From Muscardinus avellanarius (Eukaryota; Chordata; Mammalia; Rodentia; Gliridae), in NCBI GenBank assembly GCA_963383645.1, contig OY726573.1:17014158-17078157 (forward strand): a DNA stretch of 64,000 bases, in the 5' to 3' direction. Below, in pieces: positions 1-64,000 of this stretch. The stretch's first letter is position 1. Every line of letters starts with the position of its first letter. A program made the position numbers and the translations under genes. The notes under the pieces were generated by a model. The model did not search any database. It saw only the letters and a list, made by a program, of their open reading frames with translations, and was not told the origin of the DNA.

Positions 1-1910
1 GTATCGGAGCCTGCTGAGGTGTGAGGCTGGTGCCAGGGCCAGTGAGGCCAGGATCAGAGCCTGCCGTGAGACAAGGCCGGTGCTGGGGCCTCTGAGGCTG
101 GAATCAGAGCCTGCCGAGGGGTTCGGCTAGAGCCAGAACCAGCGAGGCTGGGATCGGAGCCTGCCATGAGGCAAGGCTGGTGCTGGGGCTTCAGAGGCCG
201 GGATTGAAGCCTGCCAAGGGGTTAGGCTGGTGCCAGGGCCAGCAAGGCCAGGATCGGAGCCTGCCGTAAGGCAAGGCCGGTGCTGGGGCCTCCAAGGCAA
301 GGATCGGAGCCTGCCAAGGGTTTTGGCAGGTGCCGGGGGCCAGCAAGGATGGGATCAGAGCCTGCCGTGAGGCAAAGCCAGTGCTGGGGCCAGTGAGGCT
401 GGGATCAGAGCCTGCCAAGGGGTTCGGCTGGAGCTGGAATCAGCGAGGCTGGGATCAGAGCCTGCCATGAGGCAAGGCCAGTGCTGGCTCCTCCAAGGCC
501 GGGATCGGAGCCTGCTAAGGGGTGAGGCTGGTGCCGGGGCCAGTGAGGCCAGGATTGGAGCCTGCAGTGAAGCAAGGCCAGTGCTGGGGTATCTGAGGCC
601 AGGATCAGAGAAAACAGAGGGGTTAGACCTGTGCCAGGACCAATGATGTAGAGATTGTAGCCTGTCACGAGGCTAGGCCAGTGCTGGGGTCTCAGAGGCC
701 AGGATCGGAGCCTGCCAAGGGGTTAGGCTGGTGCTGGAACCAGGAAGGCCAGGATTGCAGCCTGCCATGAGGCAAGGCTGGTGCTGGGACCTCTGAGGCC
801 AGGATCAGAACATACAGAGGGGTTAGGCTGGTGCCGGGGCCAGAGAGGCTGAGATGGGAGCCTACCAAGGGGTTAGGCCGGTGCAGGGGCCAGCAAGGCT
901 GAGATCAGAGCCTGACATGAGGCAAGGCTGGGGCTGGGGTCTCTGAGGCTGGAATCAGAGCCTGCTGAGGGTTTAGGCCTGTGCCATGACCAGCAAGGCC
1001 AAGACCGGAGCCTACCATGAGGCTAGGTCGGTGCTGGGGCCTCTGAGGTCAGAATAGGAGCCTGCCGAGGGGTTAGGCTCGTGCCAGGGCCAGTGAGGTC
1101 AAGATCAGAGCCTGCCAAGGGATTAGGCTGGTGCCGGGGCCAGTGAGGCCAGGATTGGAGCCTGCCATGAGGCCAGGCTGGAGCTGAGGCCTCTGAGGCT
1201 GAGATCAGAGCCTGCCAAGGGTTTAGGCCTATGCTTGACCAGTGATGCTGGGATTGGAGCCTGCTGTGAGGCTAGGCAGGTGCTGAAGCCTCCGAGGCCA
1301 GGATCAGAGCCTGCCGAGGGATTAGGCCAGAGCCAGAACCAGCGAGGCTGGGATCGGAGCCTGCTGTGAGGCAAGGCCGGTGCTGGGACCTCTGAGGTTG
1401 GGATCAGAGCCTGCCAAGGGGTGAGGCCGGTACCGGGGCCAGTGAGGCCGGGATCAGAGCCTCCTGTGAGGCAAGGCCAGCGTGGGGGCCTCCGAGGCCG
1501 GGATTGGAGCCTGCCAAGGGGTTAGGCAGGTGCCGGTGCCAGCGAGGCTGGGATCGGAGCCTGCTGTGAAGCAAGGCCGGTGCTGAGGCCTCCGAAGCCA
1601 GGATCGGAGGCTGCCGAGGGTTTAGGCTGGTGCTGGAACCAGTGAGGCTGGGATTGAAGCCTGCTGTGAGGCTAGGCTGGTGCTGGGGCCTCCAAGGCCA
1701 GGATCAGAGCCTGCCGAGGAGTTAGGCCAGTGCTGGGGCCAGCGAGGCCGGGATTGGAGCCTGCCAAGGGGTGAGGCTGGCACTGGATCCAGCGAGGCCA
1801 GGATCATGGCCTGCCATGAGGCAAGGCCGGTGCAAGAGCCAGCGAGGCTGGGATCAGAGTCTGCCGGGTGGCCAGGCCAGTGCCGGGACCATCAAGAGTG
1901 GGATCAGAAC
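1..1910 (+). repeat. GC-rich 50/100-bp VNTR array (composite element copy 1)
   Basis: About 19 copies of a ~100-bp higher-order unit made of two alternating ~50-bp half units. One half carries GATCGGAGCCTGCCATGAGG followed by CAAGGCCGGTGCTGGGGCC. The other carries GAGCCTGCCGAGGGGTTAGG followed by CTGGTGCCGGGGCCAG. Many CpG sites have decayed to TpG/CpA, as expected for a formerly methylated array. The array runs off the left edge, so its 5' end is unseen. All long ORFs here are by-products of the repeat period. It is joined directly to an L1 3' end and is read in the same orientation as that tail. Confidence 0.93.
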
Positions 1911-2290
1911 TTGCAATGCAGCATACACAGAGAAATATCACAGAAAATAAAAAACCAGATGCTTTCCCTAATATGTAGAAACTAGAAAGAAATAGGTAAT
2001 AGGAAGAGACCTAGTTGAGGAAGGGGCCCTATAGAGCAGCAATTAAGATAACCAATCAGAGGGGATGGGATGGGGGAAGATGGAATCTCTTTAAAACTCA
2101 TGATGTACGTAAACAAATGTATCAAAGTTAATCACCAATCAAGCATGGGATAGAGGGAAGGGAAGGGGATTGGATGGGGATTGGATAAAGGCTAATTGGA
2201 TGATGTGTGCTTGCATATCTTCACAGTTCTTGTATTCCATTGTGATGTATGACTACAATGCACCCATATATATATTTTTAAAAAGTTTGG
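1911..2290 (+). mobile_element. L1 3' end fused to VNTR (composite element copy 1 tail)
   Basis: Immediately after the last VNTR unit the sequence encodes EISQKIKNQMLSLIC and stops, matching the C-terminal end of L1 ORF2 as seen in the local L1 near 8.75 kb. It continues as an L1 3' UTR with a G-rich polypurine stretch (2150-2200) and ends in GATGTATGACTACAATGCAC followed by an AT-rich tail. This segment supplies the presumed L1 reverse-transcriptase recognition end for an otherwise non-coding element. Confidence 0.85.
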
Positions 2291-2491
2291 TGAAAATGGT
2301 AAAGACCTAGACAGATGCTGCATTTAGTTCCCTGCCCCCTCCCCTGAATCTTTAGGTTCTAGCTTCATTCTAAATGTCAGCTCACCAGGGAGTGGTTTAT
2401 GCAAGGAGTGGTTTAGAGCAAGGGAGCTCAGAGGAGCTCTTACTATGGAGCCACACTCAAAGCAAACGCTGTGGCATTTTATAGAGATATC

Positions 2492-2690
2492 TGTGAGCCA
2501 GCAATGGTGGCATATGCCTGTAGTCCCAGAACTTAGAAGGCCGAGGCCAGCATCAGCAAGTTTGTGAAACCCTGTTTCAAAATAGAAAATAAAAGGGCTG
2601 GTGTAGCTTGGAGGTGGAATACACCTGCATTCAATCTCCAGTACAAAAACAAAAAATAAAACAAACAAAAATACTCAAAATAAAACACAC
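2492..2690 (+). mobile_element. B1-dID dimeric SINE
   Basis: The left half has the 7SL-type run GGTGGCATATGCCTGTAGTC. The right half has GTAGCTTGGAGGTGGAATAC and a tRNA-like B box (TTCAATCTCC), followed by an A/CA-rich tail. It is an old, diverged copy. Confidence 0.8.
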
Positions 2691-3530
2691 ACACAAAAAT
2701 TCAAGAATGACTACATTCCTGATATGGAGTTTAAGACAAATATTTAAGGTTAATATGAATACTTCAAGATGCTCACTTTAGCCAACTATGTTGATTATTT
2801 TGACATGAGATACAAGGAGTGTTTACGCATAGAGCTTTGAGGATTTTTGCTTATAATGGAGGCCCAGGAAAGAGGTTAGGCCAGGGTGAGCAGGAGGCTG
2901 AGGGAGGGAGGATGGGCATCCAAAGACTAATGGGGAGAGAAGTGTATATGGAGCTGTGAGGGCGGGAAGCTTTAATCCTGCGAGGGCATGAGCCCTGGCA
3001 CAGCTGGGTGCTAGATACGAGGTGCTGGCAAAGTAGAAACTTCATGACACAGCCTGAAGGGAAATTCCAGACTTGGCTCCTGATTTCTGACCACAAACAC
3101 ACCTACTTTTCCCATCCAGTGACAAAACCCAAGAGTCAAGTCCCTGCCAACCTCATGCCCTCACTTTCTACTGAAAAACACGCCTGCACTTCAAATCATT
3201 CAGTCCCTTGTTCTACTGTTAGTTTTTCACCAGAATTGGGTGGAGTGAGGCTGGTGTTAAGTTGCTGCAGGCCTGCCCAGACTGCACTGAGGATGCTGCC
3301 AAGCAGATGAAGGCGGGGTGGCCACACTTGCACTTTTTGGGTTGTTGGAAGAAAGTGACAAAGTGAGCCAGACACCTGATGGATGGAGGAGGAACCTGTG
3401 GGTGAGAAGTGGGGACCAGGGGACCCAAGACCACAGGGACTTGGGTCTGGGCGTGGCCTCTTGGGGGCTGGGCCGCAGGTCCTCCTAACTACAGGTTTTC
3501 TCCACCTCTGAGATGCACTGTGTCCCACAG
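2691..3530. other. Lipoxygenase 5' flank / first intron region, no gene seen
   Basis: Unique-looking, moderately GC-rich sequence upstream of the first recognisable lipoxygenase exon. No exon 1 (PLAT-domain start) could be recognised. ORFs on both strands lack family resemblance. Confidence 0.4.
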
Positions 3531-3728
3531 GAGAAGGACATACAAGATCAACTTCCCGGTGCATCTAGGGCGCCTCCTGCTCGTGAAGCTGCGCAAGCAC
3601 AGAAGCCTGCTGAACTTTGGTTTTGTAAATGGTTCCAGGTGGAGGGCCCCAGAACCCAAGGGAGGCCTTTTCTCCTTGCTACTGCTGGGTGCAGGATGAC
3701 CAGATTTTCTGTCTGCCTGAGGGCGATG
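3531..3728 (+). pseudogene. lipoxygenase exon 2 remnant
   Basis: Bounded by a good acceptor (TGTGTCCCACAG) and a GT donor (GATG/gtaggg). At 198 nt it is near the ~200 nt usual for this exon. It encodes part of the PLAT/C2-like N-terminal domain. Reading the family sequence requires switching frame at about 3565, 3610 and 3660, so this exon is already dead. Confidence 0.88.
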
Positions 3729-3887
3729 GTAGGGAAACAGTCTACAGCTGGAGAAGCAGAGGCCTGGGTGTGGGTGCTATGATAGAAAAGGGAGAGATGG
3801 GGGAGAGAAGGGAGAGGGAAGAGGAAAAGGCTGGTACCTGCCTGGAGGGGTGTTCACATACCGAGTGCCTTGTGTCCCCTCGCCCAG

Positions 3888-3965
3888 CTCACATCATGAG
3901 TGATGACTCCCAGGACCTGTTCAAGAAACATCGGGAGCAGGAGCTGGAGGACCGAAGGTGTACCG
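3888..3965 (+). pseudogene. lipoxygenase exon 3 remnant
   Basis: Acceptor CCTCGCCCAG and donor CG/gtgagt are intact. The translation DDSQDLFKKHREQELEDRR is unmistakable for this family. The exon is 78 nt where about 82 is usual, consistent with a 4-nt loss just before the conserved YR codons at its end. Confidence 0.88.
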
Positions 3966-4042
3966 GTGAGTCTCGCAGATAGCCTCCATTGCCTGCAAAA
4001 TCCACAAAACTCCTGCCTCGCTGACCACCAACACTTCTCCAG

Positions 4043-4133
4043 GTGGAGCTCATGGAAGGAAGGGTTAATGCTGTCGGTAGCTGGGAAGACCCAGTGGGAC
4101 TTTCCCAGGGACAAACAATTTTCAGAGGATAAG
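4043..4133 (+). pseudogene. lipoxygenase exon 4, interrupted
   Basis: Follows acceptor CTTCTCCAG and reads WSSWKEGLMLSVAG ... WDFPRDKQFSEDK in one frame, matching the start of the catalytic-domain region. Reading stops at the insertion point of composite retroelement copy 2, at the codons for EDK. Confidence 0.88.
4121..4133. repeat. left target-site duplication of composite element copy 2
   Basis: TTCAGAGGATAAG here and TTCAGTTGGATAAG at 5909-5922 agree except for one base and one indel. They flank the A-rich tail on one side and the 5' monomers on the other. Confidence 0.7.
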
Positions 4134-4194
4134 GATTTATTTATTTATTTACTTTTATTTTATCATCTTTTTTAACTTTTTTCTTTAATTTTTA

Positions 4195-4540
4195 TTTGTG
4201 CATTGTAATAATACATCACTTTGGAATACAAGACTTGAGAGGATATACAAGCACACATCATCCAATTAGCCATCATCCAATCCCCATCCCATTCCGTCCC
4301 CCTCCCTCCATCCCATACTTGATTGGTGATAATCTTTGATACATTTGTTTATGTACCTCCTGAGTTTTACAGAGGTTCCATCCTTCCCATCCCATCCCCT
4401 CTGATTAGTTACCTTAATTGCTTCACTATAGGGCCCTTTCTATAACTCGACCTCCTCCTGTTACCCCTTTCCTCCTAGTTTTTGCTTATTAGGGAAAGCA
4501 TATGGTTTTTATTTTCTGTGATATTTCTCTGTGCATGCCG
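4195..4540 (-). mobile_element. L1 3' UTR module of composite element copy 2
   Basis: The reverse complement carries the same tail as copies 1 and 3: ORF2 end, C/G-rich polypurine block (CCCATCCCATTCCGTCCCCC on the + strand), then GTGCATTGTAATAATACATC next to the A-tail. Confidence 0.85.
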
Positions 4541-5460
4541 CATTACAAGTTCTGATCCCAGTCTTGACCGCCCCAGTAGTGGCCTGGCCACCCGGATGAC
4601 TCTGATCCCAACCTCGTTGGCTCCAGCACTGGCCTTGCCTCATGGGAGGCCCTGATTCTGGCCTCGCTGACCCCTGCTCCGGCCTAACCCCTCGGCTGGC
4701 TCTGATTCCGGCCTCGGAGGCCCCAGCACCGGCCTTGCCTCAAGGCAGGCTCCGATCCCAGCCTTGCTGGCCCCAGCACCAGCCTAACCCCTTGGCAGGC
4801 TCTGATCCTGGCCTCGGAGGCCCCAGCAGTGGCCTTGCCTCACGGCACGCTCCAATCCCAGCCTTGCTGGCCCCAGCACTGGCCTAACCCCTCGGCAGGC
4901 TCCAATCAAGGCCTCAGAGTCCCCAGCACCGGCCTTGCCTCATGGGAGGCTCTTATCCTGGCTTTGCTGTCCCCGGTACTGGCCTAACTCCTCGGCAGGC
5001 TCCAATCCCAGCCTCGGAGGCCTCAGTAGTGGCCTTGCAACAAGGCAGGCTCCGATCCCAGCCTCGCTGGCCCCGGCACCGGCCTTACCCTTCGGCAGGC
5101 TCCAATCCAGGCCTTGGAGGCCCCAACACCAGCCCTGCCTCACAGCAGACTCCAATCCCAGCCTCACTGGCCCCGGAACCAGCCTAACCTCTTGGCAGGC
5201 TCCAATCTTGGCCTCGGAGGTCCCAGCACTGGTCTTGCCTCATGGCAGGCTCTGATCCCGGCCTCGCTGGCCCCGGCACCAGCCTAACCCCTTGGCAGGC
5301 TCCGATCCTGGCCTCAGAGGACCCAGCTCTGGCCTTGCCTCACAGCAGGCTCCGATCCTGGCCTTGTTGGCCCCGGCACTGGCCTAAGCCCTTGGCAGGC
5401 TCCAAACCCAGCCTCGCTGACCCTGTCACGGCCTCACCCCTCAGCAGGCTCCAAGCCGAG
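4541..5460 (-). repeat. 50/100-bp VNTR of composite element copy 2
   Basis: About nine 100-bp units. For example, GCCTCGCTGG at 5261 recurs as GCCTTGTTGG at 5361, with the alternate half unit GCCTCAGAGG at 5311. Same two half-unit types as copies 1 and 3. Confidence 0.92.
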
Positions 5461-5908
5461 CACCCTCTTCACCCAACAGGTTGTCCCACGTTCCTGAGGG
5501 TGCGTGGTGGTAGCATTCTGTTTCTGGGATTATTTCTTCAAAAGTTCCAGGTGTAATGCATCAGATCTCTGACTCCCCTCAGTGCTGTATGCTGCCATTG
5601 CCACTGCCTCCACCATTTCAAATCTTTCCCAAGCTCTTTTTCCACTCTGCATGTTGTCCAGTGTTCCTAATCATGCATGAAGATAGCATTCGACATTTGG
5701 GGTAATTTCTCCAGAAGATAAGGTTGGTAAGATCAGATTTCTGCCTCTCCAGAATACAAGTCTCCACCGCCATCGCAGTGACCACTTCCAACACCACCTT
5801 CCTCCTAGGTCTCCGCTAAACTCTCTCCTTACAGGTGATGTCCAGGATTCTTAAGGATGTAGAGAAGAAACAGTCCTCCTTCACGGGGAATTTTTCCAAA
5901 AGTTCCAG
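5461..5908 (-). repeat. ~178-bp degenerate monomers at the 5' end of composite element copy 2
   Basis: Two and a half diverged tandem units. Anchors TTGTCCCACGTTCCT (5481), TTGTCCAGTGTTCCT (5654) and GATGTCCAGGATTCT (5837) are 173 and 183 bp apart. Each is followed by related text around GGGATTATTTCTTCAAAAG, GGTAATTTCTCCAGAAG and GGAATTTTTCCAAAAG. They lie inside the TSDs, so they belong to the element. L1-type 5' UTR monomers with promoter function are one explanation. Confidence 0.78.
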
Positions 5909-5922
5909 TTCAGTTGGATAAG
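5909..5922. repeat. right target-site duplication of composite element copy 2
   Basis: TTCAGTTGGATAAG, partner of 4121-4133. Confidence 0.7.
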
Positions 5923-6140
5923 TTTTGTCTACTTTCAATCCCTAGTATAAATCATTAATAACAACAACAACCAAAACAAACAAGAAACCAAAAACACCAC
6001 CACCACTACCAAAAAAGAAAACTCAATATACAGATTTCCATCTGAGGAATCTGAAAAAAGAGGGAAAATGGGAAGGAGGCTGAACTGTCATTGAGATGAG
6101 ACTTCAGAGACCACAGTGTGCCCCCAACTGATGTCTGCAG
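5923..6140 (+). other. lipoxygenase intron remnant with A-rich SINE-like tail
   Basis: Begins with a possible decayed continuation of exon 4 (GTCTACTTTCAA), then TTCAATCCCTAGTATAAA and an A/C-rich run resembling a SINE tail. No exon recognised. Confidence 0.4.
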
Positions 6141-6331
6141 TGTGGGTCTGTGATTCTGAGATGGATGACACTCTCTTTGGGTACCAGATCCTCAATGGTG
6201 CAACCCCATGCTCCTGATACATTCTAAGAGCATCCCAGCCTGGTTGGTGCTTCCTCCAGGGATGGAAGACCTGCAGAGCCAGCTGGAGAAAGATCTTTAT
6301 TAGTCAGCATGCTTCTGCCCACCTGGGTCAG
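6141..6331 (+). pseudogene. fused lipoxygenase exon-6 / exon-12 remnant
   Basis: Starts after GATGTCTGCAG and reads VCDSEMDDTLFGYQILNGA, then (after a 1-bp loss in the NGANP codons) PMLLIHSKSIPAWLVLPPG and MEDLQSQLEKDLY, then a stop. Immediately after the stop, at 6305-6331, it reads QHASAHLGQ, the end of exon 12, followed by donor gtacaa. Coding sequence for exons 7-11 and most of 12 is absent. The join is coding to coding, so it reflects a genomic deletion and not splicing. Confidence 0.88.
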
Positions 6332-6414
6332 GTACAAGGCGACATCCCTGGGGCCCCTGGGGTGTAGGATGTGGGTTCCCATGCCTGGACTTCTGAGCAC
6401 CTTTCCTACTGCAG

Positions 6415-6582
6415 CTGGACTGGTACTCCTGGGTCCCCAATGGCCCATGCACCATGCGGAAGCCCCCACCCGTCTCCAAGGACGTGACGGAGAAGGACGT
6501 AGTGGAGTCCCTGCCTGACCTCCAGCAGGCCCGGATACAAAAGACTGTCACCAAGTTCCTTGGCAGACGCCAGCCCGTCATG
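6415..6582 (+). pseudogene. lipoxygenase exon 13 (intact)
   Basis: Acceptor CTACTGCAG, in-frame [19 protein letters not shown] through FLGRRQPVM, donor ATG/gtgaga; 168 nt. No stop or frameshift. WYSWVPN and PCTMR are conserved family blocks of the C-terminal catalytic domain. Confidence 0.9.
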
Positions 6583-6681
6583 GTGAGAGCGACGTGGGGA
6601 TCCTGGGGAGGCGGCAGCCTAAGGAGGGGGGCAGCTCAGATGAGAGGCTCATGAGCTGAGCCCCTTTGTCCTGCCCCTCAG

Positions 6682-6861
6682 GTGGTCTTGGGGCAGCATA
6701 AGGAGAAATACTTCTCAGGTGATGAACCCCAGATGGTGCTGGAGCGATTCCAGGAGGAGCTGGCTGCCATGGACCAGGAGATTGAGGTGCAAAATTCAGG
6801 CCTGGACCTGCCCTATGAGTATCTGAGGCCCAGCGTGGTAGAAAACAGTGTGACCATCTGA
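6682..6861 (+). pseudogene. lipoxygenase exon 14 (intact terminal exon)
   Basis: Acceptor TGCCCCTCAG, then VVLGQHKEKYFSG, ERFQEELAAMDQEIEVQNSG, LDLPYEYLRPSVVENSVTI and TGA. The terminal isoleucine, an iron ligand in active lipoxygenases, is kept. Intactness of the last two exons against a broken 5' half may be chance, because the locus lacks the histidine ligands. Confidence 0.9.
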
Positions 6862-7214
6862 AAGGGCTTTCCCACCTGCGCCCAAGCTCACTGTGCTCAC
6901 AGCCCTGAGTCCTCCTGTCCTCTATGTGCACACCTCTCCTGGACAGATGCCCAAGCTGTACAGCGGTGTGCTCAGAGCTGCCCACCAACAGCTCTGGGAC
7001 ACACGCAGCACTCCCCATGCAGGACGGACCCCAGAACCTTCCACGCTGCCATCCTTCAATGCCATCCAGGCCTGCACTGCCTCAGCCTCCCATCCCTCTC
7101 TGCTTCTCTTCCCTAAAGGATCCACTTTATGTACAAATGAGCAGATCTTGTTAAATGATAAAGGTATACATGTGGTAAGGGAAGTGTGAGAAGATACTTG
7201 ACTTGTTTCTCTTC
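6862..7214 (+). other. former lipoxygenase 3' flank, no gene
   Basis: Unique sequence after the lipoxygenase stop codon. No AATAAA polyadenylation signal was seen before the CCTT repeat. No other feature. Confidence 0.4.
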
Positions 7215-7274
7215 TTTTTCCTTCCTTCCTTCCTTCCTTCCTTCCTTCCTTCCTTCCTTTCTTCCTTCCTTCTT
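7215..7274. repeat. (CCTT)n microsatellite
   Basis: About 13 CCTT units abutting the tail side of a SINE. Confidence 0.95.
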
Positions 7275-7473
7275 GTGTGGTATTGGGAATTTAACTCAGA
7301 GTCATTATACCTCCAAGTTACACTCCAGTCCTATTTTTTATTCTTTATTTTGAAACAGGGTCTTCCTAAGTTGGGAAGTGCCTCACTAAGTAGCTGAAGC
7401 TGGCTGTCAACCGCCATCTTTCTGTCTCAGCCTGCCAAGTACTGGAATTACAAGACTGTGCTACCACACCCAG
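7275..7473 (-). mobile_element. B1-dID SINE
   Basis: Reverse-strand copy: dID half at 7280-7330, B1 half ending in CTACCACACCCAGC. The adjoining CCTT run sits at its A-tail side. Confidence 0.85.
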
Positions 7474-7571
7474 CTTCCTTCCTTTTCTATTTTCCTTCCT
7501 TCTTTCTTTTCTTCCTCCCTTCTGTCCTTCCTTCCTTCCTTCCTTCCTTCCTTCCTTCCTTCCTTCCTTGT
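7474..7571. repeat. (CCTT)n / pyrimidine-rich microsatellite
   Basis: Imperfect CCTT/CTTT tract between two reverse-strand SINEs. Confidence 0.9.
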
Positions 7572-7599
7572 TTTTCTTTCATTCTTCCCACTCTCCTAC

Positions 7600-7659
7600 C
7601 TCTTCCCTGTACTAGGAATTCAATCCAATGCATTCTACCTTCAAGTTACACCCCCAGCC

Positions 7660-7706
<47 letters not shown>

Positions 7707-7812
7707 AAACAGGATCTTGCTAGGTTGCTGAGAGTCTCATTAAGTTGCTGAAGCTGGTCTCAAACCTGCATTCCTCCTGTCTCAGTACAGGCATGCCCCA
7801 CCACGCCTGCCT
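7600..7812 (-). mobile_element. B1-dID SINE with (TG)n in its linker
   Basis: Typical reverse copy, but the A-rich linker between the halves is replaced by about 21 TG units at 7661-7703. Confidence 0.85.
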
Positions 7813-8145
7813 CCTTACTTGTTTCCTGGCCCCTCATTCAGATTCTAAGGGATAAAGGAATGATGTTTTCTCTCCCAGAAAATCTCTGTCAACACTTCCT
7901 TCCAGTTCCCTTAGCCTCTCTAGCTAAATGACAGAAGTTGTGGCTGACTGAGCCCAGTGGGGTTTGGGGACCTGGTTGTGAACAACGGCTTGAGCTTGAG
8001 GCTGCTCTGAATCCCCAGCCAATATGTCTTGGGCCAACTGCAAGAGCAGCCCTGTGGGACTCCTTGCCTGCCTCTCTGTGCCACCACCTCTCAGCAGCAT
8101 CTCACCCTTCCTCTTAGCCCTCTCCCAACAGTCTTTTTTTTATTT
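7813..8145. other. no recognisable feature
   Basis: Unique sequence without exon-like or repeat signals. Confidence 0.4.
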
Positions 8146-8336
8146 TTAAATGGGACTGGAACCTAGGAGCATTCTACCTCCAAGATATACCCATTGCCTG
8201 AGTTTTTATTTTTATTTTTGAAAGTTCTTGCTTTATTGTTGAGTCTCACTGCTTGTTGAGGTTGTCCTGGAATCTGGCATCCTGCTGCTCTACCTCCCAA
8301 GTGTTGGGATTACAGGCCTGTATCACCATGCTAGGC
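8146..8336 (-). mobile_element. B1-dID SINE
   Basis: TGGGACTGGAACCTAGGAGC at the dID side and ATCACCATGCTAGGC at the B1 side. Confidence 0.82.
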
Positions 8337-8440
8337 TGTGAGACTCTGTTTCAAAATAAAAAATAAATCTGGGCTAGGGGTTTAGTTCAGAGGTAGACCA
8401 CCTTTGTGTTCAATCCCTAGAATCACAAAAAATAAAGACC
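8337..8440 (+). mobile_element. partial B1-dID SINE (3' half)
   Basis: Starts at the GAGACTCTGTTTCAAAATAA linker and continues into a dID half with TTCAATCCCTAGAATCAC. It abuts the preceding inverted SINE. Confidence 0.75.
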
Positions 8441-8454
8441 AAAAAGAGCTACCT

Positions 8455-9090
8455 TGATGCCTTAACATCAGATGTATAACCTGGAATTAACCTATTTTAT
8501 GATCCAACAATACCACTTCTGTGTATCTACCCAAAAGAATGAAAATCAGACTACCAAACTAATGCATGTCTATCTATGCTCTTACCTACACAATTCACAA
8601 TTGCCAAACTATGAAACCAGGTTAGATGACTATCAACAGATGAATGGGTGTCAAAACTCTGGGATATTACACAATGGAATTTTACTCAGCCTTAAAGGAA
8701 AACAACATTATGTTATCTGCAGAGAAATTGCTGGAACTGGAAAACATTATGTTAAGTGAGATTAACAAGTCACAAAAAGTAAATCAGATACTTTCCCTAA
8801 TAGGCAGATGCTAGGGAGAAAAAAGATCATAGGAGGAACTCTAGACAAAGAAGGAAAAACCATAGAGGAGCAAATAGGCACCTAACTGAGGGAGATGGAT
8901 GGGGGGAAAAGAAAAATCCCCTGATGTACATGATGTACATTCACAAACAAGCCAAACATGAGAAGGAGAGAGATGGGGTGGGAATTGGTTAAGGGCTAAG
9001 TGAATGATGTGTGCATGTATGCCTCTACCATCTGTACCCCATTAAGATGTGTAACAACAATGCACCAGTAAAAATAAATAAAAAAGAAGT
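8455..9090 (+). mobile_element. L1 3' end (ORF2 C-terminus and 3' UTR)
   Basis: Contains classical ORF2 3' text (CACAATGGAATTTTACTCAG; ATGTTAAGTGAGATTAACAA), then a 3' UTR with a G-rich block and the terminus AACAATGCACCAGTAAAAAT. This 3' terminus closely resembles the tails of both the VNTR composite and the HAL1-like elements, so it is the local reference for the shared L1 3' module. Confidence 0.88.
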
Positions 9091-9404
9091 ATCACCTGAA
9101 TCCTTCCCCTTGACCAAGTATTAAACAACTGAAGTGCCCAAACTGTATGAATTCTGTTTATCAACCAGGTTAAAATGTAAAAAGTATTCAGCATAAAAAT
9201 AAGCACATGTCAAGATTCATGGCCTGAACAGTGGGACATGTGGTGCCTAATTAGGGAGTGGGGACAGACTTCACAACCTCTTTGCTGCTTAAACTGGGAG
9301 CTTGATATGGCATCTCTACTTCTGCCCCAAGGTACCCTGCCTCCAGAAAGAAGTCAAGAGCAAAACTGTGATGAGTGGTGGGAGGGGCGATTTTAGAAAT
9401 GAGC
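9091..9404. other. no recognisable feature
   Basis: Unique sequence with nothing gene-like. Confidence 0.4.
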
Positions 9405-9568
9405 CAAGGTAGCTGGGTGGCTGAGACAGGATTGTGGGTTTGAGGACGGCCTCAGCAATTGAGGGAAAGTTTCTGAAAGTTAGTAAGACCCTGTTTTAAA
9501 ATAAAAAATAAAATAGGGGTGAGGGTGCAGCTTACACTTAGAATGTCCCTGGGTTCAATACCCAGTGC
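9405..9568 (+). mobile_element. B1-dID SINE
   Basis: 5'-shortened B1 half (GGCTGAGACAGGATTGTGGG) and dID half ending CCTGGGTTCAATACCCAG. Its tail has become the pentanucleotide array that follows. Confidence 0.82.
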
Positions 9569-9668
9569 ATTGCAATACAATACAATACAATGCAATACAA
9601 TACAATACAACACAACACAACACAACACAACACAACACAATACAATACAATACAATACAATACAATAT
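9569..9668. repeat. (AATAC)n/(AACAC)n pentanucleotide array
   Basis: Twenty 5-bp units in three blocks: CAATA, then CAACA, then CAATA again. Confidence 0.95.
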
Positions 9669-9827
9669 GAAGTGTATTTCAGAGGTGGAATACTGCTGAG
9701 TTTAATATGCTGTACCACAGGAAAAAAAGAAAGAGAAAGCAAGCAAGAAAGAAAGAATATGTGCTGTGGCTAGTTTGAAGTATGAAGATGTGAAACATAG
9801 AAGTATAAAATAATATCAGGCCTCACC

Positions 9828-9997
9828 TGGAATTAACCAGGTGGCACACATCTGTAATCCCAGTACTTGGGAAGCTGAGACAGGAGGATGGCAGGTTTGA
9901 AGATAGCCTCAGGAACCTAGCAAGACTTTGTTGTTTCAAAACAAAAAGTAAAAAAGCCTGGAGGTATAGATCATAGTCAGAATGCCCCTGGGTTCTA

Positions 9998-9998
<1 letters not shown>
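9828..9998 (+). mobile_element. B1-dID SINE
   Basis: CAGGTGGCACACATCTGTAA at the start and CCCCTGGGTTCTATCA before the CA repeat. Confidence 0.82.

Positions 9999-10049
<51 letters not shown>
9999..10049. repeat. (CA)n microsatellite
   Basis: About 25 CA units growing from the SINE tail. Confidence 0.95.
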
Positions 10050-10052
<3 letters not shown>

Positions 10053-10537
10053 GTCTCAAGTCCTGGTCATGGTGGCTCCCTCTCTCTGGAGTTGGAAAGT
10101 ATGATGAGAGGGAGAGCTCGGAGAAGCAGGGGCTTGGCATCAAGGCCAGTATGACAGTAGCAGCAGAGGACAGGCCACCATGCTGGGTTTAGGCTCTACC
10201 AGGGAGAGCAGCCAAGCGGGACCTCCATTAACCACCCCTCCAATCTCCTCTGCCCAGCTCCTACCCCCATGCTGCCACACCAGGGAAATCAACACCCAGG
10301 CCATAACCAACTCCACTCAGACAGAGGAATGTTCTCGAATGTAAAGAGGACCTGGGGCACGGTCTGACCTGCCACCTTTGTGATCCCAGGCCACCTGTGT
10401 GCATGTCCTGCTCCTGAACTCAGGAGCCCTGTGCCCTTATAGAAACAACTTTAAATCTGACATGAGGTTCTGAATTCCTTGTGTAGCCATAGATCCCGGC
10501 ACTGACCTTAAGCCCTGGCACTCTCTGTCCCAAGCAG
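10050..10537. other. lipoxygenase intron-like sequence, no gene
   Basis: Unique sequence immediately upstream of a lipoxygenase exon fragment. It ends in the polypyrimidine/acceptor CTCTCTGTCCCAAGCAG. Confidence 0.4.
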
Positions 10538-10729
10538 GGGGCACAGCAGAGGGGATACATGCAGTTGCTGAGCCGGGCGCTGGCTCAGCTGACCTGTCCC
10601 TCCTCTGTCCTCCTGATGACCTGGCTGACCAGGGCCTGCTGGGAATCCCAAGTGCTTTCTAAACCAGGATGCTCTGTGGCTCAGGGAGATCACTGCCCAG
10701 TGGATGACAGGGCGCTGGGAGTGGAGTGG
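10538..10729 (+). pseudogene. orphan lipoxygenase exon (exon-10-like) fragment
   Basis: After an AAGCAG acceptor it reads MQLLSRALAQLT, shifts frame, reads LCPPDDLADQGLLGIPSAF, meets a stop, then in another frame reads DALWLREITAQWMTG. These match in order the conserved lipoxygenase segment around LCPPDDLADRGLLG and DALRLWEI. At least two frameshifts and one stop are present. It lies downstream of the 3.5-6.9 kb pseudogene on the same strand. It is either a piece of a second copy or a displaced part of the first. Confidence 0.85.
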
Positions 10730-10756
10730 CATGGGAGACAGAGGGGGGCTGTAAGA

Positions 10757-10838
10757 TTGGCCTTGAATCTGTGATCCTCCTGTCTCAGCCTCCCAAGTAC
10801 TGGGATTAAAGGCATGTATCACCATGCCTGGCTTCCCC
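10757..10838 (-). mobile_element. B1 half of a SINE (fragment)
   Basis: Only the 7SL-derived half remains, ending ATCACCATGCCTGGC. Confidence 0.8.
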
Positions 10839-11364
10839 ATTTTTCTCCTGTTCCCCTAACTTCTTATTTGGATGGTTAATCCTTCAAAACTATGGCTTTT
10901 GCTCCAAGGTTAAGTGCCTCTAAACATTTCTTTATGATCAGTGCTCTGAACAAAAAATATACAGGAAGAATATCCCTCAGTAGAGTAAGGTCAGTTATAA
11001 AAGTACATAGACGATCATAATGAATGTGGAGGAGCTGAAAGCTTCCTCAGATCTGAAACAAGACAAAGATGTCTGTTTTCACCACTTTTATTCAACAGAT
11101 TACTAGAATTCCAAGCCAGAGCAGTCGAGAGAACTAATACAGCATATAAATAGGGAAGGAGAAAAATCAAATTCCAATTGTGTGCAGAGGACTTTATCTC
11201 AAATGGAAGGCCTCTAAACTACCAAAAAACAAACCAGCATCAAAAAACCCTATTAGAAGCAATCAGTGAATTCAGAAATGTTTCAGGCTATAAAATCAAC
11301 ATACAAAAATCAGTAGAATTTCTATAGGTCAATAGCAATTATCTAAAAGAGAAGTCAACAATCC

Positions 11365-11570
11365 AAGTGTAGAATTGCATGCCTATAATCCCAGTACTCG
11401 GGAGACTGAGACAGAAAGGTCCCAGGGTTAAGGGCAGCCTCAGTGAGGTTGCAAGACTCTAGTAACCTAGCGAGATCCTCTTTCAAACCAAAAAATATCA
11501 AAGGGCCTGGGGGCTGCAGCTCAGAGATACAATGCCTCTAGGTAAAATTCCCAATAACACAACACGCACA
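11365..11570 (+). mobile_element. B1-dID SINE inside L1
   Basis: GCATGCCTATAATCCCAGTA at the start. The dID half has GCTGCAGCTCAGAGATACAA and is followed by a short CA-rich tail. Confidence 0.82.
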
Positions 11571-11649
11571 CACATACACATACACACACAAACACACACA
11601 ATCAACAAAGCTATTTTATTTGCAATAACTATAAAAACTATAAAATTTA

Positions 11650-11802
11650 AAGCTGGGCGTGGTGGCGCATGCTTGTAATCCCTGTGTTTGGGAGGTGGAG
11701 ACAGAAGGATCACGCAGGAGGATCACGTACTATATATATATAGTCTGGGAGTGTAGCCCAGAGATAGAAGGGCTTTCAGGAACCCCAGTACCACCCCAAA
11801 AA
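11650..11802 (+). mobile_element. B1-dID SINE, second right-half type, inside L1
   Basis: Shortened left half, then GTCTGGGAGTGTAGCCCAGA and AGAAGGGCTTTCAGGAACCC, the variant right half also seen at 19720, 30008 and 30381. Confidence 0.85.
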
Positions 11803-13035
11803 ATTATAAAATTTAAAATAAACTTAACCAAAGATTTATCTCTACAATAAAAACTATAAAACATTGATGAAAGAAATGAAAGATATGAATGGGTGTGTGG
11901 AGACACACACAGAGAAAGGCATTGCATATTCATAGACTGGAAGATTTAATAGGTTAAAATGTCAATACTGTCCAAAGCATTTTACAGATTCAATGCAATC
12001 CCTATCAAATACCAATCACATTCTTCACATTAGTAGAAAAATAATCTTAAAATTCATATGGAATCACAAAACCCCTTGAGATAGAAAAAAGCAGTCTTGA
12101 ACTAGAGCAAAGCCAGAGGCCTTATGTCACGTGATTTCAGGATACACTACAAGCTGGTCATCAACAGAACATGGTGCTGCAGGCATCAGCACCAACCTCT
12201 AGGCAAATATTTGGGGTACCCACCACAACAATCACAAACTCAGCTAGTGCCCCCATTCCCTGCAGACTCAGCCTGGGCCAGTGAGAGTAGCTAAAGCTGC
12301 AGGGACCTGTGGTCAGACCCAGTGTCTCCCCTCACCAACCCAGCACCCAGGGAAGCTGTGGGCACTGCTGTGCCTGGACGGCCATGGTGGTTACACTGTT
12401 ACTAGCCTGAGGGTGGCTTTAAAATGAACCCAGCCCTCACTCTGGCCAACACAGCTTAACTTCCACTGCAGATTCAACACCACTGGAAACTGGTGCAAGA
12501 CCAAGAATCTCTAAGCAATGAGGAGAGGGATGAGCAGCAGGGTGACCCAATGGTCTAGTGTTACATGCCTGGAGGGGAAGACCTCAGCCATTTCATCAGC
12601 AAAGTCCACAGAACTGCTGGCAGCCACCTCAACTGGGCCAGCTGGCATGGGCAAGCATTTTACCAGTGTGCTTACTTCCATACAAAATCACAGGTAGTAA
12701 GATCTGAACATGAGTGCATCACCCTCTACAGCTCAGGCCTGGAAGCATGCCCAGTTAAAGCACCCACCCTCCAGCAAGCTCAGGAGACCAGCCCTGCAGG
12801 CCAGACCTCAAACTGTTGCCAAGAACTGCTGAAGCCCAGTGGCAAGTCCTAGCCAGAGCTGCAGAATCTGTGTCAATGGACTGGCTTAGGCCAGGGGGGG
12901 CCTCCCAGAGCTAGTGCAGGGAACAGTGTCAGTAGTAGCAGGTCCTGCTGAATGGAGACCCCAAAGCATTACCAGCAGCTAGCCTAGGCAGGCATTCCTG
13001 CTGGCATAGCCCATGCTCCAGAACAAAATTCAGAG

Positions 13036-13269
13036 ATTAAAACAGTAAGAATCACTCCAGATTTCTCAAGCCAAATAATGAAAGCAAGGAGTGACACACT
13101 ACAAGCCCTTGGAGATAACAACTTCCAACCAAGATTGCTATACTCAGCAAAGCTGTCCTTAAAAACTGATGGAAAAATAAAAACCTTCCAAGATACACAG
13201 CAGCTAAAAGCATTCGTGATGACCAATTTAACACTCAAGAAAACACTCAAAGAAATGAATCATAAATAA
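13036..13269 (+). pseudogene. L1 ORF1p C-terminal domain remnant
   Basis: Encodes RITPDFSSQIMKARSD, NNFQPRLLYSAKLSLKTDG and LKKTLKEMNHK then a stop. It aligns with the C-terminal domain of the HAL1-like ORF1p at 37.8-38.8 kb (ITPDFPNQVMRARRAW; NNFQPKISYPAKLSIKLDG). The RNA-binding domain and coiled coil are absent. Confidence 0.85.
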
Positions 13270-13384
13270 GAAATAAAAATAGACATTGGAATCAGAAAAG
13301 GGACAAACTATAGCAGATGACCAAACAAAGAAGACATTTTCATTTCAAATAAAGGACATAATTCAAAATGACAGTAAATAAAAG

Positions 13385-16290
13385 TCATCTTTTCATAAAA
13401 ACACTGAATGTCAGTGGTCTCAAATCCCCAGTTGAAACACAAAGACTAGTAAATTAGATTAAAACTCATAATCCAACTATGTGCTGCTTGCAAAACAGAC
13501 ATTTGATAGGCTGAGAGATTCACAAGATGAAGGTGAAAATTTGGAAAAAGATACTTGGTTCAAATAGAGACTTAAAGCAAGCAGGGGTAGCTACCCTCAT
13601 ATAGACCACAGTAGGATTTAAGCCAAAATGTGTAAAAAGAGACAAAGAGGGTCACTTGTTAGTAATAAAAGGAATCATCCAAAATGTAGACACAACAAAA
13701 CCATATGAAATATTTATGTCCCTCATATTGGCACACCTACCTATGAAAGCAAAGTGTTATTGAAGACACAGATAGACCCCAATACAATAACCTTGGAAAC
13801 AACAACACATTTCTCACACCGTTAGATCACTCATCCAAACAAAAGATTAATAAAGATACTTTATACCTAAAGAACACTGTAGACCAATTGGATCTAACAG
13901 ATACTTACAGAACATTCGGTACAACAACAGCTGAATTCACATTCTTCTAAGCTGCAGGGGGAAACTTCTCAAAAAGAGACCATAATCTAGGTTACAAAAC
14001 AAGCAACAAAAATTCAAAAAAGTAATAATTCCTTGCATCCTTATAGGTCATAATGGATCTAAGTAGAGTTCAACAAGAAGAAGACCCAGCAGAATTTTCA
14101 AAAAGACATGGAGACCAAAACTGTGTGGAACAAAGACTGGATTAGAGAAGAAATACAGGGAGAAATTAAAATATTTTGGAACCAAGTAAAAATAGAGGCA
14201 GGACATATCAAAGACTATGGGACACACAGAGGAAGCATCGAGTGGAAAACTGAGAGCTCTGAGAACCCACATAAGAAGAGCAAACAGACGTCACATTAGC
14301 AATCTAATACAGCACCTCATGTCCTTGGAGAACAGCATCAGACTAACTCCAAAGCCAGAAGGCAGGACTTAATCAAAAGTAGAGGAGAAATTAATGAAAA
14401 AAATCAGAATATCAATAAAACAAAAAGGTGGTTTATTTGAACAGATAAATAAAATTGATAAACCCTTAGCCAGTAAAAGAAAATAGGAGAATAGGCCCAA
14501 ATTTCTAGGATAAGAGAGGCAAATGGAGATGTCACCACAGACAACGTGGAAATCTAAAACACTACTAGAAAATATTTTGTCAATAATTATTATGCCAATA
14601 ATCTAGAAAACACAGAAAAAAGTTGTAATTTCTAGATACCTGCAAATACCTAAAATGAACTAAGAGAAAAGAGAAAACCTAAATCGTCCAGTAGGAGGCA
14701 GAGATCAAAACAGCAATAAAAGTCTCTCATCAAAGAAAAGCCCAGGCCCAGACAGGCTCAGCTCAGTTCTACAAGATCTTTATAGAAGAACTAGGTCCAA
14801 CGCTCCTCAAATTATTCCTTACAATAGAAAAAGAAGAAATCCTACCAAACTCATTCTATGAAACCAGCATCACTTTACTCCCCAAACCAAATAGAGATTC
14901 CATGAGAAAAAATTACAGATTAATATTATTTATGAACGTAGATACAAAATTATTAATAAAATATTAGCAAGTAGCATTCAAAACTACATCACAAATATAG
15001 TACACAATGATCATGCAAGTTTCATTGCAGGGGTGCAAGACTGGCTTAACATTTGCAAATCGATACTTGTAATCCATCATCTTAATAGAGCTAATGACAT
15101 ATAATTATCTCAATAGGTGCAGAAAAAGCATTTCACAAAATTCAACACCCTCTCATCATAAAAATATTAAGGAAATTAGGGCAAGAAGGAACCTACCTCA
15201 GCATCATACAGGCTTATGTGATAAATGCACAGCCAGCATCATTATGAACAGGAAAAACAAACAGAATTTTGCTTAAGATCAGGAACAAGACAAGGTTGCT
15301 CACTATCACCACTCCTATGCAACATAGTGCTTGAACCTCTAGCCTCAGCGATAAGCCCAGAGAAAAGAATCAAAGGAATACAAATAGGGAAAGAACTGAA
15401 AATCTTTGTTCATTGATGACACAATCCTTGACTTAGAAGACCAAAAAAAAACATAATCAGAAGATTACTAAAGGTTATAAATAGTTTCAGCAGAGTAATT
15501 ATATACAAAATCAACATTAGCATCCCTAAATACCAATCATAACTCCACTGGGAAAGAAATCCAGAAAACAATTTCACTCAAAATAACCTCAAAAGGGATA
15601 AAATGCATAGGGATAAATTTAACCCAGGAGGACCTCTACAATTAAAATTTTAGAACACTAAAGAGAGAAATTGAAGAAGATCTTAGGAGATAGAAAGACC
15701 TCCCATGCTCTTGGATAGGCAGAATAAATATAATCAAAATGTTCATCCTGTCGAAAATAATCTACATAGCCAATATAATCTCTATTAAAATACCATAGTC
15801 ATTTTTGCAGATCTAGAGTAATCAGTCATAAATTTTATATGAAAAAACAAAGACCCAGAAAATTCCAAAGCAATTCTCAGCAACAAGAACCATTCCAGAG
15901 TTTTACCATCACACCTGATTTCAAAATATACCACAAAATGATAGTCATAAAAACAGCACAGTTTGGCACAAAAACAGATACACAGAACAGAACAAAGGCT
16001 CGTGTTTATAACCTGAATATTTTTTATAAAGGTACCAAAAGCATATTCAGGAGAAAATACTGCCTTTTAACAAATGATGTTGTGAAACTGATTATCTATA
16101 TGTAGAGGAATGGAATCACCCTGCATGAGAATCAACTAAGATGGATCAAAGACTGAGAAATTAAAACCATTTGAAACTACTAGAAGAGGGCATAGGGCCA
16201 ACATTCTACCATACAGGTACTGGTAGACACTTCCTCAATAGACCCCAAAAAGGAAATATATATTCAACACTCAATAGAAATCATCTGATG
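13385..16290 (+). pseudogene. L1 ORF2 (endonuclease-reverse transcriptase) remnant
   Basis: Order of parts is preserved: endonuclease-like text near 13390-14100, RT near 14800-15500 with [20 protein letters not shown] (15280s) and the active-site region reading FIDDTIL at about 15410, then C-terminal text to 16290. The RT motif has isoleucine where alanine is usual (F/Y-ADD), and the frame is broken many times. Confidence 0.85.
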
Positions 16291-16297
16291 TTACATA

Positions 16298-16393
16298 CTT
16301 TTCTTTTGGTACTGGGGATTCAACCTAGAGGTGGTTTTTCAAGTTATACCTCCCAATACTGGAATTACAGGTGTGCACCACTCTGCTTTGCCA
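16298..16393 (-). mobile_element. B1-dID SINE with internal deletion
   Basis: The dID half (GGTACTGGGGATTCAACCTA) is followed directly by the 5' end of the B1 half (TGGAATTACAGGTGTGCACC). Confidence 0.78.
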
Positions 16394-16704
16394 ACGTTGA
16401 CAGTTATTGCCTAGATCTGCCAACAGTTCTGGGATTACAACATTTGAATGTTTGCTTCTACTATCTCTGCAGCAAGTATTAGTTTGCATGCTCCCTAAAG
16501 AGAAGAGAGCATGCTTAATCACGTCACTTTGCCTTATTTACACTTATAAAATTATGAGTTGCTTTCCCAGCGTTCTCCATATTGGTGAGAGTTCGGGTTT
16601 TGTTTTTTTTTTTTCTTTTTTTCCTAGGAGGAAATATTCCACCATTAAAATGGGAGTGATTGAGCTGGGCATGGTGTGAACAATTCAAGATTCAGGGCCA
16701 GGTG
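16394..16704. other. no recognisable feature
   Basis: Unique sequence with a T-rich run near 16595-16625. Confidence 0.35.
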
Positions 16705-16890
16705 GGGCTAGTTTTCAATTCCCCTCTATTTTAGGAGCCCTTGGACAAGTTTGACCTCTCAAAGTCTCATTGTTTCTATTGCTAATCTGGAAATAATATT
16801 TTATGAGAAAGAATGATGTACAAATGAGATCTAGGACAGGCAATGGGTTGTTTAATGACAGGATCTGGAACATAGCAAGCTTTCAATAGC
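16705..16890 (+). repeat. MIR-like ancient SINE
   Basis: CCTTGGACAAGTTTGACCTC, then TCATTGTTTCTATTGCTAAT, and the terminal part GATCTGGAACATAGCAAGCT fit the order of MIR text (cf. 'cttgggcaagt..cctcagtttcctcatctgt..gcctggcacatagtaagc'). Confidence 0.6.
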
Positions 16891-16893
16891 AGG

Positions 16894-16894
<1 letters not shown>

Positions 16895-16937
<43 letters not shown>
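16895..16937. repeat. (TG)n microsatellite
   Basis: About 21 TG units. Confidence 0.95.
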
Positions 16938-16938
<1 letters not shown>

Positions 16939-17447
16939 GGAAAGAAGGGCATTAGTTTGTCTATGAATGAACTGGTATTTTTTATTGCTAGTGGGTGAGA
17001 AAAAGGGAGAAGGATTGAGAAAATGAAATCAGGAGCCCAGGAAAGAATGTGTACAGCCATTCCACAGAGGACCATTGCTGAAAATGCCCTTCAAAGGTTG
17101 AAGGCAACACCTGCTATAGAATTCTTTCAGAGTGGGGTTCAAGAGGAAGTCCCTGTCCCAGGGGCCACCACAGGGTCATTCATGGGAAAGAAGATTTTTC
17201 TGAGCAAATGTCTCTGCAGATAGTCATGGGAGATTTTCTACACAGGAGCATCCTTGACCCCATTTTAGTTCTGCACCTGCTTTCCTTTCCACACTCTTCA
17301 GCAAGAGGGAGCACGATGCTGCACCCAGCTTGTTCTTGCAAAGCAGCAGTGTGATATAAAATTGTATATAGGGCAAGTGCACCTGGGCTTGAGCCCATGG
17401 GCTTTTTCCCAGACTGAGGCTGTTCCTTTGTTCAAATGAGACCCAAA

Positions 17448-17453
<6 letters not shown>
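16938..17453. other. no recognisable feature
   Basis: Unique sequence; the ORFs on both strands are short and unrelated to known families. Confidence 0.4.

Positions 17454-17493
<40 letters not shown>
17454..17493. repeat. (CA)n microsatellite
   Basis: About 20 AC units. Confidence 0.95.
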
Positions 17494-17494
<1 letters not shown>

Positions 17495-19254
17495 CTTCAC
17501 CACACACTCAACAGAACACCCCACACATGCAGAAGACAGACACAGAGAGAAAAACCAATGATGCCTCCTTTTACTTGCTAGTATGTTCAGGAAATTCTCA
17601 TTTCAATTCAGCATAAATCATTAATGTAGCAGCCTAACTCCATTAAGTACTTCTTGAACATTTTAGCCTGTTATATTCTATTGAGATTAATCTAAATATA
17701 AGATCTCAAATGAAACACAAGTAAGCCTATCTATCTCATCTTCCTCCAACATTGTCAATTTCCCACGATTTTATTTACAACATTGCTTTAAAAATCTGCT
17801 CTTTCCAGTAGATATACTAATGTAAGTACTCTAGGTACCCAGAACAGATGGAATAGAAGATCCTAACCAACAATAGTATAAAAATTATAGGTTGATTCTG
17901 TAGTACTATCTGCAGTCTTGGGCACTCATGACTCTTTCTAGTAAGCAAATAATTCCTTTAGTCTCCCAGAAATTTAGAGTTTTGGGGGGAAGTCTTTTCC
18001 CCAATACATCTTAACAAATTAGCCCTAATTTAATTACATTTGCAGAATTCCAGCAACTCTCAATTTACAGGACCCTGTCATTCCCATAAGGAATTCTTCC
18101 AACATTACAATAATCTGACCACTAAGAAAGTTGGGGCTATTATACTGTGTAGTTTTGACAATTTGAAATTAAGTCTCAGACATCAATTTCTGATGTTTTT
18201 TATAATAATACATCACAGAGAGTGTTACTAAATACGGAGAAAGTTCAAGTGGCCACCTAGGCAAACATACATTAAGCCAAATATCTGTGACTTGATGGCA
18301 GAGAAAACTGGTAACAGAATGGAGGAGGAGGAAGGCGGTCTAGTGTTTCCCTGTGCCTCCCTCTTCCTATAAAATCCACCACCTTAAGCAGGTTGGCTGT
18401 CCCTTGCAGTGTATCTGTCTTTGTGAATGTCTCCTTTTTGCAAATAACTGCCTAAAGCTATCAGTGGTCCCGGTTTCCTCTGAATTAATGCCATTGATAA
18501 GTGGTGAAGGGCGAGATGTTGTCAACATGTGATTCTCGATTAAATGACGATTTCCAGGGCAGCTCTACAGCAGGCGCTTATGAAGCCTGGTGGTGAACAG
18601 GAGTGGAGATGAGGGAGGGCTTTCACAAGACTGGAGCCGGTGCCAGGACTATCCCAGGGCTCTGCTGCCATCTGCTGGGCAGGCCAGACCCAGCGGTCGC
18701 CCCAACCATGATCATTCCCTCCCTCTTTCCTCTCTTGACACATGCCTTCCTTTCTTTTCTTTCATCTTTCTTTCTCTCCCTTCTTCCTACCTTTCTTCCT
18801 TTTCTTCTATTTATTTTTCCAACATGAGTCATTATGTGATTTCCCTCAGAAACTGATTGCTGCCCCCCCCAGATCAGTATAAGATTTCTGTCTTGCATTA
18901 AGCTAATTTGGGTTATGGAAGAGGACACAGATTTTGAAACCAGATACCTGTGAGAAGAGTGTGAATGAGGAAATAAAATTAATTAGCACCACTTTAAACA
19001 ATTCTAGAGACACAGGCAGATCTCGTGACACCAAGGATGCCTGGGACCTGACTGTGGGCATGGCCCCTGCGTGCTGAGTTGCAGGATCTCCCTGCAGGAG
19101 ACCTGGAAATAAGGTTCCTGTGGCGAACTGGCAAACCTCTTGGGCTTCAAAGCACTCAGACCATTTACACCTGGGAAGGCTGCAGTCACCTCAGCCTCCT
19201 GAGCTCCTACACCTGTGAGAGGAGAAGGAAAGACATCCCAGTGTTTCTGTGAAA

Positions 19255-19255
<1 letters not shown>
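17494..19255. other. unique AT-rich sequence, no gene
   Basis: No exon, SINE or L1 was recognised. A pyrimidine-rich stretch lies at 18715-18825 (CTTT/CCTT mixture). Confidence 0.4.

Positions 19256-19303
<48 letters not shown>
19256..19303. repeat. (CA)n microsatellite
   Basis: About 24 CA units at the tail side of the next SINE. Confidence 0.95.
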
Positions 19304-19306
<3 letters not shown>

Positions 19307-19500
19307 TACTGGGGATTAAAGCTAGAGGCATTCTACCTCTGAGTTACAACCCCAGTGCTATTATTTTTTTCATTTGGAAACAGGGTCTCACTAACTTGCA
19401 AGGGCCCTCACCAAGTTGCTGATACTGGCCATGAACCTTCAATCCTTAGGTCGCAGCCTCCAAGTTACTCTTATTACAGGTGTGAGCCACCATACCCAGC
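19304..19500 (-). mobile_element. B1-dID SINE
   Basis: Reverse copy from TACTGGGGATTAAAGCTAGA to GAGCCACCATACCCAGC. Confidence 0.85.
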
Positions 19501-19719
19501 AAGGCACAGGTATTATAATGCTGTGATGCCATCCAGGGGGACCTGAGAGAAGTAATCCTTCTGGTAACAGTGTTGTTTTTCCCTGTGAAAACAGACACAG
19601 CAGGAAGCTTCTCTGGAAAATCTTGTCTTAAAAGTCTCTAAATACTTAGGTCAAATCACCCCATTTAGTTTTTCTATGCATACCTACAACAGTAGATTTA
19701 GTGGGCTTGTTTCTTTCTT

Positions 19720-19912
19720 TTTTGTGTGTGGTACTGGGGTTCCTGGAAGCCCTTCTACCTCCGGGCTACACTCCCAGACCTATTTTTACATTTTTATTTG
19801 GAAACAGGGTCTCCTAAGCCAGCTTGCGCAGCTGGCTTCGAACCTGCGCGATCCTCCTGTCTCTGCCTCCCAAGCGCGGGGATTACAAGCGTGTGCCACC
19901 ACGCCCAGCATC
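19720..19912 (-). mobile_element. B1-dID SINE, young variant subfamily
   Basis: CpG-rich copy (GCGCGATCCTCC, AAGCGCGGGGATTACAAGCG). The right half has TTCCTGGAAGCCCTTCTACC. The left half carries the inverted-repeat-like AGCCAGCTTGCGCAGCTGGC instead of the doubled CTTAGTGAG text of the other subfamily. Confidence 0.88.
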
Positions 19913-20154
19913 GTTTCTTTATTCTTTGGCTCTATCCTGGTTTTTAAATGTCTGAATTATTGGCCAGTGAATATTTATATTTGAACAGAACATAATTTTG
20001 TCACCTGAATAAAAGAGGTTTTATTATATATAGTATACTATAGTACATGTAGTATGCAAACATAGTACTAATATAATATTATAATATATATTATTATATC
20101 TCTAAGTCTAGCCCAATCACCCTCACAGATTTTCAAAATCAGTGTCACTAGAAT
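19913..20154. other. AT-rich spacer
   Basis: Contains alternating TA-rich sequence at 20025-20100. Confidence 0.4.
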
Positions 20155-20769
20155 ATGACAACAGTGACATATTCTTTGCATAAAGAAAGGGTAAGTGGTC
20201 AGCGACGTTCCCTCAGGCCAATCCCACAGGACCTGCGCACTGCAGGCTCCTCTTCACCAGACAGGGATGGAGAAGGCAGTGTGAGGAGGCCCCGAGGCCC
20301 CAGCTTCGGGCCGGCTACAGCGCATTGTGGGCACGCCGACTGCCAGCCTCCCACATCATGGCGGCCTTACTCTCAGCTGAGAGGGAAAGGGCCAGGACTT
20401 GGCCACTGTGCTTCTGTCTGGGCACAGAGGCATCACAGAGTTGCCATAGCTGAAGGTTTCTGGGGGAACACGGTGAACAGGGCAGCTTTCCAGGCTGCCT
20501 GCCCTTGCTTGCAAATAGGCAGAGAGTCTCCTGAGCTCCTGTGTGGCTGTCTGGGCTACAGAAGGAACCGGAACGTCTTCTCACACTCTCGAACAATCCA
20601 GACTCAGGCTCCTTTAAGTGCCCTGGGTTGCTGCTTACTGCATAAGCAGGGATCAAACCCACTTCCCACCCACTGCTTTCTCCTGGGGTCTTTCTGGTTA
20701 GAGAAGGAGGGCTCTGCCTGGGCATGTAGAAAAGTGCAGGCGCCGCCACTGGCCCCACAAGAGTGAACA
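20155..20769 (+). other. 203-codon ORF of unknown status
   Basis: Open from ATG at 20155 to a stop at 20766, and a 151-codon ORF is open on the opposite strand at 20770-20315. The region is GC-rich. On the - strand it has a GCCGCCATGATG start context at about 20355 and CACAATGCGC just downstream. The predicted proteins are Ser/Pro/Arg-rich with no recognised domain, so a coding role is not supported. A GC-rich promoter remnant or chance ORF is more likely. Confidence 0.25.
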
Positions 20770-20794
20770 CTGAGCTGCCCCCTCCTGCTTACAT

Positions 20795-20890
20795 GGCCTT
20801 GGGAGAGTCCCTCCTTCTCTGGGCCCCACTGCTGTCATCTCCATGGGGATGGAGATGCTGACAGTGCCTGTTACAACGACTATGAGCAAT
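20795..20890 (+). repeat. MIR-like ancient SINE fragment
   Basis: GGCCTTGGGAGAGTCCCTCC, then CATCTCCATGGGGATGGAGA, as in MIR. Confidence 0.5.
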
Positions 20891-21164
20891 TGAGCCGGAC
20901 ATCAATAGGAATAACCTGCTTATAAAGACAGCGTGGTCGGCGTTAGCACAGGGATTGGCCAGCAGAGCAATTGGAAAGGGATGTGGAGGCCAGAAACAAA
21001 GGCAGGCAGATGTGGACACTTCAGGACTGACAGAGCGCTGCTGTAAGTCACATGGGACCAGAGGGACTATTTAATAAATGATGCTGAGACAGGAGGTGTC
21101 CACCTGTAAAAAAAAAAAAAAAAGAAGGACCTTTGTTCTTATCAAAATAAAGAATAAAAAAAAT
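20891..21164. other. no recognisable feature
   Basis: Unique sequence ending in a poly(A) run at 21106-21123. Confidence 0.35.
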
Positions 21165-21439
21165 AGGGCTGGGGGACAGGCGTGGTGGCGCACGCTTGTA
21201 ATCTAAGCATTCAGGAGGCTGAGACTGGAGGATATGGGTTTGTGGAGAGACTCAGCTACTTAGTGAGGCCCTCCACAACTTAGTGAGACCGTTTCAAAAA
21301 TAAAGAATGAAAAATAGCTCTGAGTTCAAATGCCCCTGGATTCTATCCCCACAACCACACACACAAAAATAGGGCTGAGGGTGTAGCTTGGAGTATAGAA
21401 TGCCCCTGTATTTTGCGGTACTCAATCCCAAGTACTGCA
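21165..21439 (+). mobile_element. B1-dID SINE with an extra dID half
   Basis: Full dimer at 21165-21365 (CGTGGTGGCGCACGCTTGTA to CCTGGATTCTATCCCCAC), then a second right half at 21367-21439 (GGGCTGAGGGTGTAGCTTGG), giving a B1-dID-dID trimer. Confidence 0.78.
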
Positions 21440-21442
21440 AAA

Positions 21443-21472
<30 letters not shown>
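21440..21472. repeat. (AAAT)n microsatellite
   Basis: Eight AAAT units at the SINE tail. Confidence 0.95.
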
Positions 21473-21473
<1 letters not shown>

Positions 21474-22257
21474 GAGATACAAACTCAACAAAATTGGAGG
21501 AATATACACCTAGTGAAATAAAACTTCAAAACTATCAGAATAGGACTTTAAATAAATATAATTAAGATGTTCAAAAGGGTAAGAGTGAGTACTATAAACC
21601 TGAAACAGGAACTGGAAGTTACTAAGCGAGGCAGCTGGAGAACATGAAAATAAACAATAACTACTGTTGAAATTAAAACCCAGTGGCAGGGTGGATGGAG
21701 GTGAAAAGCCAACTTGTGAGTTGGAAGTTTGGACGGAGGAATTTCTTGAAAACTCCACACCCAGAAAGAAAGCTTCATAAAGCGGGGAAGAACACACTGA
21801 GGAATGTGGAAAGAAGACTCAAAAGTTCCAGCATCCTCTTAAAAGTCCAAAAAGAAGAAACTAGAAAAAAATGGAGGACAGGGGCTATTGATGAAATAAT
21901 GTCCTGTGGTTAATCATGAAGACTTGAACCTCTGCTCCTCTTTTTCTCTCCTTCTTCCCCAACTAAAATTCTCTCCTTCTTCCCCAACTAATTGATAGCT
22001 TAAAAAAAATGCAGAAATTCTAGTATGAAAATGAATGGAGATGACACAAGAGTCAATAAGAAACATCTGCATTTGGGATGTTGAAAGCAGATGGACAATT
22101 GGTCATTGATTTAGCAGAGAATGTTAAGTCCAAGCTTGCAGTGTGTGGATTGGCCAATAATCACAGATACTCAGAATGATTCAGAAAACAGAGTGCTAAT
22201 AACCTCCAAAGGAGGCAGTACAAACGAGGCTGGACACAGTACACGTGACTGAAAATC
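21473..22257. other. unique sequence, no gene
   Basis: AT-rich. A short direct repeat CTCTCCTTCTTCCCCAACTA occurs twice around 21946-21990. Nothing else recognised. Confidence 0.4.
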
Positions 22258-22309
22258 AGTTACAGGCAGGTACCACCACGCCTGGCCAAAAACATTTTAA
22301 AAAAGAAGG

Positions 22310-22560
22310 CTGAAGCTAGGCATGAAATGCACACCTGTAATCCTAGTACTAAGGAGGCTGAGAGAGGAGACTGAAGATCTGAGGCCAGCCTCAACAGCTT
22401 AGAAAGATTCTCATTCCAAATAAAAAGTAAAAGGCACTTTGGGGGTAGATTGGCGATAGAATACATCTGGATTCGATTCCAAGAAGAAAAAGAAGGGGAG
22501 GAAGAGGAAAAAGAGCAGCAGGAGGAGAAGGAGCAGGAGGAGGAGGATGCAGAAGACCAA
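22310..22560 (+). mobile_element. B1-dID SINE with purine-rich tail
   Basis: Old dimer at 22310-22485 (GCACACCTGTAATCCTAGTA). Its tail has grown into an AAG/AGG purine tract at 22485-22550. Confidence 0.78.
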
Positions 22561-22639
22561 CCTTCCTCAATTATGACATTGCTAGGGAGAAGTCTTGGAA
22601 ATAAATAGAACAAAGATAAGCTAAAAAAAATTTTTTTCA

Positions 22640-22836
22640 GAACTTGGGATTGAACCCAAGGGCATTCTACCGCTGAGCTATAGCCCCAGCCCTATTTTTG
22701 TATTCTTCATTTTGAAACAGGTTCTCACTGAGTTGCGGAGGGCCTCACTAAGTATCTGAGGCTGGCCATGAACTTTGGATACTCCTGTCTCAGCCTCCTA
22801 AATACTGGGATTACAAGCGTGCGCCACTTTGCCCCA
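22640..22836 (-). mobile_element. B1-dID SINE
   Basis: GGGATTGAACCCAAGGGCAT to AAGCGTGCGCCACTTTGCC. Confidence 0.85.
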
Positions 22837-22989
22837 CTTAAACTAAAATACTGCTACAGGCCACCTGTGGGTTTGCTATGGGACTACTGTGGGTCCAGTT
22901 AGCCAGAGGAAAATTTCTGCTGGCAGGAATGATTACAACATATGTTAAGAATACAAATAGATCATATCAAATCTTATAATGGATCCCCT

Positions 22990-23126
22990 CCTTCTTCCCT
23001 CCTACTTTCAAGATGGAGTCTTGCTATGGTGCCCAGGTTGGCCCAGAATTCTTAGGCTCAAGCGATTATCCCACCTCAGCCTTCTAAGTAGTTGGAACTA
23101 CCTGGATGCACCATCACACCCAGATT
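22990..23126 (-). mobile_element. monomeric 7SL-derived SINE (B1/FLAM-like)
   Basis: AAGATGGAGTCTTGCTATGG, GGCTCAAGCGATTATCCCAC and GCACCATCACACCCAG with no dID half. This resembles the free 7SL monomers that preceded B1. Confidence 0.65.
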
Positions 23127-23320
23127 CACGCCCAGATTCGTATTTTTCTCAGTCTATTGAAACTCTCTCCACTCTCCTTATATGTCAGAAACGGCCCTCA
23201 AGCTCCCTGGGAAGCCAGCCACTTGCCAACAACCTTGCAGAGAAATGCAACTCTTTAGGATATCTCCCCTCACCTAATTTTTTTCTTTTCCTCTTTCTTT
23301 CCTTCCTTCTTTCTTTCTTC

Positions 23321-23341
23321 TTGTGTGTGCGTGTGTGTGTG

Positions 23342-23375
<34 letters not shown>

Positions 23376-23386
23376 GAGAGAGAGAC

Positions 23387-23453
<67 letters not shown>
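23321..23453. repeat. compound (TG)n(GA)n microsatellite
   Basis: About 53 bp of TG with a few CG breaks followed by about 78 bp of AG; strong pyrimidine/purine asymmetry. Confidence 0.95.
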
Positions 23454-23455
<2 letters not shown>

Positions 23456-23520
23456 TCTTGGGTGCTCTATCTCTGAGCCACATCCCCAGTTCTTCCACGG
23501 GTTTTGTTTTTTCTTTTTCT

Positions 23521-23720
23521 TTTTGGTATTAAGGATTGAACCCAGGGCCCTTCTACCTCTGAGTTACACCCCCAGCCTGATTTTATCTTTTATTTGGAAT
23601 TAGGGTCTCACTAGGTTACTGAAAGCCTTGCTAAATTGCCATGGCTGGCTTTGAACCTGTGATCCTCACATCTCAGCCTCCCAAGTACTAGAATTACAGG
23701 TATGTGCACCATGCCCAGCG
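23521..23720 (-). mobile_element. B1-dID SINE
   Basis: GGTATTAAGGATTGAACCCA to TGTGCACCATGCCCAGC. Confidence 0.85.
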
Positions 23721-23762
23721 GAGAGGTTTTGTTTTTAAATATATTCTCCCTGAAGTGTGTGT

Positions 23763-23850
23763 GTGTGGGGGGGGGGGGAATAGCTAATAGTAAAGAGCTT
23801 CCATAGCAAGTGTGAGGTCCTGGGTTTGATCTCCAGTATAATTTAAAAAT
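23763..23850 (+). mobile_element. ID-like SINE with anticodon arm
   Basis: GAATAGCTAATAGTAAAGAG, CTTCCATAGCAAGTGTGAGG, TCCTGGGTTTGATCTCCAG. It retains the loop region missing from dID, so it is an ID rather than a dID unit. Confidence 0.6.
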
Positions 23851-23892
23851 ATATATTCTATCAACATGGTTCATTTGCTTAAAAGAGGGGTG

Positions 23893-24078
23893 GGGGGAGC
23901 CAGGCATGGTGGTACAAAGCTGAGACAGGGGCTCACAAGTCTGAAGCCAGACTCAGCAATTTAGAATGCCCTCAGTAACTTAGTGAGACCCTTTTTCAAG
24001 ATAAAAATAAAATAAAATAGGGCTTGGGGTATAACTCAAAGATAGAATGTTCCTGGATTCAAACTCTAGTACCACATA
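23893..24078 (+). mobile_element. B1-dID SINE
   Basis: GCCAGGCATGGTGGTACAAA to TCCTGGATTCAAACTCTAGT. Confidence 0.82.
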
Positions 24079-24082
24079 AAAA

Positions 24083-24184
24083 GAAAGGAAGGAAGGAAGG
24101 AAGGAAGGAAGGAAGGAAGGAAGGAAGGAAGGAAGGGAGGGAGGAAGGAAGGAAGGAAGGAAGGAAGGAAGGAAGGAAGGAAGG
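24083..24184. repeat. (GGAA)n microsatellite
   Basis: About 25 GGAA/GGGA units growing from the preceding SINE tail. Confidence 0.95.
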
Positions 24185-24356
24185 AGAAAAGAAGGGAAAG
24201 GAAATAAGGCAGGCAGGCAGGGAGGCTGTAGAAGGTGGGAGGTACCACCCCCAGGGCAGGTGGGGGTGTGGGGACACAGGGAAGCAGGATGTGATAGAAA
24301 TGGTAGAGGAAGTTTTAGAACCAGTGATGCTGACATTCATTTGTAAATAAAATAAT

Positions 24357-24440
24357 ATCAGCTAGTACCTAGAGGGTTGTGTGTCAGGCATTGTTCTAGG
24401 GCCTAAACATATTAGCTCATGAAAGACCACAAGAGGGCTT
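24357..24440 (+). repeat. MIR-like fragment
   Basis: GTGTCAGGCATTGTTCTAGG, then ACATATTAGCTCATGAAAG, resembling the MIR core. Confidence 0.5.
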
Positions 24441-25239
24441 GGAATTAAAATCCTAGTTAATATTAAGGGCCAAGGGGCTGTACTTACCTGGAAAAGACAG
24501 AGTTCGTGTGAACTGCCCAAATCTGCAGGGTCCCTAAAGTGACTTTACACTGTGCCCTGCCATGCAGACTGGCACTCCTGGGTCCTGAACATTTCTGCAC
24601 CCACTAGGGAGGCTCACCCACTAGGAGAAGCCTGGCCTCAGGCCTCTCTCAAGGTGACTGGCCCGTGGTATTCGGTGTACTTGGGATCCTAATGCCCAGA
24701 AGTTTAAGGAGGATGGAGGAAGGGAGGCTGGAGGGGGAGGCCGAGGGAGGTGAGTGGGGAGCCAGTCATGAGCTGTTACTCTTCAGGTTCTAGGAGGTCT
24801 AGGTTAACGCTGGGCATTTAAGGAAGGCCAGGGTTAAGGCAGTAGTGACCCGGGATGGAAGACTTGGGGCAGCACGGGATCTAACAGGGGTCATCCCCAG
24901 CCCAGAAAAGTGGGGAGACCTGGAAACCATGGAAAGTGTTCTCATGCTTGTTCACTGAGACCCAGAGGCTCCTGGCGTCAAGCTCCTCAGGAGGGCTAGA
25001 GCCTGGCCTGCACCACCTCTGGCCTCAGACTGCCCAGAGTTCCTAGACCCCCAGCAGCTCTGCTGCTCAGCTCTGACTTGTGGGCTCAGCCCTTCCCTGC
25101 AGATGGCTCTGCAACTCCCCTTGCTCACAGGTTCCTGCTAGTCTGGGCAGGAAGTGGGAGTGCCTAGGGGTCATGAGGGTGGGACCCAGACCCTTCTTTT
25201 AAAGAGTTGGGACTGGCCCTGAGGCCCTGGGCCACAGGG
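24441..25239. other. upstream region of second lipoxygenase remnant
   Basis: GC-rich unique sequence. No exon recognised before the exon-1 remnant. Confidence 0.4.
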
Positions 25240-26841
25240 GTTGCTATGGACAGCTATGGTGTCCCCTGGCCCCAGGCGCCAAGGTCTTCTTGGGCTCACA
25301 CAACCACCAGCGGCTGCTGCCTGCGAGGGGAGAGGTGGGCATAGGGTGGAGGCCCTGGGCAGGAGGTGCAGGCCTGGGTGGCTGCTAGGGAGCCTCCACT
25401 GCTAGGCAGGATCTGGGCTGCAAACAAGGTAACCCTGTGTTCTCCTGGACCCAGTCCTGGCAGCAGCCCCCCTTGCAAGGGGCCAGTGGCTCTGAAACAG
25501 GCGGTGCAGGGAGGACCACCACTCAAGTAAAAGCATCCGTGCTGTGCACCCTTCCTCCTGCTCCAGAGGCTGTCCAAGACCGCAGGGGAGGAGGGCGCCA
25601 TAGCGCTGAAGCCGGATAAAATGAGGCTGGCGGGCAAAGACGAGCAGGGGCTGAGTGTGTCAGTCTGGCCCTACAGGAGGAAGTGCTGGGCCTAGACACA
25701 ACCCTTCGAGGACCTAGGGCTGCTGCAGTTCGTGGGGCTGTGCAAACTATTCTGGCTGCTGGACCATGGTGGTTCTGTGAGCATGTGGTGGTGCAGGGTG
25801 GTGCACAGAGCAGCCTTCCCCTGCTCTCCCTGGGTGCTGCGCCAGCAGGTGCTGAGCCTGCCAGAGGGCACTGGTGAGCAGAGTGTGAGAGCAAGACAGC
25901 AGGGCAGTAACAACAACTGAGTCCCTGGGTTTTCCCAGAAGGGACACTGGAGGATGGCCAGAGGGGAGGCAAAAGATCTGGGGATCCCCTGCTCCAAGAG
26001 GCAAGGCCAGGGAGGGATGAAGGAAAGCAGAAGCATAGTACAAGTGGAGAGGGGGTGGCTCTGTGACTCAGAACGGGTTAGGGCAGGCGAGAATGCTCAT
26101 GAATGGAGACTTGTAGGCAGAAGACAGCTATGACCACAGATGATGGAAATACATGGATGATGGAAATACATGAATGATGACTGTCATCCATAAATATAGG
26201 CTCAAATACTGAAATATTGACTGTGGAAAATGAGAAATGACAGGATGGAGTCAGGAGTGGATGACTGAGGCCAGTGAGGAAGGGCAGGTGAGCGCAGAAG
26301 CAAGTTCAGTGGAGTGAGGGAGAAAGGTGAGCTGAAGGGCTCCTAGAGGACCAGGATTGTGTCAGGCAGGGAAAAGACCTGAGAAATAAAGCGAATCAAT
26401 AGGAGGCAACAGAGAGGTGTGAACCTGTGGGTGACTAAGATGTTATCACCTTGATTAAGGTGATCTTTTCCCCAACCTTAGACACTATTGAAACAGGGTC
26501 AGGTAGAGAAGATGAGTTAAGGGACAAGAAAATGTGGGAAACCTCATATTTTTGTTTCCCGGGAAGGTTAGATTAGGGCTGAACTGTGAGTACAGCTGGG
26601 AATGAGAGACTGCCAACCCTGGATAACTTATCTCAGGATGGAGTGAGGCAGAGCCACTGATCAATGCAACAGAGCAGGACTCAGCACATCACATCTAACT
26701 ACAAAAAGGGCAAGCAGAGAAGCAGGAAGACCCAAAATCTATGGCTAATCTCACTGTCTCCCAGCTCACCTGACAGGGGACTGCTTGGATGTCTTCCAGC
26801 AGCACCAGGTGCAGGAGCTGGAGGAGACAGTAGTCCTACTA
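25240..26841 (+). pseudogene. second lipoxygenase remnant (exons 1-3, ALOX12/15-like)
   Basis: Exon 1 remnant at about 25246-25337 starts ATGGACAGCTATGGTGTC and, after a frame change, reads GAKVFLGSHNHQRLLPARGE. Exon 2 spans 25677-25873 (acceptor GGCCCTACAG, donor CTG/gtgagc, 197 nt) and reads EEVLGLDTT, then FEDLGLLQFVGLCKLFWLLD, then in other frames AFPCSPWV and LSLPEGT. Exon 3 spans 26777-26841 (acceptor CACCTGACAG, donor TA/gtgagc, ~17 nt short) and reads CLDVFQQHQVQELEE. The FEDLGLLQF wording is nearer, from memory, to ALOX12 than to ALOX15. Frameshifts and the absence of exons 4-14 in the window show it is dead. Confidence 0.85.
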
Positions 26842-27074
26842 GTGAGCCTGCCTCAGAGTGCCTGCCATCCTGACCTGCTCAGGCCCTCACCCATCTCAGA
26901 GCCCACCTGAAGCTCAATCTCCACTTCTAGCTGGGTCACCTGGAAAGAAGGGCTGCCCCTGACAACAGCAGTTGACCACAAGGAGCACCTGCCTCCAAAT
27001 ATGAGGTTCCATGACATCTTGGTTGATTCCATCTCTAGGTTGTTAATTGCACTGACATATATATGAAGGTGAGG
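26842..27074. other. no recognisable feature
   Basis: Spacer after the lipoxygenase remnant. Confidence 0.35.
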
Positions 27075-27200
27075 GTATCACTCCAAGATATTTGTTTCAT
27101 TTCTTTTAGATATATTTTCAGCAGTGGGATAGCTGGATCAAATGATAGTTCTAAATTTCATATACTCTTGTTCTTAAACACACACACAAATTTTAACTAT
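27075..27200 (-). mobile_element. L1 ORF2 fragment
   Basis: Antisense text TTCAGCAGTGGGATAGCTGG and ATCAAATGATAGTTCTAAAT, as in the 3' part of L1 ORF2. Confidence 0.65.
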
Positions 27201-27273
27201 ATCATACATGAGACAATTTCAGCATTCTCATGCAGGCCTCTTTGGTAAGAAAAGCTTTAGGTAGTTTTTCAGG

Positions 27274-27287
27274 GAGACAATATTTTA
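27274..27287. repeat. left TSD of composite element copy 3
   Basis: GAGACAATATTTTA, an exact 14-bp match to 28922-28935. Confidence 0.9.
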
Positions 27288-28921
27288 TTTTATTTTATTT
27301 TTTTTAGTTCCATGATTTATTTTTTTATTTTTTTAAATATATTTTTATTGTTGCATTGTAGTCAAACATCACAGTGGAATACAAGACTTGTGAGGGTATA
27401 TAAGCATATATCATCCAATTAGCCCTTATCCCGTCCCCATCCCGTTCCCTCCCCCTCCCTCGATCCCAAGCCCGACTTGGTGATTAACTTTGATATATTT
27501 GTTTACGTACATCATGCATTTTAAAGAGATTCCATCTTCCCCCATCCCATCCCCTCTGATTGGTCACCTTGATTGCTCTTCCATGAGGCCCTTTCTTCAA
27601 CTAGCTCTCCTCCCATTACCCATTTCTTCCTAGTTTTTGCATATTAGGGAAAGCATCTGATTTTCTATTTTCTGTGATGTTTTTCTGTGTATGCCATATT
27701 GCAAGTTCTGTTCCCGCTCCTGAAGGAGCCACCAGCAGCATTGCCCCCTGGTAGACTTTGATCGCGGCCTCGCTGGCTCCAGCAACGGCCTTGCCTCATG
27801 GCAGGCCCCAATCCCTGCCCTGCTGACCCCAGCTCTGGCCTCACCCTCAGGAGGCTCCGATCCCTTCTTCAGAGGCCCCAGCACCAGCCTTGCCTCACGG
27901 CTGGCTCCATTCCCGGCCTTGGAGGCCCCAACACAGGCCTTGCCTCACGGCAGGCTTCAATCCCATCACACTGGCCCAGTCTCTGGCCTTACCCGTCGGC
28001 AAGCCCTGGTCCCGGCCTTCCTGGCCTTGCTGGCCTCACTCCTCAGCAGGATCCGATCCCAACCTCGGAGGCCCCAGCACCAGCCATGCCTCATGGCAGG
28101 CCCCGGTCCCAGCCTAGCTGGTCCTGGCACCAGCCTAACCCCTCGGCAGGCTCCGATTCCGGCCTCAAAGGCCCCTGCCCCGGCCTTGCCTAATGGCTGT
28201 CTGTGATCCAGGTTTCGCTGGCCCCAGCACCAGCCTAACCCCTTGGCAGGCTCCAATCCTGGCCTCAGAGGCCTCATCACCAGTCTTGCCACATGGCAGG
28301 CTCCGATCCCAGCCATGCTGGCCCCAGCACCAGCCTAACCCATTGGCAGGCTCCGATTCTGGCCTCGGAGGCCCCAGCACCAGCCTTGCCTCTTGGCAGG
28401 CCTCGGTCCTGGCCTTGCTGGTCCCGGCACTGGCTAACCCCTCGGCAGGCTCCGGTCCCGGCCTCGGAGGCCTTATCACCAGCCTTGCCTCATGGCAGGC
28501 TCCAATCCCGGCTTCGCTGGCCCCGGCACCGGCCTCACCTCTTGGCAGGCTCCAATTCTGGCCTTGAAGGCCCCTGCACTAGCCTTGCCTCATGGCAGGC
28601 TCCGATACCAGCTTTGGTGGCCCTGGTACCAGCCTCACCCCTCGGCAGGCTCTGATCCTGGCCTCGAAGGCCCCAGCACTGGCCATGCCTCATGGAAGGC
28701 CCTGGTCTTGACTTCACTGGCCCCGGCAATGGCCTAACCCCTTGGCAGGCTCCAATCCTGGCCTCGAAGGCCCCTGCACTAGCCTCGCCTCATGGCAGGC
28801 TCTGATCCCAGCTTCGCTGGCCCTGGCACTGGCCTCACCCCTCGGCAGGCTACAATCCTGGCCTTGGAGGCCCCACCCAGCACCGGCCTAGCCTCACAGC
28901 AGGCTCTGGTCCCGGCCTTGT
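27288..28921 (-). mobile_element. VNTR-L1 composite retroelement copy 3 (complete between exact TSDs)
   Basis: On the - strand: VNTR (28921-27701), then the ORF2 end reading SQKIENQMLSLIC and the L1 3' UTR (27700-27345), then an A/T-rich tail (27344-27288). The exact 14-bp TSD fixes both ends, so VNTR plus L1 tail moved together in a single event. The 5' end falls inside the VNTR, and the ~178-bp monomers of copy 2 are lacking. This copy was probably 5' truncated or initiated within the array. Confidence 0.93.
27701..28921 (-). repeat. 50/100-bp VNTR of composite element copy 3
   Basis: About twelve 100-bp units of the same two half-unit types. A few units are shortened (around 27840-28060). 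Confidence 0.93.
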
Positions 28922-28935
28922 GAGACAATATTTTA
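28922..28935. repeat. right TSD of composite element copy 3
   Basis: GAGACAATATTTTA, partner of 27274-27287. Confidence 0.9.
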
Positions 28936-29199
28936 ATAGCAGTCCTTTCTGATAGCATATTTGAATTTTAAATAGTAAACAAAATTTAGGTTTTAAATAT
29001 GTTCATGTGTGTTAATAAAGTCTTTCTCTTGATTGAAGAGTTTTTCACTTATAAGTAATGCATGGTTAAAAAAAAAATCTTTCAGATGGTGATCGTGTTA
29101 GTGAGAATCCTGTCTGCTGTGGTAGTACATTCACACACTTATCTTATTGGGACTATTAGATTAGTCCCCAGAATTTTTCTCCCAAATTTGGCTAGGAGA

Positions 29200-29565
29200 A
29201 AGCTTGGCCATTCAAAATGAACCAAAACACATCTTTTTCAAAGCTTACTAATAAAATAGGTGCTTACAAGGATGTGAGAAAATAGGAACTCTTTTACACT
29301 ATCAGTGGGATTGCAAACTAGCACCGCCACTATGGATGTCCATGTAGAGAGTCCTCCAAAAACTGGAAATGGAGCCAATATGATCCAGCTATACCACTCC
29401 TGGGTGACTTTCCAAGCAGAATGAAATCAGAATAGCATAGTGATGTATGGATATCCATGTTCCTAACAGCATAATTCACAATAGCCAAAGTATGGAACCA
29501 ACCCAGGTATCCATCAACAGTTGAATGCATTATGGGATATACACACAATGAAATTCTATCTCACT
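29200..29565 (+). mobile_element. L1 ORF2 3' fragment
   Basis: Sense text CTCTTTTACACTATCAGTGG, CATAATTCACAATAGCCAAA and GGTATCCATCAACAGTTGAA. No 3' UTR attached. Confidence 0.8.
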
Positions 29566-29660
29566 CTACTGCCCAAGCTCACAGAGCTAGTAACTGCAGA
29601 AAGCTGAGATCTGAACCCAGATTTACTACAAACCCAGGCTTTTTCCATGACAACATTCCT
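29566..29660 (-). repeat. MIR-like fragment
   Basis: TGCCCAAGCTCACAGAGCTA and TCTGAACCCAGATTTACTAC on the + strand, the usual reverse-complement MIR text. Confidence 0.65.
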
Positions 29661-29728
29661 AGTATGTTCTAGTCTTACTTGTCACCAAAGACTGAGGACA
29701 GTTTACTTAACCTTTCTGGGCTTTATAC

Positions 29729-29730
29729 AT

Positions 29731-29769
<39 letters not shown>

Positions 29770-29773
29770 TTTT
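29729..29773. repeat. (TTTA)n microsatellite
   Basis: Eleven units at the tail side of the next SINE. Confidence 0.95.
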
Positions 29774-29973
29774 TGTGGGTCTAAGGATGGAACCCAGGGG
29801 CATTTGATCTCCGAGCTATACCCCCTGCCCTATAGTTTTATTCTTTATTTTGAAACTGGGTCTCACTGACTTGCAGAGGGCCTCGCTAAGTAGCTGAGGC
29901 TGTCCGCGAACTGCAATCCTCTGGTCTCAGCCTCCCAAATGCTGGGATGACAAGCGTGTGTCACCATGCCTGG
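29774..29973 (-). mobile_element. B1-dID SINE
   Basis: GGATGGAACCCAGGGGCATT to TGTGTCACCATGCCTGGC. Confidence 0.87.
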
Positions 29974-30007
29974 CTTGGCTTTATACCTTTAAATGGTCTT
30001 CCTTCTG

Positions 30008-30205
30008 CCGGGCATGGTGGCACAGGCTTGTAATTCCCGCACTTGGGAGGCAGAGACAGGAGGATCACGCTGGTTCAGAGCCAGCCTCTCTGACTTAAGA
30101 GACTCTGTTTCCACATAAAAATGTTAAAAAATGGGTCTGGGAGTGTAGCCCGTGGAAGTGTATCCCGGAGGTAGAAGGGCTTCCAGGAACCCCAGTACCA
30201 CCAAA
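30008..30205 (+). mobile_element. B1-dID SINE, variant right half
   Basis: GCCGGGCATGGTGGCACAGG start; GGAGTGTAGCCC and AGAAGGGCTTCCAGGAACCC in the right half, with a small internal duplication (GTGTAGCCCGTGGAAGTGTA). Confidence 0.87.
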
Positions 30206-30380
30206 AAAAATGGTCTTCCTTCTAGGACTTGGGCAAAAAAAATGTGTGCAAAGCCCAAAAACTATCACATTCCCCACTGGAATTTTAATATGCAAGTAAT
30301 GCCACTCTTTAAAGGTAAGTCCATAATTCTGAGAAACTTTTATGCTGTGTTTTGGGTTACTGGTGTACCTAATTAACTTT

Positions 30381-30577
30381 TTTTTTTTTTTTTGGTGGTG
30401 GTACTGGGGTTCCTGGAAGCCCTTCTACCTCCGGGCTACACTCCCAGACCTATTTTATATCTTTTTATTTGGAAACAGGGTCTCTTAAGCCAGTGCAGCT
30501 GACTTCGAACCTGTGTGATCATCCTGTCTCCGCCTCCCAAGCACGGGGATTACAAACGTGCGCCACCACGCCCGACC
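30381..30577 (-). mobile_element. B1-dID SINE, variant right half
   Basis: Inverted partner of the previous SINE, about 175 bp away, carrying TTCCTGGAAGCCCTTCTACC and AACGTGCGCCACCACGCCCG. Confidence 0.88.
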
Positions 30578-32237
30578 CTAATTAACTTCAGGATTAAGTG
30601 TGCTGAAAGGCAGGATCACTCTCATACACACCACAGTAAAGGACTAATATCTGATCATTGGCTTTCTCAAATTCAATGACTGGCTACTAATACAAAAGAA
30701 TGACTCTTACCTACTAACATGAGTTGTCTAAAAAGCCAGAAAACAAGGAGTAATCAACATCTGCTCCTGTTGAAAACGGCTATCAAAACAGCGACTATCT
30801 TTAGACAAGAAACATTAATATAAGGACTAAAAACACACGGCTCGCTTGTTATTTAACTAAAGACGTGATTTTTCAGAACTTGGTACAGATTCCATACTCT
30901 TCCAAATCAACTATTTGATACGAATAGCTTTATGTTAAACATATCCAATACTAAGACTAAAATGCTTCCTGTAAACTTTACAAGAAAGTTCAACAAAGGA
31001 TACTAGAGAAATATCTCAGACCAAAAGCTTGGGTACAAGTGAACAAATAAAACTACAGTAACTCACCACAAGCCAGCCTTAAGATTTAACAAGTCCAACA
31101 GAAATGAACTTAAAATATTTCATAAGAGAAAGGAGTGTTATTCAAATAGCTTCTTTTACATTTACCTACAGCTCTCATGTTTCAAATCATCTTAGTCTGA
31201 TACAAAAATTTCTTTGCACAGATGTCTTCTTGATAGGGCTGTCCTCAAAGCTGAAGGACACTAATCCGCTCTTCACCAAGACTTGCCAGATTTTACTTCT
31301 TCTAGCACACTGAATGCCTATAACAAACTGCAGCTTCTCTAGAAATCACGGCTAATAAAAATGTCTGACCCAAAGTTACTCCTTGAGTTAAAACCTTCCA
31401 CCTCACTTTCCTAAACTTTCTTACTGATTCACTCTGACAAGCAAAGACATTCTAGTTGAAAACTTAAAACACACTCAGCGTTATGGACAGAAAATTGTCG
31501 TTCCATCTCCTTCCCGAACACATCGCCGACTTTTGAAAAGCTTTGTTCCCAGGCTTCCTAATCCCCCACCCATTAAACGTTTTGTATTTCATATTGTTTA
31601 CTTTGAATAAATTTTGCAATATAGAATTATGTGGTTAAGGTTTTAGAAATTGTTCTGAAGAAAGTTTATATTTGCAAATCCACCAACAAAGGTTGAAATG
31701 GATAATTTTCTCAATCCAGAACCGTTTTTGTAGAAAATTACATGTTTTTTTCTGGTTCGTGGGATCAAATTCCGTGTCTCATACAACTAGGTAAATCCTA
31801 TAATGCTGAGCTAGATCCCCAGGTACAGTTTAATTAACACGTATACAATTAAAAGTTAAGTGGGAAATGATTACTGAATAGTTGATTCAACATCTCTCTT
31901 GTATAAATAAATTTAACTCAGATTCTATTTTGAAATGATATAACTCTTTATTATTAGATGATTAGGTAATACCTTGTTCCAAAATGGATTTTAAGGTGTT
32001 TACAAAATACATATAAATCAGCACAATAAGTGGAAAATATCCTAAGAAAAAATTATAAAATACATAACAACAGGCATTAAATTTCTTAGCCTAGTCTTTG
32101 ATTCTAATACTATGCAGATATATGGTGTGTAAAAATATCTAAAGGTTTTATTTGCCCTATAAACGACTTTCAGGGATATCTATAGTATTCTATGAAGAGA
32201 AAATATGGTTCCTAGTACATTGATAAACTTGTTTGTA
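30578..32237. other. unique AT-rich sequence, no gene
   Basis: No exon or recent repeat was recognised, except an ID-like tRNA-derived fragment on the - strand at 31755-31825 (GCTGAGCTAGATCCCCAGGT). Confidence 0.4.
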
Positions 32238-32250
32238 AACAATGTTTTTA
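32238..32250. repeat. left TSD of HAL1-like element A
   Basis: AACAATGTTTTTA, an exact 13-bp match to 40626-40638. Confidence 0.9.
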
Positions 32251-33320
32251 TTTTATTTTATTTTTTAATTTTTTTATTGGTGCACTGTATTCATACATCA
32301 TAGTGGGATACAAACTTTTGTAGACATACATGCACACATCGCCCAGTCAGCCCCCACCGATCCCCACCCCATTCTCTCCCCATCCCTCCCTCCCATGCTT
32401 GGCTTAGTGGTTGACATCTAGAATTATAGCAATTTATCCAAAATTAAAAATGATAATCTCACATAACAGTTTCATTTGTCTGATACCAAGCTTTTGATGA
32501 CTTAAAGATAACATTTCAATATTTCTTTTTACTTTCTTTCTTATCAGAGAATATTTTTTTCTATTTTTTTTAGGTGAAACTATCATATATTTATATATTT
32601 ATTTTTCAGAAAAAAAAATCTATCCTAATATGGAATATGGACTCTAGGTACCCAAAACGATCTTGAAAAAGAACAAAGCTAGAAGATATATATTTTCTGC
32701 TTTCAAACCATATAAAGCTACAATAATTGAAACAGTGTAGTACTATTCTAAAGGCAGATATATAAACCATTGGAGTTAAATAAAAGCCTAGAGCTAAATT
32801 CTTCCCTATATTGTCAAGTTATTTTTGACAAGGTTTCCACGAACATTTGGTGGTGGAAATAATAATCTTTTAACTAAATATTGTTGAAAAATAATAATTA
32901 CATGGAAAAGAATAAAATTGGACCCTTACCTAATCCCATATACAAATATTAACTCAAAATAGATAATACACCTAAATATAAATCTTAAGACTATAAACTT
33001 TTAGGAGAAAATCTGGGTCATAAAACCTCACAACATTGAAATTGGCACTGATTTCTTGGATATGATTTCAATGGCACAGGCAACAGAAGAATATACAAAC
33101 TCCCTAAAAAATAAAAAAAATATTGTATATCCAAAGACAATGTAAACAGAGTTAACAGTTACTAATAGCATGGGATAAAATATTTCCAAATGCTATATCT
33201 GAAGGTATATTAATATTCCAACTAGAAATCCTAAAAATTAGAAACAATAAAGGCAAACAATACCCTTTAGAGATAGGTAAAAGACTAACATAAGTAATGA
33301 ATCTCCACAGATAACCAATC

Positions 33321-33975
33321 TTAGTTGTCTGTTGGATGGAAAATCTTGTTTCTCTGGTTCTGGTGTGTGTTACCTCTTTCTTCTTTGTAGTTAATCTCTT
33401 TGAGTATTTTCTCTAGCGCTGGTTTTGAAGACATAAATTCCTTCAGTTTCTGTTTGTCATGGAAGCTTCTTATTTCTCCATCTAATTTGATAGAAAGTTT
33501 TGCTGGGTAGGAAATTTTTGGCTGGAAGTTGTTTTCTTTCAGAGTTTGGAATATGTTACTCCAAGCCCTTCTGGCTCTCATGACTTGGTTTGGGAAGTCT
33601 GGAGTGATTCTAATTGGTTTGCCTCTGAATGTCACTTGGCCCTTTGTTTTTGTTGCCTTTAAGATTCTCTGCTTGGCTTCCACATTGGTCATTTTGACAA
33701 TTATGTGGCGTGGGGATCCTCTTCTTCGATCCTGTCTAAAGGGAGTTCTATAAGTTTCCTGGACCTGTGTATCAACCTCTTGCTCTATGTTTAGAAAATT
33801 TTCTGCTATTACTTCCTTGAAGAGACTGTTGATCCCTTTGGTTTCACTTTCTTTTCCCTCCTCTATTCCAATTATTCTTAGATTAGCTCTCTTAAAATGG
33901 GCCCATATTTCTTCAATATCAGATTCCTGCTGTCGGATATTTTTTCCTAGATTAGAAACTATGCGTTCATTTTTG
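33321..33975 (-). pseudogene. ORF1p C-terminal part of HAL1 element A
   Basis: Open frame from the SKNER break to the stop: end of coiled coil, RRM-like part (IIGIEEGKES, RHIIVKMTN) and C-terminal domain (ITPDFPNQVMRARRAW) through HPTDN. The matching N-terminal half is at 39830-39568 on the same strand. Without the insertion the frame looks continuous. Confidence 0.88.
33962..33975. repeat. left TSD of HAL1-like element C
   Basis: TGCGTTCATTTTTG, an exact 14-bp match to 39554-39567; target is ORF1 of element A. Confidence 0.9.
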
Positions 33976-34008
33976 TTTTTTGTTTTTTTTTTGTTTTTTT
34001 TTTTTTTT

Positions 34009-34015
34009 AATTTTA
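34009..34015. repeat. left short TSD of HAL1-like element B
   Basis: AATTTTA before GGGACTTCC, repeated at 36785-36791 directly before element C's 3' end. Short and AT-rich, so less secure than the other TSDs. Confidence 0.6.
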
Positions 34016-34027
34016 GGGACTTCCAGG

Positions 34028-34035
34028 AAGATGGC
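34028..34035 (+). promoter_or_regulatory. YY1-like motif at the 5' end of HAL1 element B
   Basis: AAGATGGC lies 13 bp from the element start, the position where human L1 5' UTRs carry a YY1 site that directs initiation at +1. The same motif opens elements A and C, the copy at 63990, and the L1 starts at 51332 and 56521. Confidence 0.6.
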
Positions 34036-34199
34036 GACCGAGAAAAGCGGGGCTTAAGAGCTCTGCTAACAACAAATCTCCATTACCACAAAATCAGCGC
34101 CTTTCATAGCCAGAAAACACCATCACCAGTGAAACAAAAAATCACCAGGCTCCAGAGAGAAAGCGGACTGAGAACAGAGCCACAGAGGAGATACACCAG

Positions 34200-34500
34200 C
34201 CTCGCACCCAAGGACGCGGCAGACGCGGCAGCAGCGCCATATTGCCGGCGGCAGCGGCGAATTCACCAGACGGCCACAGCAAGCCGAGGTGAGCCACTGC
34301 GGAACAGCTAGGTGAGATTTCTCCGTGCAGAGAGCATCTACAGCTCCCAGTGGCCGAGCTCAGCACACGCTGCAGGGATCCAGAGTAGAAATCAAAATCA
34401 AGAAGAAAAACGCCAGCCCCACAGCCGAGGGCGTAGCAGCGGCGCCATATTGCTACCGGCGGCAGCAGCAGCGAATTCAGCGAGGCCAGTACAGCTACAT
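34200..34500 (+). repeat. internal ~210-bp duplication in HAL1 5' UTR
   Basis: GCAGCGCCATATTGCCGGCG ... GCGAATTCACCAGA (from about 34231) recurs as GCGGCGCCATATTGCTACCG ... GCGAATTCAGCGA (from about 34438). It is also present in elements A and C on the other strand. The GC-rich, CpG-containing text fits a promoter region. Confidence 0.65.
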
Positions 34501-34795
34501 CTGCGTACTCAAGAACAGTGAGTCAAATTGGGGGCCACAGAGGAGAAATCCCTGGGACTTGACCCAGTGGGGGAGGGGCGGTGGCCGAGATATCACACCA
34601 TAGGAGAACGTGCAACCTGGCCCCCCCACAGTCTAAAGCAGCCTCTATCGACTTTCTGGGTCGAAGACTCTGTGATAAAACCCAGTAAAGGAGTAGTGGG
34701 GTCTGAGATACTACTGACTCGAGATCCAGAACACCTTAAGGGAAGTCATAGTGACCCAAGGGAAGAACCCAGAGAAGGCACAAACATCCGAAATC

Positions 34796-35680
34796 ATGGG
34801 AAAGAGGAATAACACTGGAGTAATGAATGTGCACAACCCCACAACATCAGAACCTGATAAAACAGAAAATCAGAGATTTCTAGAAGATCAAATCAGGAAA
34901 ATAACTGTAGAAATAATAGAGGTGCTTCGAAAAGAACTCAGAGAGAGCCAAAAAGAGATAAAGGATGCAATTAATGAAGTAAAGGCCTCAATTCAAAGCA
35001 CAAACAACCGATTAGAACACATGGAGAACAGAATCTCGCTCTTAGAAGATGAGCAATCCAAAAATGAACTCATAGTTTCTAATCTAGAAAAAAATATCCG
35101 ACAGCAGGAATCTGATATTGAAGAAATATGGGCCCATTTTAAGAGAGCTAACCTAAGAATTATTGGAATAGAGGAGGGAAAAGAAAGTGATACCAAAGGG
35201 ATCAACAATCTCTTCAAGGAAGTAATAGCAGAAAATTTTCCAAACATAGAGCAAGAGGTCGATACAAAGGTCCAGGAAACTTATAGAACTCCCTTTAGAC
35301 AGGATCAGAGAAGAGGATCCCCACGCCACATAATTGTCAAAATGACCAATGTGGAAGCCAAGCAGAGAATCTTAAAGGCAACAAAAGCAAAGGGCCAAGT
35401 GACATTCAGAGGCAAACCAATTAGAATCACTCCAGACTTCCCAAACCAAGTCATGAGAGCCAGAAGGGCTTGGAGTAACATATTCCAAACTCTGAAAGAA
35501 AACAACTTCCAGCCAAAAATTTCCTACCCAGCAAAACTTTCTATCAAATTAGATGGAGAAATAAGAAGCTTCCATGACAAACAGAAACTGAAGAAATTTA
35601 TGTCTTCAAAACCAGCACTAGAGAAAATACTCAAAGAGATTAACTACAAAGAAGAAATAGGTAACACACTCCAGAACTAG
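34796..35680 (+). CDS. ORF1p of HAL1 element B, C-terminally shortened
   Basis: L1 ORF1-type RNA-binding chaperone of 294 codons from the ATG in AAATCATGGGAAAG; a GTG 15 codons upstream is also in frame but a poor start. Predicted parts: basic N-tail, long coiled coil (about 25-115; ELRESQKEIKDAINEVKASI), RRM-like domain (about 117-205; LRIIGIEEGKES, RHIIVKMTNVEAK), C-terminal domain (about 206-285; PDFPNQVMRARRAW). It ends GNTLQN where element C continues with RNKSFHPTDN, so a CAG-to-TAG type change removes the last ~11 residues. The protein would act in cytoplasmic RNPs if expressed; expression is not shown. Confidence 0.85.
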   Translation: MGKRNNTGVMNVHNPTTSEPDKTENQRFLEDQIRKITVEIIEVLRKELRESQKEIKDAINEVKASIQSTNNRLEHMENRISLLEDEQSKNELIVSNLEKNIRQQESDIEEIWAHFKRANLRIIGIEEGKESDTKGINNLFKEVIAENFPNIEQEVDTKVQETYRTPFRQDQRRGSPRHIIVKMTNVEAKQRILKATKAKGQVTFRGKPIRITPDFPNQVMRARRAWSNIFQTLKENNFQPKISYPAKLSIKLDGEIRSFHDKQKLKKFMSSKPALEKILKEINYKEEIGNTLQN

Positions 35681-35919
35681 AGAAACAAGATTTTCCATCC
35701 AACAGACAACTAAGATTGGTTATCTGTGGAGATTCATTATTTATGTTAGTCTTTTACCTATCTCTAAAGGGTATTGTTTGCCTTTATTGTTGTTAATTTT
35801 TAGGATTTCTAGTTGGAATATTAATATACCTTCAGATATAGCATTTGGAAATATTTTATCCCATGCTATTAGTAACTGTTAACTCTGTTTACATTGTCTT
35901 TGGATATACAATTTTTTTT

Positions 35920-36440
35920 ATTTTTATTTTTTAGGGAGTTTGTATACTCCTCTGTTGCCTGTGCCATTGAAATCATAACCAAGAAATCACTGCCAATTTC
36001 AATGTTGTGAGGTTTAATGACCCAGATTTTCTCCTAAAAGTTTATAGTCTTAAGATTTATATTTAGGTCTATTATCTATTTTGAGTTAATATTTGTATAT
36101 GAGATTAGGTAAGAGTCCAATTTTATTCTTTTCCATGTAATTAATATTTTTTAACAATATTTAGTTAAAAGATTTTTATTTCCACCACCAAATGTTCGTG
36201 GAAACCTTGTCAAAAATAACTTGACAATATAGGGAAGAATTTAGCTCTAGGCTTTTATTTAACTCCAATGGTTTATATATCTGCCTTTAGAATAGTACTA
36301 CACTGTTTCAATTATTGTAGCTTTATATGGTTTGAAATCAGAAAATATATATCTTCTAGCTTTGTTCTTTTTCAAGATCGTTTTGGGTACCTAGAGTCCA
36401 TATTCCATATTAGGATAGATTTTTTCTGAAAAATAAATAT
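35920..36440 (-). mobile_element. antisense L1 ORF2 C-terminal fragment carried inside HAL1 element B
   Basis: The - strand shows L1 ORF2 3' text: ATAAAGCTACAATAATTGAA, ATTGGAGTTAAATAAAAGCC, TTGACAAGGTTTCC, TTCTTGGTTATGATTTCAAT and GGCACAGGCAACAGAGG. Elements A (about 32590-33110) and C (about 37110-37630) carry the same piece in the same internal position, always opposite to ORF1. It is therefore a fixed part of the element, not a later insertion. Confidence 0.82.
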
Positions 36441-36639
36441 ATAAATATATGATAGTTTCACCTAAAAAAAAATAGAAAAAAATATTCTCTGGTAAGAAAG
36501 AAAGCAAAAAGAAATATTGAAATGTTATCTTTAAGTCACCAAAAGCTTGGTATCAGACAAATGAAACTGTTATGTGAGATTATCATTTTTAATTTTAGAT
36601 AAATTGCCATAATACTAGATGTCAACTACTAAGCCAAGC

Positions 36640-36775
36640 ATGGGAGGGAGGGATAGGGAGAGAATGGGGTGGGGATTGGGTGGGGGCTGACTGGGAAAAG
36701 TGTGCATGTATGTCTACAAAAGTATGTATCCTACTATGATGTATGAATACAGTGCACCAATAAAAAAAAATTAAA
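36640..36775 (+). promoter_or_regulatory. G-rich L1 3' module of HAL1 element B
   Basis: GGGAGGGAGGGATAGGGAG and GGGGTGGGGATTGGGTGGGG lie just upstream of the 3' terminus and have several G-quadruplex-capable runs. L1 3' UTRs commonly carry such a polypurine tract. The module is shared with the VNTR composite and the L1 at 8.9 kb. Confidence 0.75.
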
Positions 36776-37839
36776 AAAAAATTAAATTTTATTTTATTGG
36801 TGCACTGTATTCATACATCATAGTGGGATACAAACTTTTGTAGACATACATGCACACATCGCCCCGTCAGCCCCCACCCGATCCCCACCCCATTCTCTCC
36901 CCATCCCTCCTTCCCATGCTTGGCTTAGTGGTTGACATCTAGTATTATAGCAATTTATCCAAAATTAAAAATGATAATCTCACATAACAGTTTCATTTGT
37001 CTGATACCAAGCGTTTGATGATTTAAAGATAGCATTTCAATATTTCTTTTTGCTTTCTTTCTTACTAGAGCATATTTTTTTCTGTTTTTTTAGGTGAAAC
37101 TATCATATATTTATATATTTATTTTTCAGAAAAAAATCTATCCTAATATGGAATATGAATTCTAGATACCCAAAACGATCTTGAAAAAGAACAAAGCTAG
37201 CAGATATATATTTTCTGATTTCAAACCATATAAAGCTACAATAATTGAAACAGTGTAGTACTGTTCTAAAGGCAGATATATAGACCATTGGAGTTAAATA
37301 CAAGCCTAGAGCTAAATTCTTCCCTATATTGTCAAGTTATTTTTGACAAGGTTTCCACGAAGATTTGGTGGTGGAAATAATAATCTTTTAACTAAATATT
37401 GTTGAAAAATAATAATTACATGGAAAAGAATAAAATTGGACCTTTACCTAATCCCATATACAAGTATTAACTCAAAATAGTTAAAAGACCTAAATATAAA
37501 TCTTAAGACTATAAACTTTTAGGAGAAAATCTGGGTCATAAAACCTCACAACATTGAAATTGGCAGTGATTTCTTGGATATGATTTCAATGGCACAGGCA
37601 ACAGAAGAACATACAAACTCCCTAAAAAATAAAAGAAAATATTGTATATCCAAAGACAATGTAAACAGAGTTAAAAGTTACTAATAGAATTGGATAAAAT
37701 ATTTCCAAATGCTATATCTGAAGGTATATTAATATTCCAACTAGAAATCCTAAAAATTAACAACAATAAAGGCAAACAATACAACTTAGAGATAGGTAAA
37801 AGACTAACATAAATAATGAATCTCCACAGATAACCAATC

Positions 37840-38757
37840 TTAGTTGTCTGTTGGATGGAAACTCTTGTTTCTCTGGTTCTGGTGAGTGTTACCTATTTCT
37901 TCTTTGTAGTTAATCTCTTTGAGTATTTTCTCTAGTGCTGGTTTTGAAGACATAAATTCCTTCAGTTTCTGTTTGTCATGGAAGCTTCTTATTTCTCCAT
38001 CTAATTTGATAGAAAGTTTTGCTGGATAGGAAATTTTTGGCTGGAAGTTGTTTTCTTTCAGAGTTTGGAATATGTTACTCCAAGCCCTTCTGGCTCTCAT
38101 GACTTGGTTTGGGAAGTCTGGAGTGATTCTAATTGGTTTGCCTCTGAATGTCACTTGGCCCTTTGTTTTTGTTGCCTTTAAGATTCTCTGTTTGGCTTCC
38201 ACATTGGTCATTTTGACAATTATATGGCGTGGGGATCCTCTTCTCCGATCCTGTCTAAAGGGAGTTCTATAAGTTTCCTGGATCTGTGTATCAACCTCTT
38301 GCTCTATATTTGGAAAATTTCCTGCTATTACTTCCTTGAAGAGATTGTTGATCCCTTTGGTATCACTTTCTTTTCCCTCCTCTATTCCAATTATTCTTAG
38401 GTTAGCTCTCTTAAGATGGGCCCATATTTCTTCAATGTCAGATTCCTGCTGTTGGATATTTTTTTCTAGATTAGAAACTATGCATTCATTTTTGGATTGC
38501 TCATCTTCTAAGAGCGAGATTCTGTTCCCCATGTGGTCTAATCGGTTGTTTGTGCTTTGAATTGAGGCCTTTACTTCATTAATTGCATCCTTTATCTCTT
38601 TTTGGCTCTCTCTGAGTTCTTTTCGAAGCACCTCTATTATTTCTACAGTTATTTTCCTGATTTGATCTTCTAGAAATCTCTGATTTTCTGTTTTATCAGG
38701 TTCTGATGTTGTGGGGTTGTGCACATTCATTACTCCAGTGTTATTCCTCTTTCCCAT
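37840..38757 (-). CDS. ORF1p of HAL1 element C, full length (305 aa)
   Basis: Longest intact ORF1 here. It starts at ATG 38757 (MGKRNNTGVM) and ends HPTDN. Coiled coil about 25-115 with heptad-like Leu/Ile spacing (QRFLEDQIRKITVEIIEVL), RRM about 117-205, C-terminal domain about 206-285. The length is a little under that of human L1 ORF1p. Differences from element B are few and mostly substitutions (for example LDHMGNR vs LEHMENR), which suggests recent shared ancestry or selection on ORF1. No ORF2 follows; after the stop comes the antisense L1 piece. Confidence 0.88.
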   Translation of the reverse strand: MGKRNNTGVMNVHNPTTSEPDKTENQRFLEDQIRKITVEIIEVLRKELRESQKEIKDAINEVKASIQSTNNRLDHMGNRISLLEDEQSKNECIVSNLEKNIQQQESDIEEIWAHLKRANLRIIGIEEGKESDTKGINNLFKEVIAGNFPNIEQEVDTQIQETYRTPFRQDRRRGSPRHIIVKMTNVEAKQRILKATKTKGQVTFRGKPIRITPDFPNQVMRARRAWSNIFQTLKENNFQPKISYPAKLSIKLDGEIRSFHDKQKLKEFMSSKPALEKILKEINYKEEIGNTHQNQRNKSFHPTDN

Positions 38758-39553
38758 GATTTCGGAGGTTTGTGCCTTCTCTGGGTTCTTCCCTTGGGTC
38801 ACTATGGCTTCACTTAAGGTGCTCTGGATCTCGAGTCTGTATTATCTCAGACCCCACTACTCCTTTACTGGGTTGTATCACAGAGTCTCCGACCCAGGAA
38901 GTCGATAGAGGCTGCTTTAAACTATGGGGGGTGCCAGGTTGCACGTTCTCCTATGGTGTGATATCTCTGCCACCACCACTCCCTCACTGGGTCAAGTCCC
39001 AGGAGGCACAATACTGCGATTTCTCCTCTGTGGCCCACAATTTGACTCACTGTTCTTGAGTACGCAGATGTAGCTGTACTGGACTCGGTGAATTCACTGC
39101 TGCTGCCGCCGCCGGTGGCAATATGGCGCCTCTTCCACGCCCTCGGCCATGAGGCTGGTGTATTTTTTCTTCTCTGGTTTTGATTTCCACTCTGAATCCT
39201 GCAGCGTGTGCTGAGCTCAGCCACTGGGAGCTTTAAATGCTGTCTGCGCCGAAAGATCCCGCCTGGCTGTTCCGCAGCGGCTCACCTGGCTTGCTGTAGC
39301 CGTCCGTTGAGTTCGCCGCTGCCGCTGGCAGTATGGCGCTGCTGCCGCGTCCTCGGGCGCGTGTGTCTCCTCTGTGGCCCTGAGCTCTGTTCTCAGTCCA
39401 CTTTCTCTCTGGAGCCTGGTGGTTTTTTTTGTTTTTCTGGTGATGGCGTTTTCTGGCTATGAAAGGCGCTCTTTTTGTGGTAATGGAGATTGGTTGTTAG
39501 CGGGACTCTTAAGCCCCGCTTTTCTCGGTCGCCATCTTCCCGGAAGTGCAATC

Positions 39554-39567
39554 TGCGTTCATTTTTG
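39554..39567. repeat. right TSD of HAL1-like element C
   Basis: TGCGTTCATTTTTG, partner of 33962-33975. Confidence 0.9.
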
Positions 39568-39830
39568 GAATGATCATCTTCTAAGAGCGAGATTCTGCTC
39601 TCCATGTGGTCTAATCGGTTGTTTGTGCTTTGAATTGAGGCCTTTACTTCATTAATTGCATCCTTTATCTCTTTTTGGCTCTCTCTGAGTTCTTTTCGAA
39701 GCACCTCTATTATTTCTACAGTTATTTTCCTGATTTGATCTTCTAGAAATCTCTGAATTTCTGTTTTATCGGGTTCTGATGTTGTGGGGTTGTGGGCATT
39801 CATTGCTCCAGTATTATTCCTCTTTCCCAT
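39568..39830 (-). pseudogene. ORF1p N-terminal part of HAL1 element A
   Basis: Starts ATG at 39830 (MGKRNNTGAMNAHN) and stays open to the SKNER break point. Beyond it the frame runs into element C's 5' end. Partner of 33975-33321. Confidence 0.88.
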
Positions 39831-40625
39831 GATTTCGGAAGTTTGTGCCTTCTCTGGGTTCTTCCCTTGGGTCACTATGACTTCACTTAAGGTGTTCTGG
39901 ATCTCGAGTCAGTAGTATCTCAGACCCCACTACTCCTTTACTGGGTTGTATCACAGAGTCTCAGACCCAGGGAGTCGATAGAGGCTGCTTTAGACTGCGG
40001 GGGGTGCCAGGTTGCACTTTCTCCTATGGTTTGATATCTCTGCCACCGCCACTCCCCCACTGGGTCAAGTCCCAGGGAGTAAAGTACTGGGATTTCTCCT
40101 CTGTGGCCCGCAATTTGACTCACTGTTCTTGAGTACGCAGATGTAGCTGTACTGGACTCGGTGAATTCGCTGCTGCTGCCGCCGGTGGCAATATGGCGCC
40201 GCTGCTACGCCCTCGGCCGTGAGGCTGGCGTATTTCTTCTTGGTTTTGATTTCGACTCTGAATCCCTGCAGCGTGTACTGAGCTCAGCCACTGGGAGCTT
40301 TAGATTTTACCTGCGGTGAGAAATCCTGCCTGGCTTTTCCGCAGCGGCTCACCTTGGCTTGCTGTGGATGTCTGGTGAATTCGCCGCTGCCGCCGGCAGT
40401 ATGGCGCTGCTGCCGCGTCCTCAGGCGTGAGGCCAGTGTATCTCCTCTGTGGCTCTGAGCTCTGTTCTCAGTCCGCTTTCTCTCTGGAGCCTGGTGATTT
40501 TTTTGTTTCTCTGGTGATGGTGTTTTCTGGCTATGAAAGGCACTGATTTTGTGGTAATGGAGATTGGTTGTTAGCGGGGCTCTTAAGCCCCGCTTTTCTC
40601 AGTCGCCATCTTCCCGGAAGTCCTC
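39831..40625 (-). promoter_or_regulatory. 5' UTR of HAL1 element A
   Basis: GC-rich leader with the duplicated GGCGCCATATTGCCAC-type segment (rc near 40190 and 40400) and the terminal GGAAGATGGCGACTGAG (rc at 40601-40617). Probable L1-type internal promoter region, inferred from position and the YY1-like motif. Confidence 0.6.
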
Positions 40626-40638
40626 AACAATGTTTTTA
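40626..40638. repeat. right TSD of HAL1-like element A
   Basis: AACAATGTTTTTA, partner of 32238-32250. Confidence 0.9.
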
Positions 40639-42349
40639 AAACTTCATTTATTTTAAATTGTCCTTTTTCATTAAGGAGGAATTATGACTGTGTAGGAAAG
40701 ATAATTTTCAACTTGTCCCTCTGCTGAATTATTTTAAGATTTCTTTTCCATAATACCTGTCAGAGTTACTAGTAACAGAAACATACCGATTAAAAGTATT
40801 TTCTCTCATTATCACCTTTCGAGTATCTATGTTCCTGAAAGAGATTGAAACAAGAAATTAAAAACATTAGAATTAGGAAGGAAAATATTTTTGAACTTAA
40901 TATTTTTATTAAGATAATAAATCAACATGTGAAGACTCATCACAAAATCAACTTTTGATTTTCTAATAAAATGAAGTTTAAGAAAGCCATATTTCACTGA
41001 CTCTGGGCCTTAAAGGAAGAGGAAAGAATAGCACATTGGCTCCACAATCAATTGAAGGCATATTTAAAAGAGAAGACCGATATGATGCAGAGGTACAGTG
41101 GAGAAAAAGATGCGAAAACTATCGTAGGACACGAGCTGCACAAGTAAAGATTATGAAGCAAAAAATGAGTCAGGTAAGTTGACCCTTGATAAAGTTTCAG
41201 ATTTCTTTCTTTTTGCTTAAGCATTTCTTGCATTATCCCTCTAACACCTGGAGTCCTGCTTGATGATGGGGATATGATCTGAGGAATGTCTTATTTGAAA
41301 ATTTCATCATCATGACAACATCATTAGCAAGGACTGAGTACTCACACCCATCGGAGACATCTGACACAACGCCAAACAGAGTATATGTATGGGACCACCA
41401 CTGTGTATGCAGTTCATTTTCTAATATGCCTTGTTGTGCCGTGGTTGACTATTATTTAGATTTAAAACGAAATGTAACAAACAAAATGTAATCTCGCCCT
41501 AAAATAAATACTAACTATATGTATGCTATGTATAGTATACATATATGTACGTCTGTATAGTTAAAATGATTGATTTTCAATCTTGGTAGATGCCAAGGAA
41601 TGAAGATGAGTTGAGTTTCATGAATAGCATGTTAATTTAGTCATTCTTCTGGCAAAATACAGACCAAACAACTTTGAAACTATCACGAAACTAGTTCACT
41701 GTTTGGTAAAAATAAAATGATATACCACAATACTGTCTCTAGCTATATGTGAGAAATGGTTCTGTCCTTTGACAAATTTAACTATTGTTTATGCAAGTAA
41801 AATTTGAGTATTTCATGTGAGATAGGTCCATTTGTATTAATAAGCGACTTCTTTTTAGCACCTTTTTTTGAAAGTACTGCTCATAATTAAGCTTTTATGG
41901 CCCCCTAACTTACTGATGTGTATCACTAAGTTGTGGAGGAATCGAAAGGTTGCCTAGAGGCAACTTTCTTCACAAAAGCATACCAGGTTATTACAAGATG
42001 ACATTCTCCCAAAAGAGACACAGACCCTCTTTCCTTAGAGAATGACAAGAGGACTTTGGTTCACAGTCTTGATCTTTGTAATTTTCTTTTAGTTTCATTT
42101 ACTACAAGTGTTTAGGTCCAATAGTTAGTATTACAATTATTCAATTTCAGTAAGGTCATAAAAGAGATTTATTAAAACATGATCTTTAATTTTTTCACTG
42201 ATATTTAATTAAAAATAATCTAGTAATATAGATAGAATAAATAAGTACATAGAAATGTTTTAATATTATTTATTAAAAATAAAAATAATTTTGTTCATAA
42301 CTCTTTGTATTCTGTAGCATAGTTTACAGTTGTTCTAAAATCGCACATT
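40639..42349. other. unique AT-rich sequence with one candidate exon
   Basis: No repeats of the main families. The only exon-like signal is at 41013-41174. Confidence 0.4.
41013..41174 (+). other. candidate protein-coding exon, gene unknown
   Basis: After CTGGGCCTTAAAG an open frame reads APQSIEGIFKRED, RYDAEVQWRKRCENYRRTRA and AQVKIMKQKMSQ, followed by a consensus donor CAG/gtaagt at 41174. Charged, helix-like composition; there is a stop soon after the donor if read through. The family is not recognised. It could equally be a chance open frame of about 54 codons. Confidence 0.35.
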
Positions 42350-42548
42350 AGCCAGGGTGGTGGTGCATGCTTATAATCCGAGTACTTGGGATGCTTAGAC
42401 AGGAGGATAGGTTTGCAGCCAGCCTCAACTAGGTCGTGAGGCCCTCTGTAACTTAGAGACCCTGTTTCAAAATAAACAATAAAAAAATAGGGCTGAGGGT
42501 GGAGCTTAAGAGGTAGAATGGCCCTGAGTTAATTCTCAGTACCTCAAA
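42350..42548 (+). mobile_element. B1-dID SINE
   Basis: GCCAGGGTGGTGGTGCATGC to GAGTTAATTCTCAGTACC. Confidence 0.84.
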
Positions 42549-42689
42549 AAATTTACACATTAATGTTATATCAAATATTGTGATTTACAATTATAACAAA
42601 AATAAAAATGTCAAATTCTTTTTTCAGAAAAGTAATTAGGTACTGATATAATGCTCTCACCTTAATACTATAATCAGCACCTAATTGTA

Positions 42690-43020
42690 TGTGACCGCGT
42701 TTCTGTCATCTTTCTACTGGTGCACTGTACAGGCACACAGCACTGCAGACCTTCCCCAGCTTCCACCCCAACTTACCCTGCAAGGTCCTGCAACTGGCCT
42801 TGCTGTGTATGTCCGTAGATTGTCCAAGGAAATGTTTCCCTCTTCAGGTCTTTCTCCCCCTCCCACCTCCTCTGGGAGGCCCTTCCCTCACTCCACTAAG
42901 ATTCCGCCTTTTCAGGAGTCCTTCCCTCCTGTGTCCCATCTTTCCCTTTGAAAGGCTGCCTAGACTCCCTTAGCATTCTAATGTCCAATTCCCTGTGCGG
43001 CCCTGGCTGCCCCTTCCCAG
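42690..43020 (+). repeat. possible L2-like ancient repeat
   Basis: Text such as CTCTGGGAGGCCCTTCCCTC and CTCTTCAGGTCTTTCTCCCC recalls the L2 3' region, but the match is from memory and weak. Confidence 0.35.
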
Positions 43021-43559
43021 GACTTGCCTGACCTGCCACCAATAGCCCGCAGAGCCCTCAAATCAGCTCCCGGGGTGGGGGTGGCAGAGGGACAGCTGGG
43101 CGGGAGGAGGGAGTGAGGGAGCCATTAAGGCTTTCCCCTAGATTAGTGTCTCTGACTCAGCTGTCCTTCGCCCAGAGTCAACAATGTTTGGGGAGATCAG
43201 GTGGTGCTGGCACAAGGGTACTGATTAACCTATCTGTAATGTATGTGCTTTGGATTGGTCTGTATTGTATTCCATGGTGATGCCACTAGAACGTTGATTG
43301 ACCTGTAGCTGTGTACCTCTGGAAAAATAAACCCAACGTTGGAGAAATAAGGATGAGATGACCCAGAAGTTGCATTGGCCAGGAGTGTCGGCGCAATAGA
43401 GAATACTGACCTAGGTATAGTTGTCAACCCATAGGAAATATTGACCCAGGAACAGGGGTCGACCATTAGAGACAGTAGGCTGGCGGATCCCCCACGTCAG
43501 AATTAAAAATTCTGCATCCTCACACCTCTCTTCAGAACCTGTACTTTTGCCGGCTGGCT
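43021..43559. other. unassigned sequence, possibly LTR-like
   Basis: Mixed-composition sequence with AATAAA (about 43326) and no ORF. It leads into the GC-rich block. No paired LTR was seen. Confidence 0.3.
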
Positions 43560-44560
43560 CAGCAGGTGGTGGCCCTTATGGGGATGGCTCCGGCAAGGGA
43601 GGGGCTCTGAGGAGGGGAGGAGGAACTGTGGCCTCAAAGGCAGGGCGGTGGCAGAGGGGCTCCCGCAGCCTCTGCAACTTCACAGGCTCAGCAGGGGCTC
43701 TGTGCCACCTCTCTCCTCTGCTGGAAGAGCCCTGGGCTGCGGAGGGAGAGGGAGAGGAGGAGTTAGGGAGGGTGGGAGGACTAAAGAGAGAGGGAGCAGA
43801 GGGCTGAAGGATGGCAAAGGAGCGGGAGCCTGTGGCGGGAGGATCAAGAGGGAGAGGGGGCATCAGCCTAGAGCACGAGGACAGAAAGGGAGAGGGAGCT
43901 AGTTTGGGGAGGACTAAGAGAGAGAGAGCCTGGGGCAGGAGGATGGACAGGGAGAGGAGGAGTTAGCTGGGAGCTGGAGGATGAACAGGGAGAGGAGGAG
44001 TTAGCAGGGGGCGGGAGACCAAGCTGGAGAGGGAGAAGGTGGGAGCAGGAGCAGGGTCTCGGAGCCAGGAGCAGAGCCTGGAGCCTGGTTAGGACGCCTG
44101 GAGTAGGGGCCTGTAGGCGGAGCTGGGAGGCAGAAGGCTGGAGGGGCAGTTTAGGAGCGGGAGCCTGGAGTGGAGCTGGAGAGGGACCGCTTGGCAGGAG
44201 GTCGGGGCTGCAGGGGAAGGAGCTGGTGCTGGACGCGGCCCTGAGCCCACCGAGGACAAGGAGCGGGGCCCAGCGGGGACGGGGGCGGGAGGGGCCGAGG
44301 GGCCAGCGCGATGGGGGCGATGGCGGCCGAGGTGGAGCCAGCGGTGGGGGCGCTGGTGAAAGACACTCTGCCCAGAGCTTCCCGGGCCCAAGGCCCTTTC
44401 ACACTCCTGGCTCAGGATTTTCCCTCCTGCGCTCTTCCAGGATATTGGCCTCCTGGTCTGCAGCAGGTGCCAAAGACCCCTGATGATGGGGAGCCTGGTC
44501 CTTCCCCAAGTGGGCGCCGGAGCTTTCGCGAGGGACCCACAACTCTAAGAAAATTTGGAA
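43560..44560 (+). other. GC-rich island with promoter-like features and a short ORF
   Basis: CpG-containing GC-rich block ending in GGCGATGGCGGCCGAGGTGG at about 44317. The 44311-44583 frame starts MGAMAAEVEPAVGALVKDTL and runs 90 codons into a SINE. The start context and composition resemble a first exon or a retrocopied gene 5' end, but no family is recognised and no introns were found. Confidence 0.35.
43740..44080. repeat. purine-rich degenerate minisatellite
   Basis: Imperfect ~50-60-bp units around GGGAGAGGAGGAGTTAG and GGAGGATGRACAGGGAGAGG, nearly all purine on the + strand. Confidence 0.7.
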
Positions 44561-44660
44561 ACAAGGTATTGCTAAGTTCTTGAGGCCAACCTTGAACCTG
44601 CAATCCTGTCTCAGCCTCTTAAGCACTGGAATGGCAGGTATGTCCCACCAAGCCCAGCTT
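44560..44660 (-). mobile_element. B1 half of a SINE (fragment)
   Basis: TTGAACCTGCAATCCTGTCT to CCCACCAAGCCCAGC; it terminates the GC-rich ORF. Confidence 0.78.
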
Positions 44661-45216
44661 CCGTCATTTGCTGTTCTCACTGGGGTGAGGTGGACTATCT
44701 GTGTGATTTTGATTTGTCTTTTTCTGATGGCTAAAGATGCTGAACAGTTTTTATGTTTATTGGCCACTTTTACTTTATTTGGCAAGTGGCTATTCACATC
44801 ATTGGCCCATTTTCTTTTTGCTAGAATATGTTATTTTGACGTTAAGGTTTTTGTGTTCTTTAGATATTCTATCTAGTTTTCCTCCTTCAGGTGAATAGCT
44901 TGCAAAGACTCTCTCCCATCTGTAGGTTATCTCTTCACTCTGTTGACTGTTCTCTTTGTTGTGCAGAAACTTTTAAATGTGATATCATCCGACTTTTCCA
45001 TTCTTGCTTTAATTTCTTGAGGTTTGGAGTCCTTTTCAGGACATGGTTGCCTGTATCTTTGTCTCAGGGTATTTCTCCTAAGTTCTTCTCTTGTACTTTC
45101 AGAGTCACAGATCTTACATTAGGTCTTTGTTCCATTTTGAGATGACTTTTCTTCATAGTGAGAGATAGGGATCTAGTTTCATTCATTTATATGCAGAAAT
45201 CCAGATTTTTCAGTAT

Positions 45217-45218
<2 letters not shown>

Positions 45219-45270
<52 letters not shown>
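45219..45270. repeat. (TG)n microsatellite
   Basis: About 23 TG units at the tail side of a SINE within the L1. Confidence 0.95.
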
Positions 45271-45271
45271 T

Positions 45272-45472
45272 TTACTGGGGGTGGAGCCCGGCAGCTTTTC
45301 TACCTCCAGGCTATACTGCCAGACCTAGTTTTTATATTTTATTTGGAAACAGGGTTTCACTAAGTTGCTGAGAGCCTCACTAAGGAGCTGAGGCTGGCTT
45401 CGAACCCGTGCGATCCTCCTGTCTCAGCCTCCCAAGTGCTGGGATTACAAGCGTGCGCCACCACGCCTGGCT
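45272..45472 (-). mobile_element. B1-dID SINE, CpG-rich
   Basis: Right half TACTGGGGGTGGAGCCCGGC; left half ends AAGCGTGCGCCACCACGCCT. Relatively young. Confidence 0.88.
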
Positions 45473-45612
45473 CCAGTATCATTTCCTAGAGAGGATGTCT
45501 TATCCAATATATATTTTTGGTGTGTTTGTCCATAATCAGATAGATATCTGGGCTTATTCATGGGTCCTCTAGTTTACTCCATTGATCTACATGGGTTTGT
45601 TTGTTTGTTTGT

Positions 45613-45816
45613 TTTCTGTGCTGGGGATTGAAACCAGGGCACTCTGCCTCTGAGCTACACCCCCCCAGCATGATCTTTTATTCTTTATTTTGAAACAGGG
45701 TCTTACTAAGTTGCAGAGGGCCTCACTAAGCAGCTGAGGCTGGCTGCCAACCTTTGAGCCTCCTGTCTCAGCCTCCCTACTACTGGGATTACAAGCTTGC
45801 CCACCACACCTGGCTA
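45613..45816 (-). mobile_element. B1-dID SINE
   Basis: GTGCTGGGGATTGAAACCAG to CCACCACACCTGGC. Confidence 0.87.
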
Positions 45817-46289
45817 CATGTTTGTTTATATATGCCTGTGCCATGCCAGTTTTGTTCCGATGGTTCTGTAATATGTTTTGAAATTAGGCATTGTGAAATC
45901 TTCATGACTCTTCTTTTATCTCAGGATTGCTTTGGATATTCTTTTGTCATTCCACAATGCTTTTAGCTTTTTCTAGTTCTGTGAAGATAGTATAGCTATT
46001 TTGAATCTACAGGTCACTTTTAGCTGTATGGCCATTTTAACAAGATTAACACTCTACATTTATGACCAGGGGAGGTCTTTTTATTTCATAGTTTCTTCTT
46101 CAATTTCCTATTTCAGTGTTTGTTCATTTTCATTGTAGAGCTCCTCAGATAGGTTTATTACTAAGTATTGTGCCTTTTTTGAAGCTGTTGTGAATGGGAT
46201 TCTTTTGCTGACTTTTATGGTCACTATTAATTTTGATAGACAATCACTCCTTCTAATTGTCCAAAGCAGTTCTTTAACTAAGTATGCAC

Positions 46290-46398
46290 CTTTGTCAGCA
46301 GAAGCAAAGGCAGAAGTTACAGCAAAAGAAGAGGCAGTGCAGAACGTGACACGGAGGAAGAGCCAGCAAGAGAGGAAGGAGAAAGACCAAAGACGCTG
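46290..46398 (+). other. weak candidate exon, unknown
   Basis: After CCTTTGTCAG an open frame reads KGRSYSKRRGSAERDTEEE and PAREEGERPKTLKT up to a GTAAGC donor-like site. Another frame of the same DNA (AEAKAEVTAKEEAVQN) is also open but stops before the donor. It could be chance in purine-rich sequence. Confidence 0.2.
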
Positions 46399-46858
46399 AA
46401 AACAGTAAGCAAATTAAACCTGCAGGAATTTAAAGATGGATTTCTGTTCCATATTTTTCCCTTACTTTAATCATGTAGAGTAGAACAAATAGAATCCCTT
46501 CCAGAGACTTCATTCAGAATCAATTGATCATAATTTAATATTTATTTTTAAAGTTACTTAAACTGTTAGTGAATTTTCAAATAGTTTTAGAATCTATGCT
46601 GTCTTATAGCTAGACTTTATCCTTAGAATTAAGGAAATTTTTTTTGAATATTAGTTGTGCTTTTATTTGCATAACCTTTTTGAATGATGTAGAATATAAG
46701 ATCAGATCTGAGCCATATGAGGAAGTGGTTGAAATTATGAACAAATAGAAGAGCAGTGGCCATTGCAATGGGTTCATGTGAAAGGTCACCATGTCAAGTA
46801 TTTCAAAGATTGAGTTTATATTACAGTCCAGTGCCAAGGTTAACGATTTAATTTCAAG
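46399..46858. other. unassigned AT-rich sequence
   Basis: No feature recognised. Confidence 0.35.
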
Positions 46859-47062
46859 GCCTGGCATGGTGGCACCTGCCCGTAATGCCTGTAGTTGGGA
46901 GCCTGAGACAGGAGGGTCGCATGTTCAAGCACAGCCTCAGCAAGTAGTGAGGCACTCATCAACCTAGCAAGACCCTGTTTCCAAATAAGAAATAAAATTG
47001 GACTGGGGGTGTAGCTCAAAGGTAGAATGCCTCTGGTTTCAATTCCCAATATCACAAAAAGA
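46859..47062 (+). mobile_element. B1-dID SINE
   Basis: CCTGGCATGGTGGCACCTGC to CTCTGGTTTCAATTCCCAAT. Confidence 0.86.
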
Positions 47063-47757
47063 GGTTTAATTTCAAATTTTAGAAGAATTTTACATATTTA
47101 CATATTCATTTGAAACCTATTCTATCACTAAACTGTAGAGGTTATCAAATATATTTTTGTGTCTCCTGATGCAACTTGATTAAGGTTTTAATGTAGGCAA
47201 CTTTTTCCCTGGCTGCAATCCTTCGGGGGGCAGCCCTGTATGTGCTGCGGGGGCAGTGGTGGGTCTCCTGCAGCCTGCTGTGCAACTTGGCAGGTCGCAC
47301 ACCCTCTACTCAGTAGTCTGCTGCCTGCCCCACGCCTCCATCACTCCTCCACCCTCCAGAGGCTGCTAGGGCACTGCACGGTGGGGCGGGGCTGGGCAGG
47401 GGTGGAGGACTGGAGAGGGAGCCAGGAGCCTGGAGGAGGGACCCAGAGTGGGAGCAGCCACCTCTCTAGACTTGCAAGCCAAGCTCTCTCAGTTCTCTGG
47501 TCCAGAAAGCGAGCCAGGGAAGCGGGGTTCTTTTGGGAGAGGTCAAGATGCTCTGTACTCAAACCTGATGCCACCGAGATCATGCCCACCTGTCTAGTTA
47601 CTTGCAGTGCTCTTCCTGGAGGAAAAGGAGGAAAGGTGCAGGAGGCTCGAGACCCCCCACAGCTGAGCCTCCCAGGGACTGCATGTGCAGCAGGGCTGGG
47701 TGTGGTGCCTTCGATGAGGACCTGCACTGCACAGGGTCATCACACACACACAGGAGT
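47063..47757. other. unique sequence, GC-rich at 47220-47700, no gene recognised
   Basis: A 177-codon + strand ORF starting at 47240 has low-complexity, Ser/Gly-rich content and no recognised domain. Confidence 0.35.
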
Positions 47758-47897
47758 GCATCCCTTGTTTTGAAACAAGGCCTCACTTGGTGATCGAGAG
47801 CTTCACTAAGTTGCTGATACTAGCTTTAAACCTGCAATTCTCCTGTTTCAGTCTCTCAAAATGTGGGTTTACTGACCTAGGCCACCACACCCAGCTT
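47758..47897 (-). mobile_element. B1 half of a SINE (fragment)
   Basis: TGTTTTGAAACAAGGCCTCA to GCCACCACACCCAGC; the dID half is missing. Confidence 0.78.
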
Positions 47898-48666
47898 TCT
47901 GTTTTGATTTTGAATGGGTTCTTTTCCTGAAAAATAGCTGCAAATATAAAGTATAGCTGTTGGATATGTTTATTTCACTAATCTACTTCTAACAAATACG
48001 TGTTAGGTAGTATTCAAAGTATAATGCTACAGATAATTTTTGCCTTGGCAATTTCTATATGTATTGATTTTTTCCTCATATTTTTGTCCATTCTGAAATT
48101 TACTTTTGTGTTTTATCTGGAACTTTTAGATCATTGTTGGATGATAATAGGATTCTTGTGTGATATTGATAGTAAAATTACTTTCTGACTTGAAAGCAAA
48201 TGCCTACTGACTATTCATTATTCTTTAAGAGTTTCTTATATCTGGTTTATTTTATGTATATCTGTATGTTAAAGGGAGAGGGAGAAAGAGGAAGTGATTG
48301 AGTGTGTGTGTGTGTGTGTGTGTGTGCGTGTGTGTGTGTGTATGTGTGTAAGAAATAGAGAAAGTAAGTAAAATGTGGCTGTGAGATACTATTAAATGTT
48401 TTTGCATCATTCAGTATGCAAATGTTCCCTGTATAGTTTTTATATGATTAATCATAACTACATATACTTCCTATGGTTGAAACACATGGGCATTCAAGCA
48501 ATTTTTATGTTTCACATATTTTTATTTGGTATGCCAGTACTTATGATTTATGCATAAAATATGTGATATTAATTTATCATATACTTTGTAAATGTTAGGG
48601 TTATGCCAGTTTAGAACATTGAACTGGAGGAATTTCTATTATTGGTACTGTTAAAAATTATTGATC
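47898..48666. other. AT-rich sequence with (TG)n
   Basis: TG repeat at 48303-48348. The surrounding text has no recognised gene. Confidence 0.5.
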
Positions 48667-48870
48667 ATGACCCAGACGTGGTGGTGCACACTTGTAATCC
48701 CAGTGCTTGGGAGGCTGAGACAGGAGGATCGCGCAGGTTCCAAGACAACCTCAGCTACTTAGTGAGGCTCTCAGCAACTTAGTGAGACCCTGTTTCCAAA
48801 TAAAGTATAAAATAGATCTGGGCGTGTAACCTGGAGGTAGACCCCCAGGGTTCCAAGCCCAGTACTACAA
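48667..48870 (+). mobile_element. B1-dID SINE
   Basis: GACCCAGACGTGGTGGTGCA to GGTTCCAAGCCCAGTACTAC. Confidence 0.87.
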
Positions 48871-48871
48871 C

Positions 48872-48881
48872 AATAAATAAG

Positions 48882-48928
<47 letters not shown>

Positions 48929-48930
48929 AT
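48872..48930. repeat. (AAAT)n microsatellite
   Basis: About 14 units from the SINE tail. Confidence 0.95.
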
Positions 48931-49334
48931 GTTATAGGCAAATATTAGTCTTTGGCCTGCTGAAACTAAAAAAAAAAAAAAATGAGTGTTCAAGAGAGTT
49001 GAGGTAGTGTAGTCACATAGTTTTTTGCTCCTTAAGGTGGAAGTTTTTCTTGGCTGAAGTCTTTGGGGGAAGGAGAGATGATTCTTGGAAAACTATGATG
49101 TTCTGCTTTTTCCTTAGCATCAACATGGGGTGTGTGTTTCCATGTATATGTGTATAGCCTGTGCACATTTTCACTTTCTTGGTTGTGTTAAGTGTCAAGT
49201 GTAAAGCTGGTATATTTGTGATAGTTATAAAATGTATCCAAAATTTATTTGAAACACATCTTTCATAAAGGAGAGAATAGGTGCATGAATGTGGACCAGG
49301 AAGTGATCATTGCTTCCAACAAGGAGCATATAGT
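48931..49334. other. no recognisable feature
   Basis: Poly(A) run near 48968; otherwise unique. Confidence 0.35.
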
Positions 49335-49512
49335 AGCTAATCACACGGGTGCAGGCTTCTAATCCCTGTACTTGGGAGGCTGAGAAGGAGGATCGCAGGT
49401 TCAAGGACAGCCTCAGCAACTTAATGGAGCCCTGTTTCAAAAATGAAAGGACAGGGGTGGATAATAGCTTGAAGATAGAATGCCCCTGTCTTCAATCCCA
49501 AGTACCAAAAAG
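49335..49512 (+). mobile_element. B1-dID SINE
   Basis: GGGTGCAGGCTTCTAATCCC to CCTGTCTTCAATCCCAAGTA. Confidence 0.83.
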
Positions 49513-49539
49513 AATAAGACTGTCTCTTCTGAACATTGT

Positions 49540-49870
49540 CACAAAAGGCACTGTGGCCTCTCTTTTGGACTGCTCACTCTGGAGGAAGACATGATGTGAA
49601 GACACTGAAGCAGCTTTATGAAGGGCTCACGCAGTGAGGACCTGAGCTTTTCTGCAGTTAACTTTGTGAACTGGCTTAGTGAAGAAGCCTCCAACCTCAG
49701 CAAAGCCAACTGCCCTAGCTCAGTCTTGATTGCAGTTTTATGAGACCTTGGGTGGGAGGCGTTCAGCTCAAACACATCCTGAATGCTGACTCGGAGGCCA
49801 CGAGACACTGAGTGTTTGTTGTTCCAAGCTGTTAGGTTTCACCTAGTTTGTTGTACAACTTATTAATGCA
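49540..49870 (+). repeat. ancient LTR-like (MaLR-type?) fragment
   Basis: Phrases GACTGCTCACTCTGGAGGAA, TTGATTGCAGTTTTATGAGA and GTTTGTTGTTCCAAGCTGTT follow the order of a common old mammalian repeat that I associate with MaLR LTRs. Family name uncertain. Confidence 0.35.
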
Positions 49871-50154
49871 AAGTGCTTTGTTTATTTTTGTTAATCTCTT
49901 GGCTTATTACTTACTTTCAATGCATCATATACAGATCTGCTTTTGGGGACATAGTGAGATTCTCTGTGACCTGACAAATGACAATTAAATAATAAAATAT
50001 TGGAAAAGGTCTATACTTCTAGTTACCTTTCTTCAATAATTCTTTGCTTTAATCCAAAATTATTGAGGAGAACATGTTCAGACGTTGTTCATACATTGTG
50101 ATTGTCAATTTCCCCGTGTACCTTGCCTTTGTATGTTTATTTTTTTGAAGATTT
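49871..50154. other. no recognisable feature
   Basis: AT-rich spacer. Confidence 0.3.
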
Positions 50155-50600
50155 AAATACACACAATGGAATTCTATTCAGCTATAAAGAAAAATAAAAT
50201 AATAGCATTTGCAAGAAGATGGAAGGAACTAGAGAACATTATGTTAAGTGAGATTAGTCAAGCACAGAAAGAGAAGGGACATGTGCTTTCTCTAATATGC
50301 CAAGCTAGGGTATACCAGAGGTATACCAAGCTAGTGGTAATACCAGAGGGACTTCAGATGATGGAGGGGAAATCTCAGCAAAGCTTGAAGAGAAGGATAG
50401 GAGAGGAAGAAAGCTGAGGTTGTTCATTGGAGGAGCTACATACGAATATGTGTAATAGCATAAATACAACATGATTAACCTGGACACTCTCTATTAGGCA
50501 GGAGGGAAATGGAGGGGGTAGGACATGGAGCACAATGTAAATGTACACCATTCTCAATATGTTCCACTTATAAAAAATAAAAATTAATAAAATAAAATAC
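50155..50600 (+). mobile_element. L1 3' end, other subfamily
   Basis: ACACAATGGAATTCTATTCA, TATGTTAAGTGAGATTAGTC, then a purine-rich 3' UTR ending TATGTTCCACTTATAAAAAA. The terminus differs from the GCACCAATAAA type shared by the composite and HAL1 elements. Confidence 0.82.
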
Positions 50601-50734
50601 AGTAAAATAATAAAAACTAAGTTATATATTTTATGTGAAATTTTTATCTACTTTTGTTGTTTTTATTAATGTTACATATTCTGTTCTCTAAGGTAGTTTC
50701 TACTTTTACCTTTTAATTGTGAACTAAGGTGGTT

Positions 50735-50795
50735 GTTGTTTGTCATGCTGGAGATTGAACCCAGAGGCTTCTACTGAGCTACATCCCCAGTGTTT
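50735..50795 (-). mobile_element. isolated dID half
   Basis: CATGCTGGAGATTGAACCCA and CTGAGCTACATCCCCAGTG only. Confidence 0.65.
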
Positions 50796-50824
50796 TTCTT
50801 TTTCTTTTTCTTTTATCTTTTTTT

Positions 50825-51016
50825 TTGTGTGTGATACTAGGGATGAAACCCAGGGGCATTCTACCTCCAAGCTACACCCGCAGCCCTATTTTGATTCTTT
50901 ATTTTGAAACAGGGTCTCACTGAGTTGCAAAGGGGCTGTCTACGTAGTTGAGGCTATCCGTGAACCACAGTCCTCTTGTCTCAGCCTCCCAAATGTGAGG
51001 GCACCACACCCAGCTT
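50825..51016 (-). mobile_element. B1-dID SINE
   Basis: GATACTAGGGATGAAACCCA to GGCACCACACCCAGC. Confidence 0.82.
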
Positions 51017-51029
51017 TCCCAATTCTTTT

Positions 51030-51170
51030 TATATGATTATTTGGCAACAGGGTCTCACTAAGTTGCTGACAGCCTCACTAAATTGCTGAGGCTGACTGTG
51101 AACCTGTGATCCTTCTTTATCAGCCTCCCAAGTACTAGGATAACAAACATGCACCACCATATCCAGCTGT
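51030..51170 (-). mobile_element. B1-dID SINE, left half and linker
   Basis: GGCAACAGGGTCTCACTAAG to GCACCACCATATCCAGC. Confidence 0.78.
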
Positions 51171-51324
51171 GAGCTTAGGGGTGTGTGTGTTTTACTGGGG
51201 ATGGAATGTGGAATGCAGGGGCACCACTGATAAAATATTTGCCATAGGTAAAGTATGTTTCAATAATGGCAAACAATGCCTACAGTGATGAAAAAGTATG
51301 ATGCTATAAATGGTAAACTGTCAC

Positions 51325-51720
51325 TTGCGGGAAGATGGTAACCAAGGGAAGCAGCACATATCACTGCTGTTGATAATCTCTAGCACTGTGAAAACAGTAT
51401 ATTGACGAAAGAAAGTAGCATCAACTTGAACCAAGAATAGAGAGCTAGAAGACAGGTCAGAGAGCAGAAAAGTACCCCACCAACATCCAAGGACTGCTGC
51501 AATGGGAACCAAGGTAGCACCATCTTGCCTCAGCCCACCAGGACTGCTAGCACTGTGCCTCCAGAGAGGCCCCAGCAAAAAAGCCAATGACTTGAAACAA
51601 AGTAAGAGGCTGTAGCTCACTGGAATTGTAATTAGTCAGCTCCTGCTGCTCCGACCAGGCTACTGCTTGCAGAGGGCATGCTCAGTGCCTCCTTCAGCTC
51701 TAAGACTCCAGAAGCTCCAG
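51325..51720 (+). mobile_element. L1 5' UTR start, family 2 (fragment)
   Basis: GCGGGAAGATGGTAACCAAG and GGGAAGCAGCACATATCACT open it. CAGAGAGGCCCCAGCAAAAA and AGCCAATGACTTGAAACAAA match the start at 56510 in the same order. Probable 5' end of an L1 family different from the HAL1 elements. No ORF1 follows. Confidence 0.6.
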
Positions 51721-53049
51721 CTTTGGAGCTGGTGGTGGAACAGGAGCTGGAGCTGCCACAGTACTGCAGGTGGCCCTGAGGCTGCAAGAGGGAAGAGATC
51801 AGGAACTGCCCATGCTCCTTCCAGGCACAAAATACATTCTGCCAGCGCGTCTGAGAAAGATACGCACATACACCAGCCCCAGGAAGTCCTGCAGTCTGCA
51901 TCCAGCGAGTGGTTGCTGAGTTGCTCACCCTTTCTGCCCGATCTCAGCTTCTGAGGGCTCAGCTCTGTTTGTCCAGGTCCTTCATCTCTCATATGATTCC
52001 AGCGCCACCCCTGGGCCTCTTCACATTGGAGATACAACACAATGGGCTCAATCAAAGGCCCTGCTGGGGCCAGGTCCATGCCCTCCAGGCAGAAGATGGT
52101 GATGAAGGAGATGGCACTGGGGAAGGCAGGTGGGCAGCTTGTTGGAAGGCCTGCCCTCTCTCCCATCCTTCCCTCCAAGGGCAATCCTGTGGGACTGGGG
52201 GATGCTCTAGAGCCTCTTTCCCCAGCCTGTCCTGAAGACATCCCATCCTGCCCTCATGCCCATGTGACAGTCCTGGCTCAGGCAGTCCTGGTCACCATGG
52301 AGGGCCTGACAGATCCACCCTGGGAAGAAGCCATGCATCCTTGATGTGAACCCCTCTCCCCAGGAAAGTAGGCTCTGCTCCTTGTTGTGTCTGCCTCTCC
52401 CCACTAGCATGCTCCTTCTATGAGGACAGGGAGGGATATCTGATGTGTCATTGCATTTGCTGGTACACAGTGGGTGTTCCATGAATATCTGCCAAAGGAG
52501 CCAGGGGTGTGTGCTGTCCCATCAATCCTGCAAACTTCAGCTCCTGTGCTGAAATGCTCCCTGGCTCTTTGCCTTACCTGGGTCTCCTTTGCCCACTGAC
52601 TGTAAACTCCTGGAATGGAAGCCTGACCCCTGAACACCATCTGAACCTTGCTGTTGAGGTTGTAGCCATATCAGTGAGCAGGTTGCTTCCTTCAATTCCT
52701 ATTCTGGGTTGGGGGATGGGGAGATGGTATGTGAGCAGGGCTGGGTGGTGGTGGTGGGGCAGCTTCCCTCAGGACTGACTCCCTCTCTCTCCACCCCCAT
52801 CTCCCCCACCTGTGCCCAAGCCCCTGTTGATAGACCTCTGAACACCTTCTTCCTCCAGGGGTGTCCACTATACCTCAGCCCTGCAGCAGGATCCATGAGA
52901 TGTTGAAAGTCAGAGTTTCATCAGCCCTGCCCCCCCATAGTACCCCAGCATAGAGATCAGTAAGGACAGAAGCCCCTCGACCTTGACACCAGACGGTGCT
53001 GATGGTTGTACAACTTCTTGAACGCTGCTAATGCCACTGAATGGAACTT
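51721..53049. other. unique GC-moderate sequence, no gene recognised
   Basis: Several overlapping ORFs on both strands (longest 193 codons, - strand 52241-51660) lack known domains. An L2/MIR-like tail is possible at 52405-52500 (GCATTTGCTGGTACACAGTG, GTTCCATGAATATCTGCC). Confidence 0.35.
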
Positions 53050-53440
53050 TGAAAAGGTTTACACGTTGTTTGCTTTAAAGTCAATTCTATGAAGAATAGT
53101 TGTAAAGCCCTTGTGAAAAAAGTTATGTCCTTTGTAGGGGAATGGGAAGGAAGAGGGAACATCAGGCTTAGTGAGATAAGCCAGGCTCAGAAAATCAAGG
53201 TTCCTCCATTTGCACTCATTTGTGGAAGCTTCAGAGTAACACAGAAGAAAAAGGACCATGTGGAATGGAGGAGGGAGAAAAATAGGAGAGAGGAAGGTGA
53301 CCAGGGAGAGGGCAGAGGAAGAAAAGGGAGGCCCAGGGAAGGAAAGAGACTTAGTGCTAGGTGTGTATAGGAAGGTACCATTATGTATCTATGGTGTGCC
53401 ATTATGATGCACCGACTAACATTTTAAACATAATTATACT
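53050..53440 (+). mobile_element. L1 3' end, diverged
   Basis: Sequence around GGCTTAGTGAGATAAGCCAG and CATTTGTGGAAGCTTCAGAG, then a purine-rich 3' UTR ending GATGCACCGACTAACATTTT. Confidence 0.6.
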
Positions 53441-53559
53441 GCATTTTTTTAAATTTAAAGCCAACTTTTCTTATTAACTTTAATGTCTTGGCAAGTAAAA
53501 CACTTGTATTTTGGTTCTTTGACTGACTGAAAATGATTTATTTGGTTCAACTCTTTCTT

Positions 53560-53790
53560 TGAGCGTGTGTGGCATTGGGGGTTGATCCCAGGGAGATTCT
53601 ACCTCTGAACTATACCCCCAGCTCTATTTTACTTTTTATTTGGAAACAGACTCTCTCTAACTTGTGGATGGCCTCGCTACGTTGCAGAGGCCTCCCTACG
53701 TTGCAGAGGCTGGCCGAGAACTTGCAATGCTCATGTCTCAGCCTCCCAAGTAGTGGGATTGCACGTGCGGAGCAGCCATCACACCCGGCT
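53560..53790 (-). mobile_element. B1-dID SINE with small internal duplication
   Basis: GGCCTCGCTACGTTGCAGAG and GCCTCCCTACGTTGCAGAG occur in tandem at 53669-53708. It ends CCATCACACCCGGC. Confidence 0.83.
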
Positions 53791-55508
53791 GGACTAACTT
53801 TTTAAATGACATTTTCACTGTGATTCAATTGGTAAAATGAGTCATTGAGTTTTCTAGTGAACAATTTTAATTTAGGCAACAAAGAGAAAACACTATGTCT
53901 TACAGGGGAAAGAACAGAATTATGGATATAACTATAACATATATTATTAAAAACACTAAAACATAATAATCCGAGGGGAAGGGTAGGGCGGGGGTGGGAT
54001 TGAGAGAAACACCACCCTGATTGCTTTGCTTGATAATTTGCAAGGTGGAAAAATCCTCCTCTGGATCTTCCCCCGTGACTGGAGGTGGCCCTGCAGATGC
54101 ACAGAGAAGAAATAGTCACCAGTAGCCCAGACCGATTTTAGGGCTTAGCCTTTTCAGTTGCCCAAAACAGAGCACACCACGCACAAGACGCCCCCAGGAT
54201 GATCTCCACCTGCAGCAGCCAGGACCTCGGAGCTTCTCAGGGTTTTCACCCAAATTCGGTGACTGGGGCTCTGCCAGTGTCCAGCCCCAGCCCTCCCCTG
54301 GCCTCCCAAGCCCCAGCCCGGCTCCTCACCTGGCAGTGTTTCCTTTATGGCCTCAGAACTGCTTTGCAAAGCCAAGAGTTGCTTGGGTGGCTCAGTAGTT
54401 TCTTGGCTAAGCAGTTGGTACATGGGCCCAGGGTGCCCAGCAGGCCGTATTGCCAATAGTGAGACAACCCTGGGAGATCCAGGTGGCAGCAGTGTGAGAG
54501 GCCAGACCTTCCTTGTCACACCAGCCTCCCATGTTAACCCTGCATGGTGAGGTTCTGGGCCTCCTGCCCCTACCTCACCAGAGTCCAGCTCCTCTCTATA
54601 CCCACCCCAACATGGCAGCCCTGGCCCAGACAGAACTGGGCACCAAGGAGGGGCTGACATTAGCCTCCAAGGAAGGAGCCCCTGATCGATATGTGAGCAG
54701 TTCTCCCTACTTGGGGCATCCTGGCACCCTGACTCTCCCTCCTCCCCACTGGCATCTCAGCTCACGGAAGAGAGATGGGTTTGTGCTGTGTGCATTGCAT
54801 TTGCTCCTTGACATGTCTGGCAAGTGGGGCAGGAGCTGGAGTCTGTGCCACCCTGTCCTCCTTGAGCCTTGACCTCATACACCAACGCCCTGCCCAGTTC
54901 TCTGTACCTCCTGCGCGTCTCCTCTCCTCTCTCATGTGCTGCACACCGACAGCAGGCCAGGTAGGCACCTTGCCTTCCGTAGTGCGGGCACTCCCTGCTT
55001 GCATGTCTACTGTGACCCTGGGATGCTCAGAGTGTGGGAGGAGCCCAGGAGGGCAGGGGCTGCTGTGGGCTCTGGTCACTGTATCATGGTCAGTGCTTAC
55101 AAGTGTCGGCACATAGTGTGGCGTCAAGTACCGTTGAAAGATGGAACCCACCCAGGTCTTTCTAAGACGTCTGCGTGGGCCTGGGGTCCTCTGCCACCCC
55201 TCATCGAGTCCTGCTTTGCATTTGCCAAGGGAACCTCAAGTCTCCTCTACAATGAGGACAATTATTTGGCCCAGGGCCTTCAGTATGTGGTGAGGCAAAG
55301 GCTTCCTCATGTGGACAAGACAATCATCAATAAGACAAGCACAGCCCCTCCTGCAGACACTGAGGTCCTCAGGCCTGTGTCATCCAATTCCTTGGAGGTG
55401 CTACACAGTCCTAAAATAATCCTCTGAGGCTGGTCCCTTAACACCCAGTGCTCAGAGGAGTGACGGAGGCTAAGGGGGGTACAATCTCAGATATAAGAGC
55501 CAGGGCAT

Positions 55509-55509
<1 letters not shown>
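53791..55509. other. unique sequence, no gene recognised
   Basis: GC-richer from 54050. The 168-codon - strand ORF (54660-54154) and 163-codon + strand ORF (54936-55427) have no recognised domain and no convincing splice framework. Old L2/MIR-like wording at about 54990-55130. Confidence 0.35.

Positions 55510-55556
<47 letters not shown>
55510..55556. repeat. (TG)n microsatellite
   Basis: About 23 TG units. Confidence 0.95.
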
Positions 55557-55558
<2 letters not shown>

Positions 55559-55721
55559 CTCTCTATCTGTATAACCCGAACTCATTCTTGCAGCAATTTG
55601 GACATGAAGATAACATGTAAAAAGAGAAAAAGTAAGAAAATGGAAAGGTTGAGCCTAAGTTAAGCTGAATAGTTATGGTGTGCATGCACGTACCCCTCAA
55701 AAATGCATGTGTTTCAAAATC

Positions 55722-55925
55722 CAGGTTTGGTGGCACATGCTTTTAATCCCAGTACTTGGGAGGCTGAGACAGGAGAATCACAGGTTTATGGCCAGCTGCA
55801 GTAACTTGGTGAGGCCCTTTGCAACTCTATGAGATCCTGTTTCCAAATAAAAGAATAAAAAATTAGTTCTGGGGGTGTACTTCAGAGTTAGAATGCCTCT
55901 GAGTTCAATCCTCATGATTGAAAAA
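55722..55925 (+). mobile_element. B1-dID SINE
   Basis: CCAGGTTTGGTGGCACATGC to CTGAGTTCAATCCTCATGAT. Confidence 0.86.
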
Positions 55926-56509
55926 ATAAAATAAAATTCATGTTATCCCAACTTTACCCTGCAGTGATGGAATTAAGATGTAGGACCTTAGGGACATGAT
56001 AGCCACACGAGGTTGGAGCCCCCATGAGCAGGATTAATGCTGGTACAGGAGAATTAAGCTGCCCACGTGTGCTGCCCCACCATCTCTTCTGCCATGGAAG
56101 GACCCAGCATCCATTTCCTTTTGTCTTCTTTGGCCATGTGAAGATAAAGCAACAAGGCACATCCTTGAAGCAGAAAGTAGCTTCTGGAAAACATCTCTAC
56201 ATTCATGAGAGAAATGAGTGAAAAAGACAAATGCCTTAGAATTACGATGAAATGGATTTTGAGAATCATTGCTGTAGAGTGACCACTAAAAACAATAATC
56301 AAATGTACGTTAAATTGTATGGATTGGAAAATGAGATAATAAAAATATCTGATCAGTTGAAATAAGGAAGAAAGGAGCAAGAAGAGAAGAAAAGATAAGT
56401 AGAAACAAGATGGCAGACTTGAGTCCAACTCTGGTGGTTATTATATTAAATACAGATAGATTAAACACTCTGCTCTAAAAATAAAGGTGATATTAAAAAT
56501 AAAAATCAG
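55926..56509. other. no recognisable feature
   Basis: AT-rich unique sequence. Confidence 0.35.
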
Positions 56510-57210
56510 GGGCTTCTGAGAAGATGGCAACTGAGGAAAGCAGCACATCTTAGTTGTGCTGACATTGGTACTCTATTGCCATGAACACAGCGTCTTGAGA
56601 GGAGAATAAAAACCGGCAAAAAATGGAAGAAAGCAACAAAAACATTGAAAGGGAGTGGAAACAACGCCAGAAGACAGAACAGAGGACATCACCCTGCCTG
56701 CTTTCCTGATGAATGCCTGTGGCTACACGGGCTATGGTGGCACCATCTTGCCTAACTGCACTGGGAATATGGCACTAGGTAGAGACTCCAGAGACCCTCG
56801 ACAAAAAAAGCCAATGACTTGATGTGAAGTAAAGCTGCGGCTCATGGAAATTATAAGTGGTCGCACCTCACTCCATGCTCCACAGAGATGCAGCTCCCTG
56901 GACACGCAAGTAGAGCCTGCAGCAGCAGGGTAAAGGCTACCTCTTCCTCCAGAGATTCAGAGGGGTGCTCAACAACACCTTAACTAAACTAGCTGTCCCT
57001 GCAGGAGACTGCCCAGTGTGGCCATGGGGACTCACACAGCCAGTGATAGAATTTGGGGTTCTGATACTCTCTGTTTTACCCTGGTGAAGTTGGTAGTGGA
57101 GTCTTCTGTCAGACACAGCACAGACACAGATTATCAGACAACCTCCAGGGCCAATTGGACAAAGAGGCCTACAGTATGCAGGATGCAGGGCCCTAGTAGG
57201 GCCTCTAGAG
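56510..57210 (+). mobile_element. L1 5' UTR start, family 2
   Basis: Opens GGGGCTTCTGAGAAGATGGC, has the same order of phrases as 51325-51720 (AGCAGCACATCTTAGTTGTG, AAAGCCAATGACTTGATGTG), and flows into the duplicated region at 57.2 kb. ORF1 was not found downstream. Confidence 0.55.
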
Positions 57211-57214
57211 ATTT

Positions 57215-59990
57215 CCACAGACTACCCAATCATGGTGACCTGTCGTTTCCAAGTGGAGAATTTTGGGAGCAAAGACACAGCCAGGTCTCCTTTATCCAGC
57301 CCCACCCAGAGGAGAATACAGAGACCCTGCCTGCCATTCTCCTGCACAGCTTAGAGGAGAATAGACAGAGCCTGCCCATCATTTCTCTGTGAGGTCCCAG
57401 TTAGATCACCCCCACTCCCAGCTTGGCCATCCAGCATGGCTTTTAGGCCCCGCAGGACACGCCTTCCCAGGAGCTAATGGTACAAAAAGATTTCCTAACC
57501 ACCAGGCGACCCTGATGTGCACCTGTGGCCACCACCATGGACAGAATCAGGGCTGGAAGCAGGTTACCTGGAGAACTGTGACCCAGATCATAAGGACCTG
57601 TTGCTGTTACCTGCTGGCCCCAAAGATTTTTTTGGATCTGCCCAAGTAGATCCAGTATAAAGGAAACAGAAGAGCCCTGTCTTATATACTTATAATGTGA
57701 CTCCAGGGAAAGCAGCCACTGAGATGCACACCAACAGGTAATGCACTCAAGCATCTTATTACACATATAATTATGTCATTTTCAAATGGTAAATCATAAT
57801 TGTTTAGTGTGATGGTTTGATAACTCTGTACACTGTGGGATGACTAACTTCTAATTATCGTATCTCTCATCTCCCTGGGACCTGACTTTAACCACAGTGG
57901 ACTCTGAAAGACACCAGCCAGAGTGAGATGCTTCAACACATCACTGTGGGCTGAGCAGCAAAATCACTGCTGGGCAGCTGCTGCAGTCCTGCTACAGTGC
58001 TCTCCACACTGCTCCCTGAGTTCTACCCTAACCAAGCATAATTGTCCAATGGACTTCTGGGGCCTGGGCTTCCTCCTCCAATATTTGCTCTCAAACTCCC
58101 TCCCTGCTGAAGGAGCAGGCTCCGCAGGGAGTTATGGGGTGCCCGCTCACCTTTGCACAATGCACAAAACACCATTGATCATATGTTCACTATAGACCAG
58201 ACCAGAAGCCATCAGCCAAACTCATCTGAGCTGAATATTAAGTATTACATACTTAGAAGGTGTCTCCAGGGAAAGCAGGCTGCTGAGATCACACCAAGCA
58301 GGTCATGCACTCCAATGTTTTCTTTTATATTTGGTTGTATTATGTCACTTTCAATGATAAGTCACAATTGGATGCTTCTCTGGGTCGTAGTGTGATGGTT
58401 AGATAACTCTGCCACTGTGGGATGACTTCTTCTAATTATTCTATTTCTCAGCTCCCTAGACCCTGACTTTGACCACAGTGGACTCTGACAGACAGCAGCT
58501 AGAGTGAGATTATCCAACTCATTGACTTTGGGCGAAGTCAAAAGATCACCGCTGGGCAGCAGCTGCAGTCCTCCTGTGGTGCTCTCCACTCTGAGTTCTG
58601 CCAGGACCAAGCATAATACTCTGAGATGGATATCTGGGTTCTGGGTGTCCTCCCCCACTATTTGCTCACAAATTCCAAGGAGCTGAAGGAGCAGGCCCTG
58701 CGGGGAGCTATGAGGTACCCACTCACGTTTCCCTTTGCATAAAACATCATCTACCAGATATTCACTGTAAACTCAAACTAGAGGCCATTAGCTAAACCCG
58801 TCTAGCATACCTCTGGCTGAGCCAAGTTGAGTACTCATCAAGTCCTCATGAGCTGCTTTGAAATACCTGAACCCCAAGATGTTGAGAGTCATATGTCACC
58901 TGGGGCACAACCCACATTGAACCTGGCTCTGTGTCCAGTGAATATTTGACCTCACAATGGCCACTTACCAGATGCTGCAAATGGGGTGAGCTGAGACGCA
59001 CTCCAGGTTTGGTGGGAGCATCAGGGGTTTGGGCCTCCTCCATACCCACAGATACTTCTGCCTTCACTGTCTCCCAAATTGGAGAGCCAGTGAGAATTTC
59101 TTTCCCATTTCCCTGTTCTTGCTCTATGAACATTGCCTAGCCAAGGAGGGCACAGAGTCAGGGCAGAATGGGGGTAGGAGACACAGCAGCCTACTATTCC
59201 CCTGTGCAGTCTGCAGGAGAGTAGAGACAGTCCACCTCCCACTCCCCTGCCCAGCTGGGCAAAGAGTAAAGAGAACCTGACTACTATTCCAGAGGGGAGA
59301 CTTTGGGAGCAAAGACACAGCCAGCCCCCACCCCCACTTTCTGCAGCCGCACCCAGAGACTGCAGAGTGCCTGCCTGTCATTCTCCTGTGCGGCTCAGAG
59401 GAGAGTAGACAGAGCTTGCCTGCTGTTCCTCTGTGAGGCTCTAGTGAGAGCACCCCACTCCCAGCATAGCTTTCTAGTGTGGCCTTGAGGACCCCAAACC
59501 AGTTGTCTTACCAGGAGCTATTGGCACAAAAGACTCCCCCTCCACCTAGCAAACCTGTTGTGAACCTGTGTCCACACCATGGACAACTATCGGGGCTGGA
59601 AGCAGGTCACCTGGAGAAATGTGACCCAGATCATAAGGACCTGTTGCTGGTCCTGCTGGCTGCAAAGATGTAACTTGGATCTACACAAGTAGCTCCAGTG
59701 AAAGGAGATCAGAACTTTCATATACTGTTCAATTAGAAGTTGGCTTCAGTAAAAGCAGGCGGCTGAGACGGAAAACACCAACAGGAAACACACTGCAGTG
59801 TTTTATATATGGTTGACCTTGTCGTTTTCAGTTGATAAATCACAACTGTGGCTGTTTTGAGGTTTAGTGTGATGGTTAGGTATGTCTTTAGACTGTGGAT
59901 TACTAACTCTTCCTAATTAGCATATCTCCAGTTCCCTGGACCCCGACTTTGGCCACAGTGGACTCCAACAGAAAGCAGATGGAGACACAA
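57215..59990 (+). repeat. ~2.04-kb duplicated block with ~570-bp internal repeat
   Basis: GGGAGCAAAGACACAGCCAG occurs at 57265 and 59305 (2040 apart). TGACCCAGATCATAAGGACC occurs at 57579 and 59622 (2043 apart). Within the first block, CTCCAGGGAAAGCAG (57701, 58264) and CCACAGTGGACTC (57892, 58473, 59953) mark a second repeat about 563-581 bp long. No long ORF is conserved between copies. It may be an extended L1-family-2 5' UTR with large monomers, or an LTR-type element; neither is proven. Confidence 0.75.
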
Positions 59991-60979
59991 GGCCATCTGA
60001 AGCCTCCTGGACACTAGGACCCCTCTGCTGGATCTTGATCTTGATCCTGGTCTGCCTGATCTTGAGTAACCACTCTGGGCTTTACTTGTATCTGTACTCC
60101 ATTAGACTGATAATAATCATTCCTCATCCATGTAAGTTTGAAATGGAACTAGACATTGGATGTCCTCACCCAGATCTGGTCATTACTGACTCCCTTTTCT
60201 GTGCTCACCCAGCCTTTCCTCAGGAAAAGCCTCTAGTATAAAGTGCATCTGGCTCTGGCATCTGGAGGCCTGATTGAGGGGATCAGGCCCTGACTCTGGC
60301 CATGGTAGTGTCCCCACTGCCATGGCCCTTCCTCTGCCTGGCCGTGATTAGAGACCAAGAGTCCTAGAGGGGTCTCGGCCCAGGAACATTCTCAGGAGGC
60401 TGGATGACAGCCCCTCAGAACAGCTGGCTGGGGCCTTTTCCACAGGACATTGTCTGCTCCCCAAAACCCAGTTACTGCTTCAGCTGTGTGGACTGTAGGT
60501 CCACTGTATGACTCACTCTGCATGTGGTGAGTATCATTTTCCTCCAAAGGATGGAGGCTGTACTGAACCTTTGAGCAGAACTGTTTCTGCTTACTACAAC
60601 CCTTCTTCTGATTCATCCCAAATTTTCCGCGTGTAGTGACCCCTCCCATGGCACAGGAGAGCAGCTGTGCTGTAGAGTGTGGCAGGGATGCAGGTTAGGC
60701 CCTCTGAGCGCCCCTGCTGCTTCATTCACAAGGCACCTGTATTTCCTTGGGAAACTGTTTGCTCAGGACTGTTGGCAGGCTTCCTGGGGTATCACTTGCA
60801 GGATTTCTTTTCCAGCACTGAGGTCCTTGAGGAGAGGGAGAGGCAGTGAGAAGTGGGGAAAGGGCTTGGGCTCTGGAATCGTGGGCCCTGGCTGGAACCT
60901 GACCTCAACCCCATGAAGCCCAGAAACTGCATGCGTCACTGGAGTCAGGCCATACTGCAGAAGGCTGTCGAAAGGCTTT
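59991..60979. other. unique sequence, no gene recognised
   Basis: Possible MIR-like text near 60865-60905; nothing else. Confidence 0.35.
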
Positions 60980-61155
60980 CTCATACTTGGGAGGCTGAAA
61001 CAAGAGGATCCCAGGTTTTGGGCCAGTCTTAGCTCCTTAGTTAGGCTCTCCACAACTTAGAGAGACCCTGTTTCAAAATGAAGAATAAAAAAACTGGGCT
61101 GAAGGTTTATCTTGGAGATAGAATGCCCTGTGTTCAATCTCTGGTACCACAACAA
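60980..61155 (+). mobile_element. B1-dID SINE, 5' shortened
   Basis: CATACTTGGGAGGCTGAAAC to TGTGTTCAATCTCTGGTACC. Confidence 0.82.
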
Positions 61156-61277
61156 AGGGAGATTTCTAAAGTCCCAGGTGAAGCTGAATGCATAAGAGCA
61201 TGAAGTTGTTGGTGGTGCGCTTCCTGCTGAGGGCCAGTACAGGTTGACACTCCTCTGTTGTTGTTTTTTTTTTCAAA

Positions 61278-61425
61278 TGCCAGGGCAGCAGCTGATTGTG
61301 GAGGTGCATGCCTGAAATCTCAGTACAACGAAGGCTGAAACAGAAGGATCGCAGATCAAGGACAGCCTCAGCAAGTAATGAGACTCTCATCAACCTAGTA
61401 AGAGGCTGTTTCAAAATAAAAGTAA
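61278..61425 (+). mobile_element. B1 half of a SINE
   Basis: GATTGTGGAGGTGCATGCCT to AGAGGCTGTTTCAAAATAAA; the dID half is absent. Confidence 0.75.
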
Positions 61426-61432
61426 AAATTAG

Positions 61433-61750
61433 GAGAGCCAGGCATGCTGGTGCATGCCTGTAATCTCAGGATTTGAGAGGCTGAGACAGGAGGATGGCAG
61501 TTTGTGGACAGCCTCAGCTACTACTTAGTGAGGCCCTTTGCAACTCAGTGAGACACTCTTTTAAAATAAAGAATAAAAAATAGAGTTGGGGATGTAGCTC
61601 AGAGGTAAAATGATGCTAGGTTCCATCCCCAATACTGCAAAAAATTAAATTAAAAAATAAATATCAATATCAATTTAAAATTAAACTATGGGTGTAACTA
61701 GGAGTTAGAATGCCCCTGGATTAAATCATCAGAACCACAAAAATAAAAAA
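61433..61750 (+). mobile_element. B1-dID SINE plus extra dID half
   Basis: Dimer at 61433-61645 (GAGCCAGGCATGCTGGTGCA to TTCCATCCCCAATACTGC), A-rich tail, then a second right half at 61675-61745 (ATGGGTGTAACTAGGAGTTA), again a trimer as at 21165. Confidence 0.8.
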
Positions 61751-62185
61751 AAATGAAAAAATAAATGAGGGGTAGTAACAGGAGATTGTTGTTCAGTGAA
61801 GTTTTCTACACTGGAATTAAGAGGAATTCAGCCCAGGACTTTAGATACCAGCAGAGTGCCAGTCCTGGAGTGAAGGGCCATGTGTGATGGGAGGGCATTT
61901 ATTTTATTTTTGTGGTGCAAGGTGGCTTACAACATATATCAGTACCACATGGAGAAGGATGCTAATGGCCACTTCTGTCCAGCTGGGCCAAGGAATGCTG
62001 CCTATGTACCAGGTGTTTGACCCTGATCTGGATCCAGATCCAGAGGTAAGTCCACAGGGGAGTGCTTGCCAGGCTCTGTGGCAACTGGACTGTTTAGCCA
62101 TGTTTCAAGTACTAGTATTACAGGTTTGTGCCACCACACCTGCCCTAGAGAACATCGCTCCCATTTCCTGACCCATCTTCCTTTT
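61751..62185. other. upstream of CHCHD4-like copy; unassigned
   Basis: An open, exon-like stretch (61915-62045) ends CCAGATCCAGAG/gtaagt, but no protein family was recognised. A SINE B1 remnant may lie at 62100-62144 (- strand). Confidence 0.3.
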
Positions 62186-63060
62186 CCAGGGTTAATACTG
62201 CCAAATGGAGACACTAACTGGAACTCTCTGTGCCTTGGGGAATGGCCAGTGGCCCCTATGGGGAACAATTCAAGGCATCCTTTTCCTGTTTACACTATAG
62301 CACAGAGGAAAGCAAGGGCTCAAACTTTGTCAATGATTTTCAGGTCATGCAAGAATGCATGCAGAAAGATCTGGATTTCTATCTCCCAAAACATGAAGAT
62401 GAGGAGAAGGCAGCAGAATGGGTAGAGGAAGTGAAGCTCACTGAGGCCACTGCCAACTCAAGAAGAGGAGATACTGAGCTGATGGAGGCCTGAGCCCTAG
62501 GCTTTAGTGCTTCCACACAGAGTGATGTGGGCCTTTTGGAGAAAGACTTTAAATCACCTCCGAGAAGGTGTCGTTCCTTCTATTGTTCTTTGCACTGTAA
62601 TGTACAGAATAACTTATTTTGATGATCAAGAAAGAGTCTTGGCCTTTTTTATACCCCCAGTACCAACAACAACAACATCAAAGCCCAGGTTTGGGGCCAC
62701 ATTCACTCTGGCTCTCAAGTCTGATCCGATGCCAGTTATGCCCAGAGCTTGTGAGACCTCCTGTGTAACCTTTGCTAAAGCATTCCCAAGCAGGTGGAGA
62801 CTATCTTTAAAACCCTGAAGCCCCACTGTCCAAGTCTACTGGGCAGCTTTCATGTTGTCAGATCAGATCCCTCAAAAGCAAACAAATATTGTAAATCCAT
62901 ATGTAATGGGATGCAGAAAATAATCTTTAATATCAAGAAGAGCAAACCATTTAGATCTATGTGCTATCTGAGTCAAAATATATATGGATTAGGAACTATA
63001 GGATGTAGCAGAACTACAGCCTCATTAACTACTCTTAGATCTTGAACTAAATGATATTTT
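62186..63060 (+). pseudogene. CHCHD4P: CHCHD4 (MIA40) pseudogene
   Basis: CHCHD4 is the intermembrane-space oxidoreductase that drives disulfide-linked import of small cysteine proteins. The copy begins at [16 protein letters not shown], loses one base in the next glycine run, then reads [39 protein letters not shown] and an acidic tail to TGA at 62493; 3' UTR-like sequence follows. The redox CPC is changed (NSLC). Of the twin CX9C cysteines at least one is lost (phenylalanine in KGSNFV). Exon 1-2 coding sequence is absent. The copy starts right after CTTCCTTTTCCAG, which looks like a splice acceptor, so an unprocessed fragment and a 5'-truncated retrocopy are both possible. Confidence 0.85.
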
Positions 63061-63126
63061 CCTCTTGGTTTTAGCACTGGGAGGATGGATGTGTTACATA
63101 GGGAAAAGCAGTGAACCATGTTTAAA

Positions 63127-63425
63127 AAAATTTAGAAGCTTAGCGTGAGGGCACATGCTTGTAATCCCAGTACTTGGGAGGCTGAGACAGGAGCATCTGG
63201 GTTCACAGTCAGCCTCAGGTGCTTAGTGAGGCCCTCTGCTGGTTAAAAGACTGATCATAGGGGGCCTTGCCAAGGGCAGTCATGATGGGAGCAGATGGGC
63301 TCACTTCCCTTCGGACGTAAGGTCAATGATGAGAAACTGTTTCAAAATAAACATTTAAAAATCAAACTAGGGGTGCAGTTTGGAGATAGAATGCTCCCAG
63401 TTCAACCCAAGTACTAAATAAATAA
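63127..63425 (+). mobile_element. B1-dID SINE split by ~80-bp insert
   Basis: Left half at 63135-63240 (GCACATGCTTGTAATCCCAG), interruption at about 63241-63330, then linker and dID half (GAAACTGTTTCAAAATAAAC to AGTTCAACCCAAGTACT). Confidence 0.7.
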
Positions 63426-63439
63426 ATAAATATAAAAAA

Positions 63440-63630
63440 TGGAGAAGCCAGGTGTGTTGGTGAACACTTGTAATCCCAGTACTTGGGAGGCTGAGGCAAG
63501 AGAATCGCAAGTTCCAAGCCAGCCTTGGTAAATTAGCAAGACTCTATTTTCAAATAAAAAATAAAAATTGGGCTGGGAGTACACTTAGAGGCAGAATAAT
63601 TCTGGGTTCAATCCCTAATACCACACACAA
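63440..63630 (+). mobile_element. B1-dID SINE
   Basis: GAAGCCAGGTGTGTTGGTGA to TTCTGGGTTCAATCCCTAAT. Confidence 0.86.
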
Positions 63631-63975
63631 AAAAAGAAATCTTAATAAGAGGCTGAAGAACTCGGTGTGCCTCTGGATTGATAGGATACTGCTGCCTGTG
63701 GGGGTAAACTTTTGGGGTTTTTTAATAAAATGAAAACAGGCTGAACATTAATTGCCTTGATTGGAACATCAATGTCCCAAACCTGATAATCTACCCAACA
63801 TAAAATATCCTCAGATATATTTTTGTCTTGTGTTGGCCCTTGGACTTATTATTAATTCACCTAAAAATGAGGGAGGATTTCTTGGTGCTAAATTAAGATT
63901 GCTCCCAAGGAGGCTAAAAAAAATCTCTTCCCAACAAAGGAGTGGGACACTGGGAGAACTAAAAAGGCTTGAGTA
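63631..63975. other. no recognisable feature
   Basis: AT-rich unique sequence. Confidence 0.35.
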
Positions 63976-64000
63976 CGACTTCCGGGAAGATGGCGACGGA
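63976..64000 (+). mobile_element. 5' end of a fourth HAL1-like or L1 element
   Basis: ACTTCCGGGAAGATGGCGAC at the window's last bases matches the 5' end of elements A-C. The body lies outside the window. Confidence 0.75.

Follow-up and report, generated by a model that had tools for sequence, protein, structure and literature searches.

The window analyzed here, a 64,000-nt stretch of dormouse DNA, contains three places at which a GC-rich VNTR is fused to the 3' end of LINE-1 (L1), and thus raises the question of whether such composites are mobile elements comparable to human SVA and gibbon LAVA, portions of ordinary L1 copies, or a duplicated satellite. On the basis of the sequence comparisons described below, we regard it as highly probable that they belong to a large family of VNTR composites, non-autonomous non-LTR retrotransposons that L1 copies in trans, and the family is best read as convergent with SVA/LAVA.

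Window copies and family architecture

The original prediction placed the three copies at 1-2290 (+), 4134-5908 (-) and 27288-28921 (-), and these places and strands were confirmed by Tandem Repeats Finder and alignments (Table 1). The program detected 50/100-bp arrays at 3-1887 (+), 4551-5423 (-) and 27773-28906 (-); their strands, which it does not give, were taken from separate comparisons. For copy 1, the 3' part stood as described and the 5' limit did not, the window edge cutting a long element ~2.2 kb short. Its 3' TSD is an exact AAAAAGTTTGG at 2280-2290 with the 5' mate ~2.2 kb outside the window (L086:519-529), so that both ends share an exact 11-nt match and the 5' end lies at about -2230. 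The VNTR of copy 1 is 3.2 kb long, starting at about -1326 in the host contig with monomer-type sequence and the leader upstream, and this copy therefore carries all modules of the family. Copies 2 and 3 were both expected to lie between TSDs, which proved correct for copy 3, flanked on both sides by GAGACAATATTTTA, and incorrect for copy 2, for which no TSD was found: its best flank match was 6 nt, and of a 7-nt match, GGATAAG, at 4127 and 5916, the latter position falls within the leader consensus.

Table 1. Features of the three composite copies in the window
Feature	Position	Strand	Remark
Copy 1 VNTR, mostly alternating 50-nt half units	1..1914	+	cut by window left edge
Copy 1 L1 tail and 3' TSD	1920..2290	+	ORF2 stop at 1983-1985, L1 3'UTR
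Copy 2 L1 tail (A-tail, 3'UTR, ORF2 end)	4134..4536	-	
Copy 2 VNTR, 17 half units counted	4551..5452	-	
Copy 2 5' leader, imperfect ~175-bp repeats, 5' end cut	5453..5929	-	no TSD found
Copy 3 L1 tail	27288..27692	-	
Copy 3 VNTR, 5'-truncated within VNTR	27725..28921	-	
Copy 3 TSD GAGACAATATTTTA, element 3' end	27274..27287	.	
Copy 3 TSD GAGACAATATTTTA, element 5' end	28922..28935	.	

Further copies were collected from the host assembly (2.5 Gb, 104 contigs). The best 40 of 7,763 first-look candidates scored with the tail and VNTR of copy 2 comprised copy 2 and 39 further places with 89-92% identity, and 20 of these 39 places were fetched together with ~7 kb upstream; as the long loci are among the best-scoring matches, young and well-kept copies are over-represented. 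The modules are arranged 5' to 3' as GC-rich ~70-bp monomers, a leader, ~175-bp repeats, the VNTR and the L1 tail, and the predicted layout of a VNTR joined to an L1 tail was thus sound while omitting the 5' modules, such as the leader of copy 2 at ~5453-5929. The leader contains an A-rich run and a CAAGATGGCC motif, and about three imperfect ~175-bp repeats are present in the 703-nt consensus of the leader and first VNTR half unit. The VNTR is built of 50-nt half units A and B, mostly alternating to give a 100-bp VNTR; landmark scans of nine VNTRs, including those of the three window copies, revealed a half-unit spacing of ~50 nt and a few A-A or B-B pairs, and the proposed alternation hence applies mostly and not strictly. 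With this 50-nt unit, VNTR length ranged from ~0.24 to 3.2 kb among the fetched copies, apart from one array of >6.5 kb. The 3' module comprises the L1 ORF2 end, the 3'UTR, AATAAA and an A-tail.

A ~475-bp domain was common to 8 of the 20 fetched copies, with the leader (A-rich run and CAAGATGGCC motif) and monomer-type, GC-rich sequence located 5' of it, and 11 of the 20 start in or beside the VNTR, including L020 with its inverted piece. In L012, the monomers are followed by the leader's initial ~50 nt, which are fused directly to the VNTR, indicating that the middle of the leader is absent. The VNTR adjoins the tail in 23 copies, and ORF1 and ORF2 do not lie in between. The longest open stretch of the leader consensus before the VNTR was 106 codons. 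The composite has no evident protein gene and may encode no protein, although open VNTR frames, which can arise by composition, reach up to 160 codons.

Dispersal, insertion hallmarks and age

In the whole assembly, a 35-nt pattern of the VNTR/tail junction matched at 2,130 + 2,176 = 4,306 places with ≤3 mismatches, and the reversed pattern, serving as control, gave 0 matches, so that these matches cannot be ascribed to chance. This number is a lower bound, since the junctions of copies 1, 2 and 3 have 3, 2 and 6 mismatches, respectively, and copy 3 is accordingly missed by the pattern. The leader/VNTR junction was likewise found at 430 + 464 = 894 places with ≤3 mismatches (reversed control, 0). 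When a copy-1-type 3'UTR was used as the query (best 40 of 4,905 candidates scored, 20 fetched), all 20 older-type tails led to a VNTR in their upstream flanks, 18 in sense and 2 inverted, and with the leader as the query (best 40 of 3,533 scored, 16 fetched), the leader led to a VNTR in 16 of 16. These results are in good agreement with the prediction that the VNTR and L1 tail move as one unit. Two further VNTR pieces occurred within 139,571 flank bases.

The flanks of 22 copies (the 20 loci and window copies 2 and 3) were scored for matches, and a TSD score of ≥9 was attained in 15 of them compared with 4 of 462 mismatched flank pairs; the seven below this score were L009, L010, L011, L013, L016, L017 and window copy 2, L010 nevertheless having an 11-nt A-rich flank match. 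Among the 15 TSD copies, 11 showed the TTAAAA motif at a match of at least 5/6, as in L1-endonuclease-like sites, while random flank positions gave an average of 1.2 of 15 and none of 2,000 sets reached 11; for long copies, the 5' end was placed by eye, and the TSDs start in A-rich DNA, which somewhat favors this motif. Furthermore, 5' truncation varied among the copies, and L020 has a 5' inversion between repeats of its own target sequence, a structure expected from twin priming by L1. Tens or more independent insertions had been named as the mark of a family, and the 4,306 dispersed junctions together with the TSDs in 15 of 22 copies support this reading.

These features also bear on whether the composites could be a satellite or segmental duplication adjoining an L1 end and spread by duplication at the DNA level. 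One VNTR (C1:~6.71 Mb, in locus L029), which extends >6.5 kb with a ~900-bp period, speaks for such a process. However, the junctions are dispersed over at least 22 contigs (C1-C20, C23 and C24, among the matches listed) instead of being confined to a single satellite locus, and the copies have their own TSDs, an L1-type target motif and variable 5' truncation. We consequently judge this explanation extremely improbable; dispersal and TSDs refute it for the family as a whole, and it may apply to the single long array.

Divergence from a tail consensus built from 23 tails was 1.1-4.4% for the 20 fetched copies, 5.2% for copy 2, 12.3% for copy 1 and 14.5% for copy 3, the consensus and the sample both leaning to young, best-scoring copies. 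At 18 sites, copies 1 and 3 agree with each other and differ from at least 18 of the other 21 tails. The spread in divergence and the shared sites show that there are two or more subfamilies, copies 1 and 3 forming an older one, and that the family was recently active.

Relationship to L1

The tail had been predicted to be the end of L1 ORF2 plus 3'UTR. In copy 1, it includes an open frame ending in SQKIKNQMLSLICRN and a stop codon, which shows homology to the end of ORF2 in an old L1 located at ~8700-8815 of the window. The ORF2 of this L1 (window ~8700-9085) ends, as read by eye, in LSLIGRC and a stop codon, and over 120 nt its 3'UTR and the composite tail show 77.5% identity. The ORF2-end homology and this 3'UTR identity thus identify the composite tail as an L1 3' end, in accordance with the prediction. 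The 3' segment of copy 2 was 85% identical to that of copy 1 and 80% to that of copy 3. Three young L1s that were read end otherwise, in ORF2 with KKIHMFPLICPN and a stop codon (frame shown for two of the three), and in two alignments only 37 of 49 nt of their ORF2 end aligned to the composite tail; the L1 origin of the 3' end accordingly holds, without a match to the 3'UTR of these three young L1s. The matches to the tail+VNTR, ORF1 and 3'UTR queries included no donor L1 with ORF2 directly 5' of this 3'UTR subtype.

Given that the tail is L1, the VNTR and leader could be regarded as a tandem-monomer L1 5'UTR like that of mouse L1Md, the composites being internally deleted or spliced L1 copies. 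The 5' monomers and CAAGATGGCC motif, which we take to be reminiscent of L1 5'UTRs, were counted in favor of this reading, as was locus L029, where the VNTR and composite tail adjoin ORF1. A search for L1 ORF1 (PF02994), in which 150 of 38,950 candidates were scored and 12 loci read, pointed in the other direction. Open frames of about 329 codons were found at most of the 150 scored places, such ORF1 frames being common in the host genome. One 5'UTR, devoid of the VNTR, was common to 9 of the 12 loci (L031 and eight others with 88-99% identity to it), and L033 and L035 have a different 5'UTR, likewise devoid of it, leaving L029 as the only one of the 12 with a VNTR. In the other 11, no VNTR, leader or monomer match of >39 nt was present in the ~1.1 kb 5' of ORF1, matches of ≤39 nt there corresponding to the A-rich run, and for two young L1s no such match was present for a further ~1.6-2.0 kb upstream. 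In addition, the VNTR joins the tail directly at all 4,306 junction places.

In L029, the VNTR leads into the composite's own L1 tail, which stops short of its end, at GGCTAATTGGATG, and continues in mid-ORF1 of a 5'-truncated L1; the locus is therefore a chimera, and its VNTR does not represent a 5'UTR. No remnant of the composite tail was seen after the A-tail of that L1, making a simple nested insertion unlikely. A template switch from one RNA to another would account for the structure, the outer TSD lying beyond the sequence read, in which the VNTR extends >6.5 kb. A full-length L1 with a tandem 5'UTR was rejected as a candidate, there being no repeats directly 5' of ORF1 in 11 of 12 loci and neither ORF1 nor ORF2 within the composite. 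An extinct or rare L1 with a VNTR-type 5'UTR is conceivable, 12 of the 150 scored ORF1 places having been read. Altogether, with 11 of 12 ORF1 loci devoid of the VNTR and the twelfth a chimera, we consider an ordinary L1 5'UTR very unlikely, and the composites are treated below as a family of their own.

Proposed mechanism and comparison with known systems

An internal promoter within the 5' monomers or leader would give rise to a polyadenylated RNA, which L1 proteins would reverse-transcribe at TT/AAAA nicks, and slippage or unequal exchange could then alter VNTR length. As to its source, we somewhat favor an independent, non-ape origin. The family would then be an unnamed one of a rodent-like host, in which an L1 3' end has been captured and combined with a multi-monomer 5' end of the family's own; it would have amplified in two or more waves, reaching thousands of copies and thereby exceeding human SVA, would be recent by divergence, and would possess a VNTR able to become a satellite-like array. 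The SINE types in the copy flanks are presumably squirrel- or dormouse-like. That the family is unnamed is likely judging from the literature rather than from comparison with repeat libraries, no non-primate VNTR composite appearing among the literature matches listed.

Descent or contamination from SVA or LAVA proper would account for the common plan of a 5' module, a GC-rich ~50-bp VNTR, a separate 3' module, an A-tail and TSDs. The 7SL/SRP RNA is included in Rfam; the full-length copy L018 (900-3900) matched no RNA family there at E≤1, and neither this search nor direct reading of the sequences detected a 5' CT-hexamer/Alu-like region. The 3' module likewise differs, consisting of the L1 ORF2 end and 3'UTR instead of SINE-R, the LAVA 3' end, PTGR2 or FRAM, as judged from its homology to L1, and thousands of copies are distributed across large contigs. 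An ape family is thus scarcely credible as an explanation, and the prediction of parts unlike those of SVA/LAVA with L1 itself at the 3' end is borne out. The family resembles SVA/LAVA in its way of working, and with two defining features lacking, the 5' Alu-like region and the 3' module, the element is placed as a VNTR composite apart from SVA/LAVA proper.

HAL1 (half-L1) elements are L1-derived, non-autonomous and end in an L1 3' end. The composite resembles them in these respects and differs in having no ORF1 and a VNTR at its center; assignment to HAL1 was rejected because only the VNTR lies between leader and tail and the open stretch of the leader consensus is at most 106 codons, as judged from module order and reading frames. 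An ORF1-only family of HAL1 layout is also present in the same window. Mouse L1Md similarly has tandem monomers at its 5' end, according to an excerpt of PMC9022269, and those of the composite may act as a promoter; in contrast to L1Md, the composite is devoid of ORF1 and ORF2, and its VNTR is central and directly fused to the 3' end.

If the proposed origin is correct, VNTR composites would have arisen a second time independently from unrelated 5' and 3' parts, leaving the GC-rich ~50-bp VNTR as the common feature and singling it out as what makes RNAs good substrates for L1 or long-lasting; a comparative test of VNTR function would then become possible. The family also contributes CpG-rich insertions to the host genome on a large scale.

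VNTR composites are described as "specific to hominoid primates" and mobilized by L1 in trans in an excerpt of PMC4432496; the trans-mobilization of the ape families rests on that account, and that of the dormouse composite is suggested by its insertion hallmarks. SVA, LAVA, PVA and FVA resemble it in being non-autonomous, with a 5' module, a GC-rich VNTR of 30-50-bp units, a distinct 3' module, an A-tail and TSDs. Unlike these families, the dormouse composite has monomers and a leader at its 5' end, where no Alu-like region was detected, and an L1 ORF2 end and 3'UTR at its 3' end, and its 4,306 junctions at ≤3 mismatches compare with roughly 2,700 SVA copies per human genome, the figure given in an excerpt of PMC4982230.

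Structural variants of the composite element

Between the GC-rich monomers and the leader of the composite, an additional 5' segment of roughly 230 bp was observed at two loci fetched from elsewhere in the host genome (L016 and L018) and in the upstream continuation (L086) of copy 1, the window copy cut by the left edge. The other long copies seemingly lacked this segment, and its distribution delineates 5' subfamilies of the composite. In the composite at another locus, L012 (oriented positions 6493-7070), the VNTR was joined straight to the leader start, which was preceded by the 5' monomers, and a 15-nt target-site duplication enclosed the composite; L012 is a composite copy with an internal deletion. 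An expanded composite VNTR in the host assembly (G000), longer than 6.5 kb and having a higher-order period of ~900 bp, adjoins a chimera of the composite with L1.

Two insertions at one target site

At the composite locus L020 (oriented ~6250-7510), a 5'-inverted composite was adjacent to a SINE-like sequence, and the 12-nt target sequence AAAAGAGTTGAA was present three times at this pair. This is one site that received two insertions.

HAL1-like elements in the window

Coordinates of the expanded VNTR and the HAL1-like copies
Feature	Location	Strand
Expanded composite VNTR	L029, L083, L084; G000 C1:~6.711-6.718 Mb	
HAL1-like L1 derivative, copy	window ~34,011-36,770	+
HAL1-like L1 derivative, copy	window ~32,250-34,0xx	-
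HAL1-like L1 derivative, copy	window 36,787-~39,9xx	-

The three HAL1-like copies, 93-97% alike, were composed of a ~770-bp 5'UTR, an ORF1 of ~320-330 aa, a stretch of ~1 kb, an L1 3' end and an A-tail, and two of them met tail to tail in inverted orientation at 36,770-36,787. In the plus-strand copy, which resembled the VNTR-free ORF1 loci L033 (94%) and L035 (90%) elsewhere in the genome, stops interrupted all six frames of the ~1 kb following ORF1. The final ~140 nt of the element matched the composite tail at 79-81%. The three copies at ~32-40 kb are an ORF1-only, HAL1-like derivative of L1.
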